From Herbidospora daliensis (GTDB lineage Bacteria > Actinomycetota > Actinomycetes > Streptosporangiales > Streptosporangiaceae), in assembly GCF_001570585.1 (NCBI RefSeq), contig NZ_BBXF01000001.1, positions 799,691 through 863,690 on the forward strand: a DNA stretch of 64,000 nucleotides, in the 5' to 3' direction. The position numbers and the translations under genes were made by a program. Positions within the stretch are counted from its first letter, which is position 1; every line of letters begins with the position of its first letter. The notes under the pieces were generated by a model, which made no database searches, was not told the origin of the DNA, and saw only the letters and a list, made by a program, of their open reading frames with translations. This document shows, piece by piece, positions 1 to 64,000 of this stretch.

Positions 1-1
1 T

Positions 2-1078
2 CGAACGGATTCACCCGGCGCCCTGCCGCTGCACGACGACATCCCTCCGATCGCGGACGGGCTCTCCCCGGAGTCCGGCGGGGTGTTGAAGATCTTGAAC
101 TATCCCGAGTACGTGTCGCCTGACGTGTTGAAGGCGTTCGGGAAGACCCACGGGGTCGAGATCGAGCTGACGACCTTCAACACGATGGAAGACGCGATCT
201 CCAAACTCCGCACACCCGGCGCGTCGTTCGACGTGTGGTTCCCGACGCCCGACGTGATCGGGAAGGCCGCGGTCGGAAAGCTGCTACTGCCGCTGAACAA
301 GACCTACCTGGGGAATCTGGCCAACGCGTGGCCTCAGCTCCAGTCGCCCTTCTACGACGACGGTTCACGGTATTCGGTGCCCTATTGCGCCTACACGTCC
401 GGGGTCGGGTACCGGGCCGACGAGGTTTCGGCCGGGTTCGGGTATGGGCTGCTCTGGGATCCGGCGTACAAGGGCAAGGCTTATCTGATCGACGACCACC
501 GCGAGGGCCTGGCCCTGGCGATGCTGAAGAACGGGTCGCGGGAGATCAACACCGAGGATCCCGTGAAGATCAAGCAGGCCGGGACGTGGCTGTCGGAGCT
601 CGTACCGCTGATGAACATCAAGACCGGGATCGCGGCCTATCAGCTGGTGGCCGAGGGCCAGGCGACGGTGCACCACTGCTGGTCCGGGGACATGATCAAC
701 GCGCAGTCGTACCTGCCGAAGGGCGTGGACGCGGACGTGCTCGGCTACTGGTACCCGTCCGACGACCTCGGCGTGGTCGGGACCGACTCCATGGCCGTGC
801 CCGCATCCGCTTCGAAGCCGGTGCTCGCGCACATGCTGCTCGACCATCTGCTGGATCCTGCGGTGGCGCAGGAGAACTTCTCCTTCACGGGCTATCAGCC
901 GGCGCTGTCGGCGATCACCCCCGAGAAGATGGTCACCGACGAGTTCGTGACCGAGGGCCTGAAGTCGGCGATCGTGACGCCGGACGTGTACGCCCGCAGC
1001 CAGCAGATCTTCCAGATCTCCCCCGCCGCCGAGGCGGTCTGGCTGGACACGTGGTCGCAATTCAAGGCAGGCCAGTGA
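2..1078 (+). CDS. Polyamine-type ABC transporter substrate-binding protein, N-terminus outside window
   Basis: Periplasmic-type (here cell-surface) solute receptor that delivers substrate to the two permeases encoded next. The reading frame is already open at base 2, so the start, signal peptide and lipobox lie upstream of the window. The visible 358 residues have the PotD/PotF layout: a segment around the motif ILNYPEYVSPDVL, then TTFNT, then FDVWFPTPDVI, and the hinge-crossing segment VPYCAYTSGVGY, matching spermidine/putrescine-binding proteins rather than sugar or peptide receptors. The stop TGA (1076-1078) overlaps the GTG start of the first permease by 4 bases, so the genes are translationally coupled. 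The ATPase partner (PotA type) is not in the window and would be expected upstream. Substrate specificity within the polyamine/spermidine/Fe-type group cannot be read from sequence. Confidence 0.85.
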   Translation, partial: RTDSPGALPLHDDIPPIADGLSPESGGVLKILNYPEYVSPDVLKAFGKTHGVEIELTTFNTMEDAISKLRTPGASFDVWFPTPDVIGKAAVGKLLLPLNKTYLGNLANAWPQLQSPFYDDGSRYSVPYCAYTSGVGYRADEVSAGFGYGLLWDPAYKGKAYLIDDHREGLALAMLKNGSREINTEDPVKIKQAGTWLSELVPLMNIKTGIAAYQLVAEGQATVHHCWSGDMINAQSYLPKGVDADVLGYWYPSDDLGVVGTDSMAVPASASKPVLAHMLLDHLLDPAVAQENFSFTGYQPALSAITPEKMVTDEFVTEGLKSAIVTPDVYARSQQIFQISPAAEAVWLDTWSQFKAGQ

Positions 1079-2640
1079 ACGGGGACGGCGGAGGTTCCGC
1101 GGAACCTCCGGGAGAACCCCCGTCCAGAGTGGACGATCACCCGAACGGACCGGCTGAGAGCGGACCCAGTTCAAGCACACCAGCTACGAGTGGACGGGCT
1201 GAAAGCAGACCCGGCACGAGCGAGCCGACTGCGGGCAGACCAACCGCAAGCGGAACCGGGGCAAGCAGACCGGCTGAAAGCAGACCTGACACAAGCGAGC
1301 CAACTACGAGCAGGTCAACCGCGAGCGGAGCCGGCGCGAGCAGACCGGCTGCGGGCGGACCGACTGAGAGCAGACCCGGCGCAAGCGGGCGAAACGCAAG
1401 TGAATGCGGGGCGAGCGGACCGGCTGCAAGCGGGACGGCGAAGAGCAGATCAACCGCGAGTAGACCCGGCGCGAGCGAGCCAACTGCAAGCAGACCGGCC
1501 GAGGGCGGAACCGGCGCCAGCGAGCCAACGGCAAGTGGACCGGCTGAGGTTAGCCCTGGTGTGAGCAGACCGGGCGACCTGCCCACGCCGACTACCGATC
1601 ACACAGCTGGCCAAGGTGGAGCAGCGGATCGTCCAGGCTCCCCTGGCGAAACGACACCACGGGCGGCCGGATCCGCAGCCCCGCCCGTCTCCGCACAGCC
1701 CATCGGCTCGGTATTGCGGCGAAATGTCGGGGCTCCTACTCGTCGGGCTCGTCGCGATCGGAGTGGCGGTCTGTGGGGTCTGCTCGCCGCGCCCGGCACG
1801 CTCTGGTTAGTCCTGCTGTTCGCGGTGCCCTTCTACGCCATCGCCGCCGTGGCCTTCGGTTACACCGACCCGGTCTTCAACGCGCCGGTGCCGGAATGGG
1901 ACCCCCGTTACTGGGACTTCACCGCGTTCACCGAGATCCTCACCCGGTCGGTCACCGGAGACCTGCGGCCCGTCTTCCTCCGCACGCTGCTCTACGTCGC
2001 CCTCGCCCTGGGGTTGTGCGTGGCCATCGGCTACCCGGTGGCCTACTACGTCGCCCGGCACGCCGGACGGCACCGGGCCCTGCTGCTCGGCCTGATCCTC
2101 GCGCCGTGGTGGGTGAACTACCTGACGCGCATGCTGGCCTGGCTGAACCTGCTCCAGGACGACGGCTACGTCAACGACCTGCTGCTGTTCACCCGGATCG
2201 TGGACGAACCCGTGCGCTGGTTGTCGGGCAACCCGGTGACGGTCGTGCTGGCGCTGGTCTACGGGTACATCCCGTTCTTCATCGTGCCGCTGTTCTCCAC
2301 CCTCGACCGCATCGACCCCCTGTTACTGGAGGCGGCGCGCGACCTCGGCTGTTCGGGCCGGGGCGCGTTCTGGCACGTGACGCTTCCGCTGTCGCGGCCC
2401 GGGTTGCTGACCGCGTCGGCCATCACGGCGCTGCCGATGTTCGGCGACTACTACACGAACACCCTCGTATCGGGCTCGCCGACCACCACGATGATCGCCA
2501 ACCAGATCGAGTTCTACCTGCTCGGCGGGACCCGGAAGGAACTCGGGGCGTCACTCGTGCTGCTGCTGTCGGCGCTGCTCATGGTGGTGATGGTGTACTA
2601 CCTGATCTCCAGCCGCCGGGCCGAGGAGGAGGTGTCATGA
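1075..2640 (+). CDS. ABC transporter permease (PotB type) with a long pentapeptide-repeat N-terminal extension
   Basis: Inner-membrane subunit of the polyamine-type importer. The GTG start at 1075 overlaps the stop of the binding protein (GTGA) and gives 521 residues, whereas PotB-type permeases are near 280-310. The extra ~215 residues precede the first membrane segment (LWLVLLFAVPFYAIAAVAFG, about residues 242-261) and consist of an S/T/P/G/A/R-rich stretch dominated by about 28 pentapeptide units. The remainder is a normal permease: several membrane helices and the cytoplasmic EAA loop, seen as EAARDLGCSGRGAFWHVTLP near residue 420. The last codons (GTG TCA TGA) once probably overlapped the next permease start. 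A shorter start near 1720 (for example TTG before RRNVGAPT) cannot be excluded, in which case the repeat would be an intergenic spacer that happens to be open. Confidence 0.8.
   Translation: MNGDGGGSAEPPGEPPSRVDDHPNGPAESGPSSSTPATSGRAESRPGTSEPTAGRPTASGTGASRPAESRPDTSEPTTSRSTASGAGASRPAAGGPTESRPGASGRNASECGASGPAASGTAKSRSTASRPGASEPTASRPAEGGTGASEPTASGPAEVSPGVSRPGDLPTPTTDHTAGQGGAADRPGSPGETTPRAAGSAAPPVSAQPIGSVLRRNVGAPTRRARRDRSGGLWGLLAAPGTLWLVLLFAVPFYAIAAVAFGYTDPVFNAPVPEWDPRYWDFTAFTEILTRSVTGDLRPVFLRTLLYVALALGLCVAIGYPVAYYVARHAGRHRALLLGLILAPWWVNYLTRMLAWLNLLQDDGYVNDLLLFTRIVDEPVRWLSGNPVTVVLALVYGYIPFFIVPLFSTLDRIDPLLLEAARDLGCSGRGAFWHVTLPLSRPGLLTASAITALPMFGDYYTNTLVSGSPTTTMIANQIEFYLLGGTRKELGASLVLLLSALLMVVMVYYLISSRRAEEEVS
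1153..1572 (+). repeat. 15-bp degenerate tandem repeat, about 28 units (pentapeptide x-A-S-x-P)
   Basis: In the permease frame the region reads as consecutive five-residue units such as AESRP, GTSEP, TASGT, GASRP, DTSEP, TASRP and GASEP. Position 3 is nearly always Ser and position 5 mostly Pro. The nucleotide period is 15, so no unit shifts the frame, and all three forward frames stay open across most of it. It starts 78 bases after the stop/start overlap of the two flanking genes. As protein it would be a flexible, unstructured, possibly surface- or cytoplasm-exposed tether. Confidence 0.85.
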
Positions 2641-3126
2641 CGCGACGTCCTCAAGCCACCTGGCGGACAGATCAGCGGCGACGACATTCACCGAGCCTCC
2701 CGTGAAAACAAGCTCATGACCGCAACCCAATGGGTGCGGGAGAATCTCGTCGAGCATCAGGCTTCCGAGAACCGATTCCTCCGGGCCTTTCTTCCGAAGC
2801 CTGATGTCGAATGCCCTGACATCGGTGTAACTCACTTCCAGCCCGCTGTCGTGCTTCCACTCATTGGGGCCGAAGATGATGCGCAGATGAAGTCGGCCGT
2901 CGTCCCAGAGATGCGTGTCGACCAGGGTCAGGTCCTTGACGCAACGCACATTGTAGAAGTCGTAGTGGGCGGGATCCGAGGCGAACTCCCGGGCACCAGG
3001 AGGAAGATCCGCTTCGAGCCGGGGAAGTGCCTGAAGGTAGTCGACGGCACTCACCAGGAATCCATAGGGATCCGCCTGCCGCTCGACCTTGATGAATTTC
3101 ACTGTTCGACACATCCCGTCTACCAC
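2635..3126 (-). CDS. Hypothetical protein inserted between two permease genes
   Basis: I do not recognise the family. The 163-residue product (GTG at 3126; an ATG at 3114 gives 159) is soluble, mixed alpha/beta by composition, with no signal peptide or membrane segment. Segments such as YDFYNVRCVKDLTLVDT and LRIIFGPNEWKHDSGLEV suggest a small compact domain of the immunity-protein or DUF type, which is a guess. It runs against the transporter operon and its base composition is visibly lower in G+C than both neighbours, which argues for transfer. Its stop codon is the complement of the palindromic TCATGA that also holds the stop of permease 1 (2635-2640), and a second TCATGA (3217-3222) starts permease 2. 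The insertion therefore sits exactly in the former permease junction. Confidence 0.65.
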   Translation of the reverse strand: MVDGMCRTVKFIKVERQADPYGFLVSAVDYLQALPRLEADLPPGAREFASDPAHYDFYNVRCVKDLTLVDTHLWDDGRLHLRIIFGPNEWKHDSGLEVSYTDVRAFDIRLRKKGPEESVLGSLMLDEILPHPLGCGHELVFTGGSVNVVAADLSARWLEDVAS

Positions 3127-3218
3127 TTGGCATCCGGCCGACCAGTCTTCCGCATGAATTCGATCGCCTTGTTCATGTCCTGCGCTCGAAACCCCGGCCC
3201 AGCCGGAGAGGAGATCTC

Positions 3219-4049
3219 ATGAGACGGCGCCCGTGGGTGCTCGCGTCGGTGACGTGGGCGTATGTCGTGTGGTCGCTGGTGCCGATCCTGGTGGCGATCC
3301 AGTTCTCGTTCAACGACGGCCGCTCGCGCAGCACCTGGCAGGGCTTCTCCCTGCAGTGGTACTTCGGCTCGTCCGGTTCGGTGGCCGAAGACCCGTCGCT
3401 ACGGCTGGCCCTGATCAACAGCCTGACGGTCGCCGGCCTCACGACGTTGATCGCCACCCCGCTCGGGGTCGCCACGGCCCTCGGCCTGGCCCGCTGGCGA
3501 GGCCGCACGGGCCGCGTCGTCGGCGGACTGACCCTGCTGCCGCTGGCCACCCCCGAGATCGTGATGGGCTCGGCCCTCTACCTGGTCTTCACCAACCTCT
3601 ACCTGTTCGTGCCACTGGGCCAGCCGGCTCAGATCATCGGTCACGTGACGTTCTCCGTCTCGTACGTGGTCGTGATCGTCCGCTCCCGGCTGGCGTCGAT
3701 CGGCACCGACTACGAGGAGGCAGCCCGCGACCTGGGCTGCGGTCGCCTGTCCGCCGTCCGGCTGATCCTGCTCCCCCTGCTGACCCCCGCGGTGTTCGCC
3801 GGCGCGATGATCGTCTTCGCATCGTCCATGGACGACTTCGTCATCTCGGCGTTCCTGTCCCCCGACGCGTCGTCGGTGACCGTCCCCATCAAGCTCTACA
3901 GCGCGGTACGAAACGCGCCGACCCCCGCACTGAACGCACTCGCGACGCTGCTGGTATTCGCTTCACTGGTGGCGTTGCTGCTGGGCTGGCTGGTGCAACG
4001 TCGAATGCCCCGGCAGGACGGCATCCCCGCTCACCTGCGCGGCCGGTAG
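3219..4049 (+). CDS. ABC transporter permease (PotC type)
   Basis: Second membrane subunit of the polyamine-type importer, 276 residues, normal length for PotC. It has about six hydrophobic segments starting with WVLASVTWAYVVWSLVPILV, and the conserved cytoplasmic EAA motif appears as EEAARDLGCGRLSAVRLILL near residues 167-186. The downstream MDDFVISAFLS segment is typical of PotC/PotI proteins. The ATG at 3219 has a good ribosome site (GGAGAGGAG) upstream. In related operons this start overlaps the stop of the first permease by ATGA. Here 578 bases holding a reverse-strand gene separate them, and a remnant that would read M-T-R-R-P after the first ATGA resembles the M-R-R-R-P start of this gene. 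The 3' end overlaps the convergent gene ending at 3963 by 87 bases. Confidence 0.88.
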   Translation: MRRRPWVLASVTWAYVVWSLVPILVAIQFSFNDGRSRSTWQGFSLQWYFGSSGSVAEDPSLRLALINSLTVAGLTTLIATPLGVATALGLARWRGRTGRVVGGLTLLPLATPEIVMGSALYLVFTNLYLFVPLGQPAQIIGHVTFSVSYVVVIVRSRLASIGTDYEEAARDLGCGRLSAVRLILLPLLTPAVFAGAMIVFASSMDDFVISAFLSPDASSVTVPIKLYSAVRNAPTPALNALATLLVFASLVALLLGWLVQRRMPRQDGIPAHLRGR

Positions 4050-4727
4050 GAAAGCGTGCGAGAGACCGGTTCTGTCCGGGACGACGATGAGGTCGTCGGG
4101 TTTCAGCCAGCCACCCGGCACGAATCGACGAAGCTGACCCGCCAGATATTCGCCGAATTCATGGTCGGGCGGCAGTCGGCGCCACTGAGCGAGAAGGCGG
4201 GCAGGAGCTTCGAGGATGTCGTCGCTGTCCTCCAGCTCGACGTAACGGTCGACGAGACGGGGCAGTTCGTCCCAGACTTCGTCGAACCGCCTCAGCGCGA
4301 TCTTCGCGGCGACCGCATACTCCCAGGCCAGCAGGTAGCGCCACACCAGATCACGTTCAGCGAACCACGATTCGCTCATGCCGCCGAAATGGCCGATGGC
4401 CTCTTCGTGCATGCCGGCCGAATAGCAGAGCTCGATCACATGGAAACGCGCCCAGGGGTGACCCGGATCCCGGTCGAGGGTGTGCCGGAACTCCGCCATC
4501 GCCTCGCGACGGAGCGCGAAGCCGGTCGTCCACGACAGATAGAGGGCGAAACCACGAAGGTAGTGAGCCTCGGCATCATCCGAGCTGGATTCGAGCAGTT
4601 CTTCGGTCAGTTCCAGGGCGGCGCGCAACGTCGACGGCGAGCGGTCGTTCTCGGCCTCGCCGAGCGCGGCCAGCGCATGGTCGTGCAGCGACGCGAGGTC
4701 GGTTCCGTGCTCACGAAGCGGATCCAT
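3963..4727 (-). CDS. TPR-like helical protein of unknown function
   Basis: The 254-residue product is almost wholly alpha-helical with paired helices that look like tetratricopeptide repeats (for example AHYLRGFALYLSWTTGFALR and WARFHVIELCYSAGMHEEAI). It is probably a small scaffold or adaptor; no catalytic motif is visible. The ATG at 4727 is preferred because GGGAGA lies six bases upstream; the frame is open further upstream but lacks a ribosome site there. The start lies 17 bases inside the end of the upstream imine-reductase-like gene, so the two are coupled. The stop is 87 bases inside the convergent permease gene, an unusually long tail overlap, and the last ~28 codons (Q/H/P-rich) may be an extension read through the permease 3' end. 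Confidence 0.6.
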   Translation of the reverse strand: MDPLREHGTDLASLHDHALAALGEAENDRSPSTLRAALELTEELLESSSDDAEAHYLRGFALYLSWTTGFALRREAMAEFRHTLDRDPGHPWARFHVIELCYSAGMHEEAIGHFGGMSESWFAERDLVWRYLLAWEYAVAAKIALRRFDEVWDELPRLVDRYVELEDSDDILEAPARLLAQWRRLPPDHEFGEYLAGQLRRFVPGGWLKPDDLIVVPDRTGLSHAFLPAAQVSGDAVLPGHSTLHQPAQQQRHQ

Positions 4728-5571
4728 TCCCGTCTCCCCGTGCCGCCACATATTTGGTGAGGAGCGAGAAGCCTTCGTCCCCCCGCCCATCGGCCACCGC
4801 ACGATCAGCGTAGCCGCGCGCCGCCCGCAACGCCCCCGTCTCCAGCCCCGCCGTCTCCGACGCCGCGATCACATGCGAAATCGCCGCCCGCGCCGACCGA
4901 ATCGACGACGCCGTCCCCGGGTGCTCCCCCGACTCCAGGTTCGCGCCGCACTCGTCGATGAGCGACGGCAGGATCTCCCCGAGCCCCCGCAACATCGGAG
5001 TCAGCTCAGCAGCCGAGATCCCCTCGGAAGCGCCGAGCGCATAAGCGTGGACGACACCGGCGAGGGCGTTCCAGAACGCATCGAGCACCGCCACGTCGAA
5101 GGCCGCCGCGCGGCCGGGGTCGTCACCCAGATACATCGGCGTGGCAAGCACCGACAGCTCCGCCTCCCAGCGGGAGAAGAGCTCCCGAGGCCCGCTGTAG
5201 AAGATGAGACCCTGAGGCGTTCCGATGCCCGTGGTCGGGCAGGCCACGGCCCCTTCGAGGTAGGCGATGCCCTGATCGGCGGCCCAGGCGGCCATCTCCC
5301 TGGCCCGCCGGGGAGTGTCGGCCGTGAGGTTGACGAGAGTGCGCCCCTTCAGCGCCTCGGCGTCGAGGATCGCGGACACCGCGTCATAGTCGATCACCGA
5401 CACGATGGTGAGCTCCCCAGCCGCCTCGGCCACCGTGACAGCCTCGACCGCGCCTTCGGGCGCCTTGCCCGCGGTGCGGTTCCACACCGTCGTGCGGTGA
5501 CCCGCGGCGACATAAGCGCCAGCGAGCGCCCGCCCCATCGGACCCAGTCCGAGAATCGTGACAGGAGTCAT
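4711..5571 (-). CDS. NAD(P)-dependent oxidoreductase of the imine reductase / beta-hydroxyacid dehydrogenase superfamily
   Basis: The 286-residue protein starts with a Rossmann fingerprint (TILGLGPMGRALAGAYVAAG) followed by an Asn-Arg-Thr step at the end of beta-2 (VWNRT), indicating NADPH use. The Pro-Thr-Thr-Gly-Ile-Gly segment (CPTTGIGTPQGLIFYSG) replaces the catalytic loop of beta-hydroxyacid dehydrogenases and is characteristic of imine-reductase-type members. The C-terminal half is helical, as expected for the dimerisation domain. Physiological substrates of the group are mostly cyclic imines and cannot be assigned here. The ATG at 5571 has only a weak ribosome site. Downstream it overlaps the TPR-like gene by 17 bases, and 700 bases of repeats separate it from the acyl-CoA dehydrogenase upstream. 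Confidence 0.8.
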   Translation of the reverse strand: MTPVTILGLGPMGRALAGAYVAAGHRTTVWNRTAGKAPEGAVEAVTVAEAAGELTIVSVIDYDAVSAILDAEALKGRTLVNLTADTPRRAREMAAWAADQGIAYLEGAVACPTTGIGTPQGLIFYSGPRELFSRWEAELSVLATPMYLGDDPGRAAAFDVAVLDAFWNALAGVVHAYALGASEGISAAELTPMLRGLGEILPSLIDECGANLESGEHPGTASSIRSARAAISHVIAASETAGLETGALRAARGYADRAVADGRGDEGFSLLTKYVAARGDGNGSAS

Positions 5572-5716
5572 GCCACGACCTTACAAACCGCCACCGACAC
5601 TCCCAGCCGCAGTAACCCGCCCGGCGCACCCCCAGCTGAGCCGAACGAGACCGACAGCGCCAAAAGAAGGGAGCCCACTCCAGCTCAGGCCCGGTCATCC
5701 GGACCCGCCGCGCCGC

Positions 5717-6300
5717 TCCACCGACCGCGCGATGACCAGCCACGGGATCTCGCTCGCACCCTCCCGAATGCGGTCCACGCGTAACTACCGCTCCATCACG
5801 CTCAGGCGATCACGTGCCTGAACCCCACTGCTGAACACCTCGCTGGTGCTGTCTCCGATGCGGTCCCCCGTGTAACTCCCGCAGATACCGTTGGCCCCTC
5901 GCCACTCCATCGACCGCGCGATAAGCAGCCGCTGAATCTCACGCGTGCCCTGGCAGGTACCGTTCCGCAACGCTCAGGCATCACCTGCCTGACCCCCGCC
6001 ACTCCATCGACCGCGCGATAAGCAGCCGCTGAATCTCACGCGTGCCTTGGCAGGTACCGCTCCGCAACGCTCAGGCATCACCTGCCTGACCCCCGCCGCT
6101 ACAACAACCGCGCGACAAGGAGCCGCTGGATCCCGCTCGCGCCCTTCCGCAGATACCGATCCGCTACGGTCGGCCGACCACTTGTCTGCCGCCGCGCTGC
6201 TCCATCGACCGCGCGATATTCGGCCGTTGGATCCCGCTCGCGTCCTCCCGGCACAAACCGCTCCGCCGCGCTCAGGCGATCACCTGTCTGACCCCCCGCC
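5717..6300 (-). repeat. Degenerate tandem repeat derived from the acyl-CoA dehydrogenase 3' end
   Basis: This gene-free stretch holds repeats anchored on TCCATCGACCGCGCGAT or a decayed form at 5717, 5906, 6003, 6100 and 6201, with the parental sequence at 6303 inside the dehydrogenase gene. Spacings are 97, 97, 101 and 102 bases; between 5717 and 5906 a further partial copy is recognisable at about 5834-5900. The copies at 5906 and 6003 differ at only about two positions. On the minus strand a unit reads S/R-E-I-Q-R-L-L-I-A-R-S-M-E-W-R-G, the conserved C-terminus of acyl-CoA dehydrogenases, then a decayed stop region. The array lies downstream of the gene stop (6272) and upstream of the next gene. 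Periods are not multiples of three and no full gene survives. Confidence 0.88.
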
Positions 6301-7435
6301 GCTCCATCGACCGCGCGATGATCAATCGCTGGATCTCGCTCGTCCCCTCCCAGATACGATCCACCCGCAGCTCACGCAGATACCGTTCCGCCACGTTGGT
6401 CCGCATGTACCCCCTCCCCCCGAACGTCTGCACCGCCCGGTCGGCGCACCGCCACGCCGCCTCCGACGCGAACAGTTTCGCCAGCGACGCCTTCGCGTGC
6501 ACGACCTTCCGGTCCACCCCCGCATCGGCCAGCGCCGCCACTTCGTACACCATCAACCGCGCCGCCGCCGCGTCAGCAGCCGAGTCGGCCAGCGGAAAGG
6601 CCACACCTTGGTGGTCGAGAAGCCGCGCCCCGCCTTGTTCGCGTTCGAGGGCCCAGCCCACGGCCTCCTCCAGCAGCCGCCCCATCGCCCCCACGCAGTG
6701 GGCCGCTATGCCCAGCCGTTCCTCGACGAACCAGTTCTGCTGCAACGCGTCGGCCCGCCCGAGCCCGCCGAGCACCGCCTCATCGCCGACCAGCACCCCG
6801 TTCAGGTGCAGGGTCGGATGCCCGTGCGGGAACGAGTGGGTGAACGGCGGATCGTCCAGGTATTCGACCCCGTCGGCCTCCGCGTCGACGAGGAACAACG
6901 TCGGCCCGTGTCCCTCGACCAGGGCCACCACGATGTGCACAGCCGCCACGTCACCGCTGGTCACGAACCATTTCTCGCCGTCGAGCCGCCACCGGCCGCC
7001 CACCCGCTCAGCCACGGTCGAGATGCCCGACGGATCGGAGCCTGCGTATTCTTCGGTCACCGCGTAGGAGACCCACCCCTCGCCGAGCAGGGCGGGCCGC
7101 AGGTAGCGGGCGATCTGGTCAGGCGTACCGGCGGACAGGACGTTGTAGGCGTCGGGGACCCACCACCACAAACCGTTCGTGTTGCGCCCGAACTGCTCGT
7201 GCACCACGACGTAGTCGGTCGCCGACCAGCCCTGGCCGCCGTGCTCCACGGAGTGCCGGCCGCCGTTGAGCCGGGCGGCCAAGGCCGCTTTCATGATTTC
7301 GCCCACGTCAGAGGAGGGCAGGCGCCCGCCGGCCCGTTCGGCCGACTCCTCCCGTGGAATCAGCACCTCGTCGACGAAGGCTTTCGCGCGGGCGCGCAAC
7401 TCGATCTGTTCGTCCGACAGCCGTATCAGCGACAT
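6272..7435 (-). CDS. Acyl-CoA dehydrogenase family protein
   Basis: FAD-dependent alpha,beta-desaturation of an acyl-CoA, 387 residues. Substrate-loop motifs YAVTEEYAGSDPS and WFVTSG are present, and the C-terminus carries the FAD-contact and catalytic region IWEGTSEIQRLIIARSM, in which the Glu before Gly-Thr is the general-base position of short/medium-chain enzymes. The ATG at 7435 is chosen because GGGGAGA lies five bases upstream; a longer frame begins at 7474 but would overlap the operator at 7456-7473. It follows the TetR gene on the same strand but has its own palindrome in the 59-base gap, so it is probably transcribed separately under TetR control. Its 3' end has been copied several times into the downstream intergenic DNA. 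The exact substrate is unknown. Confidence 0.88.
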   Translation of the reverse strand: MSLIRLSDEQIELRARAKAFVDEVLIPREESAERAGGRLPSSDVGEIMKAALAARLNGGRHSVEHGGQGWSATDYVVVHEQFGRNTNGLWWWVPDAYNVLSAGTPDQIARYLRPALLGEGWVSYAVTEEYAGSDPSGISTVAERVGGRWRLDGEKWFVTSGDVAAVHIVVALVEGHGPTLFLVDAEADGVEYLDDPPFTHSFPHGHPTLHLNGVLVGDEAVLGGLGRADALQQNWFVEERLGIAAHCVGAMGRLLEEAVGWALEREQGGARLLDHQGVAFPLADSAADAAAARLMVYEVAALADAGVDRKVVHAKASLAKLFASEAAWRCADRAVQTFGGRGYMRTNVAERYLRELRVDRIWEGTSEIQRLIIARSMERRGVRQVIA

Positions 7436-7455
7436 GTCGCTCTCCCCACGATCCC

Positions 7456-7473
7456 TGACTGGCGACCCAGTCA
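7456..7473. promoter_or_regulatory. 18-bp palindrome, likely TetR operator before the acyl-CoA dehydrogenase
   Basis: TGACTGG and CCAGTCA arms (7 bp, perfect) flank CGAC. It sits 21 bases before the dehydrogenase start and shares the TGACTGG half and following GACC with the palindrome at 8184-8201, implying the same TetR protein binds both. Confidence 0.65.
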
Positions 7474-7494
7474 AATCGGGGAGCGATCACCCTG

Positions 7495-8130
7495 TCAAGC
7501 GGGGAACGACGACCGGTCGACGCCCACCTCGCGGGCCGCCGCGATCCGGGCGTGCTCCAGCAGGCGTTTGCGCGACATCGCGCCCGAATGGAGCGTGTAG
7601 CGCACCACGAGCCCGTCGAGCATGCCGTCGAGCCGCTCGGCGGCGCCCTGGGGGTCGTCGCAGGTGAACTCGCCGGCTTCCATGCCCTGGGAGATCACCT
7701 CGGAGAGGATCTCGATCCAGCCGCCTTCGAGTTCGAGCAGGATGTCGCGGACGTGGGGCTCGCGCACGCCCAGCGCCCACGCGTCGAGCCACAGGATCCA
7801 GCTCTGGTCGGACCGCGACGACGGGATGTAGAAGCGCAGCACGCGGTCGAGCCGCTGGATGGCGGTGCCGGGGCCGGCGATGATCTCCCGCAGCCGCCGG
7901 ACCTCGCTCTCGGAGGTGGCCCGCAACATGGCGGTGATCAGGTCGTCTTTGGTGGCGAAGTGGTAGTGGATCAACCCGCCACTGACGTTGGTCGCTTTCG
8001 CGATGTCGGAGACCCGGGTGCTGGCGAGACCCCGTTCCAGCACCACACGCCGGGCGGCGTCCAGCAGTTCGGCCCGGCGCTGATCTGCCTGATCGGCCCG
8101 GCTGCTCCGGGCGCCCTCCGCGCTGCGCAC
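7495..8130 (-). CDS. TetR-family transcriptional regulator
   Basis: 211 residues with an N-terminal TetR helix-turn-helix (TRVSDIAKATNVSGGLIHYH, about residues 37-56, followed by FATKDDL) and a helical ligand domain containing the W-I-L-W-L-D-A-W segment common in regulators of fatty-acid and acyl-CoA metabolism. GTG at 8130 is the start; the ribosome site is weak. The gene is divergent from the acyl-CoA synthetase and lies upstream of the acyl-CoA dehydrogenase; both have an 18-bp palindrome in front. It most likely represses both and itself in response to an acyl-CoA or fatty acid, which is inference from context. Confidence 0.88.
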   Translation of the reverse strand: MRSAEGARSSRADQADQRRAELLDAARRVVLERGLASTRVSDIAKATNVSGGLIHYHFATKDDLITAMLRATSESEVRRLREIIAGPGTAIQRLDRVLRFYIPSSRSDQSWILWLDAWALGVREPHVRDILLELEGGWIEILSEVISQGMEAGEFTCDDPQGAAERLDGMLDGLVVRYTLHSGAMSRKRLLEHARIAAAREVGVDRSSFPA

Positions 8131-8173
8131 CCGGCAACTCTACCCCAGCACCGCCTCGCGTTGACGACCCTCC

Positions 8174-8203
8174 TTGACTGCTGACTGGTTGACCAACCAG
8201 TGT
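8174..8203 (+). promoter_or_regulatory. Promoter and overlapping TetR operator of the acyl-CoA synthetase
   Basis: ACTGGTTG-AC-CAACCAGT (8184-8201) is a perfect palindrome with 8-bp arms. A TTGACT -35 box at 8174-8179 and an 18-base spacer place a -10-like CAGTGT at 8198-8203, so the operator fills the spacer and the start point would fall at or next to the GTG at 8211. That would make the message leaderless, which is common in actinobacteria. The -10 is a poor match, so the start point is tentative; the palindrome is certain. Confidence 0.6.
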
Positions 8204-8210
8204 TGGGAGG

Positions 8211-10217
8211 GTGAGACCCGCGCGCCTGCTCGCTCCCCGTTCGGTCGCCGTCGTCGGCGCTTCGACCCGCCCCGGCTCCTATGGGAACCAGGCGGTCGCC
8301 AACCTGGTCACCGCCGGTTTCCCGGGGGCCGTGTACGGGGTGCACCCCACCGCCCGAGAGGTGCACGGCGTGTCGTGCGTGCCCACGATCGGCGACCTGC
8401 CGATCGCCCCCGACGCGCTCGTGATCGCCACCCCTGCGGCCACCGTGCCGGGTCTTCTCCGGGAGGCGGGGGAACGAGGATGTGGCGGTGCGGTCGTACT
8501 CGCGGCCGGTTTCGCCGAGGTTCCCGGGGGCCGCCCCCTCCAGGACGACCTCCGCCGGATCGCCCTCGATCACGACCTGCCCGTCTGCGGCCCGAACGGG
8601 AACGGGATCGTCTCCGTGGTCGGCCGGGCCCCCATGTGGGGCGACGCCTACCTGCCCCGACGCCCCGGCCCGGTGGCGCTCGTCTCGCAGAGCGGCAACG
8701 TGGCGGTGAACGCGCTGCTCAGCAGGCGGGCGCTGCGCCTGCACACCGTGGTCTCCTGCGGCAACCAGGCGGTTCTCAACGCCTCCGACTACCTCGCCGC
8801 ACTGGCCGAACTCGACGGGGTGCGCTCGGTCGCGCTCTACCTGGAGACCGAGGACCCCGGCCTGCCGAACGCCCTCGCCCTCGCCGCCGAACAGGGCATC
8901 CGGGTGGCCGTCCTGAAGGCGGGCGCCAGCGAGCGGGGCGCCGCCGCCACGTCCGCCCACACCGGCGCGGTCGCGGGCGACCACCGCGTCCTGAAGGCGC
9001 TGGTCGAAGAGGCGGGCGGCGCCTGGGCCCGCAACCCGCACGAGCTCCTGGAGCTGGCGAAGACCCTGAGCCATCGATCGGCACCCGGCGTGCGGGGAAG
9101 CGGGGTGCTGGTGGTGACGTGTTCGGGCGGGGACGCGGCCGTCGCCGCCGACGAGGCCGCCCGGCTCGGGATCCCGCTTCCGGCCCTCAACGCCGGCACG
9201 GTGGACAAGCTCAAGAGCCTGCTTCCCGGTACGGCCACCGCCGCCAACCCCCTCGACTACACCGCCGTCATCTTCGGCGAGACACGGAGGACGGCCGGCA
9301 TCATCACCGCGGCGGGCGGCGACCCGGCGATCGGGGCCGTGCTCGCCTACTACGACCGTCCAGAAGAGATGGACGCCGAGCAGACCCACGCCTGGGACGC
9401 CGCCCTCGAAGGGATCACGGCCGCGGAGCTGGACGTCCCGCTCGTCGTCGCCGCCACGCTGCCCGAGCTGATGCCGGAGGCCACCGCCGAACACCTCACC
9501 GACCTGGGCGTGATCCCGGTCGCGGGCCTGACCGAGGGCCTGCTCTGCGCGAACGCCGTCACGGCCCGCCCCGATCCGGGCCGCCTGCGCAAGATCTCCG
9601 AGCAGGTTTCCCGCAGCCCCGGCCGCTGGCTCAGGGAGGTCGAGGGCAAGGCCCTGCTGAAGGCGCACGGCGTCGCCGTCCCGAAGGGCGCGGTGGCGGA
9701 GAACGCGGAGGACGCCGAGGCGCTCCGGAAGGAGCTGGGCACGGTGGTGGTCAAGGTGGACTCCCCCGACGTCCGCCACAAGGCCGCCGAGGGCGGCGTC
9801 ATCCTCGGCGTCTCCACGCAGAAGGACCTCGAACGGGCGCTGCGGCAGATCCCCCCGCCCGTCCTGGTGGAGGAGATGGTGCCCCAGGGCGTGGAGATCA
9901 TGATCTCCGTCAGGTACGACGCCGTCACGCCGGTCGTCGTCATCGCTCTTGGCGGGGCCTGTGTGGAGGTCTTCGACGACGCCGCCGTCATCCCGCTTCC
10001 CGTCACGGCCGAGCGGGTGGCGGGAGCCGTACAGAAACTGAGAGCCGCGAGGCTCATCCCGGACCTCAAGGCACTCGCCCGGACCGCCGTCGCGATCGCC
10101 GACATGACCCGTCGGGAAGGCTTCGCGCTGGTCGAGGTCAACCCCGTCATCCTGCGGGGCCGGACCGCGACGGCGGTCGACGCCGTCATCTGCCGAGGGC
10201 GCCCTGCAGGTCCATGA
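8211..10217 (+). CDS. ADP-forming acyl-CoA synthetase (acetate-CoA ligase type), CoA-binding plus ATP-grasp domains
   Basis: 668 residues. The N-terminus LLAPRSVAVVGASTRPGSYG is the CoA-binding domain, followed by succinyl-CoA-ligase-like domains (ALVSQSGNVAVN, where the phosphorylated His of typical enzymes lies further on in THTGAVAG-like contexts, here SAHTGAVAGDHR) and a C-terminal ATP-grasp domain (VVKVDSPDVRHKAAEGGVIL; ALVEVNPVIL). It would activate a carboxylic acid with CoA and ATP, giving ADP and phosphate. GTG at 8211 directly abuts GGGAGG, too close for normal Shine-Dalgarno use, which fits leaderless translation. It is divergent from the TetR gene and likely co-regulated with the acyl-CoA dehydrogenase, suggesting activation then desaturation of an acid. 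Its 3' end overlaps the convergent ferritin-like gene by 32 bases. Confidence 0.87.
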   Translation: MRPARLLAPRSVAVVGASTRPGSYGNQAVANLVTAGFPGAVYGVHPTAREVHGVSCVPTIGDLPIAPDALVIATPAATVPGLLREAGERGCGGAVVLAAGFAEVPGGRPLQDDLRRIALDHDLPVCGPNGNGIVSVVGRAPMWGDAYLPRRPGPVALVSQSGNVAVNALLSRRALRLHTVVSCGNQAVLNASDYLAALAELDGVRSVALYLETEDPGLPNALALAAEQGIRVAVLKAGASERGAAATSAHTGAVAGDHRVLKALVEEAGGAWARNPHELLELAKTLSHRSAPGVRGSGVLVVTCSGGDAAVAADEAARLGIPLPALNAGTVDKLKSLLPGTATAANPLDYTAVIFGETRRTAGIITAAGGDPAIGAVLAYYDRPEEMDAEQTHAWDAALEGITAAELDVPLVVAATLPELMPEATAEHLTDLGVIPVAGLTEGLLCANAVTARPDPGRLRKISEQVSRSPGRWLREVEGKALLKAHGVAVPKGAVAENAEDAEALRKELGTVVVKVDSPDVRHKAAEGGVILGVSTQKDLERALRQIPPPVLVEEMVPQGVEIMISVRYDAVTPVVVIALGGACVEVFDDAAVIPLPVTAERVAGAVQKLRAARLIPDLKALARTAVAIADMTRREGFALVEVNPVILRGRTATAVDAVICRGRPAGP

Positions 10218-10602
10218 CGTGGTCCTGCGTCTGCTGGAGCAGCGGGCGCAGCGCCTCGGCCACGTCGGGGAGGCCGAGGGCGATGGCCTGCTCGACCCGT
10301 TCGCGGTAGCGGACCAGCTGGGTCTCCTCCAGTTCCAGGTCCAGCCGGAGGGCGGCGGCGCCGTCGGGGGTGTCGGGGATGTGCGGGACCTTCACCGAGG
10401 GGACGCCGCCGAGGAAGTCGATCTGCTCCGCCAGCGCGCTGGCGTGTTCGAGTTCCTGCGACAGGTGGGCGCGCATCTCTTCGACGATGGGCTGGTATTC
10501 GGCGCCCTTGATGGTCGCCGCGTGCTGGGTGTACTGGACGATCGAGCGGTATTCGCTCTCGAGGTCCTCGTTCAGGAGCGCGATGAATGCCTGTTTGTCC
10601 AT
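10186..10602 (-). CDS. Ferritin-like four-helix-bundle protein
   Basis: 138 residues forming one four-helix bundle. Candidate metal ligands are the Glu residues in NEDLESEY (helix A), the ExxH in SQELEHA (helix B), Glu in LEETQLVRYRERVEQ (helix C) and the D-H in QTQDHVMDL (helix D), so a di-iron site is possible though helix D has Gln where most members have Glu. Such proteins oxidise or bind iron, or act in oxidative stress. ATG at 10602 is 31 bases inside the upstream glycosyltransferase gene. It is the last gene of the response regulator, histidine kinase, glycosyltransferase operon. Confidence 0.82.
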   Translation of the reverse strand: MDKQAFIALLNEDLESEYRSIVQYTQHAATIKGAEYQPIVEEMRAHLSQELEHASALAEQIDFLGGVPSVKVPHIPDTPDGAAALRLDLELEETQLVRYRERVEQAIALGLPDVAEALRPLLQQTQDHVMDLQGALGR

Positions 10603-11303
10603 GCGGCTGCGGCTACCCCGCGTTCGCGTTCCGACACCACCCGGGCCAGGCCGCGCAGCTGGGCGATCGAGGTGCGCACGACGTCCACGCTGCTGTCGGG
10701 GTCGTCGACCCACCGCACCGGCACCTCGTGGACGCGCAGGCCGCGCCACTGGGCCTTGAGCAGCAGTTCGGTGTCGAAGAACCAGGCGTCGTCGGCCACG
10801 TGCGGGAGTAACTCGCGGGCGACCGGGGTGCGCAGCGCCTTGAAGCCGCACTGGGCGTCGGTGAAGCGCGCGCCGAGCGAGCGCAGCAGCCGGTTGTAGG
10901 TGCGGGAGATGAGCTCGCGGCGGGGGCCGCGGATCACCGAGGCGCCGGGGGCCAGGCGGCTGCCGACCGCGACGTCGCACTCGCCGGCCAGCAGCGGGGT
11001 GACGAGCGGCACGAAGGCGGCCAGATCGGTCGACAGGTCGACGTCCATGTACGCCACCACGTCGGCCTCGCTCCACGACCAGGCCTCCCGGAGGGCCAGG
11101 CCCCGGCCCTTGGACTCCAGGCGGATCGTCCGGACGTCGTCGAGGGAGCGGGCGATCGACCAGGTCGCGTCGGTGGAGCCGTTGTCGGCCACGGTCACCT
11201 GGGCCGGGAAGGGGCACTCCCGTTTGAGGAAGTCGAGCAGCGTGGACACGCTGGAGGCGAGCACCCGTTCCTCGTTGTAGACGGGCAGGACGATCTCGAT
11301 CAC
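10572..11303 (-). CDS. Family 2 glycosyltransferase (dolichol-phosphate-mannose-synthase-like)
   Basis: 243 residues, GT-A fold. Sugar-nucleotide binding motifs are at the N-terminus (EIVLPVYNEERVL; VADNGSTDATW) and the metal-binding DxD is YMDVDLSTD near residue 88. QCGFKALR and the following acidic WFFDTELLLKA match polyprenyl-phosphate sugar transferases. No C-terminal membrane domain is present, so it probably works at the membrane face on a lipid carrier. The ATG at 11303 overlaps the kinase stop by four bases (ATGA), giving translational coupling with a signal-transduction pair and hinting at cell-envelope stress output. Confidence 0.86.
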   Translation of the reverse strand: MIEIVLPVYNEERVLASSVSTLLDFLKRECPFPAQVTVADNGSTDATWSIARSLDDVRTIRLESKGRGLALREAWSWSEADVVAYMDVDLSTDLAAFVPLVTPLLAGECDVAVGSRLAPGASVIRGPRRELISRTYNRLLRSLGARFTDAQCGFKALRTPVARELLPHVADDAWFFDTELLLKAQWRGLRVHEVPVRWVDDPDSSVDVVRTSIAQLRGLARVVSERERGVAAAAWTNRHSSRS

Positions 11304-12646
11304 GCGGCGGACCCGGGGAGCCGCACGGTCACGGTCGTGCCGCCCGACGGCCCGCTCACCAGGCTCACCTCGCCGTCGGCCGCCTTCACCGCCTGGGCGA
11401 CGATGGCCAGGCCCAGGCCGGAGCCCGGCAGGCTGCGGGCGGCGGGCGAGCGCCAGAAGCGTTCGAAGACGTGCGGGAGCTCCTCGTCGGCGATGCCCGG
11501 CCCCTCGTCGCGGACGGTCAGTTCGCCGTCCCGCAAGCGGACGCTCACGGTGCCCCCCTCTGGGCTGAACTTGACCGCATTGTCCAGAATGTTAACGGCC
11601 GCGCGCTGCAACCCGCGCACGTCCCCGCTCACCCGCCACGGGGACAACTCCACGTCGAAGACCAGCCCCGGGCCGCGCCGCCGGGCCCGGTCGACGGCGG
11701 CGGCGACCACGTCCTGGAACTCCACGTCGCCGCGGGTGGAGGCGGTCTCCGCGTTCCGCGACAGTTCCAGCAGGTCGGCGATGAGGGAGGACATCTCCTC
11801 GAACTGCTCCTTGACGCTGACCAGCAGCAGGCGCTTGCTCTCGGCCTCCAGCGGCCGGCCGGTGTTCTCGCTGCGCAGCAGCAGGTCGATGTTGGTGCGC
11901 AGCGACGTCAGCGGGGTGCGCAGCTCGTGGCCGGCGTCGGAGACGAGCTGCCGCTGCCGGTCGCGCGAGGCGGCCAGCGCGGCGGTCATCGTGTTGAACG
12001 CGGCCCCCAGGCGGGCGATCTCGTCCTTGCCGTCGACCGGGATGCGCACCTCCAGGTCCTCGGTCCTGGCCACGTGCTCGACCGCGCCCGTCAGCGAGGC
12101 GACGGGACGCAGAGCGGTGCGGGCCAGGTAGAGGCCGGTGACGCAGGCGCCGAGCACCCCGACGGCGCAGACCCCCGCGAGCACCAGGCCGAGCACCCGC
12201 AACGAGGTGTCCATCTCGCGCGTCGACCGGAACACGGTCAGCGCGGTGCCGGGCTTGAACCACTCGGTGTAGGCGATGACGGGCGTGCGGTACTTGCCGC
12301 GCAGCACGCCGTCGCGCACCACCGGCCGCCCCTCGGCGGCGGTGAGCGCGAGTTCGGCGGGCAGCGGGTCGAGCGCCGAGGAGCCCTCCTGGCAGATCGA
12401 CCCGTCTGACCTGACGAGCTGCCAGCCGCGCCCCGACGGGTCCCACGGCTGGTCGCGGTGGTCCTGCCCGCAGCGCGCCAGCGCCTGCGCGACCTGCACG
12501 TCGAGCACGGGGAACTGCTCCAGCGACTCCACCAGCTGGTCGCGCATCTGGTCGCGGACGATCAGCCAGCTCGCCCCGGCGCAGACCGCGATGGCCACCG
12601 CCACCGCCACCGCGATGACGAACGTGACGCGCCGCCGCAGGCTCAC
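11300..12646 (-). CDS. Two-component sensor histidine kinase (MprB/PrrB type)
   Basis: 448 residues from the GTG that overlaps the response-regulator stop (GTGA). Membrane segment 1 is about residues 8-28, an extracytoplasmic sensor domain of ~120 residues with two Cys follows, then membrane segment 2 (about 150-172), HAMP (about 172-225), dimerisation domain with phospho-acceptor His240 in [14 protein letters not shown], and HATPase domain with the N box ([14 protein letters not shown]), G1 ([11 protein letters not shown]) and G2 (GSGLGLAI). The architecture and the preceding OmpR regulator resemble the envelope-stress system MprAB of mycobacteria, but orthology is not proven. Confidence 0.9.
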
Positions 12647-13344
12647 GACGCGGCCTTCAGCACGTAGCCGACCCCGCGCACGGTGTGGATCAGCCGGGGT
12701 TCCCCGTCGGCCTCGGTCTTGCGGCGCAGGTACATGACGTAGACGTCCAGGGAGTTGGACGACGGCTCGAAGTCGAAGCCCCACACCGCGCTGAGGATCT
12801 GCTCGCGGCTGAGCACCTGGCGGGGATGGGCCAGGAACAGCTCCAGCAGCAGGAACTCGGTCCGGGTCAGGTCGAGCTCGCGCCGCCCGCGCCGCACCTC
12901 CCGGGTGCCGGGGTTCATCCGCAGCCCCTCGAACGCCAGCTCGTCGCCGCCGGCGGAGGCCAGCGCGCTGCGCCGCAGCAGCGCCCTGACCCGGGCCAGC
13001 AGCTCGTCGAGCTCGAACGGCTTGACCAGGTAGTCGTCGGCCCCGGCGTCCAGGCCCGAGACGCGGTCGCCGACGGCGTCGCGGGCGGTCAGCATCAGGA
13101 TCGGCACGTGGTCGCCGACCGCGCGCAGGCGGCGGCAGGTGGTGAGCCCGTCGAGGCGCGGCATCATGACGTCGAGCAGGACGGCGTCGTAGGGCTCGCG
13201 CTGGAGTTCGGCCAGCGCGGCCAGCCCGTCGGAAGCCACCCCGACCCGGTATCCCTCGAACTCCAGGCTGCGCCGCAGCGCCTCGCGCAGGGCGGGTTCG
13301 TCGTCGACGACCAGGAGCCGGGGTGTCTCGTCCGTCACGTTCAC
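12643..13344 (-). CDS. OmpR-family response regulator (MprA type)
   Basis: 233 residues: receiver domain with acidic pair DDE near 14-16, phospho-acceptor Asp58 in [12 protein letters not shown], conserved Lys in [11 protein letters not shown], then a winged-helix DNA-binding domain ([21 protein letters not shown]-terminal [10 protein letters not shown]). GTG at 13344 is used, with GAGGTGG about ten bases upstream. It is the first gene of the operon with the kinase, glycosyltransferase and ferritin-like gene. Confidence 0.92.
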
Positions 13345-13372
13345 ACGGTAACGACCACCTCTGAGAGGACCC

Positions 13373-14860
13373 TTAACGTCCCAGAACGGCCATCGCCGCG
13401 TTGTGGCCGGGGATGCCGCTCACCCCGCCGCCGCGCCGCGCGCCCGCGCCGCACAGCAGCAGCCGTTCGTGGACGGTCTCCACGCCCCAGCGGCCCTCTC
13501 CCTCGGCGTAGGGCCAGGACAGGTCCTGGTGGAAGATGTGGCCTCCGGGGAGGGCCGCGTCCTTCTCCAGGTCGAGGGGGGTCTTGGCCTCCAGGCAGCC
13601 GGGCAGCAGCACGTCCTCGATCGGCTCGGCCAGCACGGAGTCGATCGAGGCGAGGGTGCGGCGGACCGCCTCGTCCTTGGCCTCCGGGCGGCCGAACAGC
13701 CGGGCGGGCATGTGCAGGCCGAACAGCGTCATCGTCTGGGCGCCCGACCTGCGCAGGTCGGCGCCGAGGATCGACGGGTCGGTCAGCGAGTGGCAGTAGA
13801 CCTCGGCGGGCGGCAGCGCGGGGATCTCCCCCGCCGACGCCTGCCGGAAGGCGGCGGCGAGCTGGTCGCGGCTCTCGTTGATGTGGAAGGTGCCGCTGAA
13901 CGCCTCGCGCGGGTCGACCGAGCGGTCCTTCAGCCGGGGCAGCCGCTTCAGCACCATGTTGATCTTGAGCTGGGCGCCTTCGGGCCGCTCAGGGCTCTCC
14001 TCGCCGAGCAGCCGCGCGAGCGTGAAGGGCGGCAGGTTCGCGAGCACCTTCCCGCCGGTCACGGTGTGCTCGCCCTTCTCATCCCGGTACGTCACCTCGC
14101 CGGTCGCCGGGTCGATCGCGACCACCTCGGCGTCGAGCCGGATCTGCGCGCCCGCCTTGACGGCGATGTCGGCGAGCCCGCCCGTGACGGCGCCCATGCC
14201 GCCCACCGGGACGTTCCAGTCGCCCGTGCCGTCGCCGACGACGTGGTAGAGGAAACACCGGTTCGCCAGCAGGTCGGCGTCGGGGTCGGCGAACGTGCCG
14301 ATCAGGGCGTCGGTCAGCACCACCCCGCGCACCACGTCGTCGGCGAACCGCTCGTTCACCACCTGGCCGATGGGCCGTTCGAACAGGTCGGTCCACGGCT
14401 CGCCCACGACCTCGCGCAGCCGCTCGCGCGGCATCAGCGGCTCGATCAGGGTGGGCGCGATCGCCGTCGCGGCGGCGGCCGTCATGGCGTAGAAGCGCCG
14501 CCAGGCGACGATCTCGTGGCCGCTGCCGGTGATGTTCGCGAACGAGGCGGCGGTGCGGTCGGCGTCGCCGCCGTCGACCAGCAGCCCGGCGTCGCCCACC
14601 GGCGTGTACGACGAGAAGCGCCGCCGCCGCAGGTCGAGCGGCAGCCCCAGGTCGGTCACGACCTTGGAGGGCAGCAGGCTGACGAGGTAGGAGTAGCGCG
14701 AGACCCGGGCCTCGACGCCCGGGAACGCCTGGGCCGAGACGGCCAGGCCGCCCACGTGGCCGAACTTCTCCAGCAGGAGCACGCTCCTGCCCGCGCGGGC
14801 GAGATAGGCGGCGGCGACCAGGCCGTTGTGGCCGGCCCCGCAGATGACGACGTCGAACAT
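13373..14860 (-). CDS. FAD-dependent phytoene-desaturase-like oxidoreductase
   Basis: 495 residues. The dinucleotide-binding motif is at the extreme N-terminus ([20 protein letters not shown]) with the Glu-Lys ribose step ([11 protein letters not shown]). The C-terminal flavin motif ([20 protein letters not shown]) is of the CrtI-like NAD(P)/FAD amine-oxidoreductase group. It is longer than a simple oxidoreductase and close to CrtI, but no carotenoid genes (crtB, crtE) are nearby, so the substrate is unknown. ATG at 14860 follows GAGGGG by eight bases; an upstream frame lacks a ribosome site. It is transcribed toward the two-component operon, 28 bases upstream of it, and could be co-transcribed. 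Confidence 0.82.
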
Positions 14861-15007
14861 GGTGGGTTCCCCTCGATTCGCGGCCGGTGCGGAGACGCGA
14901 AGAGGGCTAGAGACCGGTCTGCCAATGGGGCTGCGGCGGGGACACCATGCCCGCACCCTACATTTATGAGTGCTCTGGGACCACCTGCGACGTATGGGGA
15001 TATTTCA

Positions 15008-15916
15008 ATGATCAAGCGTTCCGAGGAAGTGGCGACCGCGCTCGCGGAGGGCCGCCCGGTGGTGGCACTGGAGTCGACCATCATCTCCCACGGCCTGCCG
15101 CAGCCCAGGAACCTCGAAGTGGCCCGTGAGCTCGAAGGACTCGTCAGGGCGGGCGGCGCGGTCCCGGCCACGATCGCGGTGCTCGACGGCGTGCCGCGCG
15201 CCGGGCTGACCGACGAGGAGCTGGTGCGGGTCGCGACCGAGCCGGGGCTGCGCAAGCTCGGCTTCCGCGACCTGGCGCCGTGCGCGACGCTCAAGCTGAG
15301 CGGCGCGACGACGGTGTCGGCGACCTCGTTCCTGGCCGCGCGGGCGGGCCTGCGGGTGTTCGCCACCGGCGGCCTCGGCGGCGTGCACCGCGGCTACACC
15401 TCGGTGCAGGACGAATCGGCCGACATCGACACGCTCAGCCGCACCCGCATCACCGTCGTCTGCGCCGGCGTGAAGTCGATCCTCGACGTGCCCGCCACCC
15501 TGCAGCGCCTGGAGACCCGCCAGGTCACCGTGGTCGGCTACCGAACCGACGCCTTCCCCGGCTTCTACCTGCACACCTCCGGCGAGCCGGTCGACTGGCG
15601 CATCGAGTCGCCGCAGGAGGCGGCCGGCATCATGCGCGCCCAGGACGCCCTCGGCGGCCCCGAGACCGCCCTGATCGTCGCCAACCCCGTCCCCGAGGAC
15701 GAGCAGCTCGACCCGGCGCTGCACGACCGCGTCCTGGCCGAGGCCCTCGCGGCCGCCGAGACCAGCGGAGTGACAGGTCAGGCCATCACCCCCTACTTGC
15801 TGGAATACCTGGTCGAGGCCACCCAAGGCGCCTCACTTGCGGCCAACCTCGCGGCAGTACGCGGAAACACCCGCCTCGCGGCGGAAATCGCGTCATCCTG
15901 GACGCCGGAGAATTGA
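15008..15916 (+). CDS. psuG: Pseudouridine-5'-phosphate glycosidase
   Basis: 302 residues, normal length. Splits pseudouridine 5'-phosphate into uracil and ribose 5-phosphate. Family motifs are all visible: VALESTIISHGLPQPRN with the catalytic Glu, TLKLSG and CAGVKSILDVP with the conserved lysines, and FATGGLGGVHRG. ATG at 15008 is chosen since the family begins close to the S-E-E-V segment; an in-frame ATG at 14966 would add 14 residues. The ribosome site is weak. The downstream kinase starts six bases after the stop, completing a psuG-psuK pair for salvage of pseudouridine from RNA turnover. Confidence 0.93.
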   Translation: MIKRSEEVATALAEGRPVVALESTIISHGLPQPRNLEVARELEGLVRAGGAVPATIAVLDGVPRAGLTDEELVRVATEPGLRKLGFRDLAPCATLKLSGATTVSATSFLAARAGLRVFATGGLGGVHRGYTSVQDESADIDTLSRTRITVVCAGVKSILDVPATLQRLETRQVTVVGYRTDAFPGFYLHTSGEPVDWRIESPQEAAGIMRAQDALGGPETALIVANPVPEDEQLDPALHDRVLAEALAAAETSGVTGQAITPYLLEYLVEATQGASLAANLAAVRGNTRLAAEIASSWTPEN

Positions 15917-15921
15917 GGGAC

Positions 15922-16857
15922 ATGAGGGGGCTCTTGGTGATCGGCGATGTCGTGACCGACGTCGTCGCGCTCCGTGCGGAGCCGGTGGCCACGGGCACCG
16001 ACACCGAGGCCGACATCACGCTGCGGCCGGGCGGCTCGGGCGCCAACACCGCCGCGTGGGCCGCCCACCTGGGCGGCGACGCCCGGTTGCTGGCCCGCGT
16101 CGGCGCCGACACGGCCGCGTGGCACCTGAACGCGCTGGGCGGCGTCAAAACGCATGTGACCGTCGACCCCGCCCGCCCGACCGCCGTCGTCATCGCCATG
16201 GTCGACGACGCGGGCGAGCGGTCGTTCCTCACCAACCGGGGCGCGGCGCGGCACCTGGGCCCCGGCGACTGGACCGGCGCGCTGCTCGACGGCGTCGGCT
16301 GCCTCCACCTGTCCGGCTACCTCATGTGGACGCCCGAGGGACTGGAACTGGCCCGCATCGCCATGCGGGCCGCGAAGGACCTCCCCTGGGACGTCACCGT
16401 CAGCGTCGACCCCGCCTCGACCCGGTTCCTGCACGAGTTCGGGACCGAACGTTTCGTGGAGGAGACGCGGGCGGCCGACGTGATCATCCCCAACCGCGAC
16501 GAGGCGCTCGCCCTGACGGGAGCCGCGGAGCCGGAGCGGGCGGCCGAACTCCTCGGCGACATCTACGGAACCGCCGTCGTGAAGCTCGGCCCGGCGGGCG
16601 CGCTTCTCGCCCAAGACGGGCGTATCGTTGCTCGGGCCGGTGCCGTCACGGCGGGGCCGGCCGACCGCGTCGTCGACTCCACGGGCGCGGGAGACGCGTT
16701 CGCGGCCGGGTTCCTCACGGCACGACTCGCGGGTTCCACCCGTTCCGAATGTCTCGAAGCGGGCTGCCGCGCAGGCCGGCGGGCCGTTGGGCTTGTCGGC
16801 GGCCGTCCTCCGGCCGTCAAGAACGCAACAGAGCTTTACCCTATTGACACCAATTGA
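15922..16857 (+). CDS. PfkB-family carbohydrate kinase, probable pseudouridine kinase
   Basis: 311 residues of ribokinase fold. N-terminal signature region GSGANTAAWAAHLGG and C-terminal signature DSTGAGDAFAAGFL, with the catalytic Asp in GAGD, are intact. Position directly behind psuG suggests phosphorylation of pseudouridine to its 5'-phosphate, supplying the psuG substrate; without the neighbour I would only call it a sugar or nucleoside kinase. ATG at 15922 is preferred; a TTG at 15913 is in frame and overlaps the psuG stop. Confidence 0.82.
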   Translation: MRGLLVIGDVVTDVVALRAEPVATGTDTEADITLRPGGSGANTAAWAAHLGGDARLLARVGADTAAWHLNALGGVKTHVTVDPARPTAVVIAMVDDAGERSFLTNRGAARHLGPGDWTGALLDGVGCLHLSGYLMWTPEGLELARIAMRAAKDLPWDVTVSVDPASTRFLHEFGTERFVEETRAADVIIPNRDEALALTGAAEPERAAELLGDIYGTAVVKLGPAGALLAQDGRIVARAGAVTAGPADRVVDSTGAGDAFAAGFLTARLAGSTRSECLEAGCRAGRRAVGLVGGRPPAVKNATELYPIDTN

Positions 16858-16922
16858 TAGCTTGCGGCGTAAGCTGCACCATTAGCAACAAGCGTCACTC
16901 TCGGGAGGGTGCGGTCAAACCG

Positions 16923-18662
16923 ATGGACGCCGAGTCAACGATCTGCCTGAGCGATCTGGTTCCCGCTCTTCGCTGGAGCCGCCCCCAGCAGGTGGCCGAG
17001 GTGCTGGGAGATCCACGCCTCCCCGGCGGCTGGTGGGGCTCCGTCGCACTGGGCCGTGCCCTCGGCACGACCGGAGTTGACTGGGTCTGCGAGCGGCTCG
17101 CCCGGCTCGCCGTGACCCATCTCGACCATCTGCCGCTGACCGACTTCATGCCGGCCGTGCAGGTGCACACGGTCGACCGTCAGCTGCCCGGCTGGCCCGA
17201 CCCCGTCCGCTCGGTGATCATCGGGCTCGGGGGCTGGCAGCGCCTGCGCCGCCTCACCGCGGGCGACCTCGACACCCCGGCCGCGGCGGCGACGCCCGAA
17301 GTGGTGCTGACGGCGGTGTTCAAGGAGATCTTCGCGCACATCCGCATCGAGATCACGGCCGAGACCGCCGCCCCGGCGGCCGCCGCGCAGGCGCCGGCCC
17401 CGGTGCAGCAGCCGGTCCAGCAGCCCGTGCAGCCGGCCAAGTCGGTCCCGCTGTCGGCCCCGGTGCCGGCGGTCGAGGAGACCGGCATGATGGCCGCGAT
17501 CCCGGCCATCGCCGCGCGCGGGCAGGTCAACGGCGCGAAACCGGCCGTCAACGGCGCCCCCGTGGCCCCGGCCGCGGCCAAGGAGCCCGACAAGCCCGCC
17601 CCGCTCAACACGGCCGAGCACCCGATGGTCGGCCTGGTCGAGCACCTGTTCCGCGAGTGGAACCAGCTGGAGCGCGCGGTCGCCGCGCAGCGCCTGTTCG
17701 CCGCCGAGCCGATCAGCCTCCGCACCCTCGCCCACGAGCTCAACGTCGACCGCGAGCTGCTGTCGCAGGCCCAGCGCACCGCCGAGGAGCGGGTGCTGAT
17801 GTGGCTGCGCTCGCCCGACTCCGCCGCCCTGACGGGTCACCTGTTCGGCCTCACCGAGTGGCTCGGCACCGCCGCCACCCAGGAGCAGCTGATCGGCGCC
17901 GACCCGTCCCACCCGATCGAGGTCCCGGCGCTGCGCACGCCCCTGTGGCGTGTCCTGGTGACGCTCATGCCCGACCGCCGGCTGCAGGACGGCTGGCTCG
18001 TCGTGGGCGACCTGGGCGGCCTGCGCGACCGCACCCGCCAGCTGCTGTCGGCCCACCCGGCCGACGCCGACGTGATCGAACTGCTCGGCCAGCTCGGCAT
18101 CCGTTCCCACTCCGCCAAGGCCTGGATGGAAGCCCTGCCGAAAACTCCCGCGAACGCGACGTCCCCCCTCAACGGCGGCGCCCCGGTGGGCGACGCCCCG
18201 CTGCCGCGCCGCACCCCCGGCGCCAACGGCCACCCGGCCCGCCCGGCGGGCGTGCCGATACCGAAGATGGCCCACAGCGGCCCCGACCCGGCGACCGCGC
18301 TGGCCGCGCTCAACGCCCTCACGGGCGGCGCGCCGCGCCCGCACCTGGTGCCCAGCCCCCGCAGCACGCCGAGCCCGGCGTCCGACCCGCGCCGCTGGCA
18401 GCGCATCGACGTCACCAGCGGGCACCTGCGCGGCGAGCCGGTGGCGGTGCCCGAGAACTACGCGGCCCAGCTCGGCATGCGTCCCGGCACCCTGTTGTCG
18501 GTGACCGGCCCCGGCGACAACGCCGTGGTGCTGGTGTGGCGCGACCGGCAGCCGGTCTTCGACTCGCTGCAGCCGGTGCTGATGCGGTTGAACGCGCGAC
18601 CGGGCGACTCGGTCTACGTGACCGTCGACGGATATCGGCTCGACGCCCAGCTGACGTCGTGA
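16923..18662 (+). CDS. Unrecognised regulator-like protein with central helix-turn-helix segment
   Basis: I cannot name this family. The 579 residues divide into a helical N-terminal domain (1-130, including WWGSVALGRALGTTGVDWVC), a low-complexity A/P/Q/V linker (about 140-220), a central helical domain whose segment SLRTLAHELNVDRELLSQAQ followed by RTAEERVLMWL looks like a sigma-factor or wHTH element, a second P/G-rich linker (about 395-470), and a C-terminal beta-rich domain after SGHLRGEPVAVPENYAAQLG. The layout suggests a DNA-binding or scaffold protein. ATG at 16923 follows GGGAGGG at a long distance (about 14). A TTGACA box at 16844-16849 lies upstream but a well-spaced -10 is not clear. 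Confidence 0.6.
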   Translation: MDAESTICLSDLVPALRWSRPQQVAEVLGDPRLPGGWWGSVALGRALGTTGVDWVCERLARLAVTHLDHLPLTDFMPAVQVHTVDRQLPGWPDPVRSVIIGLGGWQRLRRLTAGDLDTPAAAATPEVVLTAVFKEIFAHIRIEITAETAAPAAAAQAPAPVQQPVQQPVQPAKSVPLSAPVPAVEETGMMAAIPAIAARGQVNGAKPAVNGAPVAPAAAKEPDKPAPLNTAEHPMVGLVEHLFREWNQLERAVAAQRLFAAEPISLRTLAHELNVDRELLSQAQRTAEERVLMWLRSPDSAALTGHLFGLTEWLGTAATQEQLIGADPSHPIEVPALRTPLWRVLVTLMPDRRLQDGWLVVGDLGGLRDRTRQLLSAHPADADVIELLGQLGIRSHSAKAWMEALPKTPANATSPLNGGAPVGDAPLPRRTPGANGHPARPAGVPIPKMAHSGPDPATALAALNALTGGAPRPHLVPSPRSTPSPASDPRRWQRIDVTSGHLRGEPVAVPENYAAQLGMRPGTLLSVTGPGDNAVVLVWRDRQPVFDSLQPVLMRLNARPGDSVYVTVDGYRLDAQLTS

Positions 18663-18673
18663 GCGCCTCCGCC

Positions 18674-19120
18674 CTAAGGATTCTTGGGGCGGAGCAGCTT
18701 GCGGTAGTAGGTGGCCGACACCTCGTAGCCGGTCGCCTTGTAGAACTCGGCCGCGCGGCGCGTGGCCAGCGCGACGTAGCCCGCGTCGCGGCTGCGCGCC
18801 CAGAGCTCGAACTCGGCGAGCAGGTGGCGGCCGAGGCCGTGGCGGCGGAAGCCGCTCTCGATGATCGCCTCCTCCACCCAGGCGACCCGGCCGTTGGCGA
18901 ACAGGGTCAGGTGGGTGAAGCCCAGCAGGTAGCCCCGGACCACGCCGTCGACGGTGGCCACGAGGAGGAGCGCCTCCTCGTTCTCGAGCAGCTCGGGGAA
19001 GGCGGCGTCGAAGGCGGCCCGTTCTGGTCGGAACGACACGGCGAATTCGCGAGCCAACGCGAAGATCTGCTCCGCGTCGGTCTTCTCTGCTCTGCGAAGC
19101 TGGAGATCACCGGACGTCAT
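18674..19120 (-). CDS. GNAT-family N-acetyltransferase
   Basis: 148 residues, a single GNAT domain. The acetyl-CoA pyrophosphate loop is FRRHGLGRHLLAEFE (about 91-105) and the C-terminal strand/helix AEFYKATGYEVSATYYRKLL has the conserved Tyr. Acceptor substrate unknown. It converges on the regulator-like gene, leaving an 11-base gap, and is downstream of the Rieske gene on the same strand beyond a strong hairpin. Confidence 0.88.
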   Translation of the reverse strand: MTSGDLQLRRAEKTDAEQIFALAREFAVSFRPERAAFDAAFPELLENEEALLLVATVDGVVRGYLLGFTHLTLFANGRVAWVEEAIIESGFRRHGLGRHLLAEFELWARSRDAGYVALATRRAAEFYKATGYEVSATYYRKLLRPKNP

Positions 19121-19231
19121 GAGGCGACTCTAGGATCCGTCCGACCTGCGCGTCCATCACCGGGATGCGGTCGGACGGCTACGGAGTCCGTCCGAAACGC
19201 CCGGCTTAAAGGAAGTTTAAGCAGGTGGGAA

Positions 19232-19255
19232 GTGGTACGTCCGGCCACGTACCAC
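19232..19255 (-). terminator. Hairpin downstream of the Rieske gene
   Basis: Perfect 9-bp stem GTGGTACGT / ACGTACCAC with a 6-base loop, 28 bases beyond the Rieske stop, with an overlapping palindrome TACCAC-TG-GTGGTA. There is no T tract, so it may be an actinobacterial U-less terminator or an mRNA-stabilising stem. Confidence 0.45.
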
Positions 19256-19283
19256 TGGTGGTAATGGTGCCAAACTTTCGGAC

Positions 19284-19742
19284 TTATCCGAGGAGGATCT
19301 GGTCGCCCTCGACCTTGATCGGGACCTCGGGGAGCGGCGACTTGGCGGGGCCGCCCTGGACCGATCCGTCGGCGATCGAGAACTGCGAGTTGTGGCACGG
19401 GCACACGATCTTGCCCGCGTCGACGCTCTTGACCTTGCAGCCCTGGTGGGTGCAGACCGGGCTGAAGGCCTTGTACGTGCCGGCCTCCGGCTGCGTCACC
19501 ACGGCCTGCTCGGTGATCACGCCGCCGCCGACCGGCACGTCGGCCGTCGCGGCGAGCGCGGCGCCGCCGGCCGCGGGGGCGTCGGTCGCGGCCGGGGGCG
19601 CGCTGTCGGCGGGAGCCGGTTCGGCGCTGGTGGGGGCCTGCTCTCCCGAACACGCCGCGACCGCGACGCCGACCCCGGCCAGGGTGGCCGTGCCGATGGC
19701 GCGACGACGAGTGACGTTCAGGTCCACTGTGATGCCCTTCAT
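19284..19742 (-). CDS. Secreted Rieske [2Fe-2S] lipoprotein
   Basis: 152 residues. Twin-arginine signal (VTRRRAIGTATLAG) followed by a lipobox-like VAVAAC, so it should be exported folded by Tat and anchored as a lipoprotein. A ~45-residue A/P/S-rich linker precedes the Rieske domain, whose cluster motifs are CTHQGC and CPCHNSQF (two Cys and two His ligands) with the closing G-P-A-K-S-P-L-P loop. Probably an electron-transfer protein outside the membrane; partner unknown. ATG at 19742 is chosen; GTG at 19769 is an alternative that would only extend the pre-signal segment. Confidence 0.9.
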   Translation of the reverse strand: MKGITVDLNVTRRRAIGTATLAGVGVAVAACSGEQAPTSAEPAPADSAPPAATDAPAAGGAALAATADVPVGGGVITEQAVVTQPEAGTYKAFSPVCTHQGCKVKSVDAGKIVCPCHNSQFSIADGSVQGGPAKSPLPEVPIKVEGDQILLG

Positions 19743-19835
19743 CTCGGTTACGGGGGTTGTCTCGTACACAGACAACCAGCAGCCGGGAGCGGACCCGCAC
19801 GCTTGATCGGGTTTCTAAGGATTAATTAATCGTGG

Positions 19836-20987
19836 TCAGAGCCCTCCGAGGCCCAGTTCACGGGCGATGAGGAGCCGCTGGATCTCGCTCGTGCCCTCAC
19901 CGATCTCCAGAATCTTGGCGTCGCGGTAGAAGCGGCCGACGGGGTATTCGTTCATGAAGCCGTAGCCGCCGAAGATCTGGGTGGCGTCGCGGGAGTTGTC
20001 CATCGCGGCGTTCGAGGCGACCAGCTTGGCGATGGCGGCCTCCTTCTTGAACGGCAGGCCGCGCAGCATCCGGTCGGCCGCGTGGTAGTAGGCCAGGCGG
20101 GCGGTGTGGGCGCGGACCTCCATGTCGGCGACCTTGAACTGCATCGCCTGGTAGTGGCCGATGGGGTGGCCGAAGGCGTGCCGCTCGGCGACGTACCGGA
20201 CCGACTCGTCGACGCAGCCCTGGGCCAGGCCGACCGACAGGGCCGCGATGGCGATGCGGCCCTCGTCCAAGGTCTGGAGGAACTGGGCGTAGCCCCGGCC
20301 GCGCTGCCCCAGGAGGTTGGCCGCCGGGACCCGGCAGTCGGTGAACGACAACTCCCGGGTGTCGCTGGAGGACCAGCCGACCTTCGAGTACTTCTCCGAC
20401 ACCCGCAGGCCCGGGGTGCCCGCCGGGACGATGATCGTGGAGATCTCGGGCTTGCCGCCCTCACGCCGCCCGGTGATGGCGGCGACCCCGATGAAGCCGG
20501 TGATGGAGGTGCCGGAGTTGGTGATGAACGCCTTCGACCCGTTGATCACCCACTCGCCGCCGTCGAGGACGGCGGTGGTCCGCATGCCGCCGGGGACGTC
20601 GGAGCCGCCGCCGGGCTCGGTCAGCCCGAACGCGCCCAGCAGCTCGCCGGCCGCCAGCTTCGGCAGCCATTCGTCCTTCTGCTCGGGGGTGCCGAAGCGG
20701 TGCAGCGGCATCGCGCCCAGCGAGACCGCCGCCTCCAGGGTGATCGCGACGCTGGAGTCGACCCGCGCGAGCTCCTCCAGCGCCAGGCACAGGGCGAAGT
20801 AGTCGCCGCCCATGCCGCCGTGCTCCTCGGGGATGGGCAGGCCGAACAGGCCCATCGCGCCCATCTTGCGGACGATGTCGTAGGGGAACTCGCCCTTCTC
20901 GTAGAGGTCGCCGATGACCGGGGCGACCTCGTCGCGGGCGAACGCCTCGACGGTCTTGCGCAGGTCTTCGTGGTCTTCGGAGAGCAT
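19836..20987 (-). CDS. Acyl-CoA dehydrogenase of the leucine-type catabolic operon
   Basis: 383 residues, full-length. Motifs: FGLTEPGGGSDVPG, KAFITNSG, the FAD-binding EYPVGRFYRDAKILEIGEGT followed by SEIQRLLIA. The Glu immediately before Gly-Thr is at the catalytic-base position of short- and medium-chain enzymes, whereas classical isovaleryl-CoA dehydrogenases take the base from another helix, so substrate could be a short or branched acyl-CoA. ATG at 20987 has GAAGGAG six bases upstream and lies just after the lyase stop; a GTG two codons earlier overlaps that stop. Last gene of a four-gene operon. Confidence 0.88.
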   Translation of the reverse strand: MLSEDHEDLRKTVEAFARDEVAPVIGDLYEKGEFPYDIVRKMGAMGLFGLPIPEEHGGMGGDYFALCLALEELARVDSSVAITLEAAVSLGAMPLHRFGTPEQKDEWLPKLAAGELLGAFGLTEPGGGSDVPGGMRTTAVLDGGEWVINGSKAFITNSGTSITGFIGVAAITGRREGGKPEISTIIVPAGTPGLRVSEKYSKVGWSSSDTRELSFTDCRVPAANLLGQRGRGYAQFLQTLDEGRIAIAALSVGLAQGCVDESVRYVAERHAFGHPIGHYQAMQFKVADMEVRAHTARLAYYHAADRMLRGLPFKKEAAIAKLVASNAAMDNSRDATQIFGGYGFMNEYPVGRFYRDAKILEIGEGTSEIQRLLIARELGLGGL

Positions 20988-20989
20988 GC

Positions 20990-21895
20990 TCACTCCTTCG
21001 TGAGGGCGCGGACCACCGCGCTGGGGCTGGGGCGGCCGAGCTTCCCGGCGAGCCAGTGGCTGGTGGCGGCCAGCTGGTGGAGGTCGACGCCGTGACGCAC
21101 GCCGAGGCCGTCGAGGAGCCAGATCAGGTCTTCGGTGGCGAGGTTGCCGGTGGCCGACTTGGCGTAGGGGCAGCCGCCGATGCCGCCGGCGCTGGCGTCG
21201 ATCACGGTGATGCCGTGGCGCAGCGCCTCGACGACGTTGGCCAGGGCCTGGCCGTAGGTGTCGTGGAAGTGGACCGCGAGCGGCCGCTCCCGGGGGAAGG
21301 CGTCGAGCAGCGCGCCGACGTGCCCGGCGGTGGCGACGCCGATCGTGTCGCCGAGGGACAACTCGGCGCAGCCGAGGTCGAGCAGCCGGCTGCCGACGTC
21401 GACGACCTGGCCGATCGGCACCGGCCCCTCCCACGGGTCGCCGAAGCACATCGACACGTAGGCGCGGACCGTGAGCCCGTTCTCGCGCGCCCGCCGCACC
21501 ACCGGGGCGAACATGTCGAACTGGGTCTTCAGCGACCGGTTGAGGTTGCGCTGCGCGAAGGTCTCGGTCGCGCTGCCGAAGATCGCGATCTCGGTGCAGC
21601 CCAGTTCGAGCGCGCGGTCGAGCCCGCGCTCGTTCGGCACCAGCACCGGGTAACGCACCTGGTCTCTCCGGTGGACGGCCTTCAGCAGTTCCTCGGCGTC
21701 GGCGAGCTGCGGCACCCATTTGGGGTGGACGAAGCTGGTCGCCTCGATGACCTTCAGGCCCGCCGCGCCGAGCCGGGTGACGAACTCGGCCTTGACCTCG
21801 ACCGGCACGATCGCCTGCTCGTTCTGCAGCCCGTCGCGCGGCCCGACCTCGTAGATCGTGACCTCGTCGGGCAGATTCTCGATCTTGTACGTCAT
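20990..21895 (-). CDS. Hydroxymethylglutaryl-CoA lyase
   Basis: 301 residues. Cleaves HMG-CoA to acetoacetate and acetyl-CoA, the last step of leucine breakdown. Motifs: GPRDGLQNEQAIVP with catalytic Arg-Asp, the metal-binding HFHDTYGQALAN, and the C-terminal active-site Cys in GIGGCPYAKSATGN. The ATG at 21895 overlaps the stop of the carboxylase alpha gene by four bases, and the acyl-CoA dehydrogenase begins three bases after its stop. Confidence 0.93.
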   Translation of the reverse strand: MTYKIENLPDEVTIYEVGPRDGLQNEQAIVPVEVKAEFVTRLGAAGLKVIEATSFVHPKWVPQLADAEELLKAVHRRDQVRYPVLVPNERGLDRALELGCTEIAIFGSATETFAQRNLNRSLKTQFDMFAPVVRRARENGLTVRAYVSMCFGDPWEGPVPIGQVVDVGSRLLDLGCAELSLGDTIGVATAGHVGALLDAFPRERPLAVHFHDTYGQALANVVEALRHGITVIDASAGGIGGCPYAKSATGNLATEDLIWLLDGLGVRHGVDLHQLAATSHWLAGKLGRPSPSAVVRALTKE

Positions 21896-23694
21896 CGCGG
21901 CGCCTCCACGATCGCGAGCATCTCGTCGAGGGACACCTGCTGCCCGGCCCGCACCTGGAGGCTGACGGTCCCGCCGATGGGCGCGGTGACGGTGTGCTCC
22001 ATCTTCATGGCCTCCACGATCAGCAGCGGCTGCCCTACGCTCACCTGCTCCCCCTGCCCCGCCTTCACGACCAGAACGGTGCCCGGCATGGGGCTGCGCA
22101 CCGCGCCGTCACCCGCCTGCGCGGCGGCCGACCGCTCCTCGATGGGCTCGTGCTTCGTGATCCGGTACGTCCGCCCGTCGGCGTGCAGCCACAGGACGTC
22201 GCCGTCGCGGGCGGTGGTGAACCGCCGGGTCACCCCGTCGTCTTCGGGCGCTTCGACGATCTCCCCGCCGACCTCCAGCAGCGCGACCGCCGGCCGGTGC
22301 CGGCCCAGCCGCCAGCCGTCGGGGATGTCCCACGGGTCGTCGGAGGCCGGCTGCGGCGCGAAGACGCGGGCGGCCTCCGCCAGGACGTATCCGGGTGTGG
22401 GCGGTTCGGCGGGGTCGAGTTCGCGTTCGACGAGCCCGGTGTCGAGGTGGCCCCGCCTGACCCGGTCGTTGCGCAGGAGCGTCTGGAGGAAGCCCAGGTT
22501 GGTGGTCACGCCGAGGACGACCGTGCCTCTCAGCGCGGTCTCCAGCCGGGTCAGCGCCTCGGCACGGGTGGGGGCCCAGGCGACGGCCTTGGCGAGCATC
22601 GGGTCGTAGCCGGTGCCGACCACCACGCCCTCGGCGACGCCCGAGTCGAACCGGATGCCAGGCGGTTCGTAGCGGAGGATCCGGCCCGTGCTCGGGAGGA
22701 AACCCCGGGCCGGGTCTTCGGCGTAGACGCGGGCCTCGACGGCGTGCCCGTCGAGGCGCACGTCGTCCTGGGTCAGCGGCAGGGGCTCCCCCGCCGCGAC
22801 CCGGAGCTGGAGTTCGACCAGATCGAGGCCGGTGACGAGTTCGGTCACCGGGTGTTCGACCTGGAGGCGGGTGTTCATCTCCATGAAGAAGAACTCGCCG
22901 GTCGTGCCGTGGACGATGAACTCGATGGTGCCCGCGTTGACGTAGCCGACACTGCGCGCCGCCTCGACGGCCGCCGCGCCCATCTTGGCGCGGGTGGCCT
23001 CGTCGAGCAGCGGCGAGGGTGCCTCCTCGACGATCTTCTGGTGCCGGCGCTGCAGGCTGCACTCGCGTTCGCCCAGGTGGACGATGTTGCCGTGCCCGTC
23101 GGCCAATACCTGGATCTCGATGTGGCGGGGGCTCTCGACGTACCGCTCGATGAGAAGGGTGTCGTCGCCGAAGGCGGCCAGCGCGGTGCGCGCGGCCGAG
23201 GCCAGGGCCTCGGGCAGCTCCTCCTCGGCGCGCACCAGCACCATGCCCTTGCCGCCGCCCCCGGCCGACGGCTTGATCAGCGCGGGGAAGTCGCGGAAGC
23301 TCTCCAGGTCGCTCGACGCGCCCGGCACGACCGGGACGCCCGCGGCGGCGACCGTCTCCTTGGCACGGATCTTGTCGCCCATGGCCTCGATCGCGGCGGC
23401 GGGCGGGCCGACGAACACGATGCCGTGGTCGGCGCACAGCTGGGAGAACCGCGTGTTCTCCGACAGGAAGCCGTAGCCGGGGTGGACGGCCTGGGCCCCG
23501 GTCCTGCGCGCCGCCTCGACCACCTCGGCGGCGTCGAGATAGCTGCCGATCAGCACCGACAGGTCGGCCTCGTCGGTGTGGGCGGTGTCGCCCTCGGTGT
23601 GGACGGCGACCGACCGGATGCCGAGACGGCGCAGCGTCGCGAAGACGCGGATCGCGATCTCGCCCCGGTTGGCGACCAGAACGGTGTCGAACAT
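21892..23694 (-). CDS. Acyl-CoA (3-methylcrotonyl-CoA type) carboxylase alpha subunit: biotin carboxylase plus biotin carrier
   Basis: 600 residues. Biotin carboxylase domain 1-445 (ATP-grasp loop SAGGGGKGM; EMNTRLQVEHPVTE with the catalytic Glu and Arg), a linker, and a C-terminal biotinyl domain with the biotin lysine in VEAMKMEHTV. Carboxylates its own biotin at the expense of ATP; the beta subunit transfers CO2 to the acyl-CoA. Neighbouring HMG-CoA lyase and acyl-CoA dehydrogenase make 3-methylcrotonyl-CoA the likely substrate. ATG at 23694 starts three bases after the beta-subunit stop. Confidence 0.92.
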   Translation of the reverse strand: MFDTVLVANRGEIAIRVFATLRRLGIRSVAVHTEGDTAHTDEADLSVLIGSYLDAAEVVEAARRTGAQAVHPGYGFLSENTRFSQLCADHGIVFVGPPAAAIEAMGDKIRAKETVAAAGVPVVPGASSDLESFRDFPALIKPSAGGGGKGMVLVRAEEELPEALASAARTALAAFGDDTLLIERYVESPRHIEIQVLADGHGNIVHLGERECSLQRRHQKIVEEAPSPLLDEATRAKMGAAAVEAARSVGYVNAGTIEFIVHGTTGEFFFMEMNTRLQVEHPVTELVTGLDLVELQLRVAAGEPLPLTQDDVRLDGHAVEARVYAEDPARGFLPSTGRILRYEPPGIRFDSGVAEGVVVGTGYDPMLAKAVAWAPTRAEALTRLETALRGTVVLGVTTNLGFLQTLLRNDRVRRGHLDTGLVERELDPAEPPTPGYVLAEAARVFAPQPASDDPWDIPDGWRLGRHRPAVALLEVGGEIVEAPEDDGVTRRFTTARDGDVLWLHADGRTYRITKHEPIEERSAAAQAGDGAVRSPMPGTVLVVKAGQGEQVSVGQPLLIVEAMKMEHTVTAPIGGTVSLQVRAGQQVSLDEMLAIVEAPR

Positions 23695-23699
23695 GGGCC

Positions 23700-25271
23700 T
23701 CACATCCGGAAGACGCCGTAGCCGACCGGCTCCAGCGGCGCGTTCGCGCAGGCCCCGAGGGCCAGGCCGAGGACGGTCCGGGTGTCGGCGGGGTCGATGA
23801 CGCCGTCGTCCCACAGGCGCGCGGTCGAGTAGTAGGGGTTGCCCTGCGCTTCGTACTGGGCCCGGATCGCCTCCGGATCGGCGTCGCCGACCATCGACAA
23901 CACGGTCGCGGCCTGCTCGCCGCCCATGACCGAGATGCGGGCGTTCGGCCACATCCACAGGAAACGCGGCGAGTAGGCCCGCCCGGCCATCGCGTAGTTG
24001 CCGGCCCCGAACGACCCGCCGACCACCACGGTCAGCTTCGGCACCCGCGCGCAGGCCACGGCGGTGACCATCTTCGCGCCGTGCTTGGCGATGCCGCCCT
24101 GCTCGTAAACCTTGCCGACCATGAACCCGCTGATGTTCTGCAGGAACACGAGCGGGATCTCGCGCCGGTCGCAGAGCTCGATGAAGTGGGCGCCCTTCAG
24201 CGCCGACTCGGCGAACAGGATGCCGTTGTTGGCGACGATCCCCACCGGATGCCCGTGGATGCGGGCGAACCCGGTCACGAGGGTCGGGCCGTACTCCTGC
24301 TTGAACTCCAGGAACCGGCTGCCGTCGGCGATGCGGGCGATGACCTCGCGCACGTCATAAGGGGTGCGCGAGTCGGGCGGCACGAGGCCGTAGAGCTCGC
24401 GGGCGTCGTACTTCGGGGCCTCGGTCTCGGTGCGTTGCCACGCCTTCGCCGCCGGGGCGAAGGTCGCCACGATGTCGCGGACGATGCGCAGCGCGTGGGC
24501 GTCGTCGTCGGCCAGGTGGTCGGTGACCCCGCTGATCCGCGAGTGCACCTCTCCCCCGCCCAGCTCCTCGGCGGTGACCTCCTCGCCGGTGGCGGCCTTC
24601 ACCAGGGGCGGCCCGCCGAGGAAGATCGTGCCCTGGTTCCGGACGATCACCGCCTCGTCGCTCATCGCCGGGACGTAGGCGCCGCCGGCCGTACACGACC
24701 CGAGCACCGCCGCGACCTGCGGGATGCCCTTCGCGGACATGGTCGCCTGGTTGTAGAAGATCCGGCCGAAGTGCTCGCGGTCGGGGAAGACCTCGTCCTG
24801 CTTGGGGAGGAACGCGCCGCCGGAGTCGACCAGGTAGACGCACGGCAGCCGGTTGTCGAGGGCGACCTCCTGGGCCCGCAGGTGCTTCTTGACCGTCATC
24901 GGGTAGTAGGTGCCGCCCTTGACGGTCGCGTCGTTGGCGACGACCACCACCTCACGGCCGCTGACCCGGCCGACGCCGGTGATGATCCCGGCCGCCGGGG
25001 CGTCGTCGCCGTAGAGCCCCGTCGCCGCCAGCGGCGACAGCTCCAGGAACCGCGCGCCCGGGTCGAGCAGCGTGTCGACCCGGTCTCTGGGCAGCAGCTT
25101 GCCGCGCTCGACGTGCCGGATCCGCGACCGCTCGGGCCCGCCCTTCGCGGCCGTGTCGAGCCGCTCGCGCAACTCGGCGACGAGCCGCTCGTTGACCTCG
25201 GCGTTCTTCTTGTACGGCACCCCGCCCGGATCACCCGAACTGGACAGAACCGGCCACACGTCTTCTGCCAC
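23700..25271 (-). CDS. Acyl-CoA (3-methylcrotonyl-CoA type) carboxylase beta subunit, carboxyltransferase
   Basis: 523 residues with the paired crotonase-fold carboxyltransferase domains. Acyl-CoA oxyanion motifs appear in the N-domain ([17 protein letters not shown]) and carboxybiotin motifs in the C-domain ([16 protein letters not shown]). The [16 protein letters not shown] and [15 protein letters not shown] segments match methylcrotonyl/geranyl-type rather than propionyl-type subunits. GTG at 25271 abuts GGGGAGG, closer than usual, so leaderless or unusual initiation is possible. First gene of the operon, with a divergent TetR 58 bases away and a GTTA-N8-TAAC palindrome between. Confidence 0.92.
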
Positions 25272-25290
25272 CTCCCCTTTAGGCGTTCAC

Positions 25291-25306
25291 GTTAGTCGCC
25301 ATTAAC
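25291..25306. promoter_or_regulatory. GTTA-N8-TAAC palindrome, probable TetR operator of the carboxylase operon
   Basis: GTTAGTCGCCATTAAC lies in the 58-base divergent region, 20 bases before the carboxyltransferase start. A second 16-bp copy of the same pattern lies at 25888-25903, over the end of the adjacent tetR gene. Confidence 0.55.
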
Positions 25307-25329
25307 ATTGACGTCTACCATGGGGGCTT

Positions 25330-25902
25330 GTGACCACACCTACCCGGAACAGGCGGGCCGAGATCCTCGACGCCGCGGCGGCCCTCTTCGCCGAACGCGG
25401 CTTCCACGGGGTCTCCATCGAGGAGATCGGCGCGGCCGTCGGGGTGTCGGGCCCCGCGCTCTACCGCCACTTCCGGGGCAAGGAGGCGCTGCTGACCGAG
25501 ATCCTGCTCGACATCTCGGGCCGGCTCTCCTCCGCGGGCGCCTCCGCCGCCGCGCTCGATCCGGCCGAGGCGCTGGACGTGCTGCTCAGAGGCCATATCG
25601 AGTTCGCCCTCGGCCATCCCGAGCTGATCCGGGTGCACGAGCGGGAACTACACAACGTGCCTCCCGCCGATCAGCGGGCGATTCGGCGGCTTCAGCGGCT
25701 CTACGTCGAGGAGTGGGTCTCGGTGGTGCGGGACCTCCATCCGGGGTGCGCGGTGGCCCGGGTGCGGGCCGCGGTGCACGCCGTGTTCGGGCTGCTCAAC
25801 TCGACGCCCCGCAGCGTCGGAGAGCTGGGGAACGCGGAGATGGCGGGTGTGCTGGAGGCCATGGCCCGGGCGTCGTTGCGGGCTGCTGTTAACGGCCGTT
25901 AA
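25330..25902 (+). CDS. TetR-family regulator of the leucine-type operon
   Basis: 190 residues. N-terminal helix-turn-helix VSIEEIGAAVGVSGPALYRH followed by FRGKEALLTEI, close to regulators that control acyl-CoA carboxylase/HMG-lyase operons in Streptomyces. The C-terminal domain contains HERELHNVPPADQRAIRRLQ, a helical ligand pocket expected to sense an acyl-CoA intermediate. GTG at 25330 follows GGGGG. The stop codon is embedded in a perfect 16-bp palindrome matching the presumed operator. Confidence 0.9.
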   Translation: MTTPTRNRRAEILDAAAALFAERGFHGVSIEEIGAAVGVSGPALYRHFRGKEALLTEILLDISGRLSSAGASAAALDPAEALDVLLRGHIEFALGHPELIRVHERELHNVPPADQRAIRRLQRLYVEEWVSVVRDLHPGCAVARVRAAVHAVFGLLNSTPRSVGELGNAEMAGVLEAMARASLRAAVNGR

Positions 25903-25903
25903 C
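25888..25903. promoter_or_regulatory. Perfect palindrome over the tetR stop codon, operator-like
   Basis: GTTAACGG-CCGTTAAC, no spacer, covers the last codons and stop of the TetR gene. It fits GTTA-N8-TAAC as at 25291-25306. It could be a second TetR binding site (looping or readthrough block) or a coincidence of the A-V-N-G-R codons. Confidence 0.45.
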
Positions 25904-25938
25904 GTGCGCCGGGCCGACGCCTTTACAAAGTAGATTTC

Positions 25939-28900
25939 TTACGTGCGGGTGACGAAGTCGGCCAGCATCCTCACCCGGTCGGCGTGCTTGTCGTGGGCGA
26001 TGATGATGGGCGGCTCGTTGTAGGCCATCGCGTCGGACGACCTTCGCAGCTTCACGTACTGGCCGCACGCGTCGATGGCGTAGGGTTCCATGTCGTCCTG
26101 GAGGGCGCCGATCACGGTGATGCCGTAGGTCTCCCCGATGCGCCGGAACAGGGCCACCGCCTCGCGGCGGTGCTCCTTGCCGAGGTTGCGGCCGAGCTCG
26201 TCGAGAACCAGCGTCAGGTGCTTGCCCCCGCTGGAGGCGATGGCCGCCGCGCAGACGAGCTTGACCGCCTTCTCGTCCATCAGCGCCGTGTTGGCCCGCC
26301 GGTTGTAGGGCACGAACCCCTGCCCCTCACCGCGCTTCCACTTCGGGATCACCCGCCACGACCAGCGCTGCTCCGGATCGGCCGGGGCGGCCGGGACGGG
26401 GAAGTCGAGCGAGGCGCCGTAGCCGCCGTAACCGGTGTCGAGCCGGTCGAACTCCTCGGCCACCCGGGTCAGCCGCGCCCGGATCGCCTCGGTGAGGGTC
26501 GCCCGGTGCACGGCGGTCGACTGGGCCGCCTCCTCGGCTCCGCGCGTGGCGGCGGCCAGGTCGCGCCGGCGGGTGGTGATCTGGGTCTCGATCTGGCGGC
26601 GCTGGTGGCGTTCGTACTCCTCCTGCGCGCGCAGGTAGGAACCGAGCGCGTTGCACACGGCCTGGAAGGTGGCCAGCTCCTCGGCCGCCCGCCCGTCCTT
26701 GCGGGCGGCGATGAGGTAGCCGAGCTCCTCGGGCATCTCGTCGCCGTCGTCGAAGGTGCCGCGCAGCGCGGCGTCGAGATGGCGTTCGGCGGCCCGCCAC
26801 CACTCGTCGGCGGTCAGCTCGTCGTCGGCGAGCCACTCCTGCGCGCCCTCGACGGTCCCGCCCCAGTCTCTGACGAGCCGGTCGAGCCCGAGCGCAGTCC
26901 GCTGGGCCTCGATCCGGGCCGCGCCCGCGCGGGCCTCGTCGCGGCGCGCGGTCAGGGCGTGGCGGCGGCCGTCGAGCCGATCGGCCTCGACGTCGCGGGT
27001 GCGGGCCCTGAAGTCGAGCGCGCCGACCTGCTCCTCGGCGGCGTCGAGCGCCGGGGTGAGCTCCCCGGCGGCGGCGGTCAGCTCGGTGAGCCGCTCCCGC
27101 TGGGCGTCGAGCCGGGTGGCGAGCTCGGCCAGCCGGTCGGCGGCCTCGGCCCCCTCGACCCGGCGCTCGGCCTGGGCGACCCCGTCTTCGGCCCGCCGCA
27201 CCGCCGAGGCGGCGGCCTCCTGCGCGGCGACGGCCCGCTCGACGCGTTTGGCGGCGGCCTTGAGACGCGACTCCCGCCCGGTGACCTGCGCCTCGGCGAT
27301 CCCGACCACGGCCACTCCGGACGAGGAGACCACGACCGAACCGGGGAAGGCGGCCAGGGCCTTGGTTGCGGCGTCCATGTCGGCGGCGTCGACCACCACG
27401 GCATCACGGGCAGCGGCGTCACGGGCGTGCTCCGCGGCCGGCGCCGTGCGGACAGCCGCACCGCGGGCCTGACCGGGGCCGCCACCGAGCGTGGCCGGTC
27501 GGGCGGAATGGACGCCATCGCGGGCCTGACCGGGGCCACCACCGACCGCATCGGCAGCGAGCATGGTCCGCCCAGCGGAGTCGACGCCATCGCGGGCCTG
27601 AACGGGGCCACCACCGACCACGTCGGCAGCGAGCGTGGCCGAGCCGGCGGAGACGACGCCATCGCGGGCCTGAACGGGGCCACCACCGAGCGCGTCGGCG
27701 GCGAGCGCGGTCGGTGCGGCGGCCTGGAAGCCGTCGCGGGCCTGAACCGGGCCGCCACCGACCGCGTCGGCGGCGAGCGTGGCTGGTGCGGCGGCCTGGA
27801 AGCCGTCGCGGGCCTGTTCCGCGACGTCCAAGGCGTCGAGGAGGCCGGCGGCGGGGATGCCGGCCAGGCCCAGCGCGGTGAGCTGGACGGCGGCCGGTCC
27901 GTTCTCGGCGTCGCTGAGGGCGGCCTGGGCGGTCTCGTGTTCGCGGTCGGCGACGCCGAGGGCCTTGAGTGCCTCGGCGTGGACGGTCCGGGCTTCGGCC
28001 AGTTCGGCGCGGGCCTGGGCCGGGTCGCGGCCGTCGGCCCTGCGGCGCTGCTCCTCCAGGGCGGGGATCTGGGCGCGGAGCTGGTCGGCGGTGTTCTGGG
28101 CGACCGCGCGTTCGGCCTCGACGCGGGCGGCGCTCGCCTGGGCGGCGGCCAGCTCGCGGCGGGCGGTGGCCAGGGCGCGGTCGAGGGAGTCGTCGCGCAG
28201 GGCGGCGATCTCGGCCTTGACCTCGGCGATGGCCGACTCGGCCGTCTCGGCGGCGGCGTCGAACTCGGCGCGCTGCGCGGCCAGGGTGCCCTCGGCCTCC
28301 GCGGCGTCGGCGACGCGGCGGGCCAGGCGGCCGCGCCAGTGTTTCAGGGCGTCGGCCAGGCGTTCACGAGCCTTGTCGCGGCGGTCGAAGGCGGCCAGCA
28401 GATGGCGGGACTCGTCTTCGAACTCGGCCAGGCGCCGCTGGGCGTCTTCGGCCCTGACCCGTTTGGCGTGTTCGTCGCGGCGGGCCTCGCGTTCCTGGTC
28501 GAGCTCGGCGTCGAGACCGGTCAGGGCGGCGATAGCCTCGAAGATGCGGTCGGGCGAGATCTCGTTCAGGGGCTGGGAGAGCAGGTTGGTGGCGACCTTG
28601 CTGCGTACCGACGTGGAAAGGAAGGAAACGCACCTGACGCGGTCGCCGTAAAGGACCCGGGTCAGGTCGCGGGCGACGACGTCACGCCGCCCGGCGCTCT
28701 TGGGCAGCCCCGACCAGATGACGTCGGCATGGGTGACCCGCTCGGCCTCGGAGGCGGCGGTGGCCAGGTGCACCCCCTCGGCCCACCGCACCTCCAGGTG
28801 AGGAGCCTCCTGGTTGACCCGCACCCAGACGGTCACCGGCATGCCGGCGGACGGCACGTCGAAGACCCCGACGATGTACCCGTGATCGGCGCTGGCCCAC

Positions 28901-29277
28901 TGCTGGTCGCCATGGGCGGCCAGCTCGGCGTTGAACAGCAGTTCGGAGACGGCCTTCGCCCCCGAGGCGAACCGCCACTGCTCGTCACCGAGCAACGCCG
29001 TGATCGCGGCGATGAACGACGACTTCCCGGCCCCGTTGGAGTCCTTCGGCCCGGCCCCCGCGACGACGACGAGCGTGCCCGGCACGATCGGGACGGTGTG
29101 GGTCGAAAGCCGCGAGATGTTGACGGCTTGGAAGGCCACCAGCACCCGATCGCCGACGACGTTGTCCTGCGCCGCCCGAACGGGCCGCACATCGTCGATC
29201 GGCACGACGACCTGGAACAACCCGGAGGCCCCGGGCTCGCCCGGCTTGTCCCCGCTCAGATCGACGACCTCAGTCAT
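25939..29277 (-). CDS. SMC-like ATPase of an MksB/JetC-type condensin
   Basis: 1112 residues from ATG 29277, which has GAAGGG seven bases upstream and matches the natural start better than an ATG 12 codons earlier. N-terminal ATPase half with an unusual P-loop GPKDSNGAGKSS (about 76-87), long charged coiled coils (roughly 270-470 and 640-950), a central hinge-like segment, and a C-terminal Walker B LTLVLDELGRNLG (Asp about 1026) preceded by SSGGK. This is the ABC/SMC architecture of DNA-loop-extruding condensins. No Rad50 zinc hook is present. About 130 residues next to the hinge are a tandem repeat. It is the third component after kleisin-like and winged-helix proteins; no JetD-type nuclease gene follows. 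Confidence 0.78.
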   Translation of the reverse strand: MTEVVDLSGDKPGEPGASGLFQVVVPIDDVRPVRAAQDNVVGDRVLVAFQAVNISRLSTHTVPIVPGTLVVVAGAGPKDSNGAGKSSFIAAITALLGDEQWRFASGAKAVSELLFNAELAAHGDQQWASADHGYIVGVFDVPSAGMPVTVWVRVNQEAPHLEVRWAEGVHLATAASEAERVTHADVIWSGLPKSAGRRDVVARDLTRVLYGDRVRCVSFLSTSVRSKVATNLLSQPLNEISPDRIFEAIAALTGLDAELDQEREARRDEHAKRVRAEDAQRRLAEFEDESRHLLAAFDRRDKARERLADALKHWRGRLARRVADAAEAEGTLAAQRAEFDAAAETAESAIAEVKAEIAALRDDSLDRALATARRELAAAQASAARVEAERAVAQNTADQLRAQIPALEEQRRRADGRDPAQARAELAEARTVHAEALKALGVADREHETAQAALSDAENGPAAVQLTALGLAGIPAAGLLDALDVAEQARDGFQAAAPATLAADAVGGGPVQARDGFQAAAPTALAADALGGGPVQARDGVVSAGSATLAADVVGGGPVQARDGVDSAGRTMLAADAVGGGPGQARDGVHSARPATLGGGPGQARGAAVRTAPAAEHARDAAARDAVVVDAADMDAATKALAAFPGSVVVSSSGVAVVGIAEAQVTGRESRLKAAAKRVERAVAAQEAAASAVRRAEDGVAQAERRVEGAEAADRLAELATRLDAQRERLTELTAAAGELTPALDAAEEQVGALDFRARTRDVEADRLDGRRHALTARRDEARAGAARIEAQRTALGLDRLVRDWGGTVEGAQEWLADDELTADEWWRAAERHLDAALRGTFDDGDEMPEELGYLIAARKDGRAAEELATFQAVCNALGSYLRAQEEYERHQRRQIETQITTRRRDLAAATRGAEEAAQSTAVHRATLTEAIRARLTRVAEEFDRLDTGYGGYGASLDFPVPAAPADPEQRWSWRVIPKWKRGEGQGFVPYNRRANTALMDEKAVKLVCAAAIASSGGKHLTLVLDELGRNLGKEHRREAVALFRRIGETYGITVIGALQDDMEPYAIDACGQYVKLRRSSDAMAYNEPPIIIAHDKHADRVRMLADFVTRT
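27463..27830 (-). repeat. 72-bp in-frame tandem repeat inside the SMC-like gene
   Basis: Units anchored on GCGGGCCTG occur at 27463, 27520, 27592, 27664, 27736 and 27808: one spacing of 57, then exactly 72 four times. Each 72-base unit encodes 24 residues of the pattern A-R-D-G-(V/F)-x-x-A-x-x-x-x-L-A-A-D-x-x-G-G-G-P-x-Q. The insertion sits at about residues 480-610, beside the hinge, and keeps the frame. Confidence 0.88.
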
Positions 29278-29902
29278 CCCACGCCCTTCTCGAACCGACC
29301 AACCCGAAGACATACCTGCGACCGGCCCCCATCACGGGAACCAAACCGCCCGCGACCGGCGCCGGTCGGCGGCCACATGGCCACCTTGCCGGAAACTCGG
29401 CACAACGACGCGGCGTGCGTTGGACACCCGCGGCGTCCCCTGGCCGCAAACACCGCGCATTGCGCATCGCGCTTCCCCGGCCTGGGCCACTGGCTCGTGG
29501 AGCCCCTCGGTCCGAAGCACCGCGCATCATGCTTTCCGGCCAAAGCCGACGGCTCCTGGCGCCCACGGCCAAAAGCGCCGCGCATCGCGCTTCCCCGGCC
29601 AAAACGCCACGCATCGCGCTTTCCCGGCCAAGACGCCACGCATCGCGCTTTCCCGGCGGGGCCACCAGTTCGTGCTGCTCCCCGACCGGAACCCCGCGCA
29701 TCATGCTCCCTGCTCCAAGGTCACCGGCTCGTGCCGCTCCCCCGCCACCACTCATCGCGCTTCCTCGCCCAAAGCCAACCGCTCGTGGCGCTCCCCGGCC
29801 AAAAGCGCCGCGCATCGCGTTTACCTGGCCAAAACGCCACGCATCGTGCTTCCCGACCAGAGCCGACGGCTCGTGCCACTCCCCCGGCCATAGCACCCGC
29901 AT
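29270..29902 (-). other. Open frame spanning the JetB-like/JetC-like junction (210 codons), probably not a gene
   Basis: ATG overlaps the stop of the upstream winged-helix gene (TGATG) with GAGGA six bases before it, and the stop overlaps the SMC start (ATGACTGA). These are all the marks of a coupled gene. Against it, the interior is made of 29- and ~57-base repeats that change phase, so repeat copies are translated in different frames (compare HDAWRF and AMRGAF from the same DNA), and the product is a Gly/Arg/Met-rich low-complexity sequence. I regard it as a repeat-filled junction that remains open mainly because of high G+C, possibly translated to keep coupling. Confidence 0.3.
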
Positions 29903-29940
29903 CAGGCTTCCTCGGCCGGGGCCTGCGGCTCGTGGCGGCG
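29464..29940 (-). repeat. Tandem copies of the JetB-like gene 3' end
   Basis: On the plus strand units begin GCATC(G/A) at 29464, 29524, 29582, 29611, 29640, 29698, 29752 (TCATCG), 29812 and 29841; the parent is 29899-29937 within the gene itself. The unit at 29841 aligns without gaps to the gene end (about 27 of 39 bases identical), including the CGGCTCGTG block that encodes R-H-E-P near the protein C-terminus. Long units are ~54-60 bases and short ones 29. On the minus strand each unit carries a GGGAAGC-nnn-ATG-like string, resembling the ribosome site and TGATG of the original gene junction. Confidence 0.85.
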
Positions 29941-31053
29941 GCGTTTCGCCCTGATGGCCACGGCCAGGGGCGTCTGGGGGCCGGCCGCGAGGATGAGCTC
30001 CTCCTGGAGCCGTGCCCGGGCCGCGCGCGTCAGCCGGTGGAACTGGGGGCCCGGTACGTAGCCGCCCGCGCCCTCCTCGTTGGTCTTCTGCTGGGCGATC
30101 AGGCCCGCCTGCCGCAGGGAGCGGAGCGCGGCTTCCAGTTCGCCGATGGGCAGCAGGGTGCGGCGGCGTAGTTCCTCGGTCGCGACCGGGTACTGCGACA
30201 ACCAGGTGTCCTCGCCCAGCAGGCCCTCGGCCCGCGGGATCGCCACCGAGTGGACCAGCACCAGCGCCAGCACCGCCCGTTCGGCCTCGGGCAGGGAGGT
30301 GGCCCGGTAGGCGTCGGTGTAGCCGGAGATCCAGGCGTCGCGCCGTTGCTGCAGCACCCGGCCCCGGCGGGCCAGCATCTCCATCAGCGCCCGGCGCAGG
30401 GCGGGGTCGCGCAGAGCGGCGAAGCGGGCCTCGTGGACCGGCTCGGCCGCCGTCTCGACCGCCACGAACGCGGCCACCAGTTCGGCCCGCCGCCGCTCGT
30501 CGAACGCCCCGAGCAGGTCGGCGAACTCGTCGGGGCCCTCGTCGCGGGCTTCGACGACGGGGGTCAGCTCGCCCGATGGCGGGGGCGCGGCGATGCGGCG
30601 CATCAGTTCCCGTAGCTGGACGTGGCCGTCGGCCGTCCAGAGCACGCAGCGCGGCCCGAGCCGGAGGGTGCCGAACCCGGACAAAACAATCCAGCCGGTG
30701 TCGTGGAGCCGCCGCAGCGCGCCCACGGCCCAGCTGCGCACCGAGTCGTCGGTGCGCCCGACCATCGTGCGGTAGCAGGCGAGCACGTCGTCGACCGCCG
30801 CCCACACCCCCGGCCACGGCTCGGCGTCGAGGTCGGCCCAGCACATGCGCAGGCAGCAGGCCAGCACCCGCCGGGTCTCCCCCGCCCGCTCCACGGGCGC
30901 GGCGGCGATCTGGTACTCCTCCAGCAACGAGGGCGACGCCCCGTCGGGCCACACGGGCACCCCGACCTCGCCGACCCGGACGAACCCCGGCGGCACCGCC
31001 CCGGTCAGCGCGACCAGCCCGGTCGACCGCGCCTCGGCATGCGCCTCACCCAT
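29902..31053 (-). CDS. Winged-helix (JetB/MksE-like) component of the condensin operon
   Basis: 383 residues, soluble, helical. The C-terminal third (PIGELEALRSLRQ-type segment LPIGELEAALRSLRQAGLIA) is a clear winged-helix, and the N-terminal segment with SVRSWAVGALRRLHDTGWIV is a second one, consistent with a KITE-type protein that binds the kleisin and SMC head. Assignment rests on position, size and two winged helices rather than on a recognised family signature. The ATG at 31053 has no ribosome site; it overlaps the stop of the upstream 170-codon frame (ATGGGTGA), so translation may depend on coupling. The last 13 codons seed the downstream repeat array. Confidence 0.62.
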   Translation of the reverse strand: MGEAHAEARSTGLVALTGAVPPGFVRVGEVGVPVWPDGASPSLLEEYQIAAAPVERAGETRRVLACCLRMCWADLDAEPWPGVWAAVDDVLACYRTMVGRTDDSVRSWAVGALRRLHDTGWIVLSGFGTLRLGPRCVLWTADGHVQLRELMRRIAAPPPSGELTPVVEARDEGPDEFADLLGAFDERRRAELVAAFVAVETAAEPVHEARFAALRDPALRRALMEMLARRGRVLQQRRDAWISGYTDAYRATSLPEAERAVLALVLVHSVAIPRAEGLLGEDTWLSQYPVATEELRRRTLLPIGELEAALRSLRQAGLIAQQKTNEEGAGGYVPGPQFHRLTRAARARLQEELILAAGPQTPLAVAIRAKRRRHEPQAPAEEA

Positions 31054-31558
31054 GGAACCGGCCCGTCACACCACACCCGCTCCGACCGGCCACCACCGCG
31101 CCACGACCCGCAGCCCGGCCGAAGACCGTCGCGTCACAACACCGGAACCGCTCAACCGGCCGCAGATCCCCATCAGCCCGACCCAGGATGACCGCCCGGC
31201 CACGGCCCGCAAACTGCCCGACCGGCGCCGGGCGCTCATCGACCCGGCTCAAGATCAACGCCTCACGACACGCGGCCCGGCCGAAAGCCTCCCCGTCACA
31301 GCCCGCAGACCGCCCGACCGACACCGAACGCTCGTCAACCCGGCTCAAGATCACCGCCTCACGACACGCGGTCCGCCCGGAAGCCGCCCGGTCACGGCCC
31401 GCAAACCGCCCGGCCGACACCGGGCGCTCATCGAGCCGGCTCAAGATCACCGCCTCACGACACGCGGCCCGCCCGAAAACCGCCCGGTCACGGCCCGCAG
31501 ACGGCCCGGCCGGTGCCGGGCGCTCGTCTGCACGGTCGAAGACGGCCCCGTCATCCAT
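31046..31558 (-). CDS. Candidate 170-residue repeat protein between condensin genes
   Basis: The frame starts with ATG overlapping the stop of the kleisin-like gene (ATGGATGA), preceded by GGAG seven bases upstream, and stops inside the start of the winged-helix gene (ATGGGTGA). Thus it fills the junction exactly. It consists of four 32-residue units of the pattern DERPxxxGxxAGRDRAxxGR followed by AxCREAVILSR; the DNA period is exactly 96, so frame and sequence are kept, unlike the downstream array. It contains repeated Cys and many Arg, with no known domain. Third-position G+C is lower than in the neighbours, which weakens the coding case. It could be a small basic accessory factor or a decayed in-frame linker. 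Confidence 0.4.
   Translation of the reverse strand: MDDGAVFDRADERPAPAGPSAGRDRAVFGRAACREAVILSRLDERPVSAGRFAGRDRAASGRTACREAVILSRVDERSVSVGRSAGCDGEAFGRAACREALILSRVDERPAPVGQFAGRGRAVILGRADGDLRPVERFRCCDATVFGRAAGRGAVVAGRSGCGVTGRFHG
31150..31550 (-). repeat. 96-bp tandem repeat between kleisin-like and winged-helix genes
   Basis: The string GCTCAAGATCA recurs at 31247, 31343 and 31439, spaced exactly 96; decayed units are visible at about 31150 and at 31535 immediately after the kleisin-like stop. The period is a multiple of three. Confidence 0.88.
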
Positions 31559-32768
31559 CGGTTCGCTCCAGCCTGCCGTGGGACAACCAGCTCGGGTGGC
31601 CCGAAGGGTCGGCCGACAACGTGTCGGACCAGGCCAGCCGGTAGGGCGCCTCCGGGTGCAGGTCGGCCGAGGCCAGGTCGGCGAGCACGCGGCGGATCGT
31701 CGACCAGTCGCCCCGCAGCACCTCTTCCAAGGCCACCGTGTCCCGGTCGCCGAGCAGCGACTCGGCCACCTCCGTGAAGCGGCCCGGCGCGTTCGCCGCC
31801 AATGACGACGACGCGCCCTCGTCGGGCAGGGCCGAGCGTGGTGGTGCGGGGCGGACCGGAACGGGGCGGGGGGCCTCGTCGACCGCGCGGACGATCGCGG
31901 CCGGGTCGTGCCAGGGCGCGGCGGCGTCGAAGACGAAGCCGTCGAGGACGGCGGCGAGGCGTTCCCTGGTCGCCGTCTGGGCGAAGGTGCGCCACGTCTC
32001 GGCCGGGAGCAGGGTCAGGTTGCGGGTGGTGCCGGCCGAGTCGGCCAGGCGGCCGGCGGCGCGGCGGGAGGCGTCGCTGTAGGCGTAGATGGCCGAGCGG
32101 AGGTCGGTGCAGACGCGGTCGAGGTCGGGCCAGCGGGTGAGGATCGTGGTGTGCAGGCTCTGGGCTCTGCGGGCGATCTCCTCGGTGCCCCACAACTTGG
32201 GGGCCTGTTCGCGCAGTTCCTCGATGGTGCCGGTGGTCAGGGTGACGAGTTCGAGGGCCCACAGGCGGAAGGCGCGGGCCAGCATGTCGGCCGAGCGGCG
32301 GGCCTGTTCCATCGTGGTGCGGGGGCCGGCGACCGTGAGGTCTTCGAGGGCGAGCAGGCGGTGCATCTCGCTCTGGCCGCCGTCGTCCATCATGCGGCGG
32401 ATGAACATCAGGCCGACGACCGAGGTGAACGACGCGCGGTAACGCAGCTGGTTGGGCTTGGGGAACACCTCACGGATCGCGCCGAGGCCGCGCAGCACGC
32501 GGAGCCGGTTCTCGAACTGCTCGACCGGATGGGCGCGGCAGGCGTGGCGCATCTGCTCGTGGGTCAGCCACTCCTCGCCCGCCTCGGCGAACGCCGCGAA
32601 CAGGGTCTCGGCGATGTCGACCAGGGCGGGGTCGTCGACGACGGCGCCGCTGTCGCGGGCCAGCGCGGCGAACATGCGGCGGTAGGTGACCAGCACCGCC
32701 TCGTCGGACAGCGCCGAGTCGAGCGTCTCGGGTAGCACGCGCCCCACCGTAGGGCACCCCTCCGACAT
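31551..32768 (-). CDS. Kleisin-like (JetA/MksF-like) component of the condensin operon
   Basis: 405 residues. An N-terminal winged-helix-like region (WLTHEQMRHACRAHPVEQFE then NRLRVLRGLGAIREVF) is followed by a long helical middle (SEMHRLLALEDL to RAAGRLADSAG) and a C-terminal part with a P/A-rich linker and a last helical domain (TEVAESLLGDRDTVALEEVL). This order resembles JetA/MksF kleisins that bridge SMC heads. The family itself is not one I can name. ATG at 32768 has no ribosome site; GTG at 32747 with GGAGGGG nine bases upstream is a good alternative. First gene of the operon, 22 bases from the divergent glycosylase-like gene. Confidence 0.6.
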   Translation of the reverse strand: MSEGCPTVGRVLPETLDSALSDEAVLVTYRRMFAALARDSGAVVDDPALVDIAETLFAAFAEAGEEWLTHEQMRHACRAHPVEQFENRLRVLRGLGAIREVFPKPNQLRYRASFTSVVGLMFIRRMMDDGGQSEMHRLLALEDLTVAGPRTTMEQARRSADMLARAFRLWALELVTLTTGTIEELREQAPKLWGTEEIARRAQSLHTTILTRWPDLDRVCTDLRSAIYAYSDASRRAAGRLADSAGTTRNLTLLPAETWRTFAQTATRERLAAVLDGFVFDAAAPWHDPAAIVRAVDEAPRPVPVRPAPPRSALPDEGASSSLAANAPGRFTEVAESLLGDRDTVALEEVLRGDWSTIRRVLADLASADLHPEAPYRLAWSDTLSADPSGHPSWLSHGRLERTDG

Positions 32769-32780
32769 TCCGTGTTCCTA

Positions 32781-32801
32781 GGATCGTTCCGTGAACGATC
32801 C
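32781..32801. promoter_or_regulatory. 21-bp palindrome in the divergent promoter, covering a start codon
   Basis: Arms GGATCGTTC and GAACGATCC (9 bp, perfect) flank CGT. The right part includes the GTG start (32791-32793) of the glycosylase-like gene, and the left end is 12 bases from the kleisin-like start. A protein bound here would block both genes. Confidence 0.6.
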
Positions 32802-33711
32802 ATGGCCGAGACGGGCCGCCGCGCAACTTCTCGACCGGCCCCGCACGACCGTGCCGGAGCTGGTGCGGCAGCTTCTGGCCGTACAGGCGCAGGATTCGAG
32901 GGCGGCGGCGCTGGCGCTGCGCGCCCGGGGCACCGGGTTCACCAGGCAGGACGTCGAACAGGCGATCCGGGCCAGGGAGATCACCCGGGCCTGGGGGCCG
33001 CGCGGCACGCTGCACCTGATCAGGACCGACGACCTGCCCTGGCTGCTGTCGCTCACCCGGCCGTCGACGGCCACCATCGCCCGGCGTCTCAGGCAGCTCG
33101 GGGTCACCGGCGACGATTTGGCCGGACGGGTCGAGAAGGCCACCTACGGGCAGGGGCCGCTCACCAAGGCCGAGCTCGGCGAACGGCTGGGGGCCGAAGG
33201 GCAGGCGATCATCCATCTGGCCGCGCTGGCGGCGGAGCGGGGGCGGCTGGTGCTCGGGCCCGACCGCGACGGGAAGGCGACCTACGTCCACGCCGCCGAC
33301 TGGCTGGGCGCGCCGATCGCCTTCGAGCCCGACCGTGACAAGGCGCTGAAGGAGCTCGGGAAACGCTACGCGCACGCACACGCCCCGGCCACACCCGAGG
33401 ACCTCGCCTACTGGTCGGGGGTGAGCCTGAAAGACGCGCGGCGGGCGCATCATGACGTACCGGAGAAAGAACCCTGGGAAGGAACCCGGCTGGTGCCCGC
33501 CTTCGATGAGTTTCTGCTCGGGTGGAAGGAACGTGCCCCGATGACCGTTCCAACGGCCGTGATCGTGCCGGGCGGGGGAATGATCCGCCCGGCCGTTGTC
33601 AAGGACGGGAAGATCGTCGGGACGTGGTCGCTCGGCGGAAATGATCTGGAAATTCCCGTCGATCAGGAAATCGCGGACATCGCGAATTTCCTTCACATCA
33701 CCAGCAAATAG
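32791..33711 (+). CDS. Winged-helix HTH_42 protein, AlkZ-like DNA glycosylase candidate
   Basis: 306 residues of the tandem winged-helix HTH_42 family. That family includes AlkZ and YcaQ, glycosylases that unhook DNA interstrand crosslinks or remove bulky alkyl adducts and use a Gln-x-Gln (or Gln-x-Asp) catalytic motif. Here LLAVQAQDSRAAALALRARG carries Gln-Ala-Gln at the right place. AWGPRGTLHLI and the C-terminal LVPAFDEFLLGWKER are other family hallmarks. GTG at 32791 has no ribosome site, so the message may be leaderless, and the start is inside a palindrome. Codons near the 3' end (33630 on) become AT-richer. Divergent from the condensin operon. Confidence 0.78.
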   Translation: MNDPWPRRAAAQLLDRPRTTVPELVRQLLAVQAQDSRAAALALRARGTGFTRQDVEQAIRAREITRAWGPRGTLHLIRTDDLPWLLSLTRPSTATIARRLRQLGVTGDDLAGRVEKATYGQGPLTKAELGERLGAEGQAIIHLAALAAERGRLVLGPDRDGKATYVHAADWLGAPIAFEPDRDKALKELGKRYAHAHAPATPEDLAYWSGVSLKDARRAHHDVPEKEPWEGTRLVPAFDEFLLGWKERAPMTVPTAVIVPGGGMIRPAVVKDGKIVGTWSLGGNDLEIPVDQEIADIANFLHITSK

Positions 33712-34388
33712 CCGCCATATCCCAATGCCACCACGGACACCACGAAAAACAGAAACACCCATAACGCGCCGGGGACCCGCGTTAGCCGGGCGAGCTGGTC
33801 GGCGTCGGAGTCGGGGGCCCGGCCGCGCCGCCGTTTGCGCTGCAGTTCGAGGATCGGCCGCACCCCGCCGAGCATGAGGAACCAGGCCGCGCCGTAGGCC
33901 ACCACGCCCTGGATGTCGGGCGTGGCCAGCCACGACACGCAGAAGACCGCGCCGCCGACGGCCAGCAGCGAGACCACCCCGAACACGTTCCTGATCAGCA
34001 GGAGCATGCAGGTGAGCAGCACGAGCACCAGCCAGAGCAGCAGCGTGACGTGGCCGGCGTCGGTCAGCCACGCGGCGCCCAGCCCGACGAGCGAGGGGGC
34101 GATGTAGCCGGCCGCGGCCGTCAGCACCATGCCCGGACCCGTCGGACGGCCGCGCGTCAGCGTCACCCCCGAGGTGTCGGAGTGGAGCCGGATGCCGCGC
34201 AGCTTGCGCCGGGTCAGCACCGCCATCAGGGCGTGGCCGCCCTCGTGGGCGATCGTGATCAGGCCGCGCGACAGATGCCAGGTCTGCGGATAGGCCACGA
34301 TGCCGAACGCCACGACTCCCGCGACGGCGATCACCCACAGCGGCGGCGCCGGATGGGTGTCGATCAGCTGGTTCCAGAGGGCTTTCAG
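33693..34388 (-). CDS. M50-family membrane metallopeptidase, probable CTG start
   Basis: 231 residues. Membrane-embedded zinc protease related to site-2 proteases: HEGGH (HExxH zinc motif) lies in TIAHEGGHALMAVLTRRKL, and further hydrophobic segments surround AAAGYIAPSLVGLG and LLLWLVLVLLTCMLLL. The conserved family N-terminus (WNQLIDTHPAPPLW) lies upstream of the first GTG (34334). The only in-frame candidate that includes it is a CTG at 34388, with GGGAGG eight bases before, so CTG initiation is likely. The 3' end overlaps the convergent glycosylase-like gene by 19 bases. Substrate unknown; possibly an anti-sigma factor. Confidence 0.8.
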   Translation of the reverse strand: MKALWNQLIDTHPAPPLWVIAVAGVVAFGIVAYPQTWHLSRGLITIAHEGGHALMAVLTRRKLRGIRLHSDTSGVTLTRGRPTGPGMVLTAAAGYIAPSLVGLGAAWLTDAGHVTLLLWLVLVLLTCMLLLIRNVFGVVSLLAVGGAVFCVSWLATPDIQGVVAYGAAWFLMLGGVRPILELQRKRRRGRAPDSDADQLARLTRVPGALWVFLFFVVSVVALGYGGYLLVM

Positions 34389-34467
34389 GGGGCCACCTCC
34401 CGGGAGAAGCCTAGGGGCTTCGGCGCCTCAGAGGATTGATCCGGGTATGGAGGGATAACGTCACCCT

Positions 34468-35580
34468 GTGGCAAAGCTGCGAATGCGGACCTGGATGAGA
34501 CGAGACGCCTCCCCCGAGGCCTCGATGGACCCCCGTAAGCCTGAAGACGCGCTGGTCAGACAGAGCGTCATCGACAACGCGATCTACCTGAACGGGCACC
34601 GGATCGACTCACCCCTGTCCCTCGCGGGCGCGTTCGCCTCGCTGCGCGCCAACCCGGGGTCGATGGCGTGGATAGGGCTCTATCGCCCCGAGGACACCGA
34701 ACTGCTCAAGGTCGCCGAGGAGTTCGGGCTGCACGACCTCGCCATCGAGGACGCCATCGTGGCCCACCAGCGGCCCAAGGCCGACCGCTACGGCGACACC
34801 CTGTTCATGGTGCTGCGGGCCGCCAACTACCTCGACGCCGAGGAGGAGGTCGCCTTCGGCGAGCTGCACATCTTCCTCGGCCCCGACTTCGTGATCACCG
34901 TCCGCCACAGCGAGGCCCCCGACCTGTCGCTGGTCCGCAAGCGCATGGAGAACGACCCCGACCTGCTCCGCCAGGGTCCGCAGGCGGTCCTGTACGCCAT
35001 CCTCGACGCCGTCGTCGACGCCTACGCCCCCGTGGTCGCCGGCCTGCAGAACGACATCGACGAGATCGAGGTGCAGGTCTTCGGCGGCGACCCGGCGGCC
35101 CCCCGGCGCATCTACGAGTTGTCGCGCGAGGTCATCGAGTTCCAGCGGGCCACCCTGCCGCTCACCCAGATGCTCGACGGGTTCATCCAGCACGCCCCCA
35201 AGTTCGGCGTCGACGAGGAGCTGCAGAGCTACCTGCGCGACGTGGCCGACCATGCGATCACCGTCACCGAGCGGGTGGCCGGGTTCCGGCAGATGCTCCA
35301 GGACATCCTGATCGTCAACTCGACCCTGGTCAGCCAGGCGCAGAACGAGGAGATGACCAAGCTCACCGGCGCCAGCATCGCCCAGGGCGACGAGGTCAAG
35401 AAGATCTCGGCGTGGGCGGCCATCCTGTTCGCCCCCACCCTGGTCGGCACGATCTACGGGATGAACTTCGACCACATGCCCGAGCTGCACTGGGCGTTCG
35501 GCTACCCGTTCGCGGTGCTGCTCATGGGGTGCGTCTGCCTGACGCTCTACATCGTGTTCAAGCGCCGCGACTGGTTGTAA
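34468..35580 (+). CDS. corA: CorA-family magnesium/cobalt transporter
   Basis: 370 residues. A large cytoplasmic funnel domain with a long helix (QNDIDEIEVQVFGGD region) is followed by two C-terminal membrane helices; the ion-selectivity signature Gly-Met-Asn is in GTIYGMNFDHMPELHWAFGY and the protein ends in the basic KRRDWL. Channel for Mg2+ uptake. GTG at 34468; GGAGGG is about 13 bases upstream. An internal ATG five codons in is an alternative. Confidence 0.93.
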   Translation: MAKLRMRTWMRRDASPEASMDPRKPEDALVRQSVIDNAIYLNGHRIDSPLSLAGAFASLRANPGSMAWIGLYRPEDTELLKVAEEFGLHDLAIEDAIVAHQRPKADRYGDTLFMVLRAANYLDAEEEVAFGELHIFLGPDFVITVRHSEAPDLSLVRKRMENDPDLLRQGPQAVLYAILDAVVDAYAPVVAGLQNDIDEIEVQVFGGDPAAPRRIYELSREVIEFQRATLPLTQMLDGFIQHAPKFGVDEELQSYLRDVADHAITVTERVAGFRQMLQDILIVNSTLVSQAQNEEMTKLTGASIAQGDEVKKISAWAAILFAPTLVGTIYGMNFDHMPELHWAFGYPFAVLLMGCVCLTLYIVFKRRDWL

Positions 35581-35593
35581 ATCCGTCGACACG

Positions 35594-35637
35594 TCCGACT
35601 ATCGAGATATATCTTTGAGAATATCTAGATAGTCGGA
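35594..35637. promoter_or_regulatory. Long AT-rich palindrome, probable PadR autoregulatory operator
   Basis: Left arm TCCGACTATCGAGATAT (35594-35610) and right arm ATATCTAGATAGTCGGA (35621-35637) match at 16 of 17 positions around a 10-base centre. The right arm runs into the padR ribosome site (GGAGG), so binding or RNA pairing would block expression. It is a rare AT-rich island in this window. Confidence 0.7.
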
Positions 35638-35646
35638 GGTTGAGTC

Positions 35647-36135
35647 ATGCCCGCTCCCCCCATACCGTCGCTCCTGCAGATCAGGCGCGGCAACGTCCGG
35701 GCGGCGCTGCTCGCGCTGCTCGCCGAGGAGCCCCGCAACGGCCACCAGATGATTGAGGAGATCGCCCGCCGCAGCGGCGGGCTCTGGCGGCCCTCCCCCG
35801 GGTCGGTCTACCCGTCGCTCCAGCAGCTGGAGGACGAGGGCCTGGTCGCCGCCGGGGAGTCGGCCGGCGCCCGCGTCTACCGGCTGACCGACGAGGGCCG
35901 CGCGGCGGCCGGCAGCCGTACCGGACCCGAACCCTGGACCGAGGTGGCCCAGGGGATGACCGAAGACCGCCACGAGATGCGGCTGCTCTGGGGCCAGCTC
36001 GCCGAGGCGTTCATCCACCTCACCCACGTCGCCACCGACGAGCAGGTGGCCCAGACGAAGAAGCTGCTGAAGAGCACCCGCCGCGAGATGTTCCGCATCC
36101 TGGCCGGCGACGACGACGAGGACGGAGATCGATGA
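35647..36135 (+). CDS. PadR-family transcriptional regulator
   Basis: 162 residues. N-terminal PadR winged helix: NVRAALLALLAEEPRNGHQM, then the recognition region with SPGSVYPSLQQLEDEGLVAA, and a C-terminal dimerisation helix pair. PadR proteins with this layout commonly repress adjacent ABC drug exporters and release on ligand binding. ATG 35647 has GGAGG at eight bases. The last four bases overlap the ATP-binding gene (ATGA), so regulator and exporter are one operon behind the palindrome at 35594-35637. Confidence 0.92.
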   Translation: MPAPPIPSLLQIRRGNVRAALLALLAEEPRNGHQMIEEIARRSGGLWRPSPGSVYPSLQQLEDEGLVAAGESAGARVYRLTDEGRAAAGSRTGPEPWTEVAQGMTEDRHEMRLLWGQLAEAFIHLTHVATDEQVAQTKKLLKSTRREMFRILAGDDDEDGDR

Positions 36136-37103
36136 ACGCCGTCGAGGTCACCGGATTGGAGAAGTCCTACGGCAAGGTCGACGCGGTCAAGGGCATCGAC
36201 TTCACGGTCGCGCACGGCGAGGTGTTCGGCTTCCTCGGCCCCAACGGCGCCGGCAAGTCGACCACGATCAGCATGCTCTGCACCCTGATCAACCCCACCG
36301 GCGGATCGGCCCGGGTGGCCGGTCACGACGTCGTCAGGGAACGCGACGACGTGCGCCGCAACATCGGCCTGGTCTTCCAGGACCCCACGCTCGACTCCTA
36401 CCTCACCGCCGAGCAGAACCTCCGTTTCCACGCCGAGCTCTACGGCGTGCCCAAGCCGGTCGTGCACGACCGGCTGAAGCAGGTCATGGAGATGGTGGCC
36501 CTGTGGGACCGCCGCGACAGCAAGGTGCAGACCTTCTCCGGCGGCATGAAGCGCCGCCTGGAGATCGCCCGCGGGCTGCTCCACTCCCCCCGCGTGTTGT
36601 TCCTCGACGAGCCCACGGTCGGGCTCGACCCGCAGACCCGCTCGGCCATCTGGGGCTACATCAACGAGCTGCGCCGGACCGAGGACATCACGATCTTCAT
36701 GACCACCCACTACATGGACGAGGCCGAGTACTGCGACCGCATCGCGATCATCGACCACGGTGAGATCGTCGTCATCGACTCCCCCGAGGCGCTGAAGGCC
36801 AGCGTCGGCAAGGACCGGGTGCAGATCCACACCACCGACGACCAGGCCGCCATCGCGGCCCTGAAGGAACGGTTCGACCTCGACGCCGGCGTCCACGACG
36901 GCGCGGTGACCTTCGCGGTGGCCTCAGGAGAGGAGTTCGTGCCGAGACTGTTCGCCGAACTCGGGCTGCCGATCACCGGGGTCAGCGTGCACCGGCCCAC
37001 GCTCGACGACGTGTTCATGAACTACACCGGCTCCACGATCCGCGACGCCGAAGAGGAGTCGGGCGGGATGAACCAGATGATGAGAGCGAGGTTGCGCCGA
37101 TGA
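36132..37103 (+). CDS. ABC exporter ATP-binding protein (DrrA type)
   Basis: 323 residues. Walker A GPNGAGKST, signature FSGGMKRRLEIARGL, Walker B VLFLDEPTVGLD and the H loop TTHYMDEAE are intact. The ~90-residue C-terminal extension is the regulatory domain typical of daunorubicin-resistance (DrrA) subunits. It powers export with the membrane subunit encoded next, overlapping by ATGA at both ends. Substrate not predictable. Confidence 0.93.
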   Translation: MNAVEVTGLEKSYGKVDAVKGIDFTVAHGEVFGFLGPNGAGKSTTISMLCTLINPTGGSARVAGHDVVRERDDVRRNIGLVFQDPTLDSYLTAEQNLRFHAELYGVPKPVVHDRLKQVMEMVALWDRRDSKVQTFSGGMKRRLEIARGLLHSPRVLFLDEPTVGLDPQTRSAIWGYINELRRTEDITIFMTTHYMDEAEYCDRIAIIDHGEIVVIDSPEALKASVGKDRVQIHTTDDQAAIAALKERFDLDAGVHDGAVTFAVASGEEFVPRLFAELGLPITGVSVHRPTLDDVFMNYTGSTIRDAEEESGGMNQMMRARLRR

Positions 37104-37957
37104 CGGCGACCGAGATCGCGTCGGTACGACTGCCCACGGGCGGCCTGGCCCACGACGTGCGCGCCGTGAAGGTCGTGCTGCGCCGGGAGATGCTGCGGTT
37201 CGTCAACGACCACACGCGGCTGGTGTCGTCGCTGGCCCAGCCGATCCTGTTCCTGTTCGTGCTCGGTACGGGTCTGGGCTCCATCGTCGGGAACGCCATC
37301 CCCGGCCTCGACTACCGCACCTTCATCTACCCGGGCGTGCTCGCCATGACGGTGATCACGACCGCCATGTTCTCGGCCGCCTCGATCGTGTGGGACCGCG
37401 AGTTCGGGTTCCTGCGCGAGATGCTGGTCGCGCCGGTCAGCCGGGGCGCGATCGTGCTCGGCAAGTGCCTGGGCGGGGCGATCGTGGCCACCGCGCAGGG
37501 CCTGATCATCCTGGCCATGGCCGGGCTGGTCGGGGTGCCCTACGACCCCGTCCTGATCGTCACTCTGATGGCCGAGATGCTGCTGGCGGCGTTCACGATC
37601 ACCGCGTTCGGCACGCTGCTGGCCGCCGGGATGAAGAACATGCAGACCTTCTTCGGCATCATGCAGATGGCGATCATGCCGATGATCTTCCTGTCGGGCG
37701 CGATGTACCCCCTGGCCAACCTCCCGGCCTGGCTGCACGTCCTGACGGTGGTCAACCCGCTGACCTACGCCGTCGACCCGATGCGCGAGGCCGTCTTCGC
37801 CCACCTGACCGTGGAACCCCACGTCATGGCCCTGCTGAACCCCGGCATCCGCTGGTTCGACTGGCGGCTGCCGGTCTGGTTCGAGCTGGTCATCGTGGCG
37901 GTGATCGGGTTCGTGCTGCTCCAGCTCGCGGTCGCGCGGTTCCGGCGTACCGAATAA
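37100..37957 (+). CDS. ABC-2 type exporter permease (DrrB type)
   Basis: 285 residues with six hydrophobic segments (ALVYP-like YPGVLAMTVITTAMFSAASI; AAFTITAFGTLLAAGM; MAIMPMIFLSGAMYPLANLP) and the conserved WDREFGFLREMLVAPVSR loop that couples to the ATPase. Forms the membrane channel for the DrrA-like subunit. The ATG overlaps the stop of the ATPase gene by four bases. A strong hairpin follows the stop. Confidence 0.92.
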   Translation: MTATEIASVRLPTGGLAHDVRAVKVVLRREMLRFVNDHTRLVSSLAQPILFLFVLGTGLGSIVGNAIPGLDYRTFIYPGVLAMTVITTAMFSAASIVWDREFGFLREMLVAPVSRGAIVLGKCLGGAIVATAQGLIILAMAGLVGVPYDPVLIVTLMAEMLLAAFTITAFGTLLAAGMKNMQTFFGIMQMAIMPMIFLSGAMYPLANLPAWLHVLTVVNPLTYAVDPMREAVFAHLTVEPHVMALLNPGIRWFDWRLPVWFELVIVAVIGFVLLQLAVARFRRTE

Positions 37958-37969
37958 CAAGCACGCGAA

Positions 37970-38002
37970 AGAGCCCGGGACGCGTGGGGTGTCCCGGGCT
38001 CT
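37970..38002. terminator. Bidirectional hairpin terminator
   Basis: 12-bp perfect stem AGAGCCCGGGAC / GTCCCGGGCTCT, 9-base loop, between convergent genes ending at 37957 and 38017. Flanked by AA on the left and CTCTCAT on the right. Confidence 0.8.
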
Positions 38003-38016
38003 CTCATGTACGGGTG

Positions 38017-39066
38017 TTACTTGACGAGCACCCAGTCGGACTTGCTGCTGCTGGGCTTGGTGTCCTTGTCGCCCGCGAAGACGACCTTCCAGTCACCCGA
38101 CGCCTTGGCCGTGGCCGTGGTCGAGAACTCGCCGGAGCCGTCGGTCCACGCGGTCTTCACGTAGACCCACTTGCCCGACTTCGCCTTGAACCAGACGCTG
38201 ACCTTGGACTTGTAGCCGTCCCAGCGGCCGTGGTCCCAGGTCTGCAGCTCGCCGGTGAGGGAGAGCTTCTTGCCCTTCTTCACCGGTTCGGGGGAGGCGT
38301 TGAAGTCGACGAGACGACTGGCGGCGTCGTGCTTCGGCGGCCTCGGGCGGAAGACGGTGACCTGGTCACTGTCGCTGCTCGAACCGTGGGTGAAGCCCTT
38401 GACGCCGTCGTACTCGGCCTTCCACCAGCCCGACTTCAGGGCCTTGACGCGGACCGAGAAGTCACCACGCCAGTTGGTGCGGTCCCAGGCGACGGTCTTC
38501 CAGCGCCAGGAGCCCTTCTCCTTGAACAGGATCTTGACCCGCTGGTTCTTCAGGCCGTCGTGGCCCTTCGAACCGTGGATGACGAGCCGGCCCGACACGG
38601 TCAGGGCGTGTCCGAACTTGGCCGGCTCGGGGCCGGCGCCGAACCTGACGATGTCGGTCGACCAGACCTGGATCACCTTGAAGTCCTTGGAGGCTTCGGT
38701 GGTGCCGGTCTCGTTGCCCGCCTTGATGGAGAGCTTCCAGTCGCCGGCGGACTCGCCGCGGCCGAACGAGAAGGTCCCGGTGTACTTGCCGTCCGGGGTC
38801 CCGGTCGGGGCGGTCAGGGTCAGCGCCCTGGCGTGACCGTGCCGGGGCGCGATCGAGGCCTCGACCTTGTCCGCCTCCTTGCCCACGACGAAGGAGAACG
38901 TCGCGGTGACCTTGTCACGGCTGGTCACGACCACGGGACTGGGGTTGATCGTGATGTCGGACACGGTCGGCTTCTCCGCCGTGGAGGCGTTCGCCGCGGT
39001 GCCGGTGACTAATCCCACCGACGCCACGGCAGCCGCGAGAATCACGGCGCTGATGCGTTTCAACAT
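38017..39066 (-). CDS. Secreted protein with Ig-like / beta-sandwich repeats
   Basis: 349 residues. Sec signal peptide about 1-28 (KRISAVILAAAVASVGLVTG then TAANAS). Three beta-sandwich modules follow: an N-terminal one (about 35-130) and two related ones that each begin F-x-A-(S/G)-P-E-P and contain a GKKLSLTG- or GHALTVSG-like strand (about 140-240 and 250-349). No enzyme motif. Probably an extracellular structural or binding protein. ATG at 39066. Transcription ends at the hairpin at 37970-38002. Confidence 0.85.
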   Translation of the reverse strand: MLKRISAVILAAAVASVGLVTGTAANASTAEKPTVSDITINPSPVVVTSRDKVTATFSFVVGKEADKVEASIAPRHGHARALTLTAPTGTPDGKYTGTFSFGRGESAGDWKLSIKAGNETGTTEASKDFKVIQVWSTDIVRFGAGPEPAKFGHALTVSGRLVIHGSKGHDGLKNQRVKILFKEKGSWRWKTVAWDRTNWRGDFSVRVKALKSGWWKAEYDGVKGFTHGSSSDSDQVTVFRPRPPKHDAASRLVDFNASPEPVKKGKKLSLTGELQTWDHGRWDGYKSKVSVWFKAKSGKWVYVKTAWTDGSGEFSTTATAKASGDWKVVFAGDKDTKPSSSKSDWVLVK

Positions 39067-39167
39067 GCGGGTTTTTTCCTTCCCCGTGTGTGTCGAACGC
39101 GACGTGAGGGTGCCGCGCTTTTGCCTTTCTAGTAGACGGCTTTTGCGGCGGAATGGTTTGATCTCCT

Positions 39168-39191
39168 GACATGTTGTGATGAAAACTTGTC
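39168..39191. promoter_or_regulatory. Imperfect palindrome in the divergent promoter region
   Basis: GACATGTT and AACTTGTC (7 of 8 matching) flank eight bases, in the AT-rich middle of the 188-base region between the secreted-protein gene and the E1 gene. Could be an operator for either; no regulator gene is adjacent. Confidence 0.3.
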
Positions 39192-39254
39192 AAATCGGGC
39201 CGGACTGCGCAAGGGGCGGGACGGCACGCACGAGGTGACGACATAATCGGGCAT

Positions 39255-41465
<2,211 letters not shown>

Positions 41466-41473
41466 CACGCGGC

Positions 41474-44400
41474 TCAGCGCAGGGTCGAGCCCGCTCTGCC
41501 CTTGTGGACGCGGAGTTGCGCCGGGATGCGGACCCGGAGTTCGGCCACGTGGCTGACCACGCCGACCGCGCGGCCTCCCTCGCGCAGGGAGTCGAGGATG
41601 TCGAGGACGTCGTCGAGGGTCTCCTCGTCGAGGGTGCCGAAGCCCTCGTCGACGAAGAGGGTGCCGATCTCCGCGCCGCCCGCTTCGGCCGCGACCACGT
41701 CGGCGAGGCCCAGGGCCAGGGCCAGTGACGTGATGAAGCTTTCGCCGCCCGAGAGGGTGGCGGGGTCGCGGTCGACGCCGGTCCAGGCGTCGAGGACGCG
41801 CAGGCCCAGGCCGCCGCCCGAGCGGCCCCGGTGCCCTGCCGTCTTCTTCACGTCGTACTGCAGCAGGTAGCGGCCGTCGGACATGTGGGTGAGGCGTTCG
41901 TTGGCGGCGTCGGCGACCTGGCGGAGGCGTTCGCCGAGCACGTAGGACGACAGCGGCATGTCCCACTGGTTGTCGGGCGAGGTGCCGTTCGCGAGTTCGG
42001 CCATCCGGCGGGCCAGCCGGTGGCGGCGCTCCGCCGGGGCGCGGCGGGCCTGGGCCTCGGCGAGTTCGGCCGCCAGCGCCGTGAGCTGGGTAAGGCGGGC
42101 GACGGCGCTGTCGCGGGCGGAGACCTGGACCGACCGGGCCGCGTCGGCCTCGTCGTGGGCCTGCTGGAGACCGTGGAGGTCGGGCGGGGGCTGGGCGGCG
42201 GCGGCCGTCAGCTCCGGGTCGGCGAGGGTGCGGACGACGGCGGCCAGTTCGGCGGCCAGTTCGCGCAGGCGGCGGCCCATCTCGTCGATCTCGGCGGGGG
42301 TGCGGCGGGCGGCGGCCAGGTCGTCGAGGCCGGCGAAGCCCGCGTCGACGGCGGCGGCCAGCGCGGCGGTCCTGGCGGCGGCGAGTTCGCGCCGCGCCTC
42401 GGTCAGGGCCTCGGAGACCTCGGCGGCGTGGCGGTGGGCCTCGGCTTCGGCGCGGAGACGTTCGGCCCGCTCGTAGATGGAGGCGTCGTCGCCGCGCAGC
42501 CGGCCGAGGCGGGTCGTGAGGTCGGACTCCTCGAGGGCGAACCGGCCCCGGGCCGCGCGGGTCTCCATGAGGAGCGTGGTGTCGGCGCTCTCCTTGACCT
42601 TCAGCTCGCCGACCTCGCGGGTCAGGTGCTCGGCGGCCTCGCGGGCGGCGAGCCGGCCGTCGAGAACGGCGGCGAGCTCCTCGACCGCCTGCCGCGTTCT
42701 GGCCAGCAGGGCCTGCGCGGCCGGAACATCGGGCCAGACCGCAGGGTCAGCCCTCAGGGGGCGGACGTCGCTCCCGAGGTCGACGGCCTCGGCCTGCTTT
42801 TCACCCGCGAGCTCCCGACCGCCCCCCACACGAACCGGGTCATCGTCAGGATCGGTCTCGATGCCCAAGCCGGCGCCGTCAGGACTGGCGAGGCCGGTGC
42901 CCCTCGTCGTGGCCGCGACCTGGCGGCGTGCTTCGTCGAGGAGGCCGGTCAGGGTGGTCGTCTTCGTCTCGGCCGCCAGGGCCGCGCCGATCGCCATCGC
43001 CTCTGCGGTCAGGCGGGTGCGGCGGGAGGAGACCGTCTCGCCCGGGTCGAGCGCCGCCGACAGCCGGACCTCGATGCGGCCTTCCTCCTCGGCGAAGGTC
43101 TGCTGCCGGGTCTGGAGTTCCCGCAGGGCGAGGGCGGTCTCTGCCTCCGCTTCGCGGACGTCGCCGAGGGCCGCTTCCAGGCGGGTGACCTCGTCGCGGT
43201 GGGCAGGTTCGCGGGCGGCGGCGGCCTCCACGACCGCGAGGTCGGTTCGGGCCTCCTCGCGGGCCTGTTCGGCTTCGGCCTGGGACAGGCCGTCGGCGGT
43301 GTCGGCGGCGCGTTCGTGGCGGCCTTCGAGGCTCGCGACCGTCGACTCGGCCGCCTCTCTGGCCGACTGGGCGGCGTCGGCCTCCGCCTGGGCGGCCTCC
43401 TCGTCGTCGGCGGTGGCCATCTCGGACGACGGCTCGGCCGGGGCCGGGTGGTCGGGTGAGCCGCAGACGGCGCACGGGTCGCCCTCGGCCAGGCGGGCGG
43501 CCAGTTCGGCGGCCATGCCGTCGATTCTGGCCTGGCGGATCTCCTGCAGGCGGTCGACGGCCGACTGGGCGGCGTCGACGGCGACGCGGCGGGCGTCTTC
43601 GGCCAGGGCCAGGTCGGCGGCGAGTTCGTCGCGGCGGATCACCGCTTCGAGGCGCTCCTCGGCGGCGACCAGGCGGGCTCGGGCCGAAGGCAGGGCCGCG
43701 GCCTGTTCGCGGCTGCTCGCCAGGCGGGCGGCGGCCTCGGCCAGGAGGCCGGGCAGGGTGGTCAGGCGGTCGGCTAGTTCGGCCTCCACGCCCGCCAGGC
43801 GGGCGGCCTCGGTTTCGGCGGACTCGCGGTCGGCTCTGAGCGCGGTGAGGCGTGCTTCTTCGCCGTCGAGGGCGTCGAGGCGGGCGAGTTCGTCGCGGCG
43901 GTCGCGTTCGAGGGCGGTCAGCTCCGGTTCCGACAGGGCCGGGTGGCCCGCCGCCTCGCGGTCGGCCATGGCGGCGGCCAGGTCGGCGGTGATCGTGTCG
44001 CGGCGGCGTACGGCTTCGAGCAGGTCGGCGGCGCGCGAGCGGGCGGCCTCGGCTCCGGGCAGGGCGGCCTCGGCGACCGCGGCGGCGGCGCGGCGCTGCT
44101 CGGCCTCGGAGAGCTCGGCGGTGGCGGCCTCCAGGCGGTCGGCCGTCTCGCGGAGGCCCTTCTCCAGGGTGGCGATCTCGGCGTTGAGGTAGGCCTGTTC
44201 GCGGATCACGCCGTGGAGGCGGGCCTCGTCGCCGAGGGCCTCCTCGAGGCGGATCAGTTCGTCGCGGCGGGTGCGTTCGGCGCGGCGGTGGTCGGTCTCG
44301 GCGAGGCCCGACGTGCCCGACTCGAAGGCCGCCGAGGCGGTCGACGCGGTCTGTTCGCGGGCGGTCAGCTGGTCGAGCAGCGGGACGACGCGGGACGCCG

Positions 44401-45331
44401 ACGCGGCCTCTTCCAGGATCGTCTCCAGGTCGGCGCGTTCGTCGGCGCGGGCCTCCAGCTCGTCGTGGCGGATGCGGGCCGCCGTGTGGCGGCGCTGCCG
44501 GTCGGCCAGGTCGCGGGCCTCGGCCAGGCGGTCGCGGGCCTGCCGGAGGGCCTCGTCGGAGACCGCCGCCTCGGCCGAGGTGACGGCGGCAGAGGCGGCG
44601 GAGAGCAGGGCCGACGACCATTCGAGCGGGTCGTCGGATTCGCCGGCGAGCGCGGCCAGTTCGGGGCCGGCCGCGCCGCGCATGCGGTCGGCGCGGGCGC
44701 GGACCTCGTCGGCGAGGTGCTCGGCGACCCGGCCGGTCTCGCGGCGGTGGTCGGCGAGCCACCTCTCCATGTCGGTGAACACCCGGACGGTGAACAGCCG
44801 CTCCAGCAGCTTGCGGCGGTCGTCGCCGGAGGCGCGCAGGAACCGGGCGAACTCGCCCTGCGGCAACATCACGACCTGGCCGAACTGCTCGGCGTTCATG
44901 CCGAGCAGGCCGCCGATGAAGTCGCCGGCCTCGTCGATGCGGGTCGTCACCGGGGCCCAGTCGCCGTCGCGCAGCTCCTGGACGATCACCTTCGCCTGCT
45001 CCTGGGTGGTGCCCTGCCCCCGGAGCTTCGGCCGGGCCCAGGCGGGCGAGCGGGTGACGCGCAGGGTGCGGCCCCGGATCGTGGTCTCCAGCACCACCTG
45101 CGGCCCCCGGCCCGGGGGCGCGTGGTCGCAGCGCAGCGACCGGGCGTCGTTGCGCCGGCCGGGCACGACCCCGAACAGGGCGCAGCAGACGGCGTCGAGG
45201 ATGGTGGTCTTGCCCGCGCCCGTGGGGCCGTGGATCAGGAAGAGCCCGGCCTCGCCGAGCCGGTCGAAGTCGACCTCCTCGGTGCCGGGGAAGGACCCGA
45301 AGGCCGAGATCGTCAGCCGGTGGAGGCGCAT
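41474..45331 (-). CDS. sbcC: Exonuclease subunit SbcC (Rad50-like ATPase)
   Basis: 1285 residues, longer than the usual ~1000-1050. Walker A GPTGAGKTTILDAVCCALFG at 35-54, coiled coils, zinc hook Cys-x-x-Cys in DPCAVCGSPDHPAP near residue 620, second coiled coil, signature LSGGESFITSLALALGLADV and Walker B LFVDEGFGTLD. With SbcD it resects and cleaves hairpin and protein-blocked DNA ends. Extra length is in the coiled coils, where a G/D-rich interruption (SPDGAGLGIETDPDDD) near residue 815 suggests an inserted loop. ATG overlaps the sbcD stop by one base (TGATG). Confidence 0.92.
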   Translation of the reverse strand: MRLHRLTISAFGSFPGTEEVDFDRLGEAGLFLIHGPTGAGKTTILDAVCCALFGVVPGRRNDARSLRCDHAPPGRGPQVVLETTIRGRTLRVTRSPAWARPKLRGQGTTQEQAKVIVQELRDGDWAPVTTRIDEAGDFIGGLLGMNAEQFGQVVMLPQGEFARFLRASGDDRRKLLERLFTVRVFTDMERWLADHRRETGRVAEHLADEVRARADRMRGAAGPELAALAGESDDPLEWSSALLSAASAAVTSAEAAVSDEALRQARDRLAEARDLADRQRRHTAARIRHDELEARADERADLETILEEAASASRVVPLLDQLTAREQTASTASAAFESGTSGLAETDHRRAERTRRDELIRLEEALGDEARLHGVIREQAYLNAEIATLEKGLRETADRLEAATAELSEAEQRRAAAAVAEAALPGAEAARSRAADLLEAVRRRDTITADLAAAMADREAAGHPALSEPELTALERDRRDELARLDALDGEEARLTALRADRESAETEAARLAGVEAELADRLTTLPGLLAEAAARLASSREQAAALPSARARLVAAEERLEAVIRRDELAADLALAEDARRVAVDAAQSAVDRLQEIRQARIDGMAAELAARLAEGDPCAVCGSPDHPAPAEPSSEMATADDEEAAQAEADAAQSAREAAESTVASLEGRHERAADTADGLSQAEAEQAREEARTDLAVVEAAAAREPAHRDEVTRLEAALGDVREAEAETALALRELQTRQQTFAEEEGRIEVRLSAALDPGETVSSRRTRLTAEAMAIGAALAAETKTTTLTGLLDEARRQVAATTRGTGLASPDGAGLGIETDPDDDPVRVGGGRELAGEKQAEAVDLGSDVRPLRADPAVWPDVPAAQALLARTRQAVEELAAVLDGRLAAREAAEHLTREVGELKVKESADTTLLMETRAARGRFALEESDLTTRLGRLRGDDASIYERAERLRAEAEAHRHAAEVSEALTEARRELAAARTAALAAAVDAGFAGLDDLAAARRTPAEIDEMGRRLRELAAELAAVVRTLADPELTAAAAQPPPDLHGLQQAHDEADAARSVQVSARDSAVARLTQLTALAAELAEAQARRAPAERRHRLARRMAELANGTSPDNQWDMPLSSYVLGERLRQVADAANERLTHMSDGRYLLQYDVKKTAGHRGRSGGGLGLRVLDAWTGVDRDPATLSGGESFITSLALALGLADVVAAEAGGAEIGTLFVDEGFGTLDEETLDDVLDILDSLREGGRAVGVVSHVAELRVRIPAQLRVHKGRAGSTLR

Positions 45332-46422
45332 CAGGCCATCGTCTCCCTGATGCGGCAGGCCATCGCGGCTTCTTCGAGCACACGTCTCTCGTCGGGGTCG
45401 GCCGCCTCGCCGCGGACCTCGCGGACGAAGTCGAGCGCCACGTCGATCTCGGGCCGCCCGGCCAGCCGGGGACGCGCGGGCGCGGCCTCGGGCACGTCGT
45501 CGGGGGCGAACTGGAGGTCGACGGTGTGCGGGAAGCGGGCCCGCAGCCGCTCCATCGCGGCCTTGGGCCGGACCGGGTCGGTGAGGGTGGCCTGGATCCA
45601 GTCGTCGGAGGGCGGGAGCGCGAGCAGGTCGTCGATCCGGCCCCGGAGCCGGGCCAGCCGGCGCGGCACCGGCGCGGGCACGAAGTCGATCGGGCCGCCG
45701 AGCTCGACCAGCCACGACCCCTTCACGTGGTCGGTCTCGGAGAAGGAGTAGGCGATCGGGGAGCCGGAGTAGCGGACCGTCTCGCTCATGGTCTGGCGGC
45801 CGTGGAGGTGGCCGAGGGCCGTGTAGGCGGCGCCGTCGAAGACCCGCAGCGGCACGTGGGCCACCCCGCCGACGGTGATGTCGCGCTCGCTGTCGCTGGC
45901 CGCGCCCCCGGTGACGAAGGCGTGGGCCAGCACCACCTTCTCGGGGGCGGCGTCGTCGAGACGTACCCGGTCCATGACGTGGGTCATGGCGGCCGTGTGG
46001 GTGCGCTCGGGCAGGTTCCACGGGGTGCGGACGAGCTCGGGCTCCAGGTAGGGAATCCCGTAGAAGGCGACGTCGTTCACGACGATTGGGGACCACGCGC
46101 GGTGGGGGTCGGTGCGCAGGTGGATGCGGTCCATCAGACCGGCGCCGAACCCGAGCCGGACGGGCGAGTCGTGGTTGCCGCTGATGATCACGGTGTGGAC
46201 GCCGAGACCGCGTAAGCGGCGCAGCGTCTCGTCGAACAGGGCCACCGCGTCGACCGGCGGGAGCGCCCGGTCGTAGACGTCACCGGCCACCAGCACGACG
46301 TCGACCCGCTCGGACCTGGCGGTCTCGACCAGGTGGTCGGCGAACGCCGCCTGGGCCGAGAGCAGGCTCTCGCGGTGGAAGGACCGGCCCAGGTGCCAGT
46401 CGGACGTGTGCAGCAGCCGCAT
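45331..46422 (-). CDS. sbcD: Exonuclease subunit SbcD (Mre11-like nuclease)
   Basis: 363 residues. Metallophosphoesterase motifs in order: HTSDWHLGRSFH, AGDVYDRALPP, ISGNHDSP, then VVLAHAFVTGG and LGHLHGRQTM. Manganese-dependent 3'-5' exonuclease/endonuclease that works with SbcC. ATG at 46422; first gene of a two-gene operon. Confidence 0.94.
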   Translation of the reverse strand: MRLLHTSDWHLGRSFHRESLLSAQAAFADHLVETARSERVDVVLVAGDVYDRALPPVDAVALFDETLRRLRGLGVHTVIISGNHDSPVRLGFGAGLMDRIHLRTDPHRAWSPIVVNDVAFYGIPYLEPELVRTPWNLPERTHTAAMTHVMDRVRLDDAAPEKVVLAHAFVTGGAASDSERDITVGGVAHVPLRVFDGAAYTALGHLHGRQTMSETVRYSGSPIAYSFSETDHVKGSWLVELGGPIDFVPAPVPRRLARLRGRIDDLLALPPSDDWIQATLTDPVRPKAAMERLRARFPHTVDLQFAPDDVPEAAPARPRLAGRPEIDVALDFVREVRGEAADPDERRVLEEAAMACRIRETMA

Positions 46423-46541
46423 GGCGCACGAAGCTAACAGGTCTCACCGACAAATTGGGCCTCCCCTGAGACAACGGGATCACGTAATGACTTAACCTGG
46501 CGACCAGGGGGCATCGTAAGGAGGAAGGCACGACTCGGAAT

Positions 46542-48047
46542 ATGGACCATCCATCGGGGAGCGGCCTGATGACCATTGGGCGGGGCACGCTGACGATTCT
46601 CGCCGGCGTCCTCGTGGCGCTGCTCGGAGTGATCGGCTACCTCCTGCCGCCGCCCGCGTTCGATCCGCCGCCCCTGGAGCCCCCGGCCGCCTTCCGCGAC
46701 CTGCCGGCCCAGCCCGCCGCCGAGACCCGCGCTCCGGCGACGGTCTATCCGGTGACCACCGAGACGATCACCGTGCCGGTCGAGGGCGACAACCTGGTCA
46801 CCACGATCCGCACCCCGCAGGGCCCCGGCCCGTTCCCGGCGATGGTGTTCGTGCAGGGTTCGGGCTCCGGCGACCGGGGCGAGTTCACCTCCCAGGCCGA
46901 GTGGCTGGCCCAGCACGGCATCGTGACCCTCGCCTACGACAAGCGCACCCACGGCTACTCCTTCCGCAGCCGCGACTTCGCCCTGCTCGCCGACGACGCG
47001 GTGACCATGATCGACCTGCTGCGCGAGCGGCCGTCCACCGACCCGGCGCGCACCGGGTTGTGGGGGGTCAGCGAGGGCGGCTGGGTGGTGCCGATCGCGG
47101 CGTCCCGGCACCCCGAGATCGCCTACACGGTGCTGGTCTCCTCCCCCAACGTGTCGCCGATGCGGCAGGTCGCCTGGGCGCTGAACGAGCAGCTCCTGCG
47201 GCTGCACGCGCCGACCGGGGTGCGCGACCTGCTGACCCGGGCCATGGGCGGGGTCGGTTTCGACTTCCTCCGGTACGACAGCGCGCCCGCCCTCCACGGC
47301 ATGCGCCAGCCCACCCTCGCCCTCTACGGCACCGGCGACCCGTCGATCCCGTTCGTCGAGAGCACCCAGACCCTCATCGACGCCAAGCCGGTCGACAACT
47401 ACACGATCCGCTTCCTCGCCGGGGCCGACCACGCGATGCGGCGGCACGGCGGCCCGTTCGTGCCCGACTACCTGCCGACCCTGGCCAACTGGATCAACGG
47501 CGTGCCGGCGCAGTCGCCGGTCAAGATCGCCGGCGCGAAACCGGTCCAGCGCTACGAGGCCACCGACGTGCCCGCCGCCCCCTGGTACGGCGCCAGCACC
47601 TTCCTCGGCCTCACTTTGACCCTGGCCGCCTTCGGCTACGTCGCGGCGCCGGTGACCGAGATGTTCGTCCGGTTGCGCGGCCGTGACCTGCGGCACCAGA
47701 CCAACACCCACGTGTGGCCGCCGATCCGGCGGCGGTTGTGGCGGATGATCTGGACCAGCCTGGCGCTGCTCGCCTCGGTGCTGGCCTTCATCATGCTGAT
47801 CGTGCTGTTCTCGGTGAACCAGGCGGGCGCCTGGCCCGCGGTGCAGGCCGGCTGGCTGGTGGTGCGGGTGCTGGCGGTGGTGATGCTGGCGCAGGTGGTG
47901 GGCGCCACCGGGGCCGTGCTCGTGGGGCTGCGCGACGGCTGGGAGGTGACCCCGTCGCAGCAGGTGTCACTGACCGGCGTGCTCGGCGGCACCGCGCTGA
48001 TGCTGGTCACCGCCGCCTACTACGGGCTGTTCGGCTTCCCCTGGTAG
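46542..48047 (+). CDS. Alpha/beta hydrolase with N- and C-terminal membrane segments
   Basis: 501 residues. An N-terminal membrane anchor (about 15-35), a P-rich spacer, an alpha/beta hydrolase domain (about 70-325) with oxyanion FVQGSGSGDRGE, nucleophile elbow GVSEGGW (Ser in Gly-x-Ser-x-Gly), acid in TGDPSIP and His in GADHAM, then three or four C-terminal membrane helices from about 350 on. Family members are extracytoplasmic esterase/acylhydrolase-like enzymes. ATG at 46542 or ATG at 46569 (GGGAGCGG five bases upstream) are both possible starts. The 3' end overlaps the next convergent gene by 81 bases. Confidence 0.8.
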   Translation: MDHPSGSGLMTIGRGTLTILAGVLVALLGVIGYLLPPPAFDPPPLEPPAAFRDLPAQPAAETRAPATVYPVTTETITVPVEGDNLVTTIRTPQGPGPFPAMVFVQGSGSGDRGEFTSQAEWLAQHGIVTLAYDKRTHGYSFRSRDFALLADDAVTMIDLLRERPSTDPARTGLWGVSEGGWVVPIAASRHPEIAYTVLVSSPNVSPMRQVAWALNEQLLRLHAPTGVRDLLTRAMGGVGFDFLRYDSAPALHGMRQPTLALYGTGDPSIPFVESTQTLIDAKPVDNYTIRFLAGADHAMRRHGGPFVPDYLPTLANWINGVPAQSPVKIAGAKPVQRYEATDVPAAPWYGASTFLGLTLTLAAFGYVAAPVTEMFVRLRGRDLRHQTNTHVWPPIRRRLWRMIWTSLALLASVLAFIMLIVLFSVNQAGAWPAVQAGWLVVRVLAVVMLAQVVGATGAVLVGLRDGWEVTPSQQVSLTGVLGGTALMLVTAAYYGLFGFPW

Positions 48048-48974
48048 GGCGTAGGCCAGCCAGCGGTCCATCTCGTCGAACACCTGCTTGCGCACGGGTT
48101 CGGCCGACAGCACCAGGTCGTGGACGCCGCCCGCCACCCGGACCACCGTGACGCGGGGTCCGATGCGGGTGGCGTACCGGGCGATCTGCTCGACGTCGAG
48201 CACGGTGTCGCTGTTGCGCACCTCCGGCGCGAAGTCCTTGACCCGCAGGCTCTGGTCGGAGCAGAGCACGAGCACCGGCGCGTCGACCCTGAGGCCGCCC
48301 TGCAGCCGGTGGTGGGCGCGGCGGATCGCGGCCAGCCAGGCGGCGTGGACGGGGAAGCCGCCGAGGGGCTTCCAGTCGAGGTCGTAGTCCCATTCGCCTT
48401 CACGGGACAGGTGGATGCTGTCGCCGTAGACCGTGGAGACGCCCACGGGCAGCACCGCGCGGGCGGGCAGCCGGGCGAACACCCCCTTCAGCGCGTCGGC
48501 GACGCCCTTGACCAGGACCGGCACGTTCAGATCGAGGAACGGGCTGTTCAGCAGCAGCGCCTGGACCAGCCCCCGGCCGCGCACCCGGTCGGCCCACAAC
48601 GCGGCGACCAGCCCGCCGGTGGAGTGCCCGTTGACGACCAGTTCGTCGTGGTCGGCCCGGATGATCGCGACGGCGGCGTCGATCTCCGGGAAGTACTCGG
48701 TGACGCTCCGGACGAATCCCCGCGTCTGGTACGGCAGCAGCGACCGGCCGTACTTGCGCAGGTCGAGGGCGAAGAACGAGACGCCCTGGTCGACGTAGTG
48801 GTCGGCCAGGTGGGCCTGGAAGAAGTAGTCGGTGAAGCCGTGCAGGTAGAGCACCGCGCGGCGGGCTCCCGGCACGACCCGGCGGACCAGCGTCGCGACG
48901 ACCTCGCCCTCGTCGTCGGGCGGAAGGGGGATGGCGACGACGTCGTAGTCAGCGCCCAGGATGTCCTCCGACAT
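47967..48974 (-). CDS. Alpha/beta hydrolase (monoacylglycerol-lipase-like)
   Basis: 335 residues. Serine aminopeptidase S33 / lysophospholipase fold: oxyanion LYLHGFTDYFFQ, nucleophile NGHSTGGLVAALW, acid in LVLCSDQSLRVKD, catalytic His in AGGVHDLVLS. No signal or membrane segment, so a cytosolic lipase or esterase. ATG at 48974. The last ~27 codons (G/Q/H-rich) overlap the 3' end of the convergent membrane hydrolase gene, likely a non-essential read-through tail. Confidence 0.85.
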   Translation of the reverse strand: MSEDILGADYDVVAIPLPPDDEGEVVATLVRRVVPGARRAVLYLHGFTDYFFQAHLADHYVDQGVSFFALDLRKYGRSLLPYQTRGFVRSVTEYFPEIDAAVAIIRADHDELVVNGHSTGGLVAALWADRVRGRGLVQALLLNSPFLDLNVPVLVKGVADALKGVFARLPARAVLPVGVSTVYGDSIHLSREGEWDYDLDWKPLGGFPVHAAWLAAIRRAHHRLQGGLRVDAPVLVLCSDQSLRVKDFAPEVRNSDTVLDVEQIARYATRIGPRVTVVRVAGGVHDLVLSAEPVRKQVFDEMDRWLAYALPGEAEQPVVGGGDQHQRGAAEHAGQ

Positions 48975-49112
48975 GGGGTCAGAGTACGCGAACCGGGTGA
49001 ATCGGCCGCGAACTCGCCGGTGTCTGGAAGGTAAAGGCGTTCGGCGTCCTCGGACGGTTCAATGTAATCGTGGCGACACGGTCCGTGACCACGTAATCGA
49101 GCATCTTCGGGG

Positions 49113-50441
49113 ATGGGCGTGCGGAAACCAGGTCAGGTGATCGGATGGGTCGCGTTGTCGGTGCTGTTCCCGGGGGTGGCCCATCTGCGGGCGGGCTGGC
49201 GGCGGACCGGCGCGTCGGTGCTGGCGGTCTATCTGTCGGGCGTCGCGGTGGTCATCACGGTGGCGGCCCTCGCGGGGGCCGACCTGGCCGGGCGGCTGAT
49301 CGGCCGGCTCGGGCTGCTGGCGGTGATGTCGGGCACGCTGGGCGTGGCCTGGTTCGTGCTCGTGGTGCACTCCTACGTCGTCCTGCGGCCCGGCCGGTTG
49401 TCGATGCCGGGGCAGCTGATCTCCGGGGTGCTGACGGGCGTGCTGGCGGTCGGGTCGGCGCTGCCGTTCGGGCTGACCGCCCACTACGCGGCCGTCTCGC
49501 AGCGCACCATCGACGGCCTGTTCAAGAGCTCGGGCGAGATGCCGGCCGGTGAGCCGTTCGGCGGCCGCGACCGGGTCAACATCCTGCTGCTCGGCGGCGA
49601 CCTGGCCGGCAACCGGGTCGGGGTGCGGACCGACAGCATCAACCTGGCCAGCGTCGACGTGCGCACCGGCCACACGGTCATGTTCGGGCTGCCGCGCAAC
49701 CTCGAAGGGGTGCGCTTCCCCGAGGGCAGCCCGATGTACAACCACTTCCCCTTCGGCTTCCGGCTGCCGAGCGGCCCCGACGGCGCCCGCGAGGACCTGC
49801 TGTTCTCGGTCTGGGAGTACGCCGACCAGCACCCCGAGATCTTCGGCGGGCGCACCGGCATGGGCCCGGCGACCCTCAAGGAGACGGTCGGGGAGATCCT
49901 CGGGCTGCACGTCGACTGGTACACGCTGGTCAACATCGGCGGCTTCGCCAAGATCATCGACGCGATCGGCGGCCTGGAGCTGACCGTCGACCGCAACGTC
50001 GTCTACGGCCGCCGCAACGAGGGCCTCATCCCGGCCGGCACCCGCAGGCTGACCGGCGAGCAGGCGTTGTGGTTCGCCCGCTCGCGCACCTTCTCCGACG
50101 ACTACGCGCGGATGAAGCGGCAGAAGTGCGTGTTCGCGGCCCTGCTGGCCCAGGCCGAACCCGCCACGGTGCTGGCCCGCTTCACCGAGATCGCGGGCGC
50201 GACCGAGGGGCTGCTGCAGACCGACATTCCCGGCCCGATGCTCGAACACCTGGTGCCGCTCGCGGCCAAGGCCAAGAAGGCCGGGGTGACGAGCATCCAG
50301 TTCGTCCCGCCGATGATCAGCACCGCCTCGCCCGACTGGACGTTGATCAGGAACACCGCCGCGCGGGCCCTCACGGGCGGCGGCGGCGCGTCGAGCAGCT
50401 CGCCGAAGGCCCCGCGACTGGCCGAGGGCTGTGCGCCCTAA
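49113..50441 (+). CDS. LytR-CpsA-Psr (LCP) family protein with polytopic N-terminus
   Basis: 442 residues. LCP domain from about residue 150: lipid-phosphate and Mg binding motifs GGDLAGNRVGVRTDSINLAS (Asp and Arg ligands), GLPRNLEGVRFP, and RLTGEQALWFARSRT with the conserved Arg. LCP enzymes ligate wall teichoic acids or arabinogalactan-type polymers to peptidoglycan outside the membrane. Unlike usual members with a single anchor, it has four hydrophobic segments in the first 125 residues. Start at 49113 (ATG). Convergent with the enolase-like gene, overlapping by four bases. Confidence 0.9.
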   Translation: MGVRKPGQVIGWVALSVLFPGVAHLRAGWRRTGASVLAVYLSGVAVVITVAALAGADLAGRLIGRLGLLAVMSGTLGVAWFVLVVHSYVVLRPGRLSMPGQLISGVLTGVLAVGSALPFGLTAHYAAVSQRTIDGLFKSSGEMPAGEPFGGRDRVNILLLGGDLAGNRVGVRTDSINLASVDVRTGHTVMFGLPRNLEGVRFPEGSPMYNHFPFGFRLPSGPDGAREDLLFSVWEYADQHPEIFGGRTGMGPATLKETVGEILGLHVDWYTLVNIGGFAKIIDAIGGLELTVDRNVVYGRRNEGLIPAGTRRLTGEQALWFARSRTFSDDYARMKRQKCVFAALLAQAEPATVLARFTEIAGATEGLLQTDIPGPMLEHLVPLAAKAKKAGVTSIQFVPPMISTASPDWTLIRNTAARALTGGGGASSSSPKAPRLAEGCAP

Positions 50442-51439
50442 CGAAGGGCGAAGCTGTCGCGGGCCATCCGCCTGACCCGCTCCTCGTCGACCGTGTGGCC
50501 CAGCCCCGGCTGGGTCAGCGGGATGGCGACCACTCCCCCCGACGCGCCGACCGGCGGGTCGACGATCTGGGCGTTCCTCGGGGGCTCGGTCACGTCGCTC
50601 GGGAGGGTGCAGCCCGGCAGGGCCGCCACCGCGACGGTCGCCGCGCGGGCCAGGCCCGCGCCCCGGCCGTCGGCGCAGGTGATGTCCCAGCCGGCCCGGC
50701 GGGCGCGGTCGTGGGCGGTCTTCACGGCGGCCAGCGAGCCGAAGAGCGAGGGCCGGAGCATGAGGGCCCGCCCGGCCCGCGCCGCGATCGCCTCGTCGAG
50801 CTCGGCCAGCGACCGGGCCTCCACGACGACCGGGATGGACAACCGCGACTGCAGCTCGGCGCTCAGGTCGAGGTCGTCGCAGGGCCGCTCGATGCCCGAC
50901 AGGTCGTATCCGGCCAGCGATTCGAGCTGCCCGATCTCCGTGTACGCCCGCCGCGCGTCGACCGTGATCGCCAGCGCCGGGTAGGCGGCCCGGATCGCGC
51001 GCAGCGGCTCGACGTCCCAGCCCGGGTGGATCTCGACGGTGACGTGGGCGTACCCGGCCCCGACGAAGCGGTTGACGCCGTCGACCGCCGACTGCAGCGA
51101 CCGCACGGCGGGCAGCCGGACGGTGGCCATGAGCGAGGTGCGGGTGCCGCCGATCGCGTGGGCCAGCGGCACGCCCGTCATCCGGGTCGCCAGATCCCAG
51201 CAGGCCATGTCGGCGGCGGTGCCCAGCGCGGGCAGGTCGTGGGGGGTCTCCCAGTCGACCCCGATGAGGATCTGGGCGAGGCTCTCCTCGAGAGTGCTCC
51301 AGACCTTGGGATCGGGGTGGACGACCTCGCCCCACCCGGCCATCCCGCCGTGATCGGTGAGCTTGACCAGGATGCTCTCCGGACGCCTGCCGTAGGGCAG
51401 GACCAGCCGGAACACATCGACCTCACGGACACGCGGCAC
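50438..51439 (-). CDS. Enolase-superfamily protein lacking both catalytic lysines
   Basis: 333 residues with the capping domain (REVDVFRLVLPYG; MAGWGEVVHP) and TIM barrel of mandelate-racemase / muconate-lactonising enzymes. Metal ligands are partly visible: Asp in ITVDARRAY, Glu in GIERPCDD, Glu in VVVEARSLAEL. The second-strand Lys-x-Lys of active members is replaced in GYAHVTVEIHPGWD, and the sixth-strand Lys is replaced in LMLRPSLFGSL. It is therefore either catalytically inert or uses different chemistry. GTG at 51439 is chosen (GGGGGAG seven bases upstream); a GTG at 51478 overlaps the MFS gene. Lies 19 bases after the MFS gene, likely one operon. Confidence 0.78.
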   Translation of the reverse strand: MPRVREVDVFRLVLPYGRRPESILVKLTDHGGMAGWGEVVHPDPKVWSTLEESLAQILIGVDWETPHDLPALGTAADMACWDLATRMTGVPLAHAIGGTRTSLMATVRLPAVRSLQSAVDGVNRFVGAGYAHVTVEIHPGWDVEPLRAIRAAYPALAITVDARRAYTEIGQLESLAGYDLSGIERPCDDLDLSAELQSRLSIPVVVEARSLAELDEAIAARAGRALMLRPSLFGSLAAVKTAHDRARRAGWDITCADGRGAGLARAATVAVAALPGCTLPSDVTEPPRNAQIVDPPVGASGGVVAIPLTQPGLGHTVDEERVRRMARDSFALR

Positions 51440-51458
51440 GGACGGCTCCCCCTCGTTC

Positions 51459-52793
51459 TCAGGCTTCCATGGTGACACGCCGGGACAGCAGCGCCCCCGC
51501 CAGCGCCATCGCCACGAGCAGGGCGAAGCAGACGGCGTAGGCCCCGGTCGAGGTCAGGATCGCCCCCGTGACGGCCACCGCGACCACGGTCACGCCCGAC
51601 TCGCCGACGCTGAGCGAGGCGCTGTTCCTGCCCTCCTCGCCGGGCTTGGAGAGCTCCAGGACCAGCACCGACAGCGTCGGGTAGATCATCCCGATGCCGA
51701 GCCCGCAGACCACCCAGCCGATGAACGCCACCCACACCGGCACGGCCGGCAGGAACGCCAGCGCGGTCACCGAGATCCCGGCGACGACCAGCAGGTGGCC
51801 CGCCCAGAGCCGCAGCACCCGGCCGCCGGGGTACTTGCCCTGCAACCACGACCCGGCCGACCAGGCCAGCGCGCCGCCGGTGAGCGCGATGCCCGCCTCG
51901 GTCAGCGTCAGGCCGCGCTCCCTGGTCAGCATCAGCGGCACGAGGACCTCGGCGGCGAAGAACGCGGCCATGCTCAGGCCGCGGAGCGCGACCACGGTCG
52001 GCAGGCCGCGGGCGGCCCGCAGGGTCCCGCCCGGCACCAGCATCGGCAGCGCGACCAGCAGCACGGCCAGGCCGACCGCCATCAGCGCGTAGTTCGACTC
52101 GCCCGACCCGTATTGGAGCACCGCCGCGCCCACGGCCGCGCCGCCGCCCCAGGCGAGCCGCGCGGCGAACGGGCCGGTGTCGGCCCGCTCCCCGTCGCCG
52201 GTGGAGGGCTCCCGGGAGGCCAGGCCGCGCCAGAAGATCGCCGCGGCCGGGAGCGCGATCACGGCGACGCCCAGGAAGACGGCCCGCCAGGTCCACGCCT
52301 CGGTGACCGTGCCGGTGATGGCCGGGCCGACCACCGACGGCAGCACCCAGGCGGCGGCCAGCAGCGAGAAGACCTTCGGGTGCATCGCGCCCGGGTAGAC
52401 CCGCGCGACCAGGACGTAGACGGCCACGTTGAACAGGCCGCCGCCCAGGCCCTGGAGCAGCCGCCCGGCGATGAAGACCTCCATCGTGGGGGCCAGCCCG
52501 GCGATGACGAGGCCGGTCACGAACATGCCGAGGCCGGCCCAGAGGGGCTTGTCGGGGCCGGAGACGTCGCCCCACCGGCCGCCGGCGACCGTGCCGACGA
52601 GGGCGGCGGCGACCGCGCCGCTGAAGGCGAGGCTGTAGAGGCCGAAGCCCTGCAGCTCCTTGCCGATCTCGGGCATGGCGGTCGCGACCGCCAGGTATTC
52701 GAACGCGACCAGGACCATGAGCGCGGTGATGCCGGTGCTCAGGGCGCGGTAGCGGGCCGAGAAGACGGCCGGCGGCGGCGACGTGGATGTCAT
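51459..52793 (-). CDS. MFS transporter, drug-efflux (DHA) type
   Basis: 444 residues, about 14 hydrophobic segments. N-terminal DHA-type features are VLVAFEYLAVATAMPEIGKE, GGRWGDVSGPDKPLW (motif A region) and the motif-C-like WVLPSVVGPAITGTV. Likely proton-driven efflux. ATG at 52793 has no good ribosome site, and another ATG lies at 52805; a short open frame with a strong ribosome site precedes it. Possibly co-transcribed with the enolase-like gene. Confidence 0.87.
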   Translation of the reverse strand: MTSTSPPPAVFSARYRALSTGITALMVLVAFEYLAVATAMPEIGKELQGFGLYSLAFSGAVAAALVGTVAGGRWGDVSGPDKPLWAGLGMFVTGLVIAGLAPTMEVFIAGRLLQGLGGGLFNVAVYVLVARVYPGAMHPKVFSLLAAAWVLPSVVGPAITGTVTEAWTWRAVFLGVAVIALPAAAIFWRGLASREPSTGDGERADTGPFAARLAWGGGAAVGAAVLQYGSGESNYALMAVGLAVLLVALPMLVPGGTLRAARGLPTVVALRGLSMAAFFAAEVLVPLMLTRERGLTLTEAGIALTGGALAWSAGSWLQGKYPGGRVLRLWAGHLLVVAGISVTALAFLPAVPVWVAFIGWVVCGLGIGMIYPTLSVLVLELSKPGEEGRNSASLSVGESGVTVVAVAVTGAILTSTGAYAVCFALLVAMALAGALLSRRVTMEA

Positions 52794-52815
52794 GACGGAA
52801 ACCATGATTCGGACA

Positions 52816-52944
52816 TTACGGAAGGAGAGCGTACCGGGCATCGGGCCGTGGCCCCAGGGGCCATGGGACCTTGGTCGGACGCCGTTTGGACCCTTCTGAC
52901 CTGGTGACGCCGGGGTGGCCGGGCCCCTGACGTGGGGTTCGCAT
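52816..52944 (-). CDS. Candidate 42-residue leader peptide before the MFS gene
   Basis: ATG at 52944 follows GGAGGA by eight bases, one of the best ribosome sites in the window, and the frame ends with TAA at 52818-52816, 22 bases before the MFS start. The product is basic and rich in Pro, Gly and Arg (MRTPRQGPGHPG...). The 3' half overlaps the inverted repeat TGGCCCC-A-GGGGCCA (52849-52863 region). Length, position and hairpin suggest a translated leader controlling the transporter, for instance ribosome stalling by a drug. Could also be chance. Confidence 0.4.
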   Translation of the reverse strand: MRTPRQGPGHPGVTRSEGSKRRPTKVPWPLGPRPDARYALLP

Positions 52945-53091
52945 CGTCGTGATCCTCCGTTGTGGTGGTCCTAGGTCTGCAGGTCCGCCGTCGCGGCGCG
53001 GGGCGGGAGCGGGTGGCCGGCGCCGGATGCGGCGGGACGCGGGGGCGGCGGGCGGGGCCGGGGTGGGCGGAGCCGTAACGGAAAGCGCCTT

Positions 53092-54279
53092 TCAGCTGGT
53101 TCGCCGGCCCTCGCCCAGGTTGCGTTCGGCCCAGGCGGTGAGGTCGCGGCGTTCGATCGCGGCGGCCATGAGGTCGGGGAAGGCGTCGGGGGTGCAGGCG
53201 AAGGCCGGGACCCCCATCGCCGCCAGGGCGGCCGCGTTCTCGTGGTCGTAGAAGGGCGCGCCCTCGTCGGACAGGGCCAGCAGGACGACCACCTGGACGC
53301 CGGCCGCCGTCATCGCGGCCACCCGCCTGAGCATCTCGGCGCGCACGCCGCCCTCGTAGAGGTCGCTGATCAGGATGAAGATCGAGTTGGCCGGGCGGGT
53401 GATGAGGCCCTGCGAGTAGGCGATGGCGCGGTTGATGTCGGTGCCGCCGCCGAGCTGGGTGCCGAACAGCAGCTCGACCGGGTCGTGGAGCTGGTCGGTG
53501 AGGTCGACGACGGCGGTGTCGAAGACGACCAGGGACGTCTTCAGCGACCGCATCGAGGCCAGCACCGCGCCGAACACGCTCGAATAGACCACCGAGGCGG
53601 CCATCGAGCCGCTCTGGTCGATGCACAGCACCACCTCGCGCTGCACCGACTGCTGCTTGCGGGCGTAGCCGACCAGGCGCGACGGCACGACCGTGTTGCG
53701 GTCGGGCAGGTAGTTCTTGAGGTTGGCCCGGATGGTCCGGTCCCAGTCGATGTCGGCCGGGCGCCGGGGGCGGTTGGTGCGGGCGGCCCGGTTGAGCGCG
53801 CCGGTCACCGCCGCGCGGGTGCGGTGCTGGAGCTTGCGTTCGAGCTCGTGGACGACCTTGCGGACCACCACCCGGGCCGACTCGCGGGCCTGCTCGGGCA
53901 TCACCCGGTTCAGCGACAGCAGGGTGCCGACGAGGTGGACGTCGGGCTCCACCGCCTCGAGCATCTCGGGCTCCAGGAGCAGGCGGCTCAGGTCGAGGCG
54001 GTCGATGGCGTCCTTCTGCATGACCTGGACGACCGTCGACGGGAAGTAGGTGCGGATGTCGCCCAGCCAGCGCGACACCCGGGGCGCCGAACCGCCCAGC
54101 CCGGCCGAGCGGGGCGCCGACTCGCCGTCGCCGTCGAGGTCGTAGAGGGCGGCCAGGGCGGCGTCCATGCCGGCGTCGTCGCCCGTCAGGCCGCCGAGGC
54201 CGCCGCCGGCGCAGTTCTCGGCCTCGCCGCCCAGGACCAGCCGCCAGCGGCGGGCCCGCTCGTCGTCGTGCACGTCCAT
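53092..54279 (-). CDS. VWA-domain protein of the MoxR/DUF5682/SWIM cluster
   Basis: 395 residues. Helical N-terminal ~200 residues, then a von Willebrand A domain with an intact MIDAS: LCIDQSGSMAASV (Asp221-x-Ser-x-Ser), Thr in GGGTDINRA and Asp in ILISDLYEGG. VWA proteins paired with MoxR ATPases act as metal-dependent adaptors that position substrates for the ATPase. The ATG overlaps the DUF5682 stop (TGATG). Last gene of the five-gene cluster; about 250 bases with no gene on its own strand until the leader frame follow. Confidence 0.9.
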   Translation of the reverse strand: MDVHDDERARRWRLVLGGEAENCAGGGLGGLTGDDAGMDAALAALYDLDGDGESAPRSAGLGGSAPRVSRWLGDIRTYFPSTVVQVMQKDAIDRLDLSRLLLEPEMLEAVEPDVHLVGTLLSLNRVMPEQARESARVVVRKVVHELERKLQHRTRAAVTGALNRAARTNRPRRPADIDWDRTIRANLKNYLPDRNTVVPSRLVGYARKQQSVQREVVLCIDQSGSMAASVVYSSVFGAVLASMRSLKTSLVVFDTAVVDLTDQLHDPVELLFGTQLGGGTDINRAIAYSQGLITRPANSIFILISDLYEGGVRAEMLRRVAAMTAAGVQVVVLLALSDEGAPFYDHENAAALAAMGVPAFACTPDAFPDLMAAAIERRDLTAWAERNLGEGRRTS

Positions 54280-56444
54280 CAGCCGCTCCCCAGGATGCCC
54301 ATGACGGTGCGCACGGCCGGGGCGGCGCGCTCGTCGTCGTACACGGTGTCTTTCTCGGTGGCCGCGCCCGAGCGGACGCGGCTCGCGATCGAGCGCCGCT
54401 CGGGCGGCGCGAAGGAGCCGAAGGTGCGCCGCAGCAGCGGCAGGACCTCCACGAACGCGTCGCCGCGCAGCCCCACGAGCCAGTCGTCGACCATGGCGAG
54501 CAGGCGCGGGTCGTGGACCAGCAGCAGGCCGCCGCCCGACAGGAAGCCCTCGATCCAGGCCGCCGCCCGCGCGGGCGGGTGGGCCAGCGAGACGGCCCGC
54601 GACATGCGCGCGTCGGCGTCGGCGAGCCGGTCGCCGTCGAACAGGATCCGGACGATCCGGCCCTCGATGATCCCGGGCAGGCCGGTCCGGTCGGCGAGGC
54701 CGCGCAGCGCGCCCAGCCAGCGCTCGCGCCCCTCGTCGAGCAGCGCGGAGGCGCCGGTCACGGCGTCGATGTGGGCGACCATGCCGCGCGCGTTCTCGTC
54801 GTCGAGGCCCGACACGGCGGCCGACAACCCGGCGCAGATCCGGGCCAGCAGCGACGTCGCGATCACGGCCAGCCCCTCGGCCGGGGTGCCCCGGACGTCG
54901 CCGTAGCGCTGGGCCCTGACCAGCGCGGGCAGGGCGGCCATGAGGTGGCGGATGTCGGTGTCGACGGCGGCCCGGTCGCCGATCGCGGCCAGCACGGCCG
55001 GCAGCGATTCCGGCAGGTCGGCGAGCAGCGCCCGCTCGACGAGCCCGGTCAGGTCGGCCAGCGCCGCGCCCTCACGAGCCGCCACCTCGGCGATCCTCGC
55101 GGTCGCGGCGGCCGGCACGGTCACCCCGAGCGGCGCGGCCTCGATGAGCGAGATGTCGAACTCGGGCCGCCACTGGAGCGCCCACGCCTCCTTGAACGTG
55201 CCCTTGCCCCGGGTGTGGCGGGGCTCGCCCCACGGGACGTTGAGCAGCCGGAGCCGGTGCAGCAGGCGGCTGCGGTCGAGGTCGAGCGGCTTGCGCAGGT
55301 CGAGTTCGAGCTCCCGGTCGAGCGCCTCGGGCTTGAGGCGGAGCCGCCGCTGCTCCTCGCGCAGGTGCCGTTGCAGCGGCACCATCGGCGTCGAGTCGGG
55401 CACGTGGCCGAGCCGCTCCCCCACGACCATGCGCCGCTGGATCAGCTCGACCGGCAGTTCGTCGCCCTCGCACAACACGGCGCGGGCGGCCTCGGTGACC
55501 TCGGCGAGCCCGGCGAGCGGCCGGTCGCGGACGACCGCCAGGCTCTGGGCCAGCCGGACCGACTCGATGACGTGGGCCGAGGAGACCGGGATGCCCTCGT
55601 CGCGCAGCACCCCGGCGGCGGCGGCCAGCCAGCGTTCGACCGGGCGGTCGGGGGTGGCGAACAGGTGGGCGTACCAGCCGGGCGAGGTGACGCCCGCGCC
55701 GTATCCGCCCCAGTGGGCGAGCCGGCCGTGGGTCCACGGCACCCAGGTCATCTCGGCCTTGACCTTCGGCAGGCCCTTGAGGATCCGGTCGTCGGCGGCG
55801 GCCGGGCCGATCGTGGTCAGCGCCGGGACGTGCCACGCGCCGCACACGACCGCGATGTTCCCGAACCCCTCCTTGATCGCGACCCGGACGGTCCGGCGCA
55901 TGTACGCCTCCCGCCGGGCCTCCCGCTCGTCGGGGGTGTAGCCCTCGCGGACGGCCGCCATGGCCTCGGCGATGACCTCGAAGGGGGTGTCGCCCCGGTG
56001 CTCGACGGCGTCCTCCCACCAGCGCTCGGGGTCGTCGTACCCGGCGGCCGCGGCGAGCGAGGCGATGGGGTCGACCCGGACGACCTGGGCCGGGGTGACG
56101 TCGCCGTCGCCCTCCTCGGGCTCCTTCTCGGCCAGCGAGTGGGCCGCCGGGAGGTCGCAGAAACGGGCCGGGATCCCGGCCTCGGCCGCGTAGCGCAGGG
56201 CCTGCCATTCGGGGGAGAAGGTCGCGAACGGCCAGAAGGCGGCCTTGGCCGGGTCGCCCGGCACGTGGGCCAGCAGCGCCACCGGCGGTTCCATGCCGGG
56301 GTCGGCGGCCAGGGCGACCAGGCCGTCGGCCTCCGGCGGGCCCTCGATCAGCACGAGGTCGGGCTTGAGTCGGGCGAGTTCGGCCACCACGGCGCGTGCG
56401 GAACCAGGGCCGTGGTGGCGGACGCCCAGCAGGGTGATGGTCAT
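54279..56444 (-). CDS. DUF5682-family protein with ChaN/EreA/TraB-like motifs
   Basis: 721 residues. The first ~250 residues show a layout reminiscent of the TIKI/ChaN/EreA/TraB hydrolase-like superfamily: LLGVRHHGPGSARAV (His9, His10), DLVLIEGPPEAD with Glu34, and AVVCGAWHVPAL with His205. The rest is helical. That suggests a hydrolase or ligand-binding domain, but no activity is established to my knowledge. The ATG is three bases after the MoxR stop; the stop overlaps the VWA start. Confidence 0.85.
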   Translation of the reverse strand: MTITLLGVRHHGPGSARAVVAELARLKPDLVLIEGPPEADGLVALAADPGMEPPVALLAHVPGDPAKAAFWPFATFSPEWQALRYAAEAGIPARFCDLPAAHSLAEKEPEEGDGDVTPAQVVRVDPIASLAAAAGYDDPERWWEDAVEHRGDTPFEVIAEAMAAVREGYTPDEREARREAYMRRTVRVAIKEGFGNIAVVCGAWHVPALTTIGPAAADDRILKGLPKVKAEMTWVPWTHGRLAHWGGYGAGVTSPGWYAHLFATPDRPVERWLAAAAGVLRDEGIPVSSAHVIESVRLAQSLAVVRDRPLAGLAEVTEAARAVLCEGDELPVELIQRRMVVGERLGHVPDSTPMVPLQRHLREEQRRLRLKPEALDRELELDLRKPLDLDRSRLLHRLRLLNVPWGEPRHTRGKGTFKEAWALQWRPEFDISLIEAAPLGVTVPAAATARIAEVAAREGAALADLTGLVERALLADLPESLPAVLAAIGDRAAVDTDIRHLMAALPALVRAQRYGDVRGTPAEGLAVIATSLLARICAGLSAAVSGLDDENARGMVAHIDAVTGASALLDEGRERWLGALRGLADRTGLPGIIEGRIVRILFDGDRLADADARMSRAVSLAHPPARAAAWIEGFLSGGGLLLVHDPRLLAMVDDWLVGLRGDAFVEVLPLLRRTFGSFAPPERRSIASRVRSGAATEKDTVYDDERAAPAVRTVMGILGSG

Positions 56445-56447
56445 CGG

Positions 56448-57533
56448 TCAGCCGGCGTCCCGGCAGGCGCGGTAGAAGTCACGCCACTCCTCGCGTTCCC
56501 GGACGACCGTCTCCAGGTACTCCTGCCAGACGACCCGGTCGGACACCGGGTCCTGCACGACCGCGCCGAGGATGCCGGCCGCGACGTCGGAGGGCCGCAG
56601 CACCCCGTCGCCGAAGTGGGCCGCGAGGGCGATCCCGCTGGTCAGGACCGAGATCGCCTCGGCGGTCGACAGGGTGCCGCTGGGCGACTTGACCTTGGTG
56701 CGGCCGTCGGAGGTCACCCCCGAGCGCAGCTCGCGGAAGACCGTGACGACGCGGCGGATCTCCTCCAGGCCCGCCGGGGTCTCGGGCAGCTCCAGCGAGC
56801 GGCCGAGCTGGGCGACCCGGCGGGAGACGATCTCCACCTCCTCCTCGGCCGAGGCCGGGACGGGCAGCACGACCGTGTTGAAGCGGCGGCGCAGCGCGCT
56901 CGACAACTCGTTGACACCCCGGTCGCGGTCGTTGGCGGTGGCGATGACGTTGAAGCCCTTGGCCGCCTGGACCTCCTCGTTGAGCTCGGGGATCGGCAGC
57001 GTCTTCTCCGACAGCACGGTGATCAGCGCGTCTTGCACGTCGGAGGGCATGCGGGTCAGCTCCTCGACCCGGGCCAGCCGGCCTTCGGCCATCGCCCGCA
57101 TCACGGGGCTGGGGGTGAGCGCCTCCCGTGAGGGGCCCTCGGCGAGCAGGCGGGCGTAGTTCCAGCCGTACCGGACGGCCTCTTCGGCGGTTCCCGCGGT
57201 GCCCTGCACGAGCAGGGTCGAGTCGCCGGAGACGGCGGCGGCCAGGTGTTCGGACAACCAGGTCTTGGCGGTGCCGGGCACGCCGAGCAGCAGCAGCGCG
57301 CGGTCGGTGGCCAGGGTGGCGACGGCGACCTCGACGATGCGGCGCGGGCCGATGTACTTCGGCGTGATCACCCCGCCGGGGTGGCTCGCGTCGCCCAGGA
57401 TGTAGGTGGTCACCGCCCACGGCGACAACCGCCAGCCGGGCGGGCGGGGCCGGTCGTCGTGCTTGGCCAGGACGGCCAGTTCGTCGGCGTACTGGTCTTC
57501 CGCGTGGGGCCGCAGGACGGTGGGGGTCGTCAC
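56448..57533 (-). CDS. MoxR-like AAA+ ATPase
   Basis: 361 residues. Walker A GVPGTAKT (84-91). The Walker B position reads ARVEELTRMPSD, with Glu-Glu in place of the canonical Asp-Glu. Sensor 1 is NVIATANDRDRG and the arginine-finger region LRRRFNTV. A C-terminal lid domain follows. MoxR ATPases act with VWA partners as remodelling chaperones. The GTG overlaps the stop of the DUF5691 gene by four bases (GTGA). Confidence 0.91.
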   Translation of the reverse strand: MTTPTVLRPHAEDQYADELAVLAKHDDRPRPPGWRLSPWAVTTYILGDASHPGGVITPKYIGPRRIVEVAVATLATDRALLLLGVPGTAKTWLSEHLAAAVSGDSTLLVQGTAGTAEEAVRYGWNYARLLAEGPSREALTPSPVMRAMAEGRLARVEELTRMPSDVQDALITVLSEKTLPIPELNEEVQAAKGFNVIATANDRDRGVNELSSALRRRFNTVVLPVPASAEEEVEIVSRRVAQLGRSLELPETPAGLEEIRRVVTVFRELRSGVTSDGRTKVKSPSGTLSTAEAISVLTSGIALAAHFGDGVLRPSDVAAGILGAVVQDPVSDRVVWQEYLETVVREREEWRDFYRACRDAG

Positions 57534-58927
57534 GAGAACTCCTTGATCATGTCGGAACGGAAGCGGAGCAGGGCGGCGGCGGTCTGCAGTTCGCCGATGT
57601 CGGGCAGCTGGTCGAGGTCGTAGTGGCCGGCCGGGTCGAGCCGCTCGCCCGCCAGGCGGGCCAGTTCGCCCGCGTTCCACGGCTGGGCGGCGGCGATGTC
57701 GGCGACCCGCTGGAGCACGGCGGCGGCGAGCGGGCCGCTCCAGGGGCCGGGCACCCCGCCGAGCATCATGATCAGCTGGCCGTCGACGTTCCCGGCGCGG
57801 ACGATCTCGGCCGCCCGCCACGACCGTTCGTCGGGCGGCAGCACGGCCAGCAGGTCGGTCAGCGGCTCGACGTCGAACAGGGCGCGGGCCCAGACCGGGT
57901 CCTCCTGCAGGATGGCGGCCCGGATCCAGCCCATGTGGATCTCCCGGGCCCAGTCGCCGATGGTCATCCGGACCAGCTCGGCGGGGTCGGCCCCGAGGTG
58001 GCCCGGCCAGAACCGCAGCGGGGTGTGCGCGACGACCTGCTGCAACCACCAGCTGCGCGGCCCGGTGCCGGCCGGCGGCCGCGACCGCACGCCGTCGCGC
58101 TCCATGACGGAGTCGCAGGCCGTCGGCGCGACCGCGCTGAGCCGGGAGCCGTCGCGGACGAGCAGCGGCGCGGCCCGCGCGGCCATGCGCTGCCCGAGCC
58201 GGGAGTCGGGCAGCTTGGTGAGCAGGTCGGCGGCGGCCTGCCGGACCTCGCGGCGGCGGTCGTCGAGCGCCTTCTCCAGGAAGGGCTCGTCGGCCATGGT
58301 CAAACCGTCGGCCAGGACCGCGACGAAGGCGGCCCGGTCGTCGGGGTTCTCCTTCGCCCAGGTGACTTCGAGCAGGTCTCTGGCCTCGCCGGCGGAGGCG
58401 GCGCGCAGCGCGGCGAGGAACGCCTGGCGGTCGCCGCGGGTGCCGAACTCCCACGGGCCGTGGTCGAGCCCGGCCGGCACGTCGCCGGAGCTCTCCTGGA
58501 GCAGGTAGCCCCACTCGGGGTTGAGCCCGGCGAGCCAGCGCCCCCGGGCCCCCGCCACGACGGCGAGGTCGGCCCTGATCGACCGGTCGCGCGCCCCGGC
58601 CGTGAGCAGCTGCGGCAGCAGCCGCGCCGGGACCCGCAGCGACCGGCGGGCCGCCAGGCCCAGCCATTCGGGCAGCACCCGGGGGAACTCCCCGCCGAGC
58701 AGCCGGGCCAGCCGGTCGGCGGCCTTCGCCGGGACCGGGGCCGCGCCGTCGCCGGGCGCCTCGGCGAGCGGGCTCCCGCCGCCGGGCTGCTCCCCCGCCC
58801 TGCGGGCGACGACCTGCGCGGCGGCCTGTTCCAGCAGGTCGAACGGGGAGTCGAGGCCGCGCCGCTCGGTCCCGACGAGAGCGGTGGAGACGAGCTCGTT
58901 CCACCCGTTGCGCCGATCGAGCCTCAC
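57530..58927 (-). CDS. DUF5691-family protein of the MoxR/VWA cluster
   Basis: 465 residues from a GTG that overlaps the SWIM-gene stop (GTGA). N-terminal NELVSTALVGTERRGLDSPF, a HEAT-like helical middle (ALDDRRREVRQAAADLLTKL; SRLGQRMAARAAPLL), and a C-terminal helical domain. Probably a scaffold. No catalytic motif seen. The start chosen gives an uninterrupted coupled operon; a longer upstream frame would lie inside the SWIM gene. Confidence 0.85.
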   Translation of the reverse strand: MRLDRRNGWNELVSTALVGTERRGLDSPFDLLEQAAAQVVARRAGEQPGGGSPLAEAPGDGAAPVPAKAADRLARLLGGEFPRVLPEWLGLAARRSLRVPARLLPQLLTAGARDRSIRADLAVVAGARGRWLAGLNPEWGYLLQESSGDVPAGLDHGPWEFGTRGDRQAFLAALRAASAGEARDLLEVTWAKENPDDRAAFVAVLADGLTMADEPFLEKALDDRRREVRQAAADLLTKLPDSRLGQRMAARAAPLLVRDGSRLSAVAPTACDSVMERDGVRSRPPAGTGPRSWWLQQVVAHTPLRFWPGHLGADPAELVRMTIGDWAREIHMGWIRAAILQEDPVWARALFDVEPLTDLLAVLPPDERSWRAAEIVRAGNVDGQLIMMLGGVPGPWSGPLAAAVLQRVADIAAAQPWNAGELARLAGERLDPAGHYDLDQLPDIGELQTAAALLRFRSDMIKEFS

Positions 58928-60243
58928 AGGACCACCACCTCGTCGTTTTCGTCCCACGTCGTGAGTGGACGCAGGCCGTCGGGAGTCCATTCCACGGCGA
59001 CCGTCACCGGACGGCCGCCCGAGACGGCGACCAGCTTCCACGGGTCGCCCGCCGACGCGTGGAGCCGCAGGCCCTGGCCCGAGTCGCCCAGCAGGCACCA
59101 GGCCTTGCCGTCGCGGCCGACCCGGGCGCCGGTGATCACCAGCGGCCACGACTCGGTCCACGGGTCGCGGGTCAGCACGTCGGCGACCAGCTGCGGCACG
59201 CCCTCGACGGCCACCCCCGAGGCGGGCGACCGGGCGGGCACGGCCGCGCCGTAGCGGTCGGCGATCAGGGCCCGCAGCGGCGCCGCGCCCGGGTAGTAGG
59301 AGACGTCGGCGTCGACCCGGGTGCCGAGCACCAGGGAGGCGTCGAGCGGCTGGCCGGGCGGCGCGAACGACAACACCAGGGCCAGGCGGCCGGTCGCCCG
59401 GCCGTGCAGCCAGACGCGGCGCGAGAGCAGCCGGTCGCGTTCCTCGTCTCGGAGGGCGATGACCTGCCATTCGTCGCGGATCGGCGGCAGGGCCAGCACG
59501 GTCTCCTTGGGCACCTGGTAGCCGACGCGCTGGCGTACGGTCTCGCGCAGGTCGCCGGGCAGTTCGGCGGCCCGCCGGTGGGCCACGGCCAGCAGGTGGA
59601 CCATGGCGTATTCGCCGAGCAGCCGCCCCGGCCAGTTCTCGTCGCGGAAGACCCGGGTGAGGCCGGAGAAGGTGCCGGCCAGGCCGGGGGCCTGCGCGTC
59701 GACGAGGCGTTTGGCCAGGTCGCTCCACTCGGCCAGGCCCGTCTGGCGGGCGTCGGACAAACCGCTCGCGACCTGGTCGGACAACCAGCGTTCGAGCTCG
59801 GCCAGGCCGGCGGTGACACGTTCTTCGCGCTGCCGGGCGCGGTTCTCGTCGGGCTTGGCGGCGGCGGGTTCGGCTCTCTCGGCGGCCTTCTTCTCGGCGG
59901 CCTTCTCGGCCTTGGCGGCGCGCTGGCCGAACCACTCGGCCGCCCAGGGGGCGAGTTCGGCGGCGGGCGGGACCCCGTCGGCCGACCACAGGAGGAGCAG
60001 GCCCAGCGCGTGTTTGCACGGGAACTTGCGGCTGGGACAGCTGCACCGGTAGGCGGGCTCGGACAGGTCGACGCACGCCTGGTAGGGCTTCGAACCGGAC
60101 CCGGCGCACTCGCCCCACAACGCCGATCCGTTCACCCCCATGGCGGACCACTTCCTGGGCGCGCTCACCCCGCCGGCCGCCTTCTGGGAGGCGGCGTCGG
60201 GCGCGAGCGCCAGCACCTGGTCTCGACTCCATCGTTCGGTCAC
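58924..60243 (-). CDS. SWIM zinc-finger protein heading the MoxR/VWA cluster
   Basis: 439 residues. SWIM motif C-x-C-xn-C-x-H seen as YRCSCPSRKFPCKHALGLLL (about 68-87), a zinc-binding DNA- or protein-interaction module. A basic/acidic Lys-Ala-Glu coiled region (WFGQRAAKAEKAAEKKAAER) follows, then a beta-rich C-terminal half. GTG at 60243 starts the protein at V-T-E-R-W. First gene of the SWIM, DUF5691, MoxR, DUF5682, VWA operon, in which all five genes overlap or nearly abut. Divergent from the LAL regulator 91 bases away. Confidence 0.87.
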   Translation of the reverse strand: MTERWSRDQVLALAPDAASQKAAGGVSAPRKWSAMGVNGSALWGECAGSGSKPYQACVDLSEPAYRCSCPSRKFPCKHALGLLLLWSADGVPPAAELAPWAAEWFGQRAAKAEKAAEKKAAERAEPAAAKPDENRARQREERVTAGLAELERWLSDQVASGLSDARQTGLAEWSDLAKRLVDAQAPGLAGTFSGLTRVFRDENWPGRLLGEYAMVHLLAVAHRRAAELPGDLRETVRQRVGYQVPKETVLALPPIRDEWQVIALRDEERDRLLSRRVWLHGRATGRLALVLSFAPPGQPLDASLVLGTRVDADVSYYPGAAPLRALIADRYGAAVPARSPASGVAVEGVPQLVADVLTRDPWTESWPLVITGARVGRDGKAWCLLGDSGQGLRLHASAGDPWKLVAVSGGRPVTVAVEWTPDGLRPLTTWDENDEVVVL

Positions 60244-60334
60244 GCGCCGCACCCTAGCCGCGCCGGGCGACAAAACGTGCAAGATCACAAAGAGGGCCCG
60301 GGGTTCTGTCGGTGTGACGTGCCATACTCGCAGC

Positions 60335-63196
60335 GTGGTGGGCCGAAAGACACAAACCGGGCTTGTCGGGCGCGGGTTCCAACTCGACCGGCTGTCCCGG
60401 GTGCTCGACGCCGCGACCGGGCGGATGGCCGGGGTGGCGCTCGTCGGCGGCGACGCCGGCATCGGGAAGACCCGCATCGTCTGCGAGCTGAGCGAGATCG
60501 CGCGCGAGCGCGGATTCACCGTCCTGGTCGGGCAGTGCGCCGAACTGGGCAACGCGCTGCCCTATCTGCCGCTCGCCGACGCGCTGCGCAGCGCCGATCT
60601 CCGGTCGGCGCTCGAATCGCGGCCGGTGCTGCGGCGGCTGCTGCCGGGCGCCGACCCCGACGGGTCCGACGCGCTCAGCGGCGCGCTGGCCCAGCAGCGG
60701 CTGTTCGGGGCGACGCTGAGCCTGCTGGGCGAGCTGGCCGACGAGCGGCCGGTGCTGATGGTGTTCGAAGACCTCCACTGGGCCGACCACTCGACGCGCG
60801 ACCTGCTGGTCTTCCTGACCCGCATGCTGCAGCGCGAGCGGGTGGTCCTGGTCGGCACCTACCGGACCGACGACCTGCACCGCCGCCACCCGCTGCGGCC
60901 GGTGCTCGCCGAGCTCCAGCGGCTGCCGCTGGTCGTGCCGGTCGAGCTGCCGCCGCTCGACGACGAGGCGATGGCGACCCACCTGACCGCCCTCGGCGGC
61001 GGCAACGCGGGCCTGATCGGCGGGGTCGTCGGGCGGGCCGGCGGCAATCCGTTCTTCGCCGAGGAACTGCTCCAGGCCGCGTCGAGCGGCGACCGGCTGC
61101 CGGCGACGCTGGCCGACCTGCTGATGGCCCGGGTCGAGGGGCTGTCCGACACCGCCCAGCAGGTGCTCCGGGTCGCGGCCGTGGCCGGGCGGCGGGTCGA
61201 CCACGACGTGCTGCGCGCGGCGGCGGGGCTTGCCGACCGGCCCCTCGAGGAGGCGCTGCGCGAGATCGTCTCGCGCGGGCTGCTCACCGTCGACCAGCAC
61301 ATCGGCTACGACTTCCGCCACGCCCTGCTCCAGGAGGCCGTCTACGACGACCTGCTGCCGGGCGAGCGCACCCGCCTGCACATGACCTTCGCGGCGCTGC
61401 TGACCGAGTCGGGCGGCCGGGCGGCCGAGCTGGCCCACCACTACTCTGCCGCCCACGACGTGCGGGGCGCGCTGATCACCTCGCTGGAGGCGGGCCTGCG
61501 GGCCACCCAGATGGGCGCCCCGGCCGAGGCCAACCGCCACTTCGACCGGGCGCTCGAGGTGTGGGAGCAGGTGCCCGACGCCGACGCGCTCACCGGCACC
61601 ACGCGGGCGCGGCTGATCCTCGACAGCGCCGCGGCGGCGGCCGACAGCGGCGACAACCACCGCGCCATCGCCCACCTGCGGCGGCTGCGCCAGCTCGTCA
61701 CCGAGCCGCTGCTGGTGGCCGAGACCAACGAGCGGCTGGCCTGGTACCAGGCCGACGGCGACGACTTCCACGGCATGGCCGAGGCGGCCCAGGCGGCGGT
61801 CGACGCCGTCGACGACGGCCCGGAGACGCCGCTGCTGGCCCGCGCGCTGGCCACCCACGCCCGCACCCTGTGGATCGCCGAGCGGGTGACCGACGCCCAG
61901 GAGGCCGCCGCCCGCGCGCTCGAGGTGGCGCGGCGCACCGGGTCGATCGAGGCCGAGTCGGCGGCGCTGGTGGCGCTGGGCATCCAGCAGGAGTCGCTCG
62001 GCGACCCCGACATGGCCGAGGAGCTGCTGTCGATGGCGGCGGCCAAGACGTCGGGGTCGTTGTCGATGGACCTGCGTGCCCATTTCAGCCTTGCCCGGCT
62101 GCAATACGAGCGGGGCGACCTCGACGCGGCGGCCGAATCCGCCGAGGCGGGGTTGCAGGTGGCCCGCGAGAACGGCCTGATGTGGAGCACGTTCGGCACC
62201 GACCTGCGGTTCCTGCGCTACCTGATCTCGTTCGCGGCCGGCGACTGGGACGCCGCCGAGAAGCGGGCCGCGATGTTCGGCGTCCGGGTCGGCACCCCGC
62301 CCGAGGCGCTTTTGTCGTCGTTCGCCCTGTTCGTCGAGGTCGGCCGGGGACGGGCGGTGGCGGCCGAGCGGCTGCGCTGGCTGGAGCCGTTCTGGGGCGC
62401 CGACGACCTGGTGACCTACATGACCCGCGGCATGGCGGCCGAACTCGCCCTCTGGAAGGGCGACCCGAAGGAGGCCCTCGGCCACGTCGACGCGGTCGTG
62501 GCCGTGCAGCAGCCCTACGACTCGGGCCTGATCCGCATCTCGGCGGTCGGCCTGGCCGCCCTCGCCGACCTGCCCCCGGGCGACCCCGCCCGCGAACGCG
62601 GCGACGAGTTCATCGAACGCGCCCGCTACGCCGCCACCCACGGCCCCACCGGCCCGTGGACCACACTCGGCCCCGAGGGCCGCGGCTGGGCGGCCCGCGC
62701 CGAGGCCGAATGGCACCGCTTGTCCGGCACCGCCACCCCCGAGGCGTGGGAGAAGGCGGTGACCGCCTTCGACGGCGGCTTCCCCTACGAACAGGCCCGC
62801 AACCGCTGGAGGCTGGCCGAGACCCTGCTCGAAGCGGGCGACCGCGACCGCGCCCGCGCCGAGTGGCGGCAGGCCGTCGAGGTGGCCGACCACCTGGGCG
62901 CCGCCCCCCTGCGCCACGCCCTCGACCTCCTGGGCCGCCGCGCCCGCTTCACCATGCCCGACACGACCGAACCGGAACGGGCGAGCGTGCTCGACACCCT
63001 GACCGGCCGCGAACGCGAGGTCCTGGCCCAGGTGGCCGCGGGCCGCTCCAACCGCGAAATCGGCGAACGCCTGTTCATCAGCCAGAAGACGGCGAGCGTC
63101 CACGTCTCCAACATCCTGGCCAAACTCGGCGCGGCGACCCGCACCCAGGCCGCCGCCATCGCCCACCAGGAAGGCGTCACACCCCCCACCGACTGA
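60335..63196 (+). CDS. LuxR-family ATP-binding (LAL/MalT-like) regulator
   Basis: 953 residues. N-terminal AAA/STAND domain: Walker A GGDAGIGKT (38-46), Walker B VLMVFEDLHWAD, then TPR-like helical repeats over the middle 500 residues, and a C-terminal LuxR helix-turn-helix LTGREREVLAQVAAGRSNRE followed by IGERLFISQKTASVHVSNIL. A signal-gated transcription activator. GTG at 60335 or 60338; a CATACT -10-like box at 60322-60327 places the transcript start at the GTG, so it may be leaderless. Divergent from the SWIM operon, which it could control. Confidence 0.9.
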   Translation: MVGRKTQTGLVGRGFQLDRLSRVLDAATGRMAGVALVGGDAGIGKTRIVCELSEIARERGFTVLVGQCAELGNALPYLPLADALRSADLRSALESRPVLRRLLPGADPDGSDALSGALAQQRLFGATLSLLGELADERPVLMVFEDLHWADHSTRDLLVFLTRMLQRERVVLVGTYRTDDLHRRHPLRPVLAELQRLPLVVPVELPPLDDEAMATHLTALGGGNAGLIGGVVGRAGGNPFFAEELLQAASSGDRLPATLADLLMARVEGLSDTAQQVLRVAAVAGRRVDHDVLRAAAGLADRPLEEALREIVSRGLLTVDQHIGYDFRHALLQEAVYDDLLPGERTRLHMTFAALLTESGGRAAELAHHYSAAHDVRGALITSLEAGLRATQMGAPAEANRHFDRALEVWEQVPDADALTGTTRARLILDSAAAAADSGDNHRAIAHLRRLRQLVTEPLLVAETNERLAWYQADGDDFHGMAEAAQAAVDAVDDGPETPLLARALATHARTLWIAERVTDAQEAAARALEVARRTGSIEAESAALVALGIQQESLGDPDMAEELLSMAAAKTSGSLSMDLRAHFSLARLQYERGDLDAAAESAEAGLQVARENGLMWSTFGTDLRFLRYLISFAAGDWDAAEKRAAMFGVRVGTPPEALLSSFALFVEVGRGRAVAAERLRWLEPFWGADDLVTYMTRGMAAELALWKGDPKEALGHVDAVVAVQQPYDSGLIRISAVGLAALADLPPGDPARERGDEFIERARYAATHGPTGPWTTLGPEGRGWAARAEAEWHRLSGTATPEAWEKAVTAFDGGFPYEQARNRWRLAETLLEAGDRDRARAEWRQAVEVADHLGAAPLRHALDLLGRRARFTMPDTTEPERASVLDTLTGREREVLAQVAAGRSNREIGERLFISQKTASVHVSNILAKLGAATRTQAAAIAHQEGVTPPTD

Positions 63197-63198
63197 AC

Positions 63199-63283
63199 CG
63201 CCGTCGTCGATGCGGGCCCGCTCAGCCGCTGAGGTCCCGCGCGCCGTCGTTGATCCGGGCCGCTGAACCGCTGGGGTTCGCGC
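63199..63283 (+). repeat. Two ~43-bp repeats right after the LAL regulator stop
   Basis: GCCGTCGTCGATGCGGGCC and GCCGTCGTTGATCCGGGCC start successive units (period 43), each followed by a CGCTGA-(G/A)-like string. The block CTGAACCG that contains the gene stop (63194-63196) recurs at 63263-63270, so units appear to include the gene end. Confidence 0.6.
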
Positions 63284-63427
63284 ATGGGCGTTTTCTTTAC
63301 GGCTCCCGCCCACCCCAAGACGCCACGACCACCCGGCATCACGACCGCCGAACCGCCCACGCACCGCGCCCCGGCCGTGGGGAAGATCGATACGCTCGGC
63401 ACGCACGTGACGCTGGAGGGAGCCGAC

Positions 63428-63859
63428 ATGCAGAAGCCGCCGCTGGCCGAGGAGCTCGGGCTGGAACCCCACCCCGAAGGGGGATGGTTCGCCGAGACCT
63501 GGCGGTCGCCGGTGATGTTCTCCCCCGACGGCTACGACGGCCCGAGGCACAGCGCGACCGCGATCTACTTCCTCCTCGAATCCGGCGAGGAGTCCGCCTG
63601 GCACGTCGTCGCCTCGGCCGAACTCTGGTTCTGGCACCGGGGCGGCCCGCTGGTCCTCACCTTCGGCGGCGACGGCGACCAGCCGGAGCCCGGGGAGAGC
63701 GTCGTCCTGGGCCCGGACGTCGAGCAGGGCCAGCGACCCCAAGTGCTCATCCCACCGGGCGTCTGGCAGGCGGCCCGGCCGGCGGGCGACGAGGGTGTGC
63801 TGGTCAGCTGCGTCGTCTCCCCCGGCTTCGAGTTCGGCGACTTCCGCCTGGCCGAGTAA
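63428..63859 (+). CDS. Cupin-fold DUF985 protein
   Basis: 143 residues. N-terminal LGLEPHPEGGWFAETWRSP and the core ATAIYFLLESGEESAWHVVA-like segment followed by ELWFWHRGGPL match the cupin_5/DUF985 group related to yeast YML079W. His in PRHSATAI, H in SAWHVV and the GVWQAARP end are likely pocket residues. Ligand unknown. ATG at 63428 has GGAGGG seven bases upstream; a longer in-frame start at 63284 is less likely. Confidence 0.88.
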   Translation: MQKPPLAEELGLEPHPEGGWFAETWRSPVMFSPDGYDGPRHSATAIYFLLESGEESAWHVVASAELWFWHRGGPLVLTFGGDGDQPEPGESVVLGPDVEQGQRPQVLIPPGVWQAARPAGDEGVLVSCVVSPGFEFGDFRLAE

Positions 63860-63894
63860 CCCGAACTCAGAGCCGGGCGAACAGGCTGAACGCC

Positions 63895-64000
63895 TCAGGC
63901 CGGCCGTGTGGTGATCCTCGCGTGGAGATGCATGTCGTGCCAGCCGTTGGCATGCAGCAGGGCGCTGTGCAGGATGCCCTCCAGGACGAAGCCCGAGCGT
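63895..64000 (-). CDS. GNAT-family N-acetyltransferase, C-terminal fragment at the window edge
   Basis: The minus strand reads ..SGFVLEGILHSALLHANGW.. then HDMHLHARITTRPA and stop at 63897-63895. The Gly-Phe-x-x-Glu-Gly element followed by a basic/aromatic 'G-W-H-D' strand is the C-terminus of RimJ/RimL-type acetyltransferases. The rest of the gene lies beyond the right edge. Convergent with the cupin gene. Confidence 0.7.
   Translation of the reverse strand, partial: RSGFVLEGILHSALLHANGWHDMHLHARITTRPA

Follow-up and report, generated by a model that had tools for sequence, protein, structure and literature searches.

Tandem repeats at bacterial gene junctions

The closest published parallels to the arrays described here are the spacer repeats of the mycobacterial rnc-fpg1 junction and the MIRUs, as far as the accessible text of the sources extends. 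At the rnc-fpg1 junction (ETR-F / VNTR3239), the M. tuberculosis complex carries 279-358 bp of direct repeats, other mycobacteria have 1-54 bp, and junction length varies between strains, according to the available part of that paper (PMC2734929). MIRUs are described in the accessible part of a review as inserting at start codons, with an ORF in the unit that stays coupled (PMC12548453). Bacterial satellites are characterized, in the portion of the source available, as unique, unrelated arrays that are clustered in Clostridium difficile and in which periods divisible by three predominate (PMC6749651).

On tandem repeats of Herbidospora, a search of open-licence PMC papers yielded nothing about the present arrays. 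The window is a 64-kb stretch of DNA from the soil bacterium Herbidospora daliensis, in which an original prediction had counted at least six arrays and proposed a genome-wide process acting at gene ends. The arrays are most probably unrelated, locus-specific products of ordinary tandem duplication, filtered by selection and then decayed. At the same sites in six relatives, the array is absent or the stretch is much shorter.

Genomes and analyses

The source genome, G000 (8.52 Mb in 18 contigs; no reads used), was compared with six Herbidospora relatives, one genome per species, which are presumably H. cretacea (G001), H. galbida (G002), H. mongoliensis (G003), H. sakaeratensis (G004), H. solisilvae (G005), and H. 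yilanensis (G006). Loci of the relatives are labelled L002-L007 (L004 being that of H. galbida), and L131 belongs to G001. Judged by gene B of the operon described below and its flanks, the nearest relative is G004, which agrees with G000 at 94.4% over 543 kb of chained alignment.

TRF was run on the window with a minimum score of 40. The placement sample comprised 2.06 Mb of G000, about a quarter of that genome (1.26 Mb of contig C1 including the window, 0.4 Mb of C2, and 0.4 Mb of C3), and 0.7 Mb of G004. Genes for this test were called by a simple home-made script. TRF arrays with a score of at least 130 and a period of at least 9 were kept, the period limit taking the C1 count from 26 to 25, and 10 TRF rows at C2:313-327 kb, which direct reading identifies as CRISPR arrays, were left out. 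The gene-end copy search compared the last 150 nt of each gene with the next 500 nt, and a score of at least 48 was counted as strong. Dispersal searches covered the seven genus genomes, with at most 40 candidates per genome scored.

Arrays outside the operon

Array 1 lies in a locus of pot genes. The stop of a PotD-like solute-binding protein gene (83..1078, plus strand; Pfam SBP_bac_8, 3.8e-23) overlaps the start of a PotB-like permease ORF (GTGA; 1075..2640, plus strand), which carries BPD_transp_1 (4e-12) at residues 319-515 and whose top NCBIfam match is PotB, below that model's cut-off. The array (1193..1535, plus strand) is built of 15-bp based repeats with higher periods of 75 and 45 bp, in frame; TRF lists 1193-1351 (75 bp, 2.1 copies), 1320-1388 (listed period 15), and 1444-1535 (45 bp). 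It encodes Ser/Pro/Ala/Thr-rich sequence within a repeat-built N-terminal extension of the permease. From anchor to anchor, the site measures 703 nt in G000 and 97, 166, 196, 226, 46, and 82 nt in the six relatives. The length is 1 mod 3 in all seven species, which means that no change in length has broken the frame.

Array 2 (5708..6357, minus strand) consists of ~97-bp units that are degenerate copies of the 3' end of the adjacent acyl-CoA dehydrogenase gene (6272..7435, minus strand; Acyl-CoA_dh_1, 1e-43). TRF reports 5895-6357 with a period of 97 bp, 4.7 copies, and 79% matches. The unit corresponds to the last ~86 nt of the gene, TGA included; the local score between array and gene end is 84, against a maximum of 34 in 1000 shuffles. 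Array-only DNA aligns to the end of the acyl-CoA dehydrogenase gene in 6/6 relatives, and the array itself is absent from the matching site in all six. In G001 (L131), one partial copy of the gene end lies directly past the stop (score 47; shuffle maximum 29).

Array 6 (63197..63283, plus strand), between a LuxR-type regulator gene and a cupin gene, comprises two imperfect ~43-bp copies. It was found by direct alignment, the site is 34 bp shorter in the nearest relative, and a dispersed ~40-bp piece lies at its edge. Thus, among the six arrays originally proposed, arrays 1-5 were recovered by TRF with the periods given here, and array 6 was recovered without a TRF report. The placement given for five of them, right at a gene 3' end or a stop/start overlap, is imprecise, since array 1 sits in an N-terminal extension and array 3 in the middle of a long gene.

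The A-B-C operon

Three of the five clear arrays sit in one operon of three genes. Gene A (31551..32747, minus strand; a home-made gene call) has no Pfam or NCBIfam family match; four other-genus loci match it by tblastn at 75-84% identity. Gene B (29902..31053, minus strand) has no Pfam or NCBIfam match at E 0.001, and the contig search gave six relatives, all from Herbidospora, at 91-97% identity. Gene C (25939..29277, minus strand) encodes, judging from its translation, a long SMC-like ATPase, which SMC-like models match only weakly. Against solved structures, proteins B and C gave only two matches apiece, all with proteins that are unrelated or designed and all at E above 0.05. PADLOC returned three weak, partial matches for the operon (the best 7.9e-6, to mad3) and none for gene A, so the operon is not assigned to any named defence system; it may be a Wadjet-type operon.

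Array 3 (27486..27816, minus strand) lies near the middle of gene C and is in frame, with a TRF period of 72 bp (24 codons) and 4.6 copies. Its site measures ~430 nt between anchors in G000 versus 47-239 nt in the six relatives. Array 4 (29462..29900, minus strand) fills the B-C spacer with 29/59-bp units and looser further copies; TRF reports 29462-29603 (59 bp) and 29566-29657 (29 bp). It is related to the 3' end of gene B, with a local score of 35 versus a maximum of 32 in 1000 shuffles, and by reading, the B-C spacers of L002 and L004 hold shorter versions of it. The proposal that two arrays derive from a neighbour's 3' end is thus borne out by arrays 2 and 4, both of which beat 1000 shuffles, array 4 narrowly.

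Among the relatives, H. galbida has the longest lengths at all three operon sites (239, 317, and 187 nt), and repeat runs with TRF scores of 101-194 occur within or near gene B in two of the four other-genus loci (L195, L196). These observations mean that the operon region may have a special property.

C1 holds 25 arrays scoring at least 130 in 1.26 Mb, 5 of them in the 64-kb window, which is therefore denser than average. Under random placement of the 25 positions, five arrays within 31 kb have P = 0.06. This mild clustering, with three arrays in one operon, points to a possible hot spot and sits uneasily with ordinary duplication. Rfam gave no match in the window at gathering scores.

The A-B junction

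Array 5 (31192..31525, minus strand; TRF 96 bp, 3.5 copies) occupies the A-B junction. A 170-aa open frame (31046..31558, minus strand) runs through it and overlaps gene A at its stop (ATGGATGA) and gene B at its start (ATGGGTGA). Compared with the MIRU arrangement of a stop/start overlap with a coupled ORF, array 5 alone has an open frame with both overlaps, and that frame shows no sign of coding constraint. Among its copies, change is least at the third codon position (0.085, versus 0.132 and 0.191), the opposite of what coding constraint gives, and two of the three frames on the opposite strand are open as well. The 170-aa frame is probably not a constrained gene; as a conserved protein it finds no support in the codon-position pattern or the open opposite-strand frames. 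Nor is array 5 a recognizable copy of its neighbours, since 371 (gene A end) and 379 (gene B start) of 1000 shuffles reach the observed score.

Across the genus, the A-B anchor-to-anchor length ranges from 6 to ~510 nt. L005 has the bare overlap ATGGGTGA, which contains the gene A stop and the gene B start. The A stop and B start likewise overlap, by reading, in four other-genus loci of the family, so the overlap is probably ancestral. L002 retains an A-B overlap, lengthened by 9 bases and with a partial copy (ATGGGT) upstream, and L006 has two exact copies of ATGGGTGA with a 19-bp step between them. The spacer is bounded by ATGGGTGA and GTGGGTGA in L004 and L007, by ATGGCTGA and ATGGGTGA in L003, and by ATGGATGA and ATGGGTGA in G000. 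Copies of ATGGGTGA or one-base variants thus flank the spacer in five of the seven species (G000, L003, L004, L006, and L007), although that upstream copy coincides with the final codons of gene A, so that its conservation is expected anyway.

This series is what duplication across the overlap would give, with both genes left whole. The L004 spacer also holds a degenerate copy of the gene A end (score 72; shuffle maximum 29). The last 34 bp of the G000 spacer score 46 against L003 and 21-26 against the other five (scores with no shuffle control), a likeness which suggests that part of the spacer already existed before G000 and G004 separated and has since disappeared or shrunk in G004.

A bolder reading of the junction, offered tentatively and with more doubt than belief, is that duplication across the ATGNNTGA stop/start overlap might be a recurrent, self-repairing splitter of tight operon junctions. 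One intact stop and start would be kept each time, and a fitting length would create a new coupled frame between the old genes. The A-B junction would then be a seven-species snapshot, leading from the bare overlap of L005 through the 9-bp lengthening of L002 and the 19-bp spacer of L006 to the ~500 nt and 170-codon frame of G000.

Placement across the genome

The sample contains 71 TRF arrays, 29 inside called genes and 42 others, which leave 32 after removal of the 10 CRISPR rows. All 29 intragenic arrays have a period divisible by three, a figure that may be flattered since the caller may under-call genes with out-of-frame repeats. The corresponding count is 19/32 for the kept non-intragenic arrays, some of which (arrays 1 and 5 among them) fall in open frames that the script did not call. 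Together with the permease site (1 mod 3 in 7/7), this agrees with the expectation that frame is kept inside genes.

Gene ends attract no excess of arrays. Ten of the 32 non-intragenic arrays lie within 60 bp of a 3' end versus 8.4 expected (P 0.31), in a comparison where random placements were allowed up to 50% coding sequence and real arrays were kept up to 90%; 6/32 overlap a 3' end versus 6.1 expected. Gene starts are avoided: only 2/32 arrays lie within 60 bp of a start versus 14.2 expected (0/500 placements as low), and none overlaps a start versus 10.9 expected. Of the 32, 22 are nearer a 3' end than a start versus 12.4 expected (0/500 placements as high). Outside the window (n = 28), 8 arrays are near a 3' end, 2 near a start, and 19 nearer a 3' end. 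With starts depleted and 3' ends at expectation, the arrays avoid starts and are not drawn to ends. Random placement relative to genes, which had been named as one result that would count against the original prediction, is therefore found at 3' ends and not at gene starts.

Copies of gene ends are rare. Strong own-end copies downstream were found for 2/819 genes in C1 and 2/483 in G004, by a test too strict to detect array 4, and two of these four matches lie at corresponding places of both genomes (C1 940890, C8 340360). Gene starts compared with upstream DNA gave no strong match in G000 or G004. At a score of at least 45, the controls gave 4/819 and 8/483 for ends versus upstream DNA and 4 and 7 for starts versus downstream DNA, compared with 2 and 2 for ends versus downstream DNA; the higher control counts are taken to be neighbouring paralogues. 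With each array's own overlap masked, a neighbouring gene-end match exceeds the control maximum in 3 of 32 arrays, namely arrays 2 and 4 and one in G004 (262502). Alignment of repeat units to the adjacent gene end, proposed earlier as a check, thus succeeds for these three and fails for arrays 1, 5, and 6, whose scores are equalled or exceeded in 146, 371, and 621 of 1000 shuffles. A process acting genome-wide at gene ends does not emerge from these counts, and gene-end placement in one window need not hold across the genome.

Age and turnover of the arrays

Copies of arrays 1, 3, and 5 differ by 8-24%, with mean pairwise differences of 0.138 in array 5, 0.173 in array 3, and 0.173 and 0.222 in the two parts of array 1. 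Fourfold-site divergence between G000 and G004 is 0.13 overall, a value that moves from 0.132 to ~0.139 without the row 25939-27380, which was cut out of frame and is void. It spans 0.041-0.326 over 17 window genes and 0.117-0.166 in genes A, B, and C. Since copy divergence is close to fourfold divergence, the copies would date from about the time of the species split, and neutral decay suffices to account for them. Hypermutation of the copies is needless, as 0.14-0.22 (arrays 1, 3, and 5) is near the species' fourfold divergence. Some copy pairs differ by more than the two species do on average (up to 0.236) and so either predate the split or changed faster. Younger arrays are present too. 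One in G004 has a 69-bp unit at 96% and overlaps the ends of two convergent genes, another there has a 74-bp unit at 98%, and the G000 array at C2:100468 stands at 96%.

The array sequences are site-specific. Among the up to 40 candidates scored per genome, array-only DNA of arrays 1, 2, 3, and 5 recovered its own site and, for array 2, the source gene end; elsewhere in the seven genus genomes, these searches gave short, weak pieces (E ~1e-5 to 1e-3), with no strong match for array 1. Array 4, searched with its flanks, likewise gave only short, weak pieces elsewhere within the up to 40 candidates scored per genome. Arrays 1-5 consist of head-to-tail copies at one site, as in minisatellites, array 6 of two imperfect copies, and site lengths differ between species of the genus. 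Indels of at least 50 bp with a near-empty partner site number 16 in G000 and 19 in G004. Terminal repeats above the null 99th percentile flank 3/16 and 1/19 of these insertions, so that target-site duplication or a mobile element was rejected as a general signature.

Origin of the arrays

Replication slippage or unequal recombination, presumably the molecular step, would make the duplications in this 72% GC chromosome. Copies would then diverge by point mutation, apparently neutrally, and copy number would go up or down. Selection would set survival: inside genes only periods divisible by three would stay, and near gene starts almost no arrays would. Duplicating DNA across a stop codon does no harm: gene and stop survive in copy one and every further copy is mere spacer, so that arrays like 2 and 4 need no dedicated machinery. 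Likewise, when copies of a stop/start overlap flank a spacer, one stop and one start stay intact, in keeping with the A-B junction. Tight operons, this suggests, may gain spacers through ordinary tandem duplications that survive where harmless, with no special element.

Other explanations account for parts of the data. Functional spacers, whose longer junctions would uncouple or tune translation of the downstream subunit, or an array 5 that encodes a small protein, would explain why 170 codons stay open when the other two frames of the same strand carry 12 and 7 stops. For M. tuberculosis, the accessible text of one study gives a correlation in which fpg1 mRNA is higher where the rnc-fpg1 repeats are longer (PMC2734929). 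Such a function is unlikely, given the third-position pattern of array 5, the two open opposite-strand frames, and an A-B length free to range so widely across the genus. A dedicated genome-wide process that copies gene 3' ends into the downstream spacer could have produced arrays 2 and 4 and the copies in L004 and L131. It would also agree with four end matches versus no start matches at a score of at least 48 (1302 genes, two genomes) and with the excess of arrays nearer 3' ends. The rarity of own-end copies, half of them at corresponding places in the two genomes, the lack of 3'-end enrichment, the failure of arrays 1, 5, and 6 as gene-end copies, and the mid-gene position of array 3 make it very unlikely.

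Little credence can be given to a mobile element of the MIRU kind, entering at stop/start overlaps and preserving translational coupling through its own small ORF. It would account for A-B spacers lying between ATGGGTGA-like copies in five of seven species next to the bare overlap of L005, and for the presence of GAGGAGGTGTCATGA / GAGGAGATCTCATGA on either side of the 577-bp insert that separates potB from potC (score 20; null 99th percentile 18), and MIRUs are themselves said, in the part of the review available, to enter at start codons, where an ORF they carry stays coupled (PMC12548453). However, the array sequences are undispersed among the up to 40 candidates scored per genome, the L006 spacer adds only 19 bp, and terminal repeats are not general, array 5 scoring only 14. 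Misassembly, conceivable for 18 contigs handled without reads, has a negligible chance of being the cause: it does not create copies that differ by 8-24%, as in arrays 1, 3, and 5, and G004 and L004, separate assemblies, have repeats of their own. Ordinary tandem duplication under selection is the account carried forward here.

Comparison with known systems

Several properties of the arrays are shared by mycobacterial spacer VNTRs and MIRUs, so far as the available text of the sources goes, a point missed by the original prediction, which knew of no described element of this sort. As at rnc-fpg1, relatives have a short junction and one lineage a long direct-repeat junction. The rnc-fpg1 repeats are described as exact in the accessible part of that paper, whereas the Herbidospora copies are degenerate (PMC2734929). 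Strain variation and expression have been measured for rnc-fpg1, while the Herbidospora arrays are known from one genome per species. The genus offers a graded series of one junction for asking when translational coupling is lost.

With MIRUs, the Herbidospora arrays share sites at start codons or operon junctions and units of 40-100 bp, and the MIRU ORF through the unit, which can keep coupling, may have a counterpart in array 5, as the sources describe MIRUs in the text available (PMC12548453, PMC2734929). MIRUs are scattered at 41 locations according to the same accessible text, whereas the Herbidospora sites each have their own sequence (PMC12548453, PMC2734929), and a dispersed single sequence family of the MIRU kind was not seen for arrays 1-5 among the up to 40 candidates scored per genome. 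Bacterial satellites, as portrayed in the available portion of the source, resemble the arrays in their unrelated units, their clustering, and their periods divisible by three; that portion does not single out gene ends (PMC6749651). On the published descriptions accessible here, the Herbidospora arrays belong to a known kind of bacterial tandem repeat.

Features within the window

The ATGA junction of potB, a PotB-like permease gene, and the following gene, potC, is interrupted at 2641-3218 by an insert of about 577 bp, which has a lower GC content (0.59). On both sides of this insert, the sequence made up of the ribosome-binding site and ATGA is present in a nearly identical copy. The insert contains a 163-aa frame on the minus strand, for which no Pfam match was found. 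As judged by reading, a similar insert lies at the start of L116, a locus in the genome matched by inference to H. galbida.

A stretch of about 40 bp at the start of the cupin gene (63290-63345) has matches on both strands, with 1-6 matching places per genome, its own site counted, in six of the seven Herbidospora genomes; it may be either a small dispersed element or a shared regulatory site.

The three-gene operon at 25939-32747 encodes a long SMC-like ATPase and two further proteins, neither of which gave a family match. Of 120 genomes of the family, 48 contain a match to its middle gene, gene B, and in many of these 48 the match is broken in two near residue 165; L195, a locus of the same family from another genus, carries 42-bp repeats in this region.

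Repeats elsewhere in the genome

Two CRISPR arrays (L169 and L170; C2:313000-327000; period about 61), with repeats near GTCGGCCCCGCGCCTGCGGGGATGGTCC and GGACGATCCCCGCGGGTGCGGGGCCGAC, are listed as tandem repeats in the TRF output. At L176 on contig C3 (49038-49327), a 14-bp unit is repeated perfectly (100% matches) over 20.7 copies; this is likely a hypervariable site. In-frame repeats of 21, 42 and 63 bp occur within two adjoining huge genes (C1:160267-219803; about 25.5 and 34.0 kb), which we take to be, probably, modular synthases.
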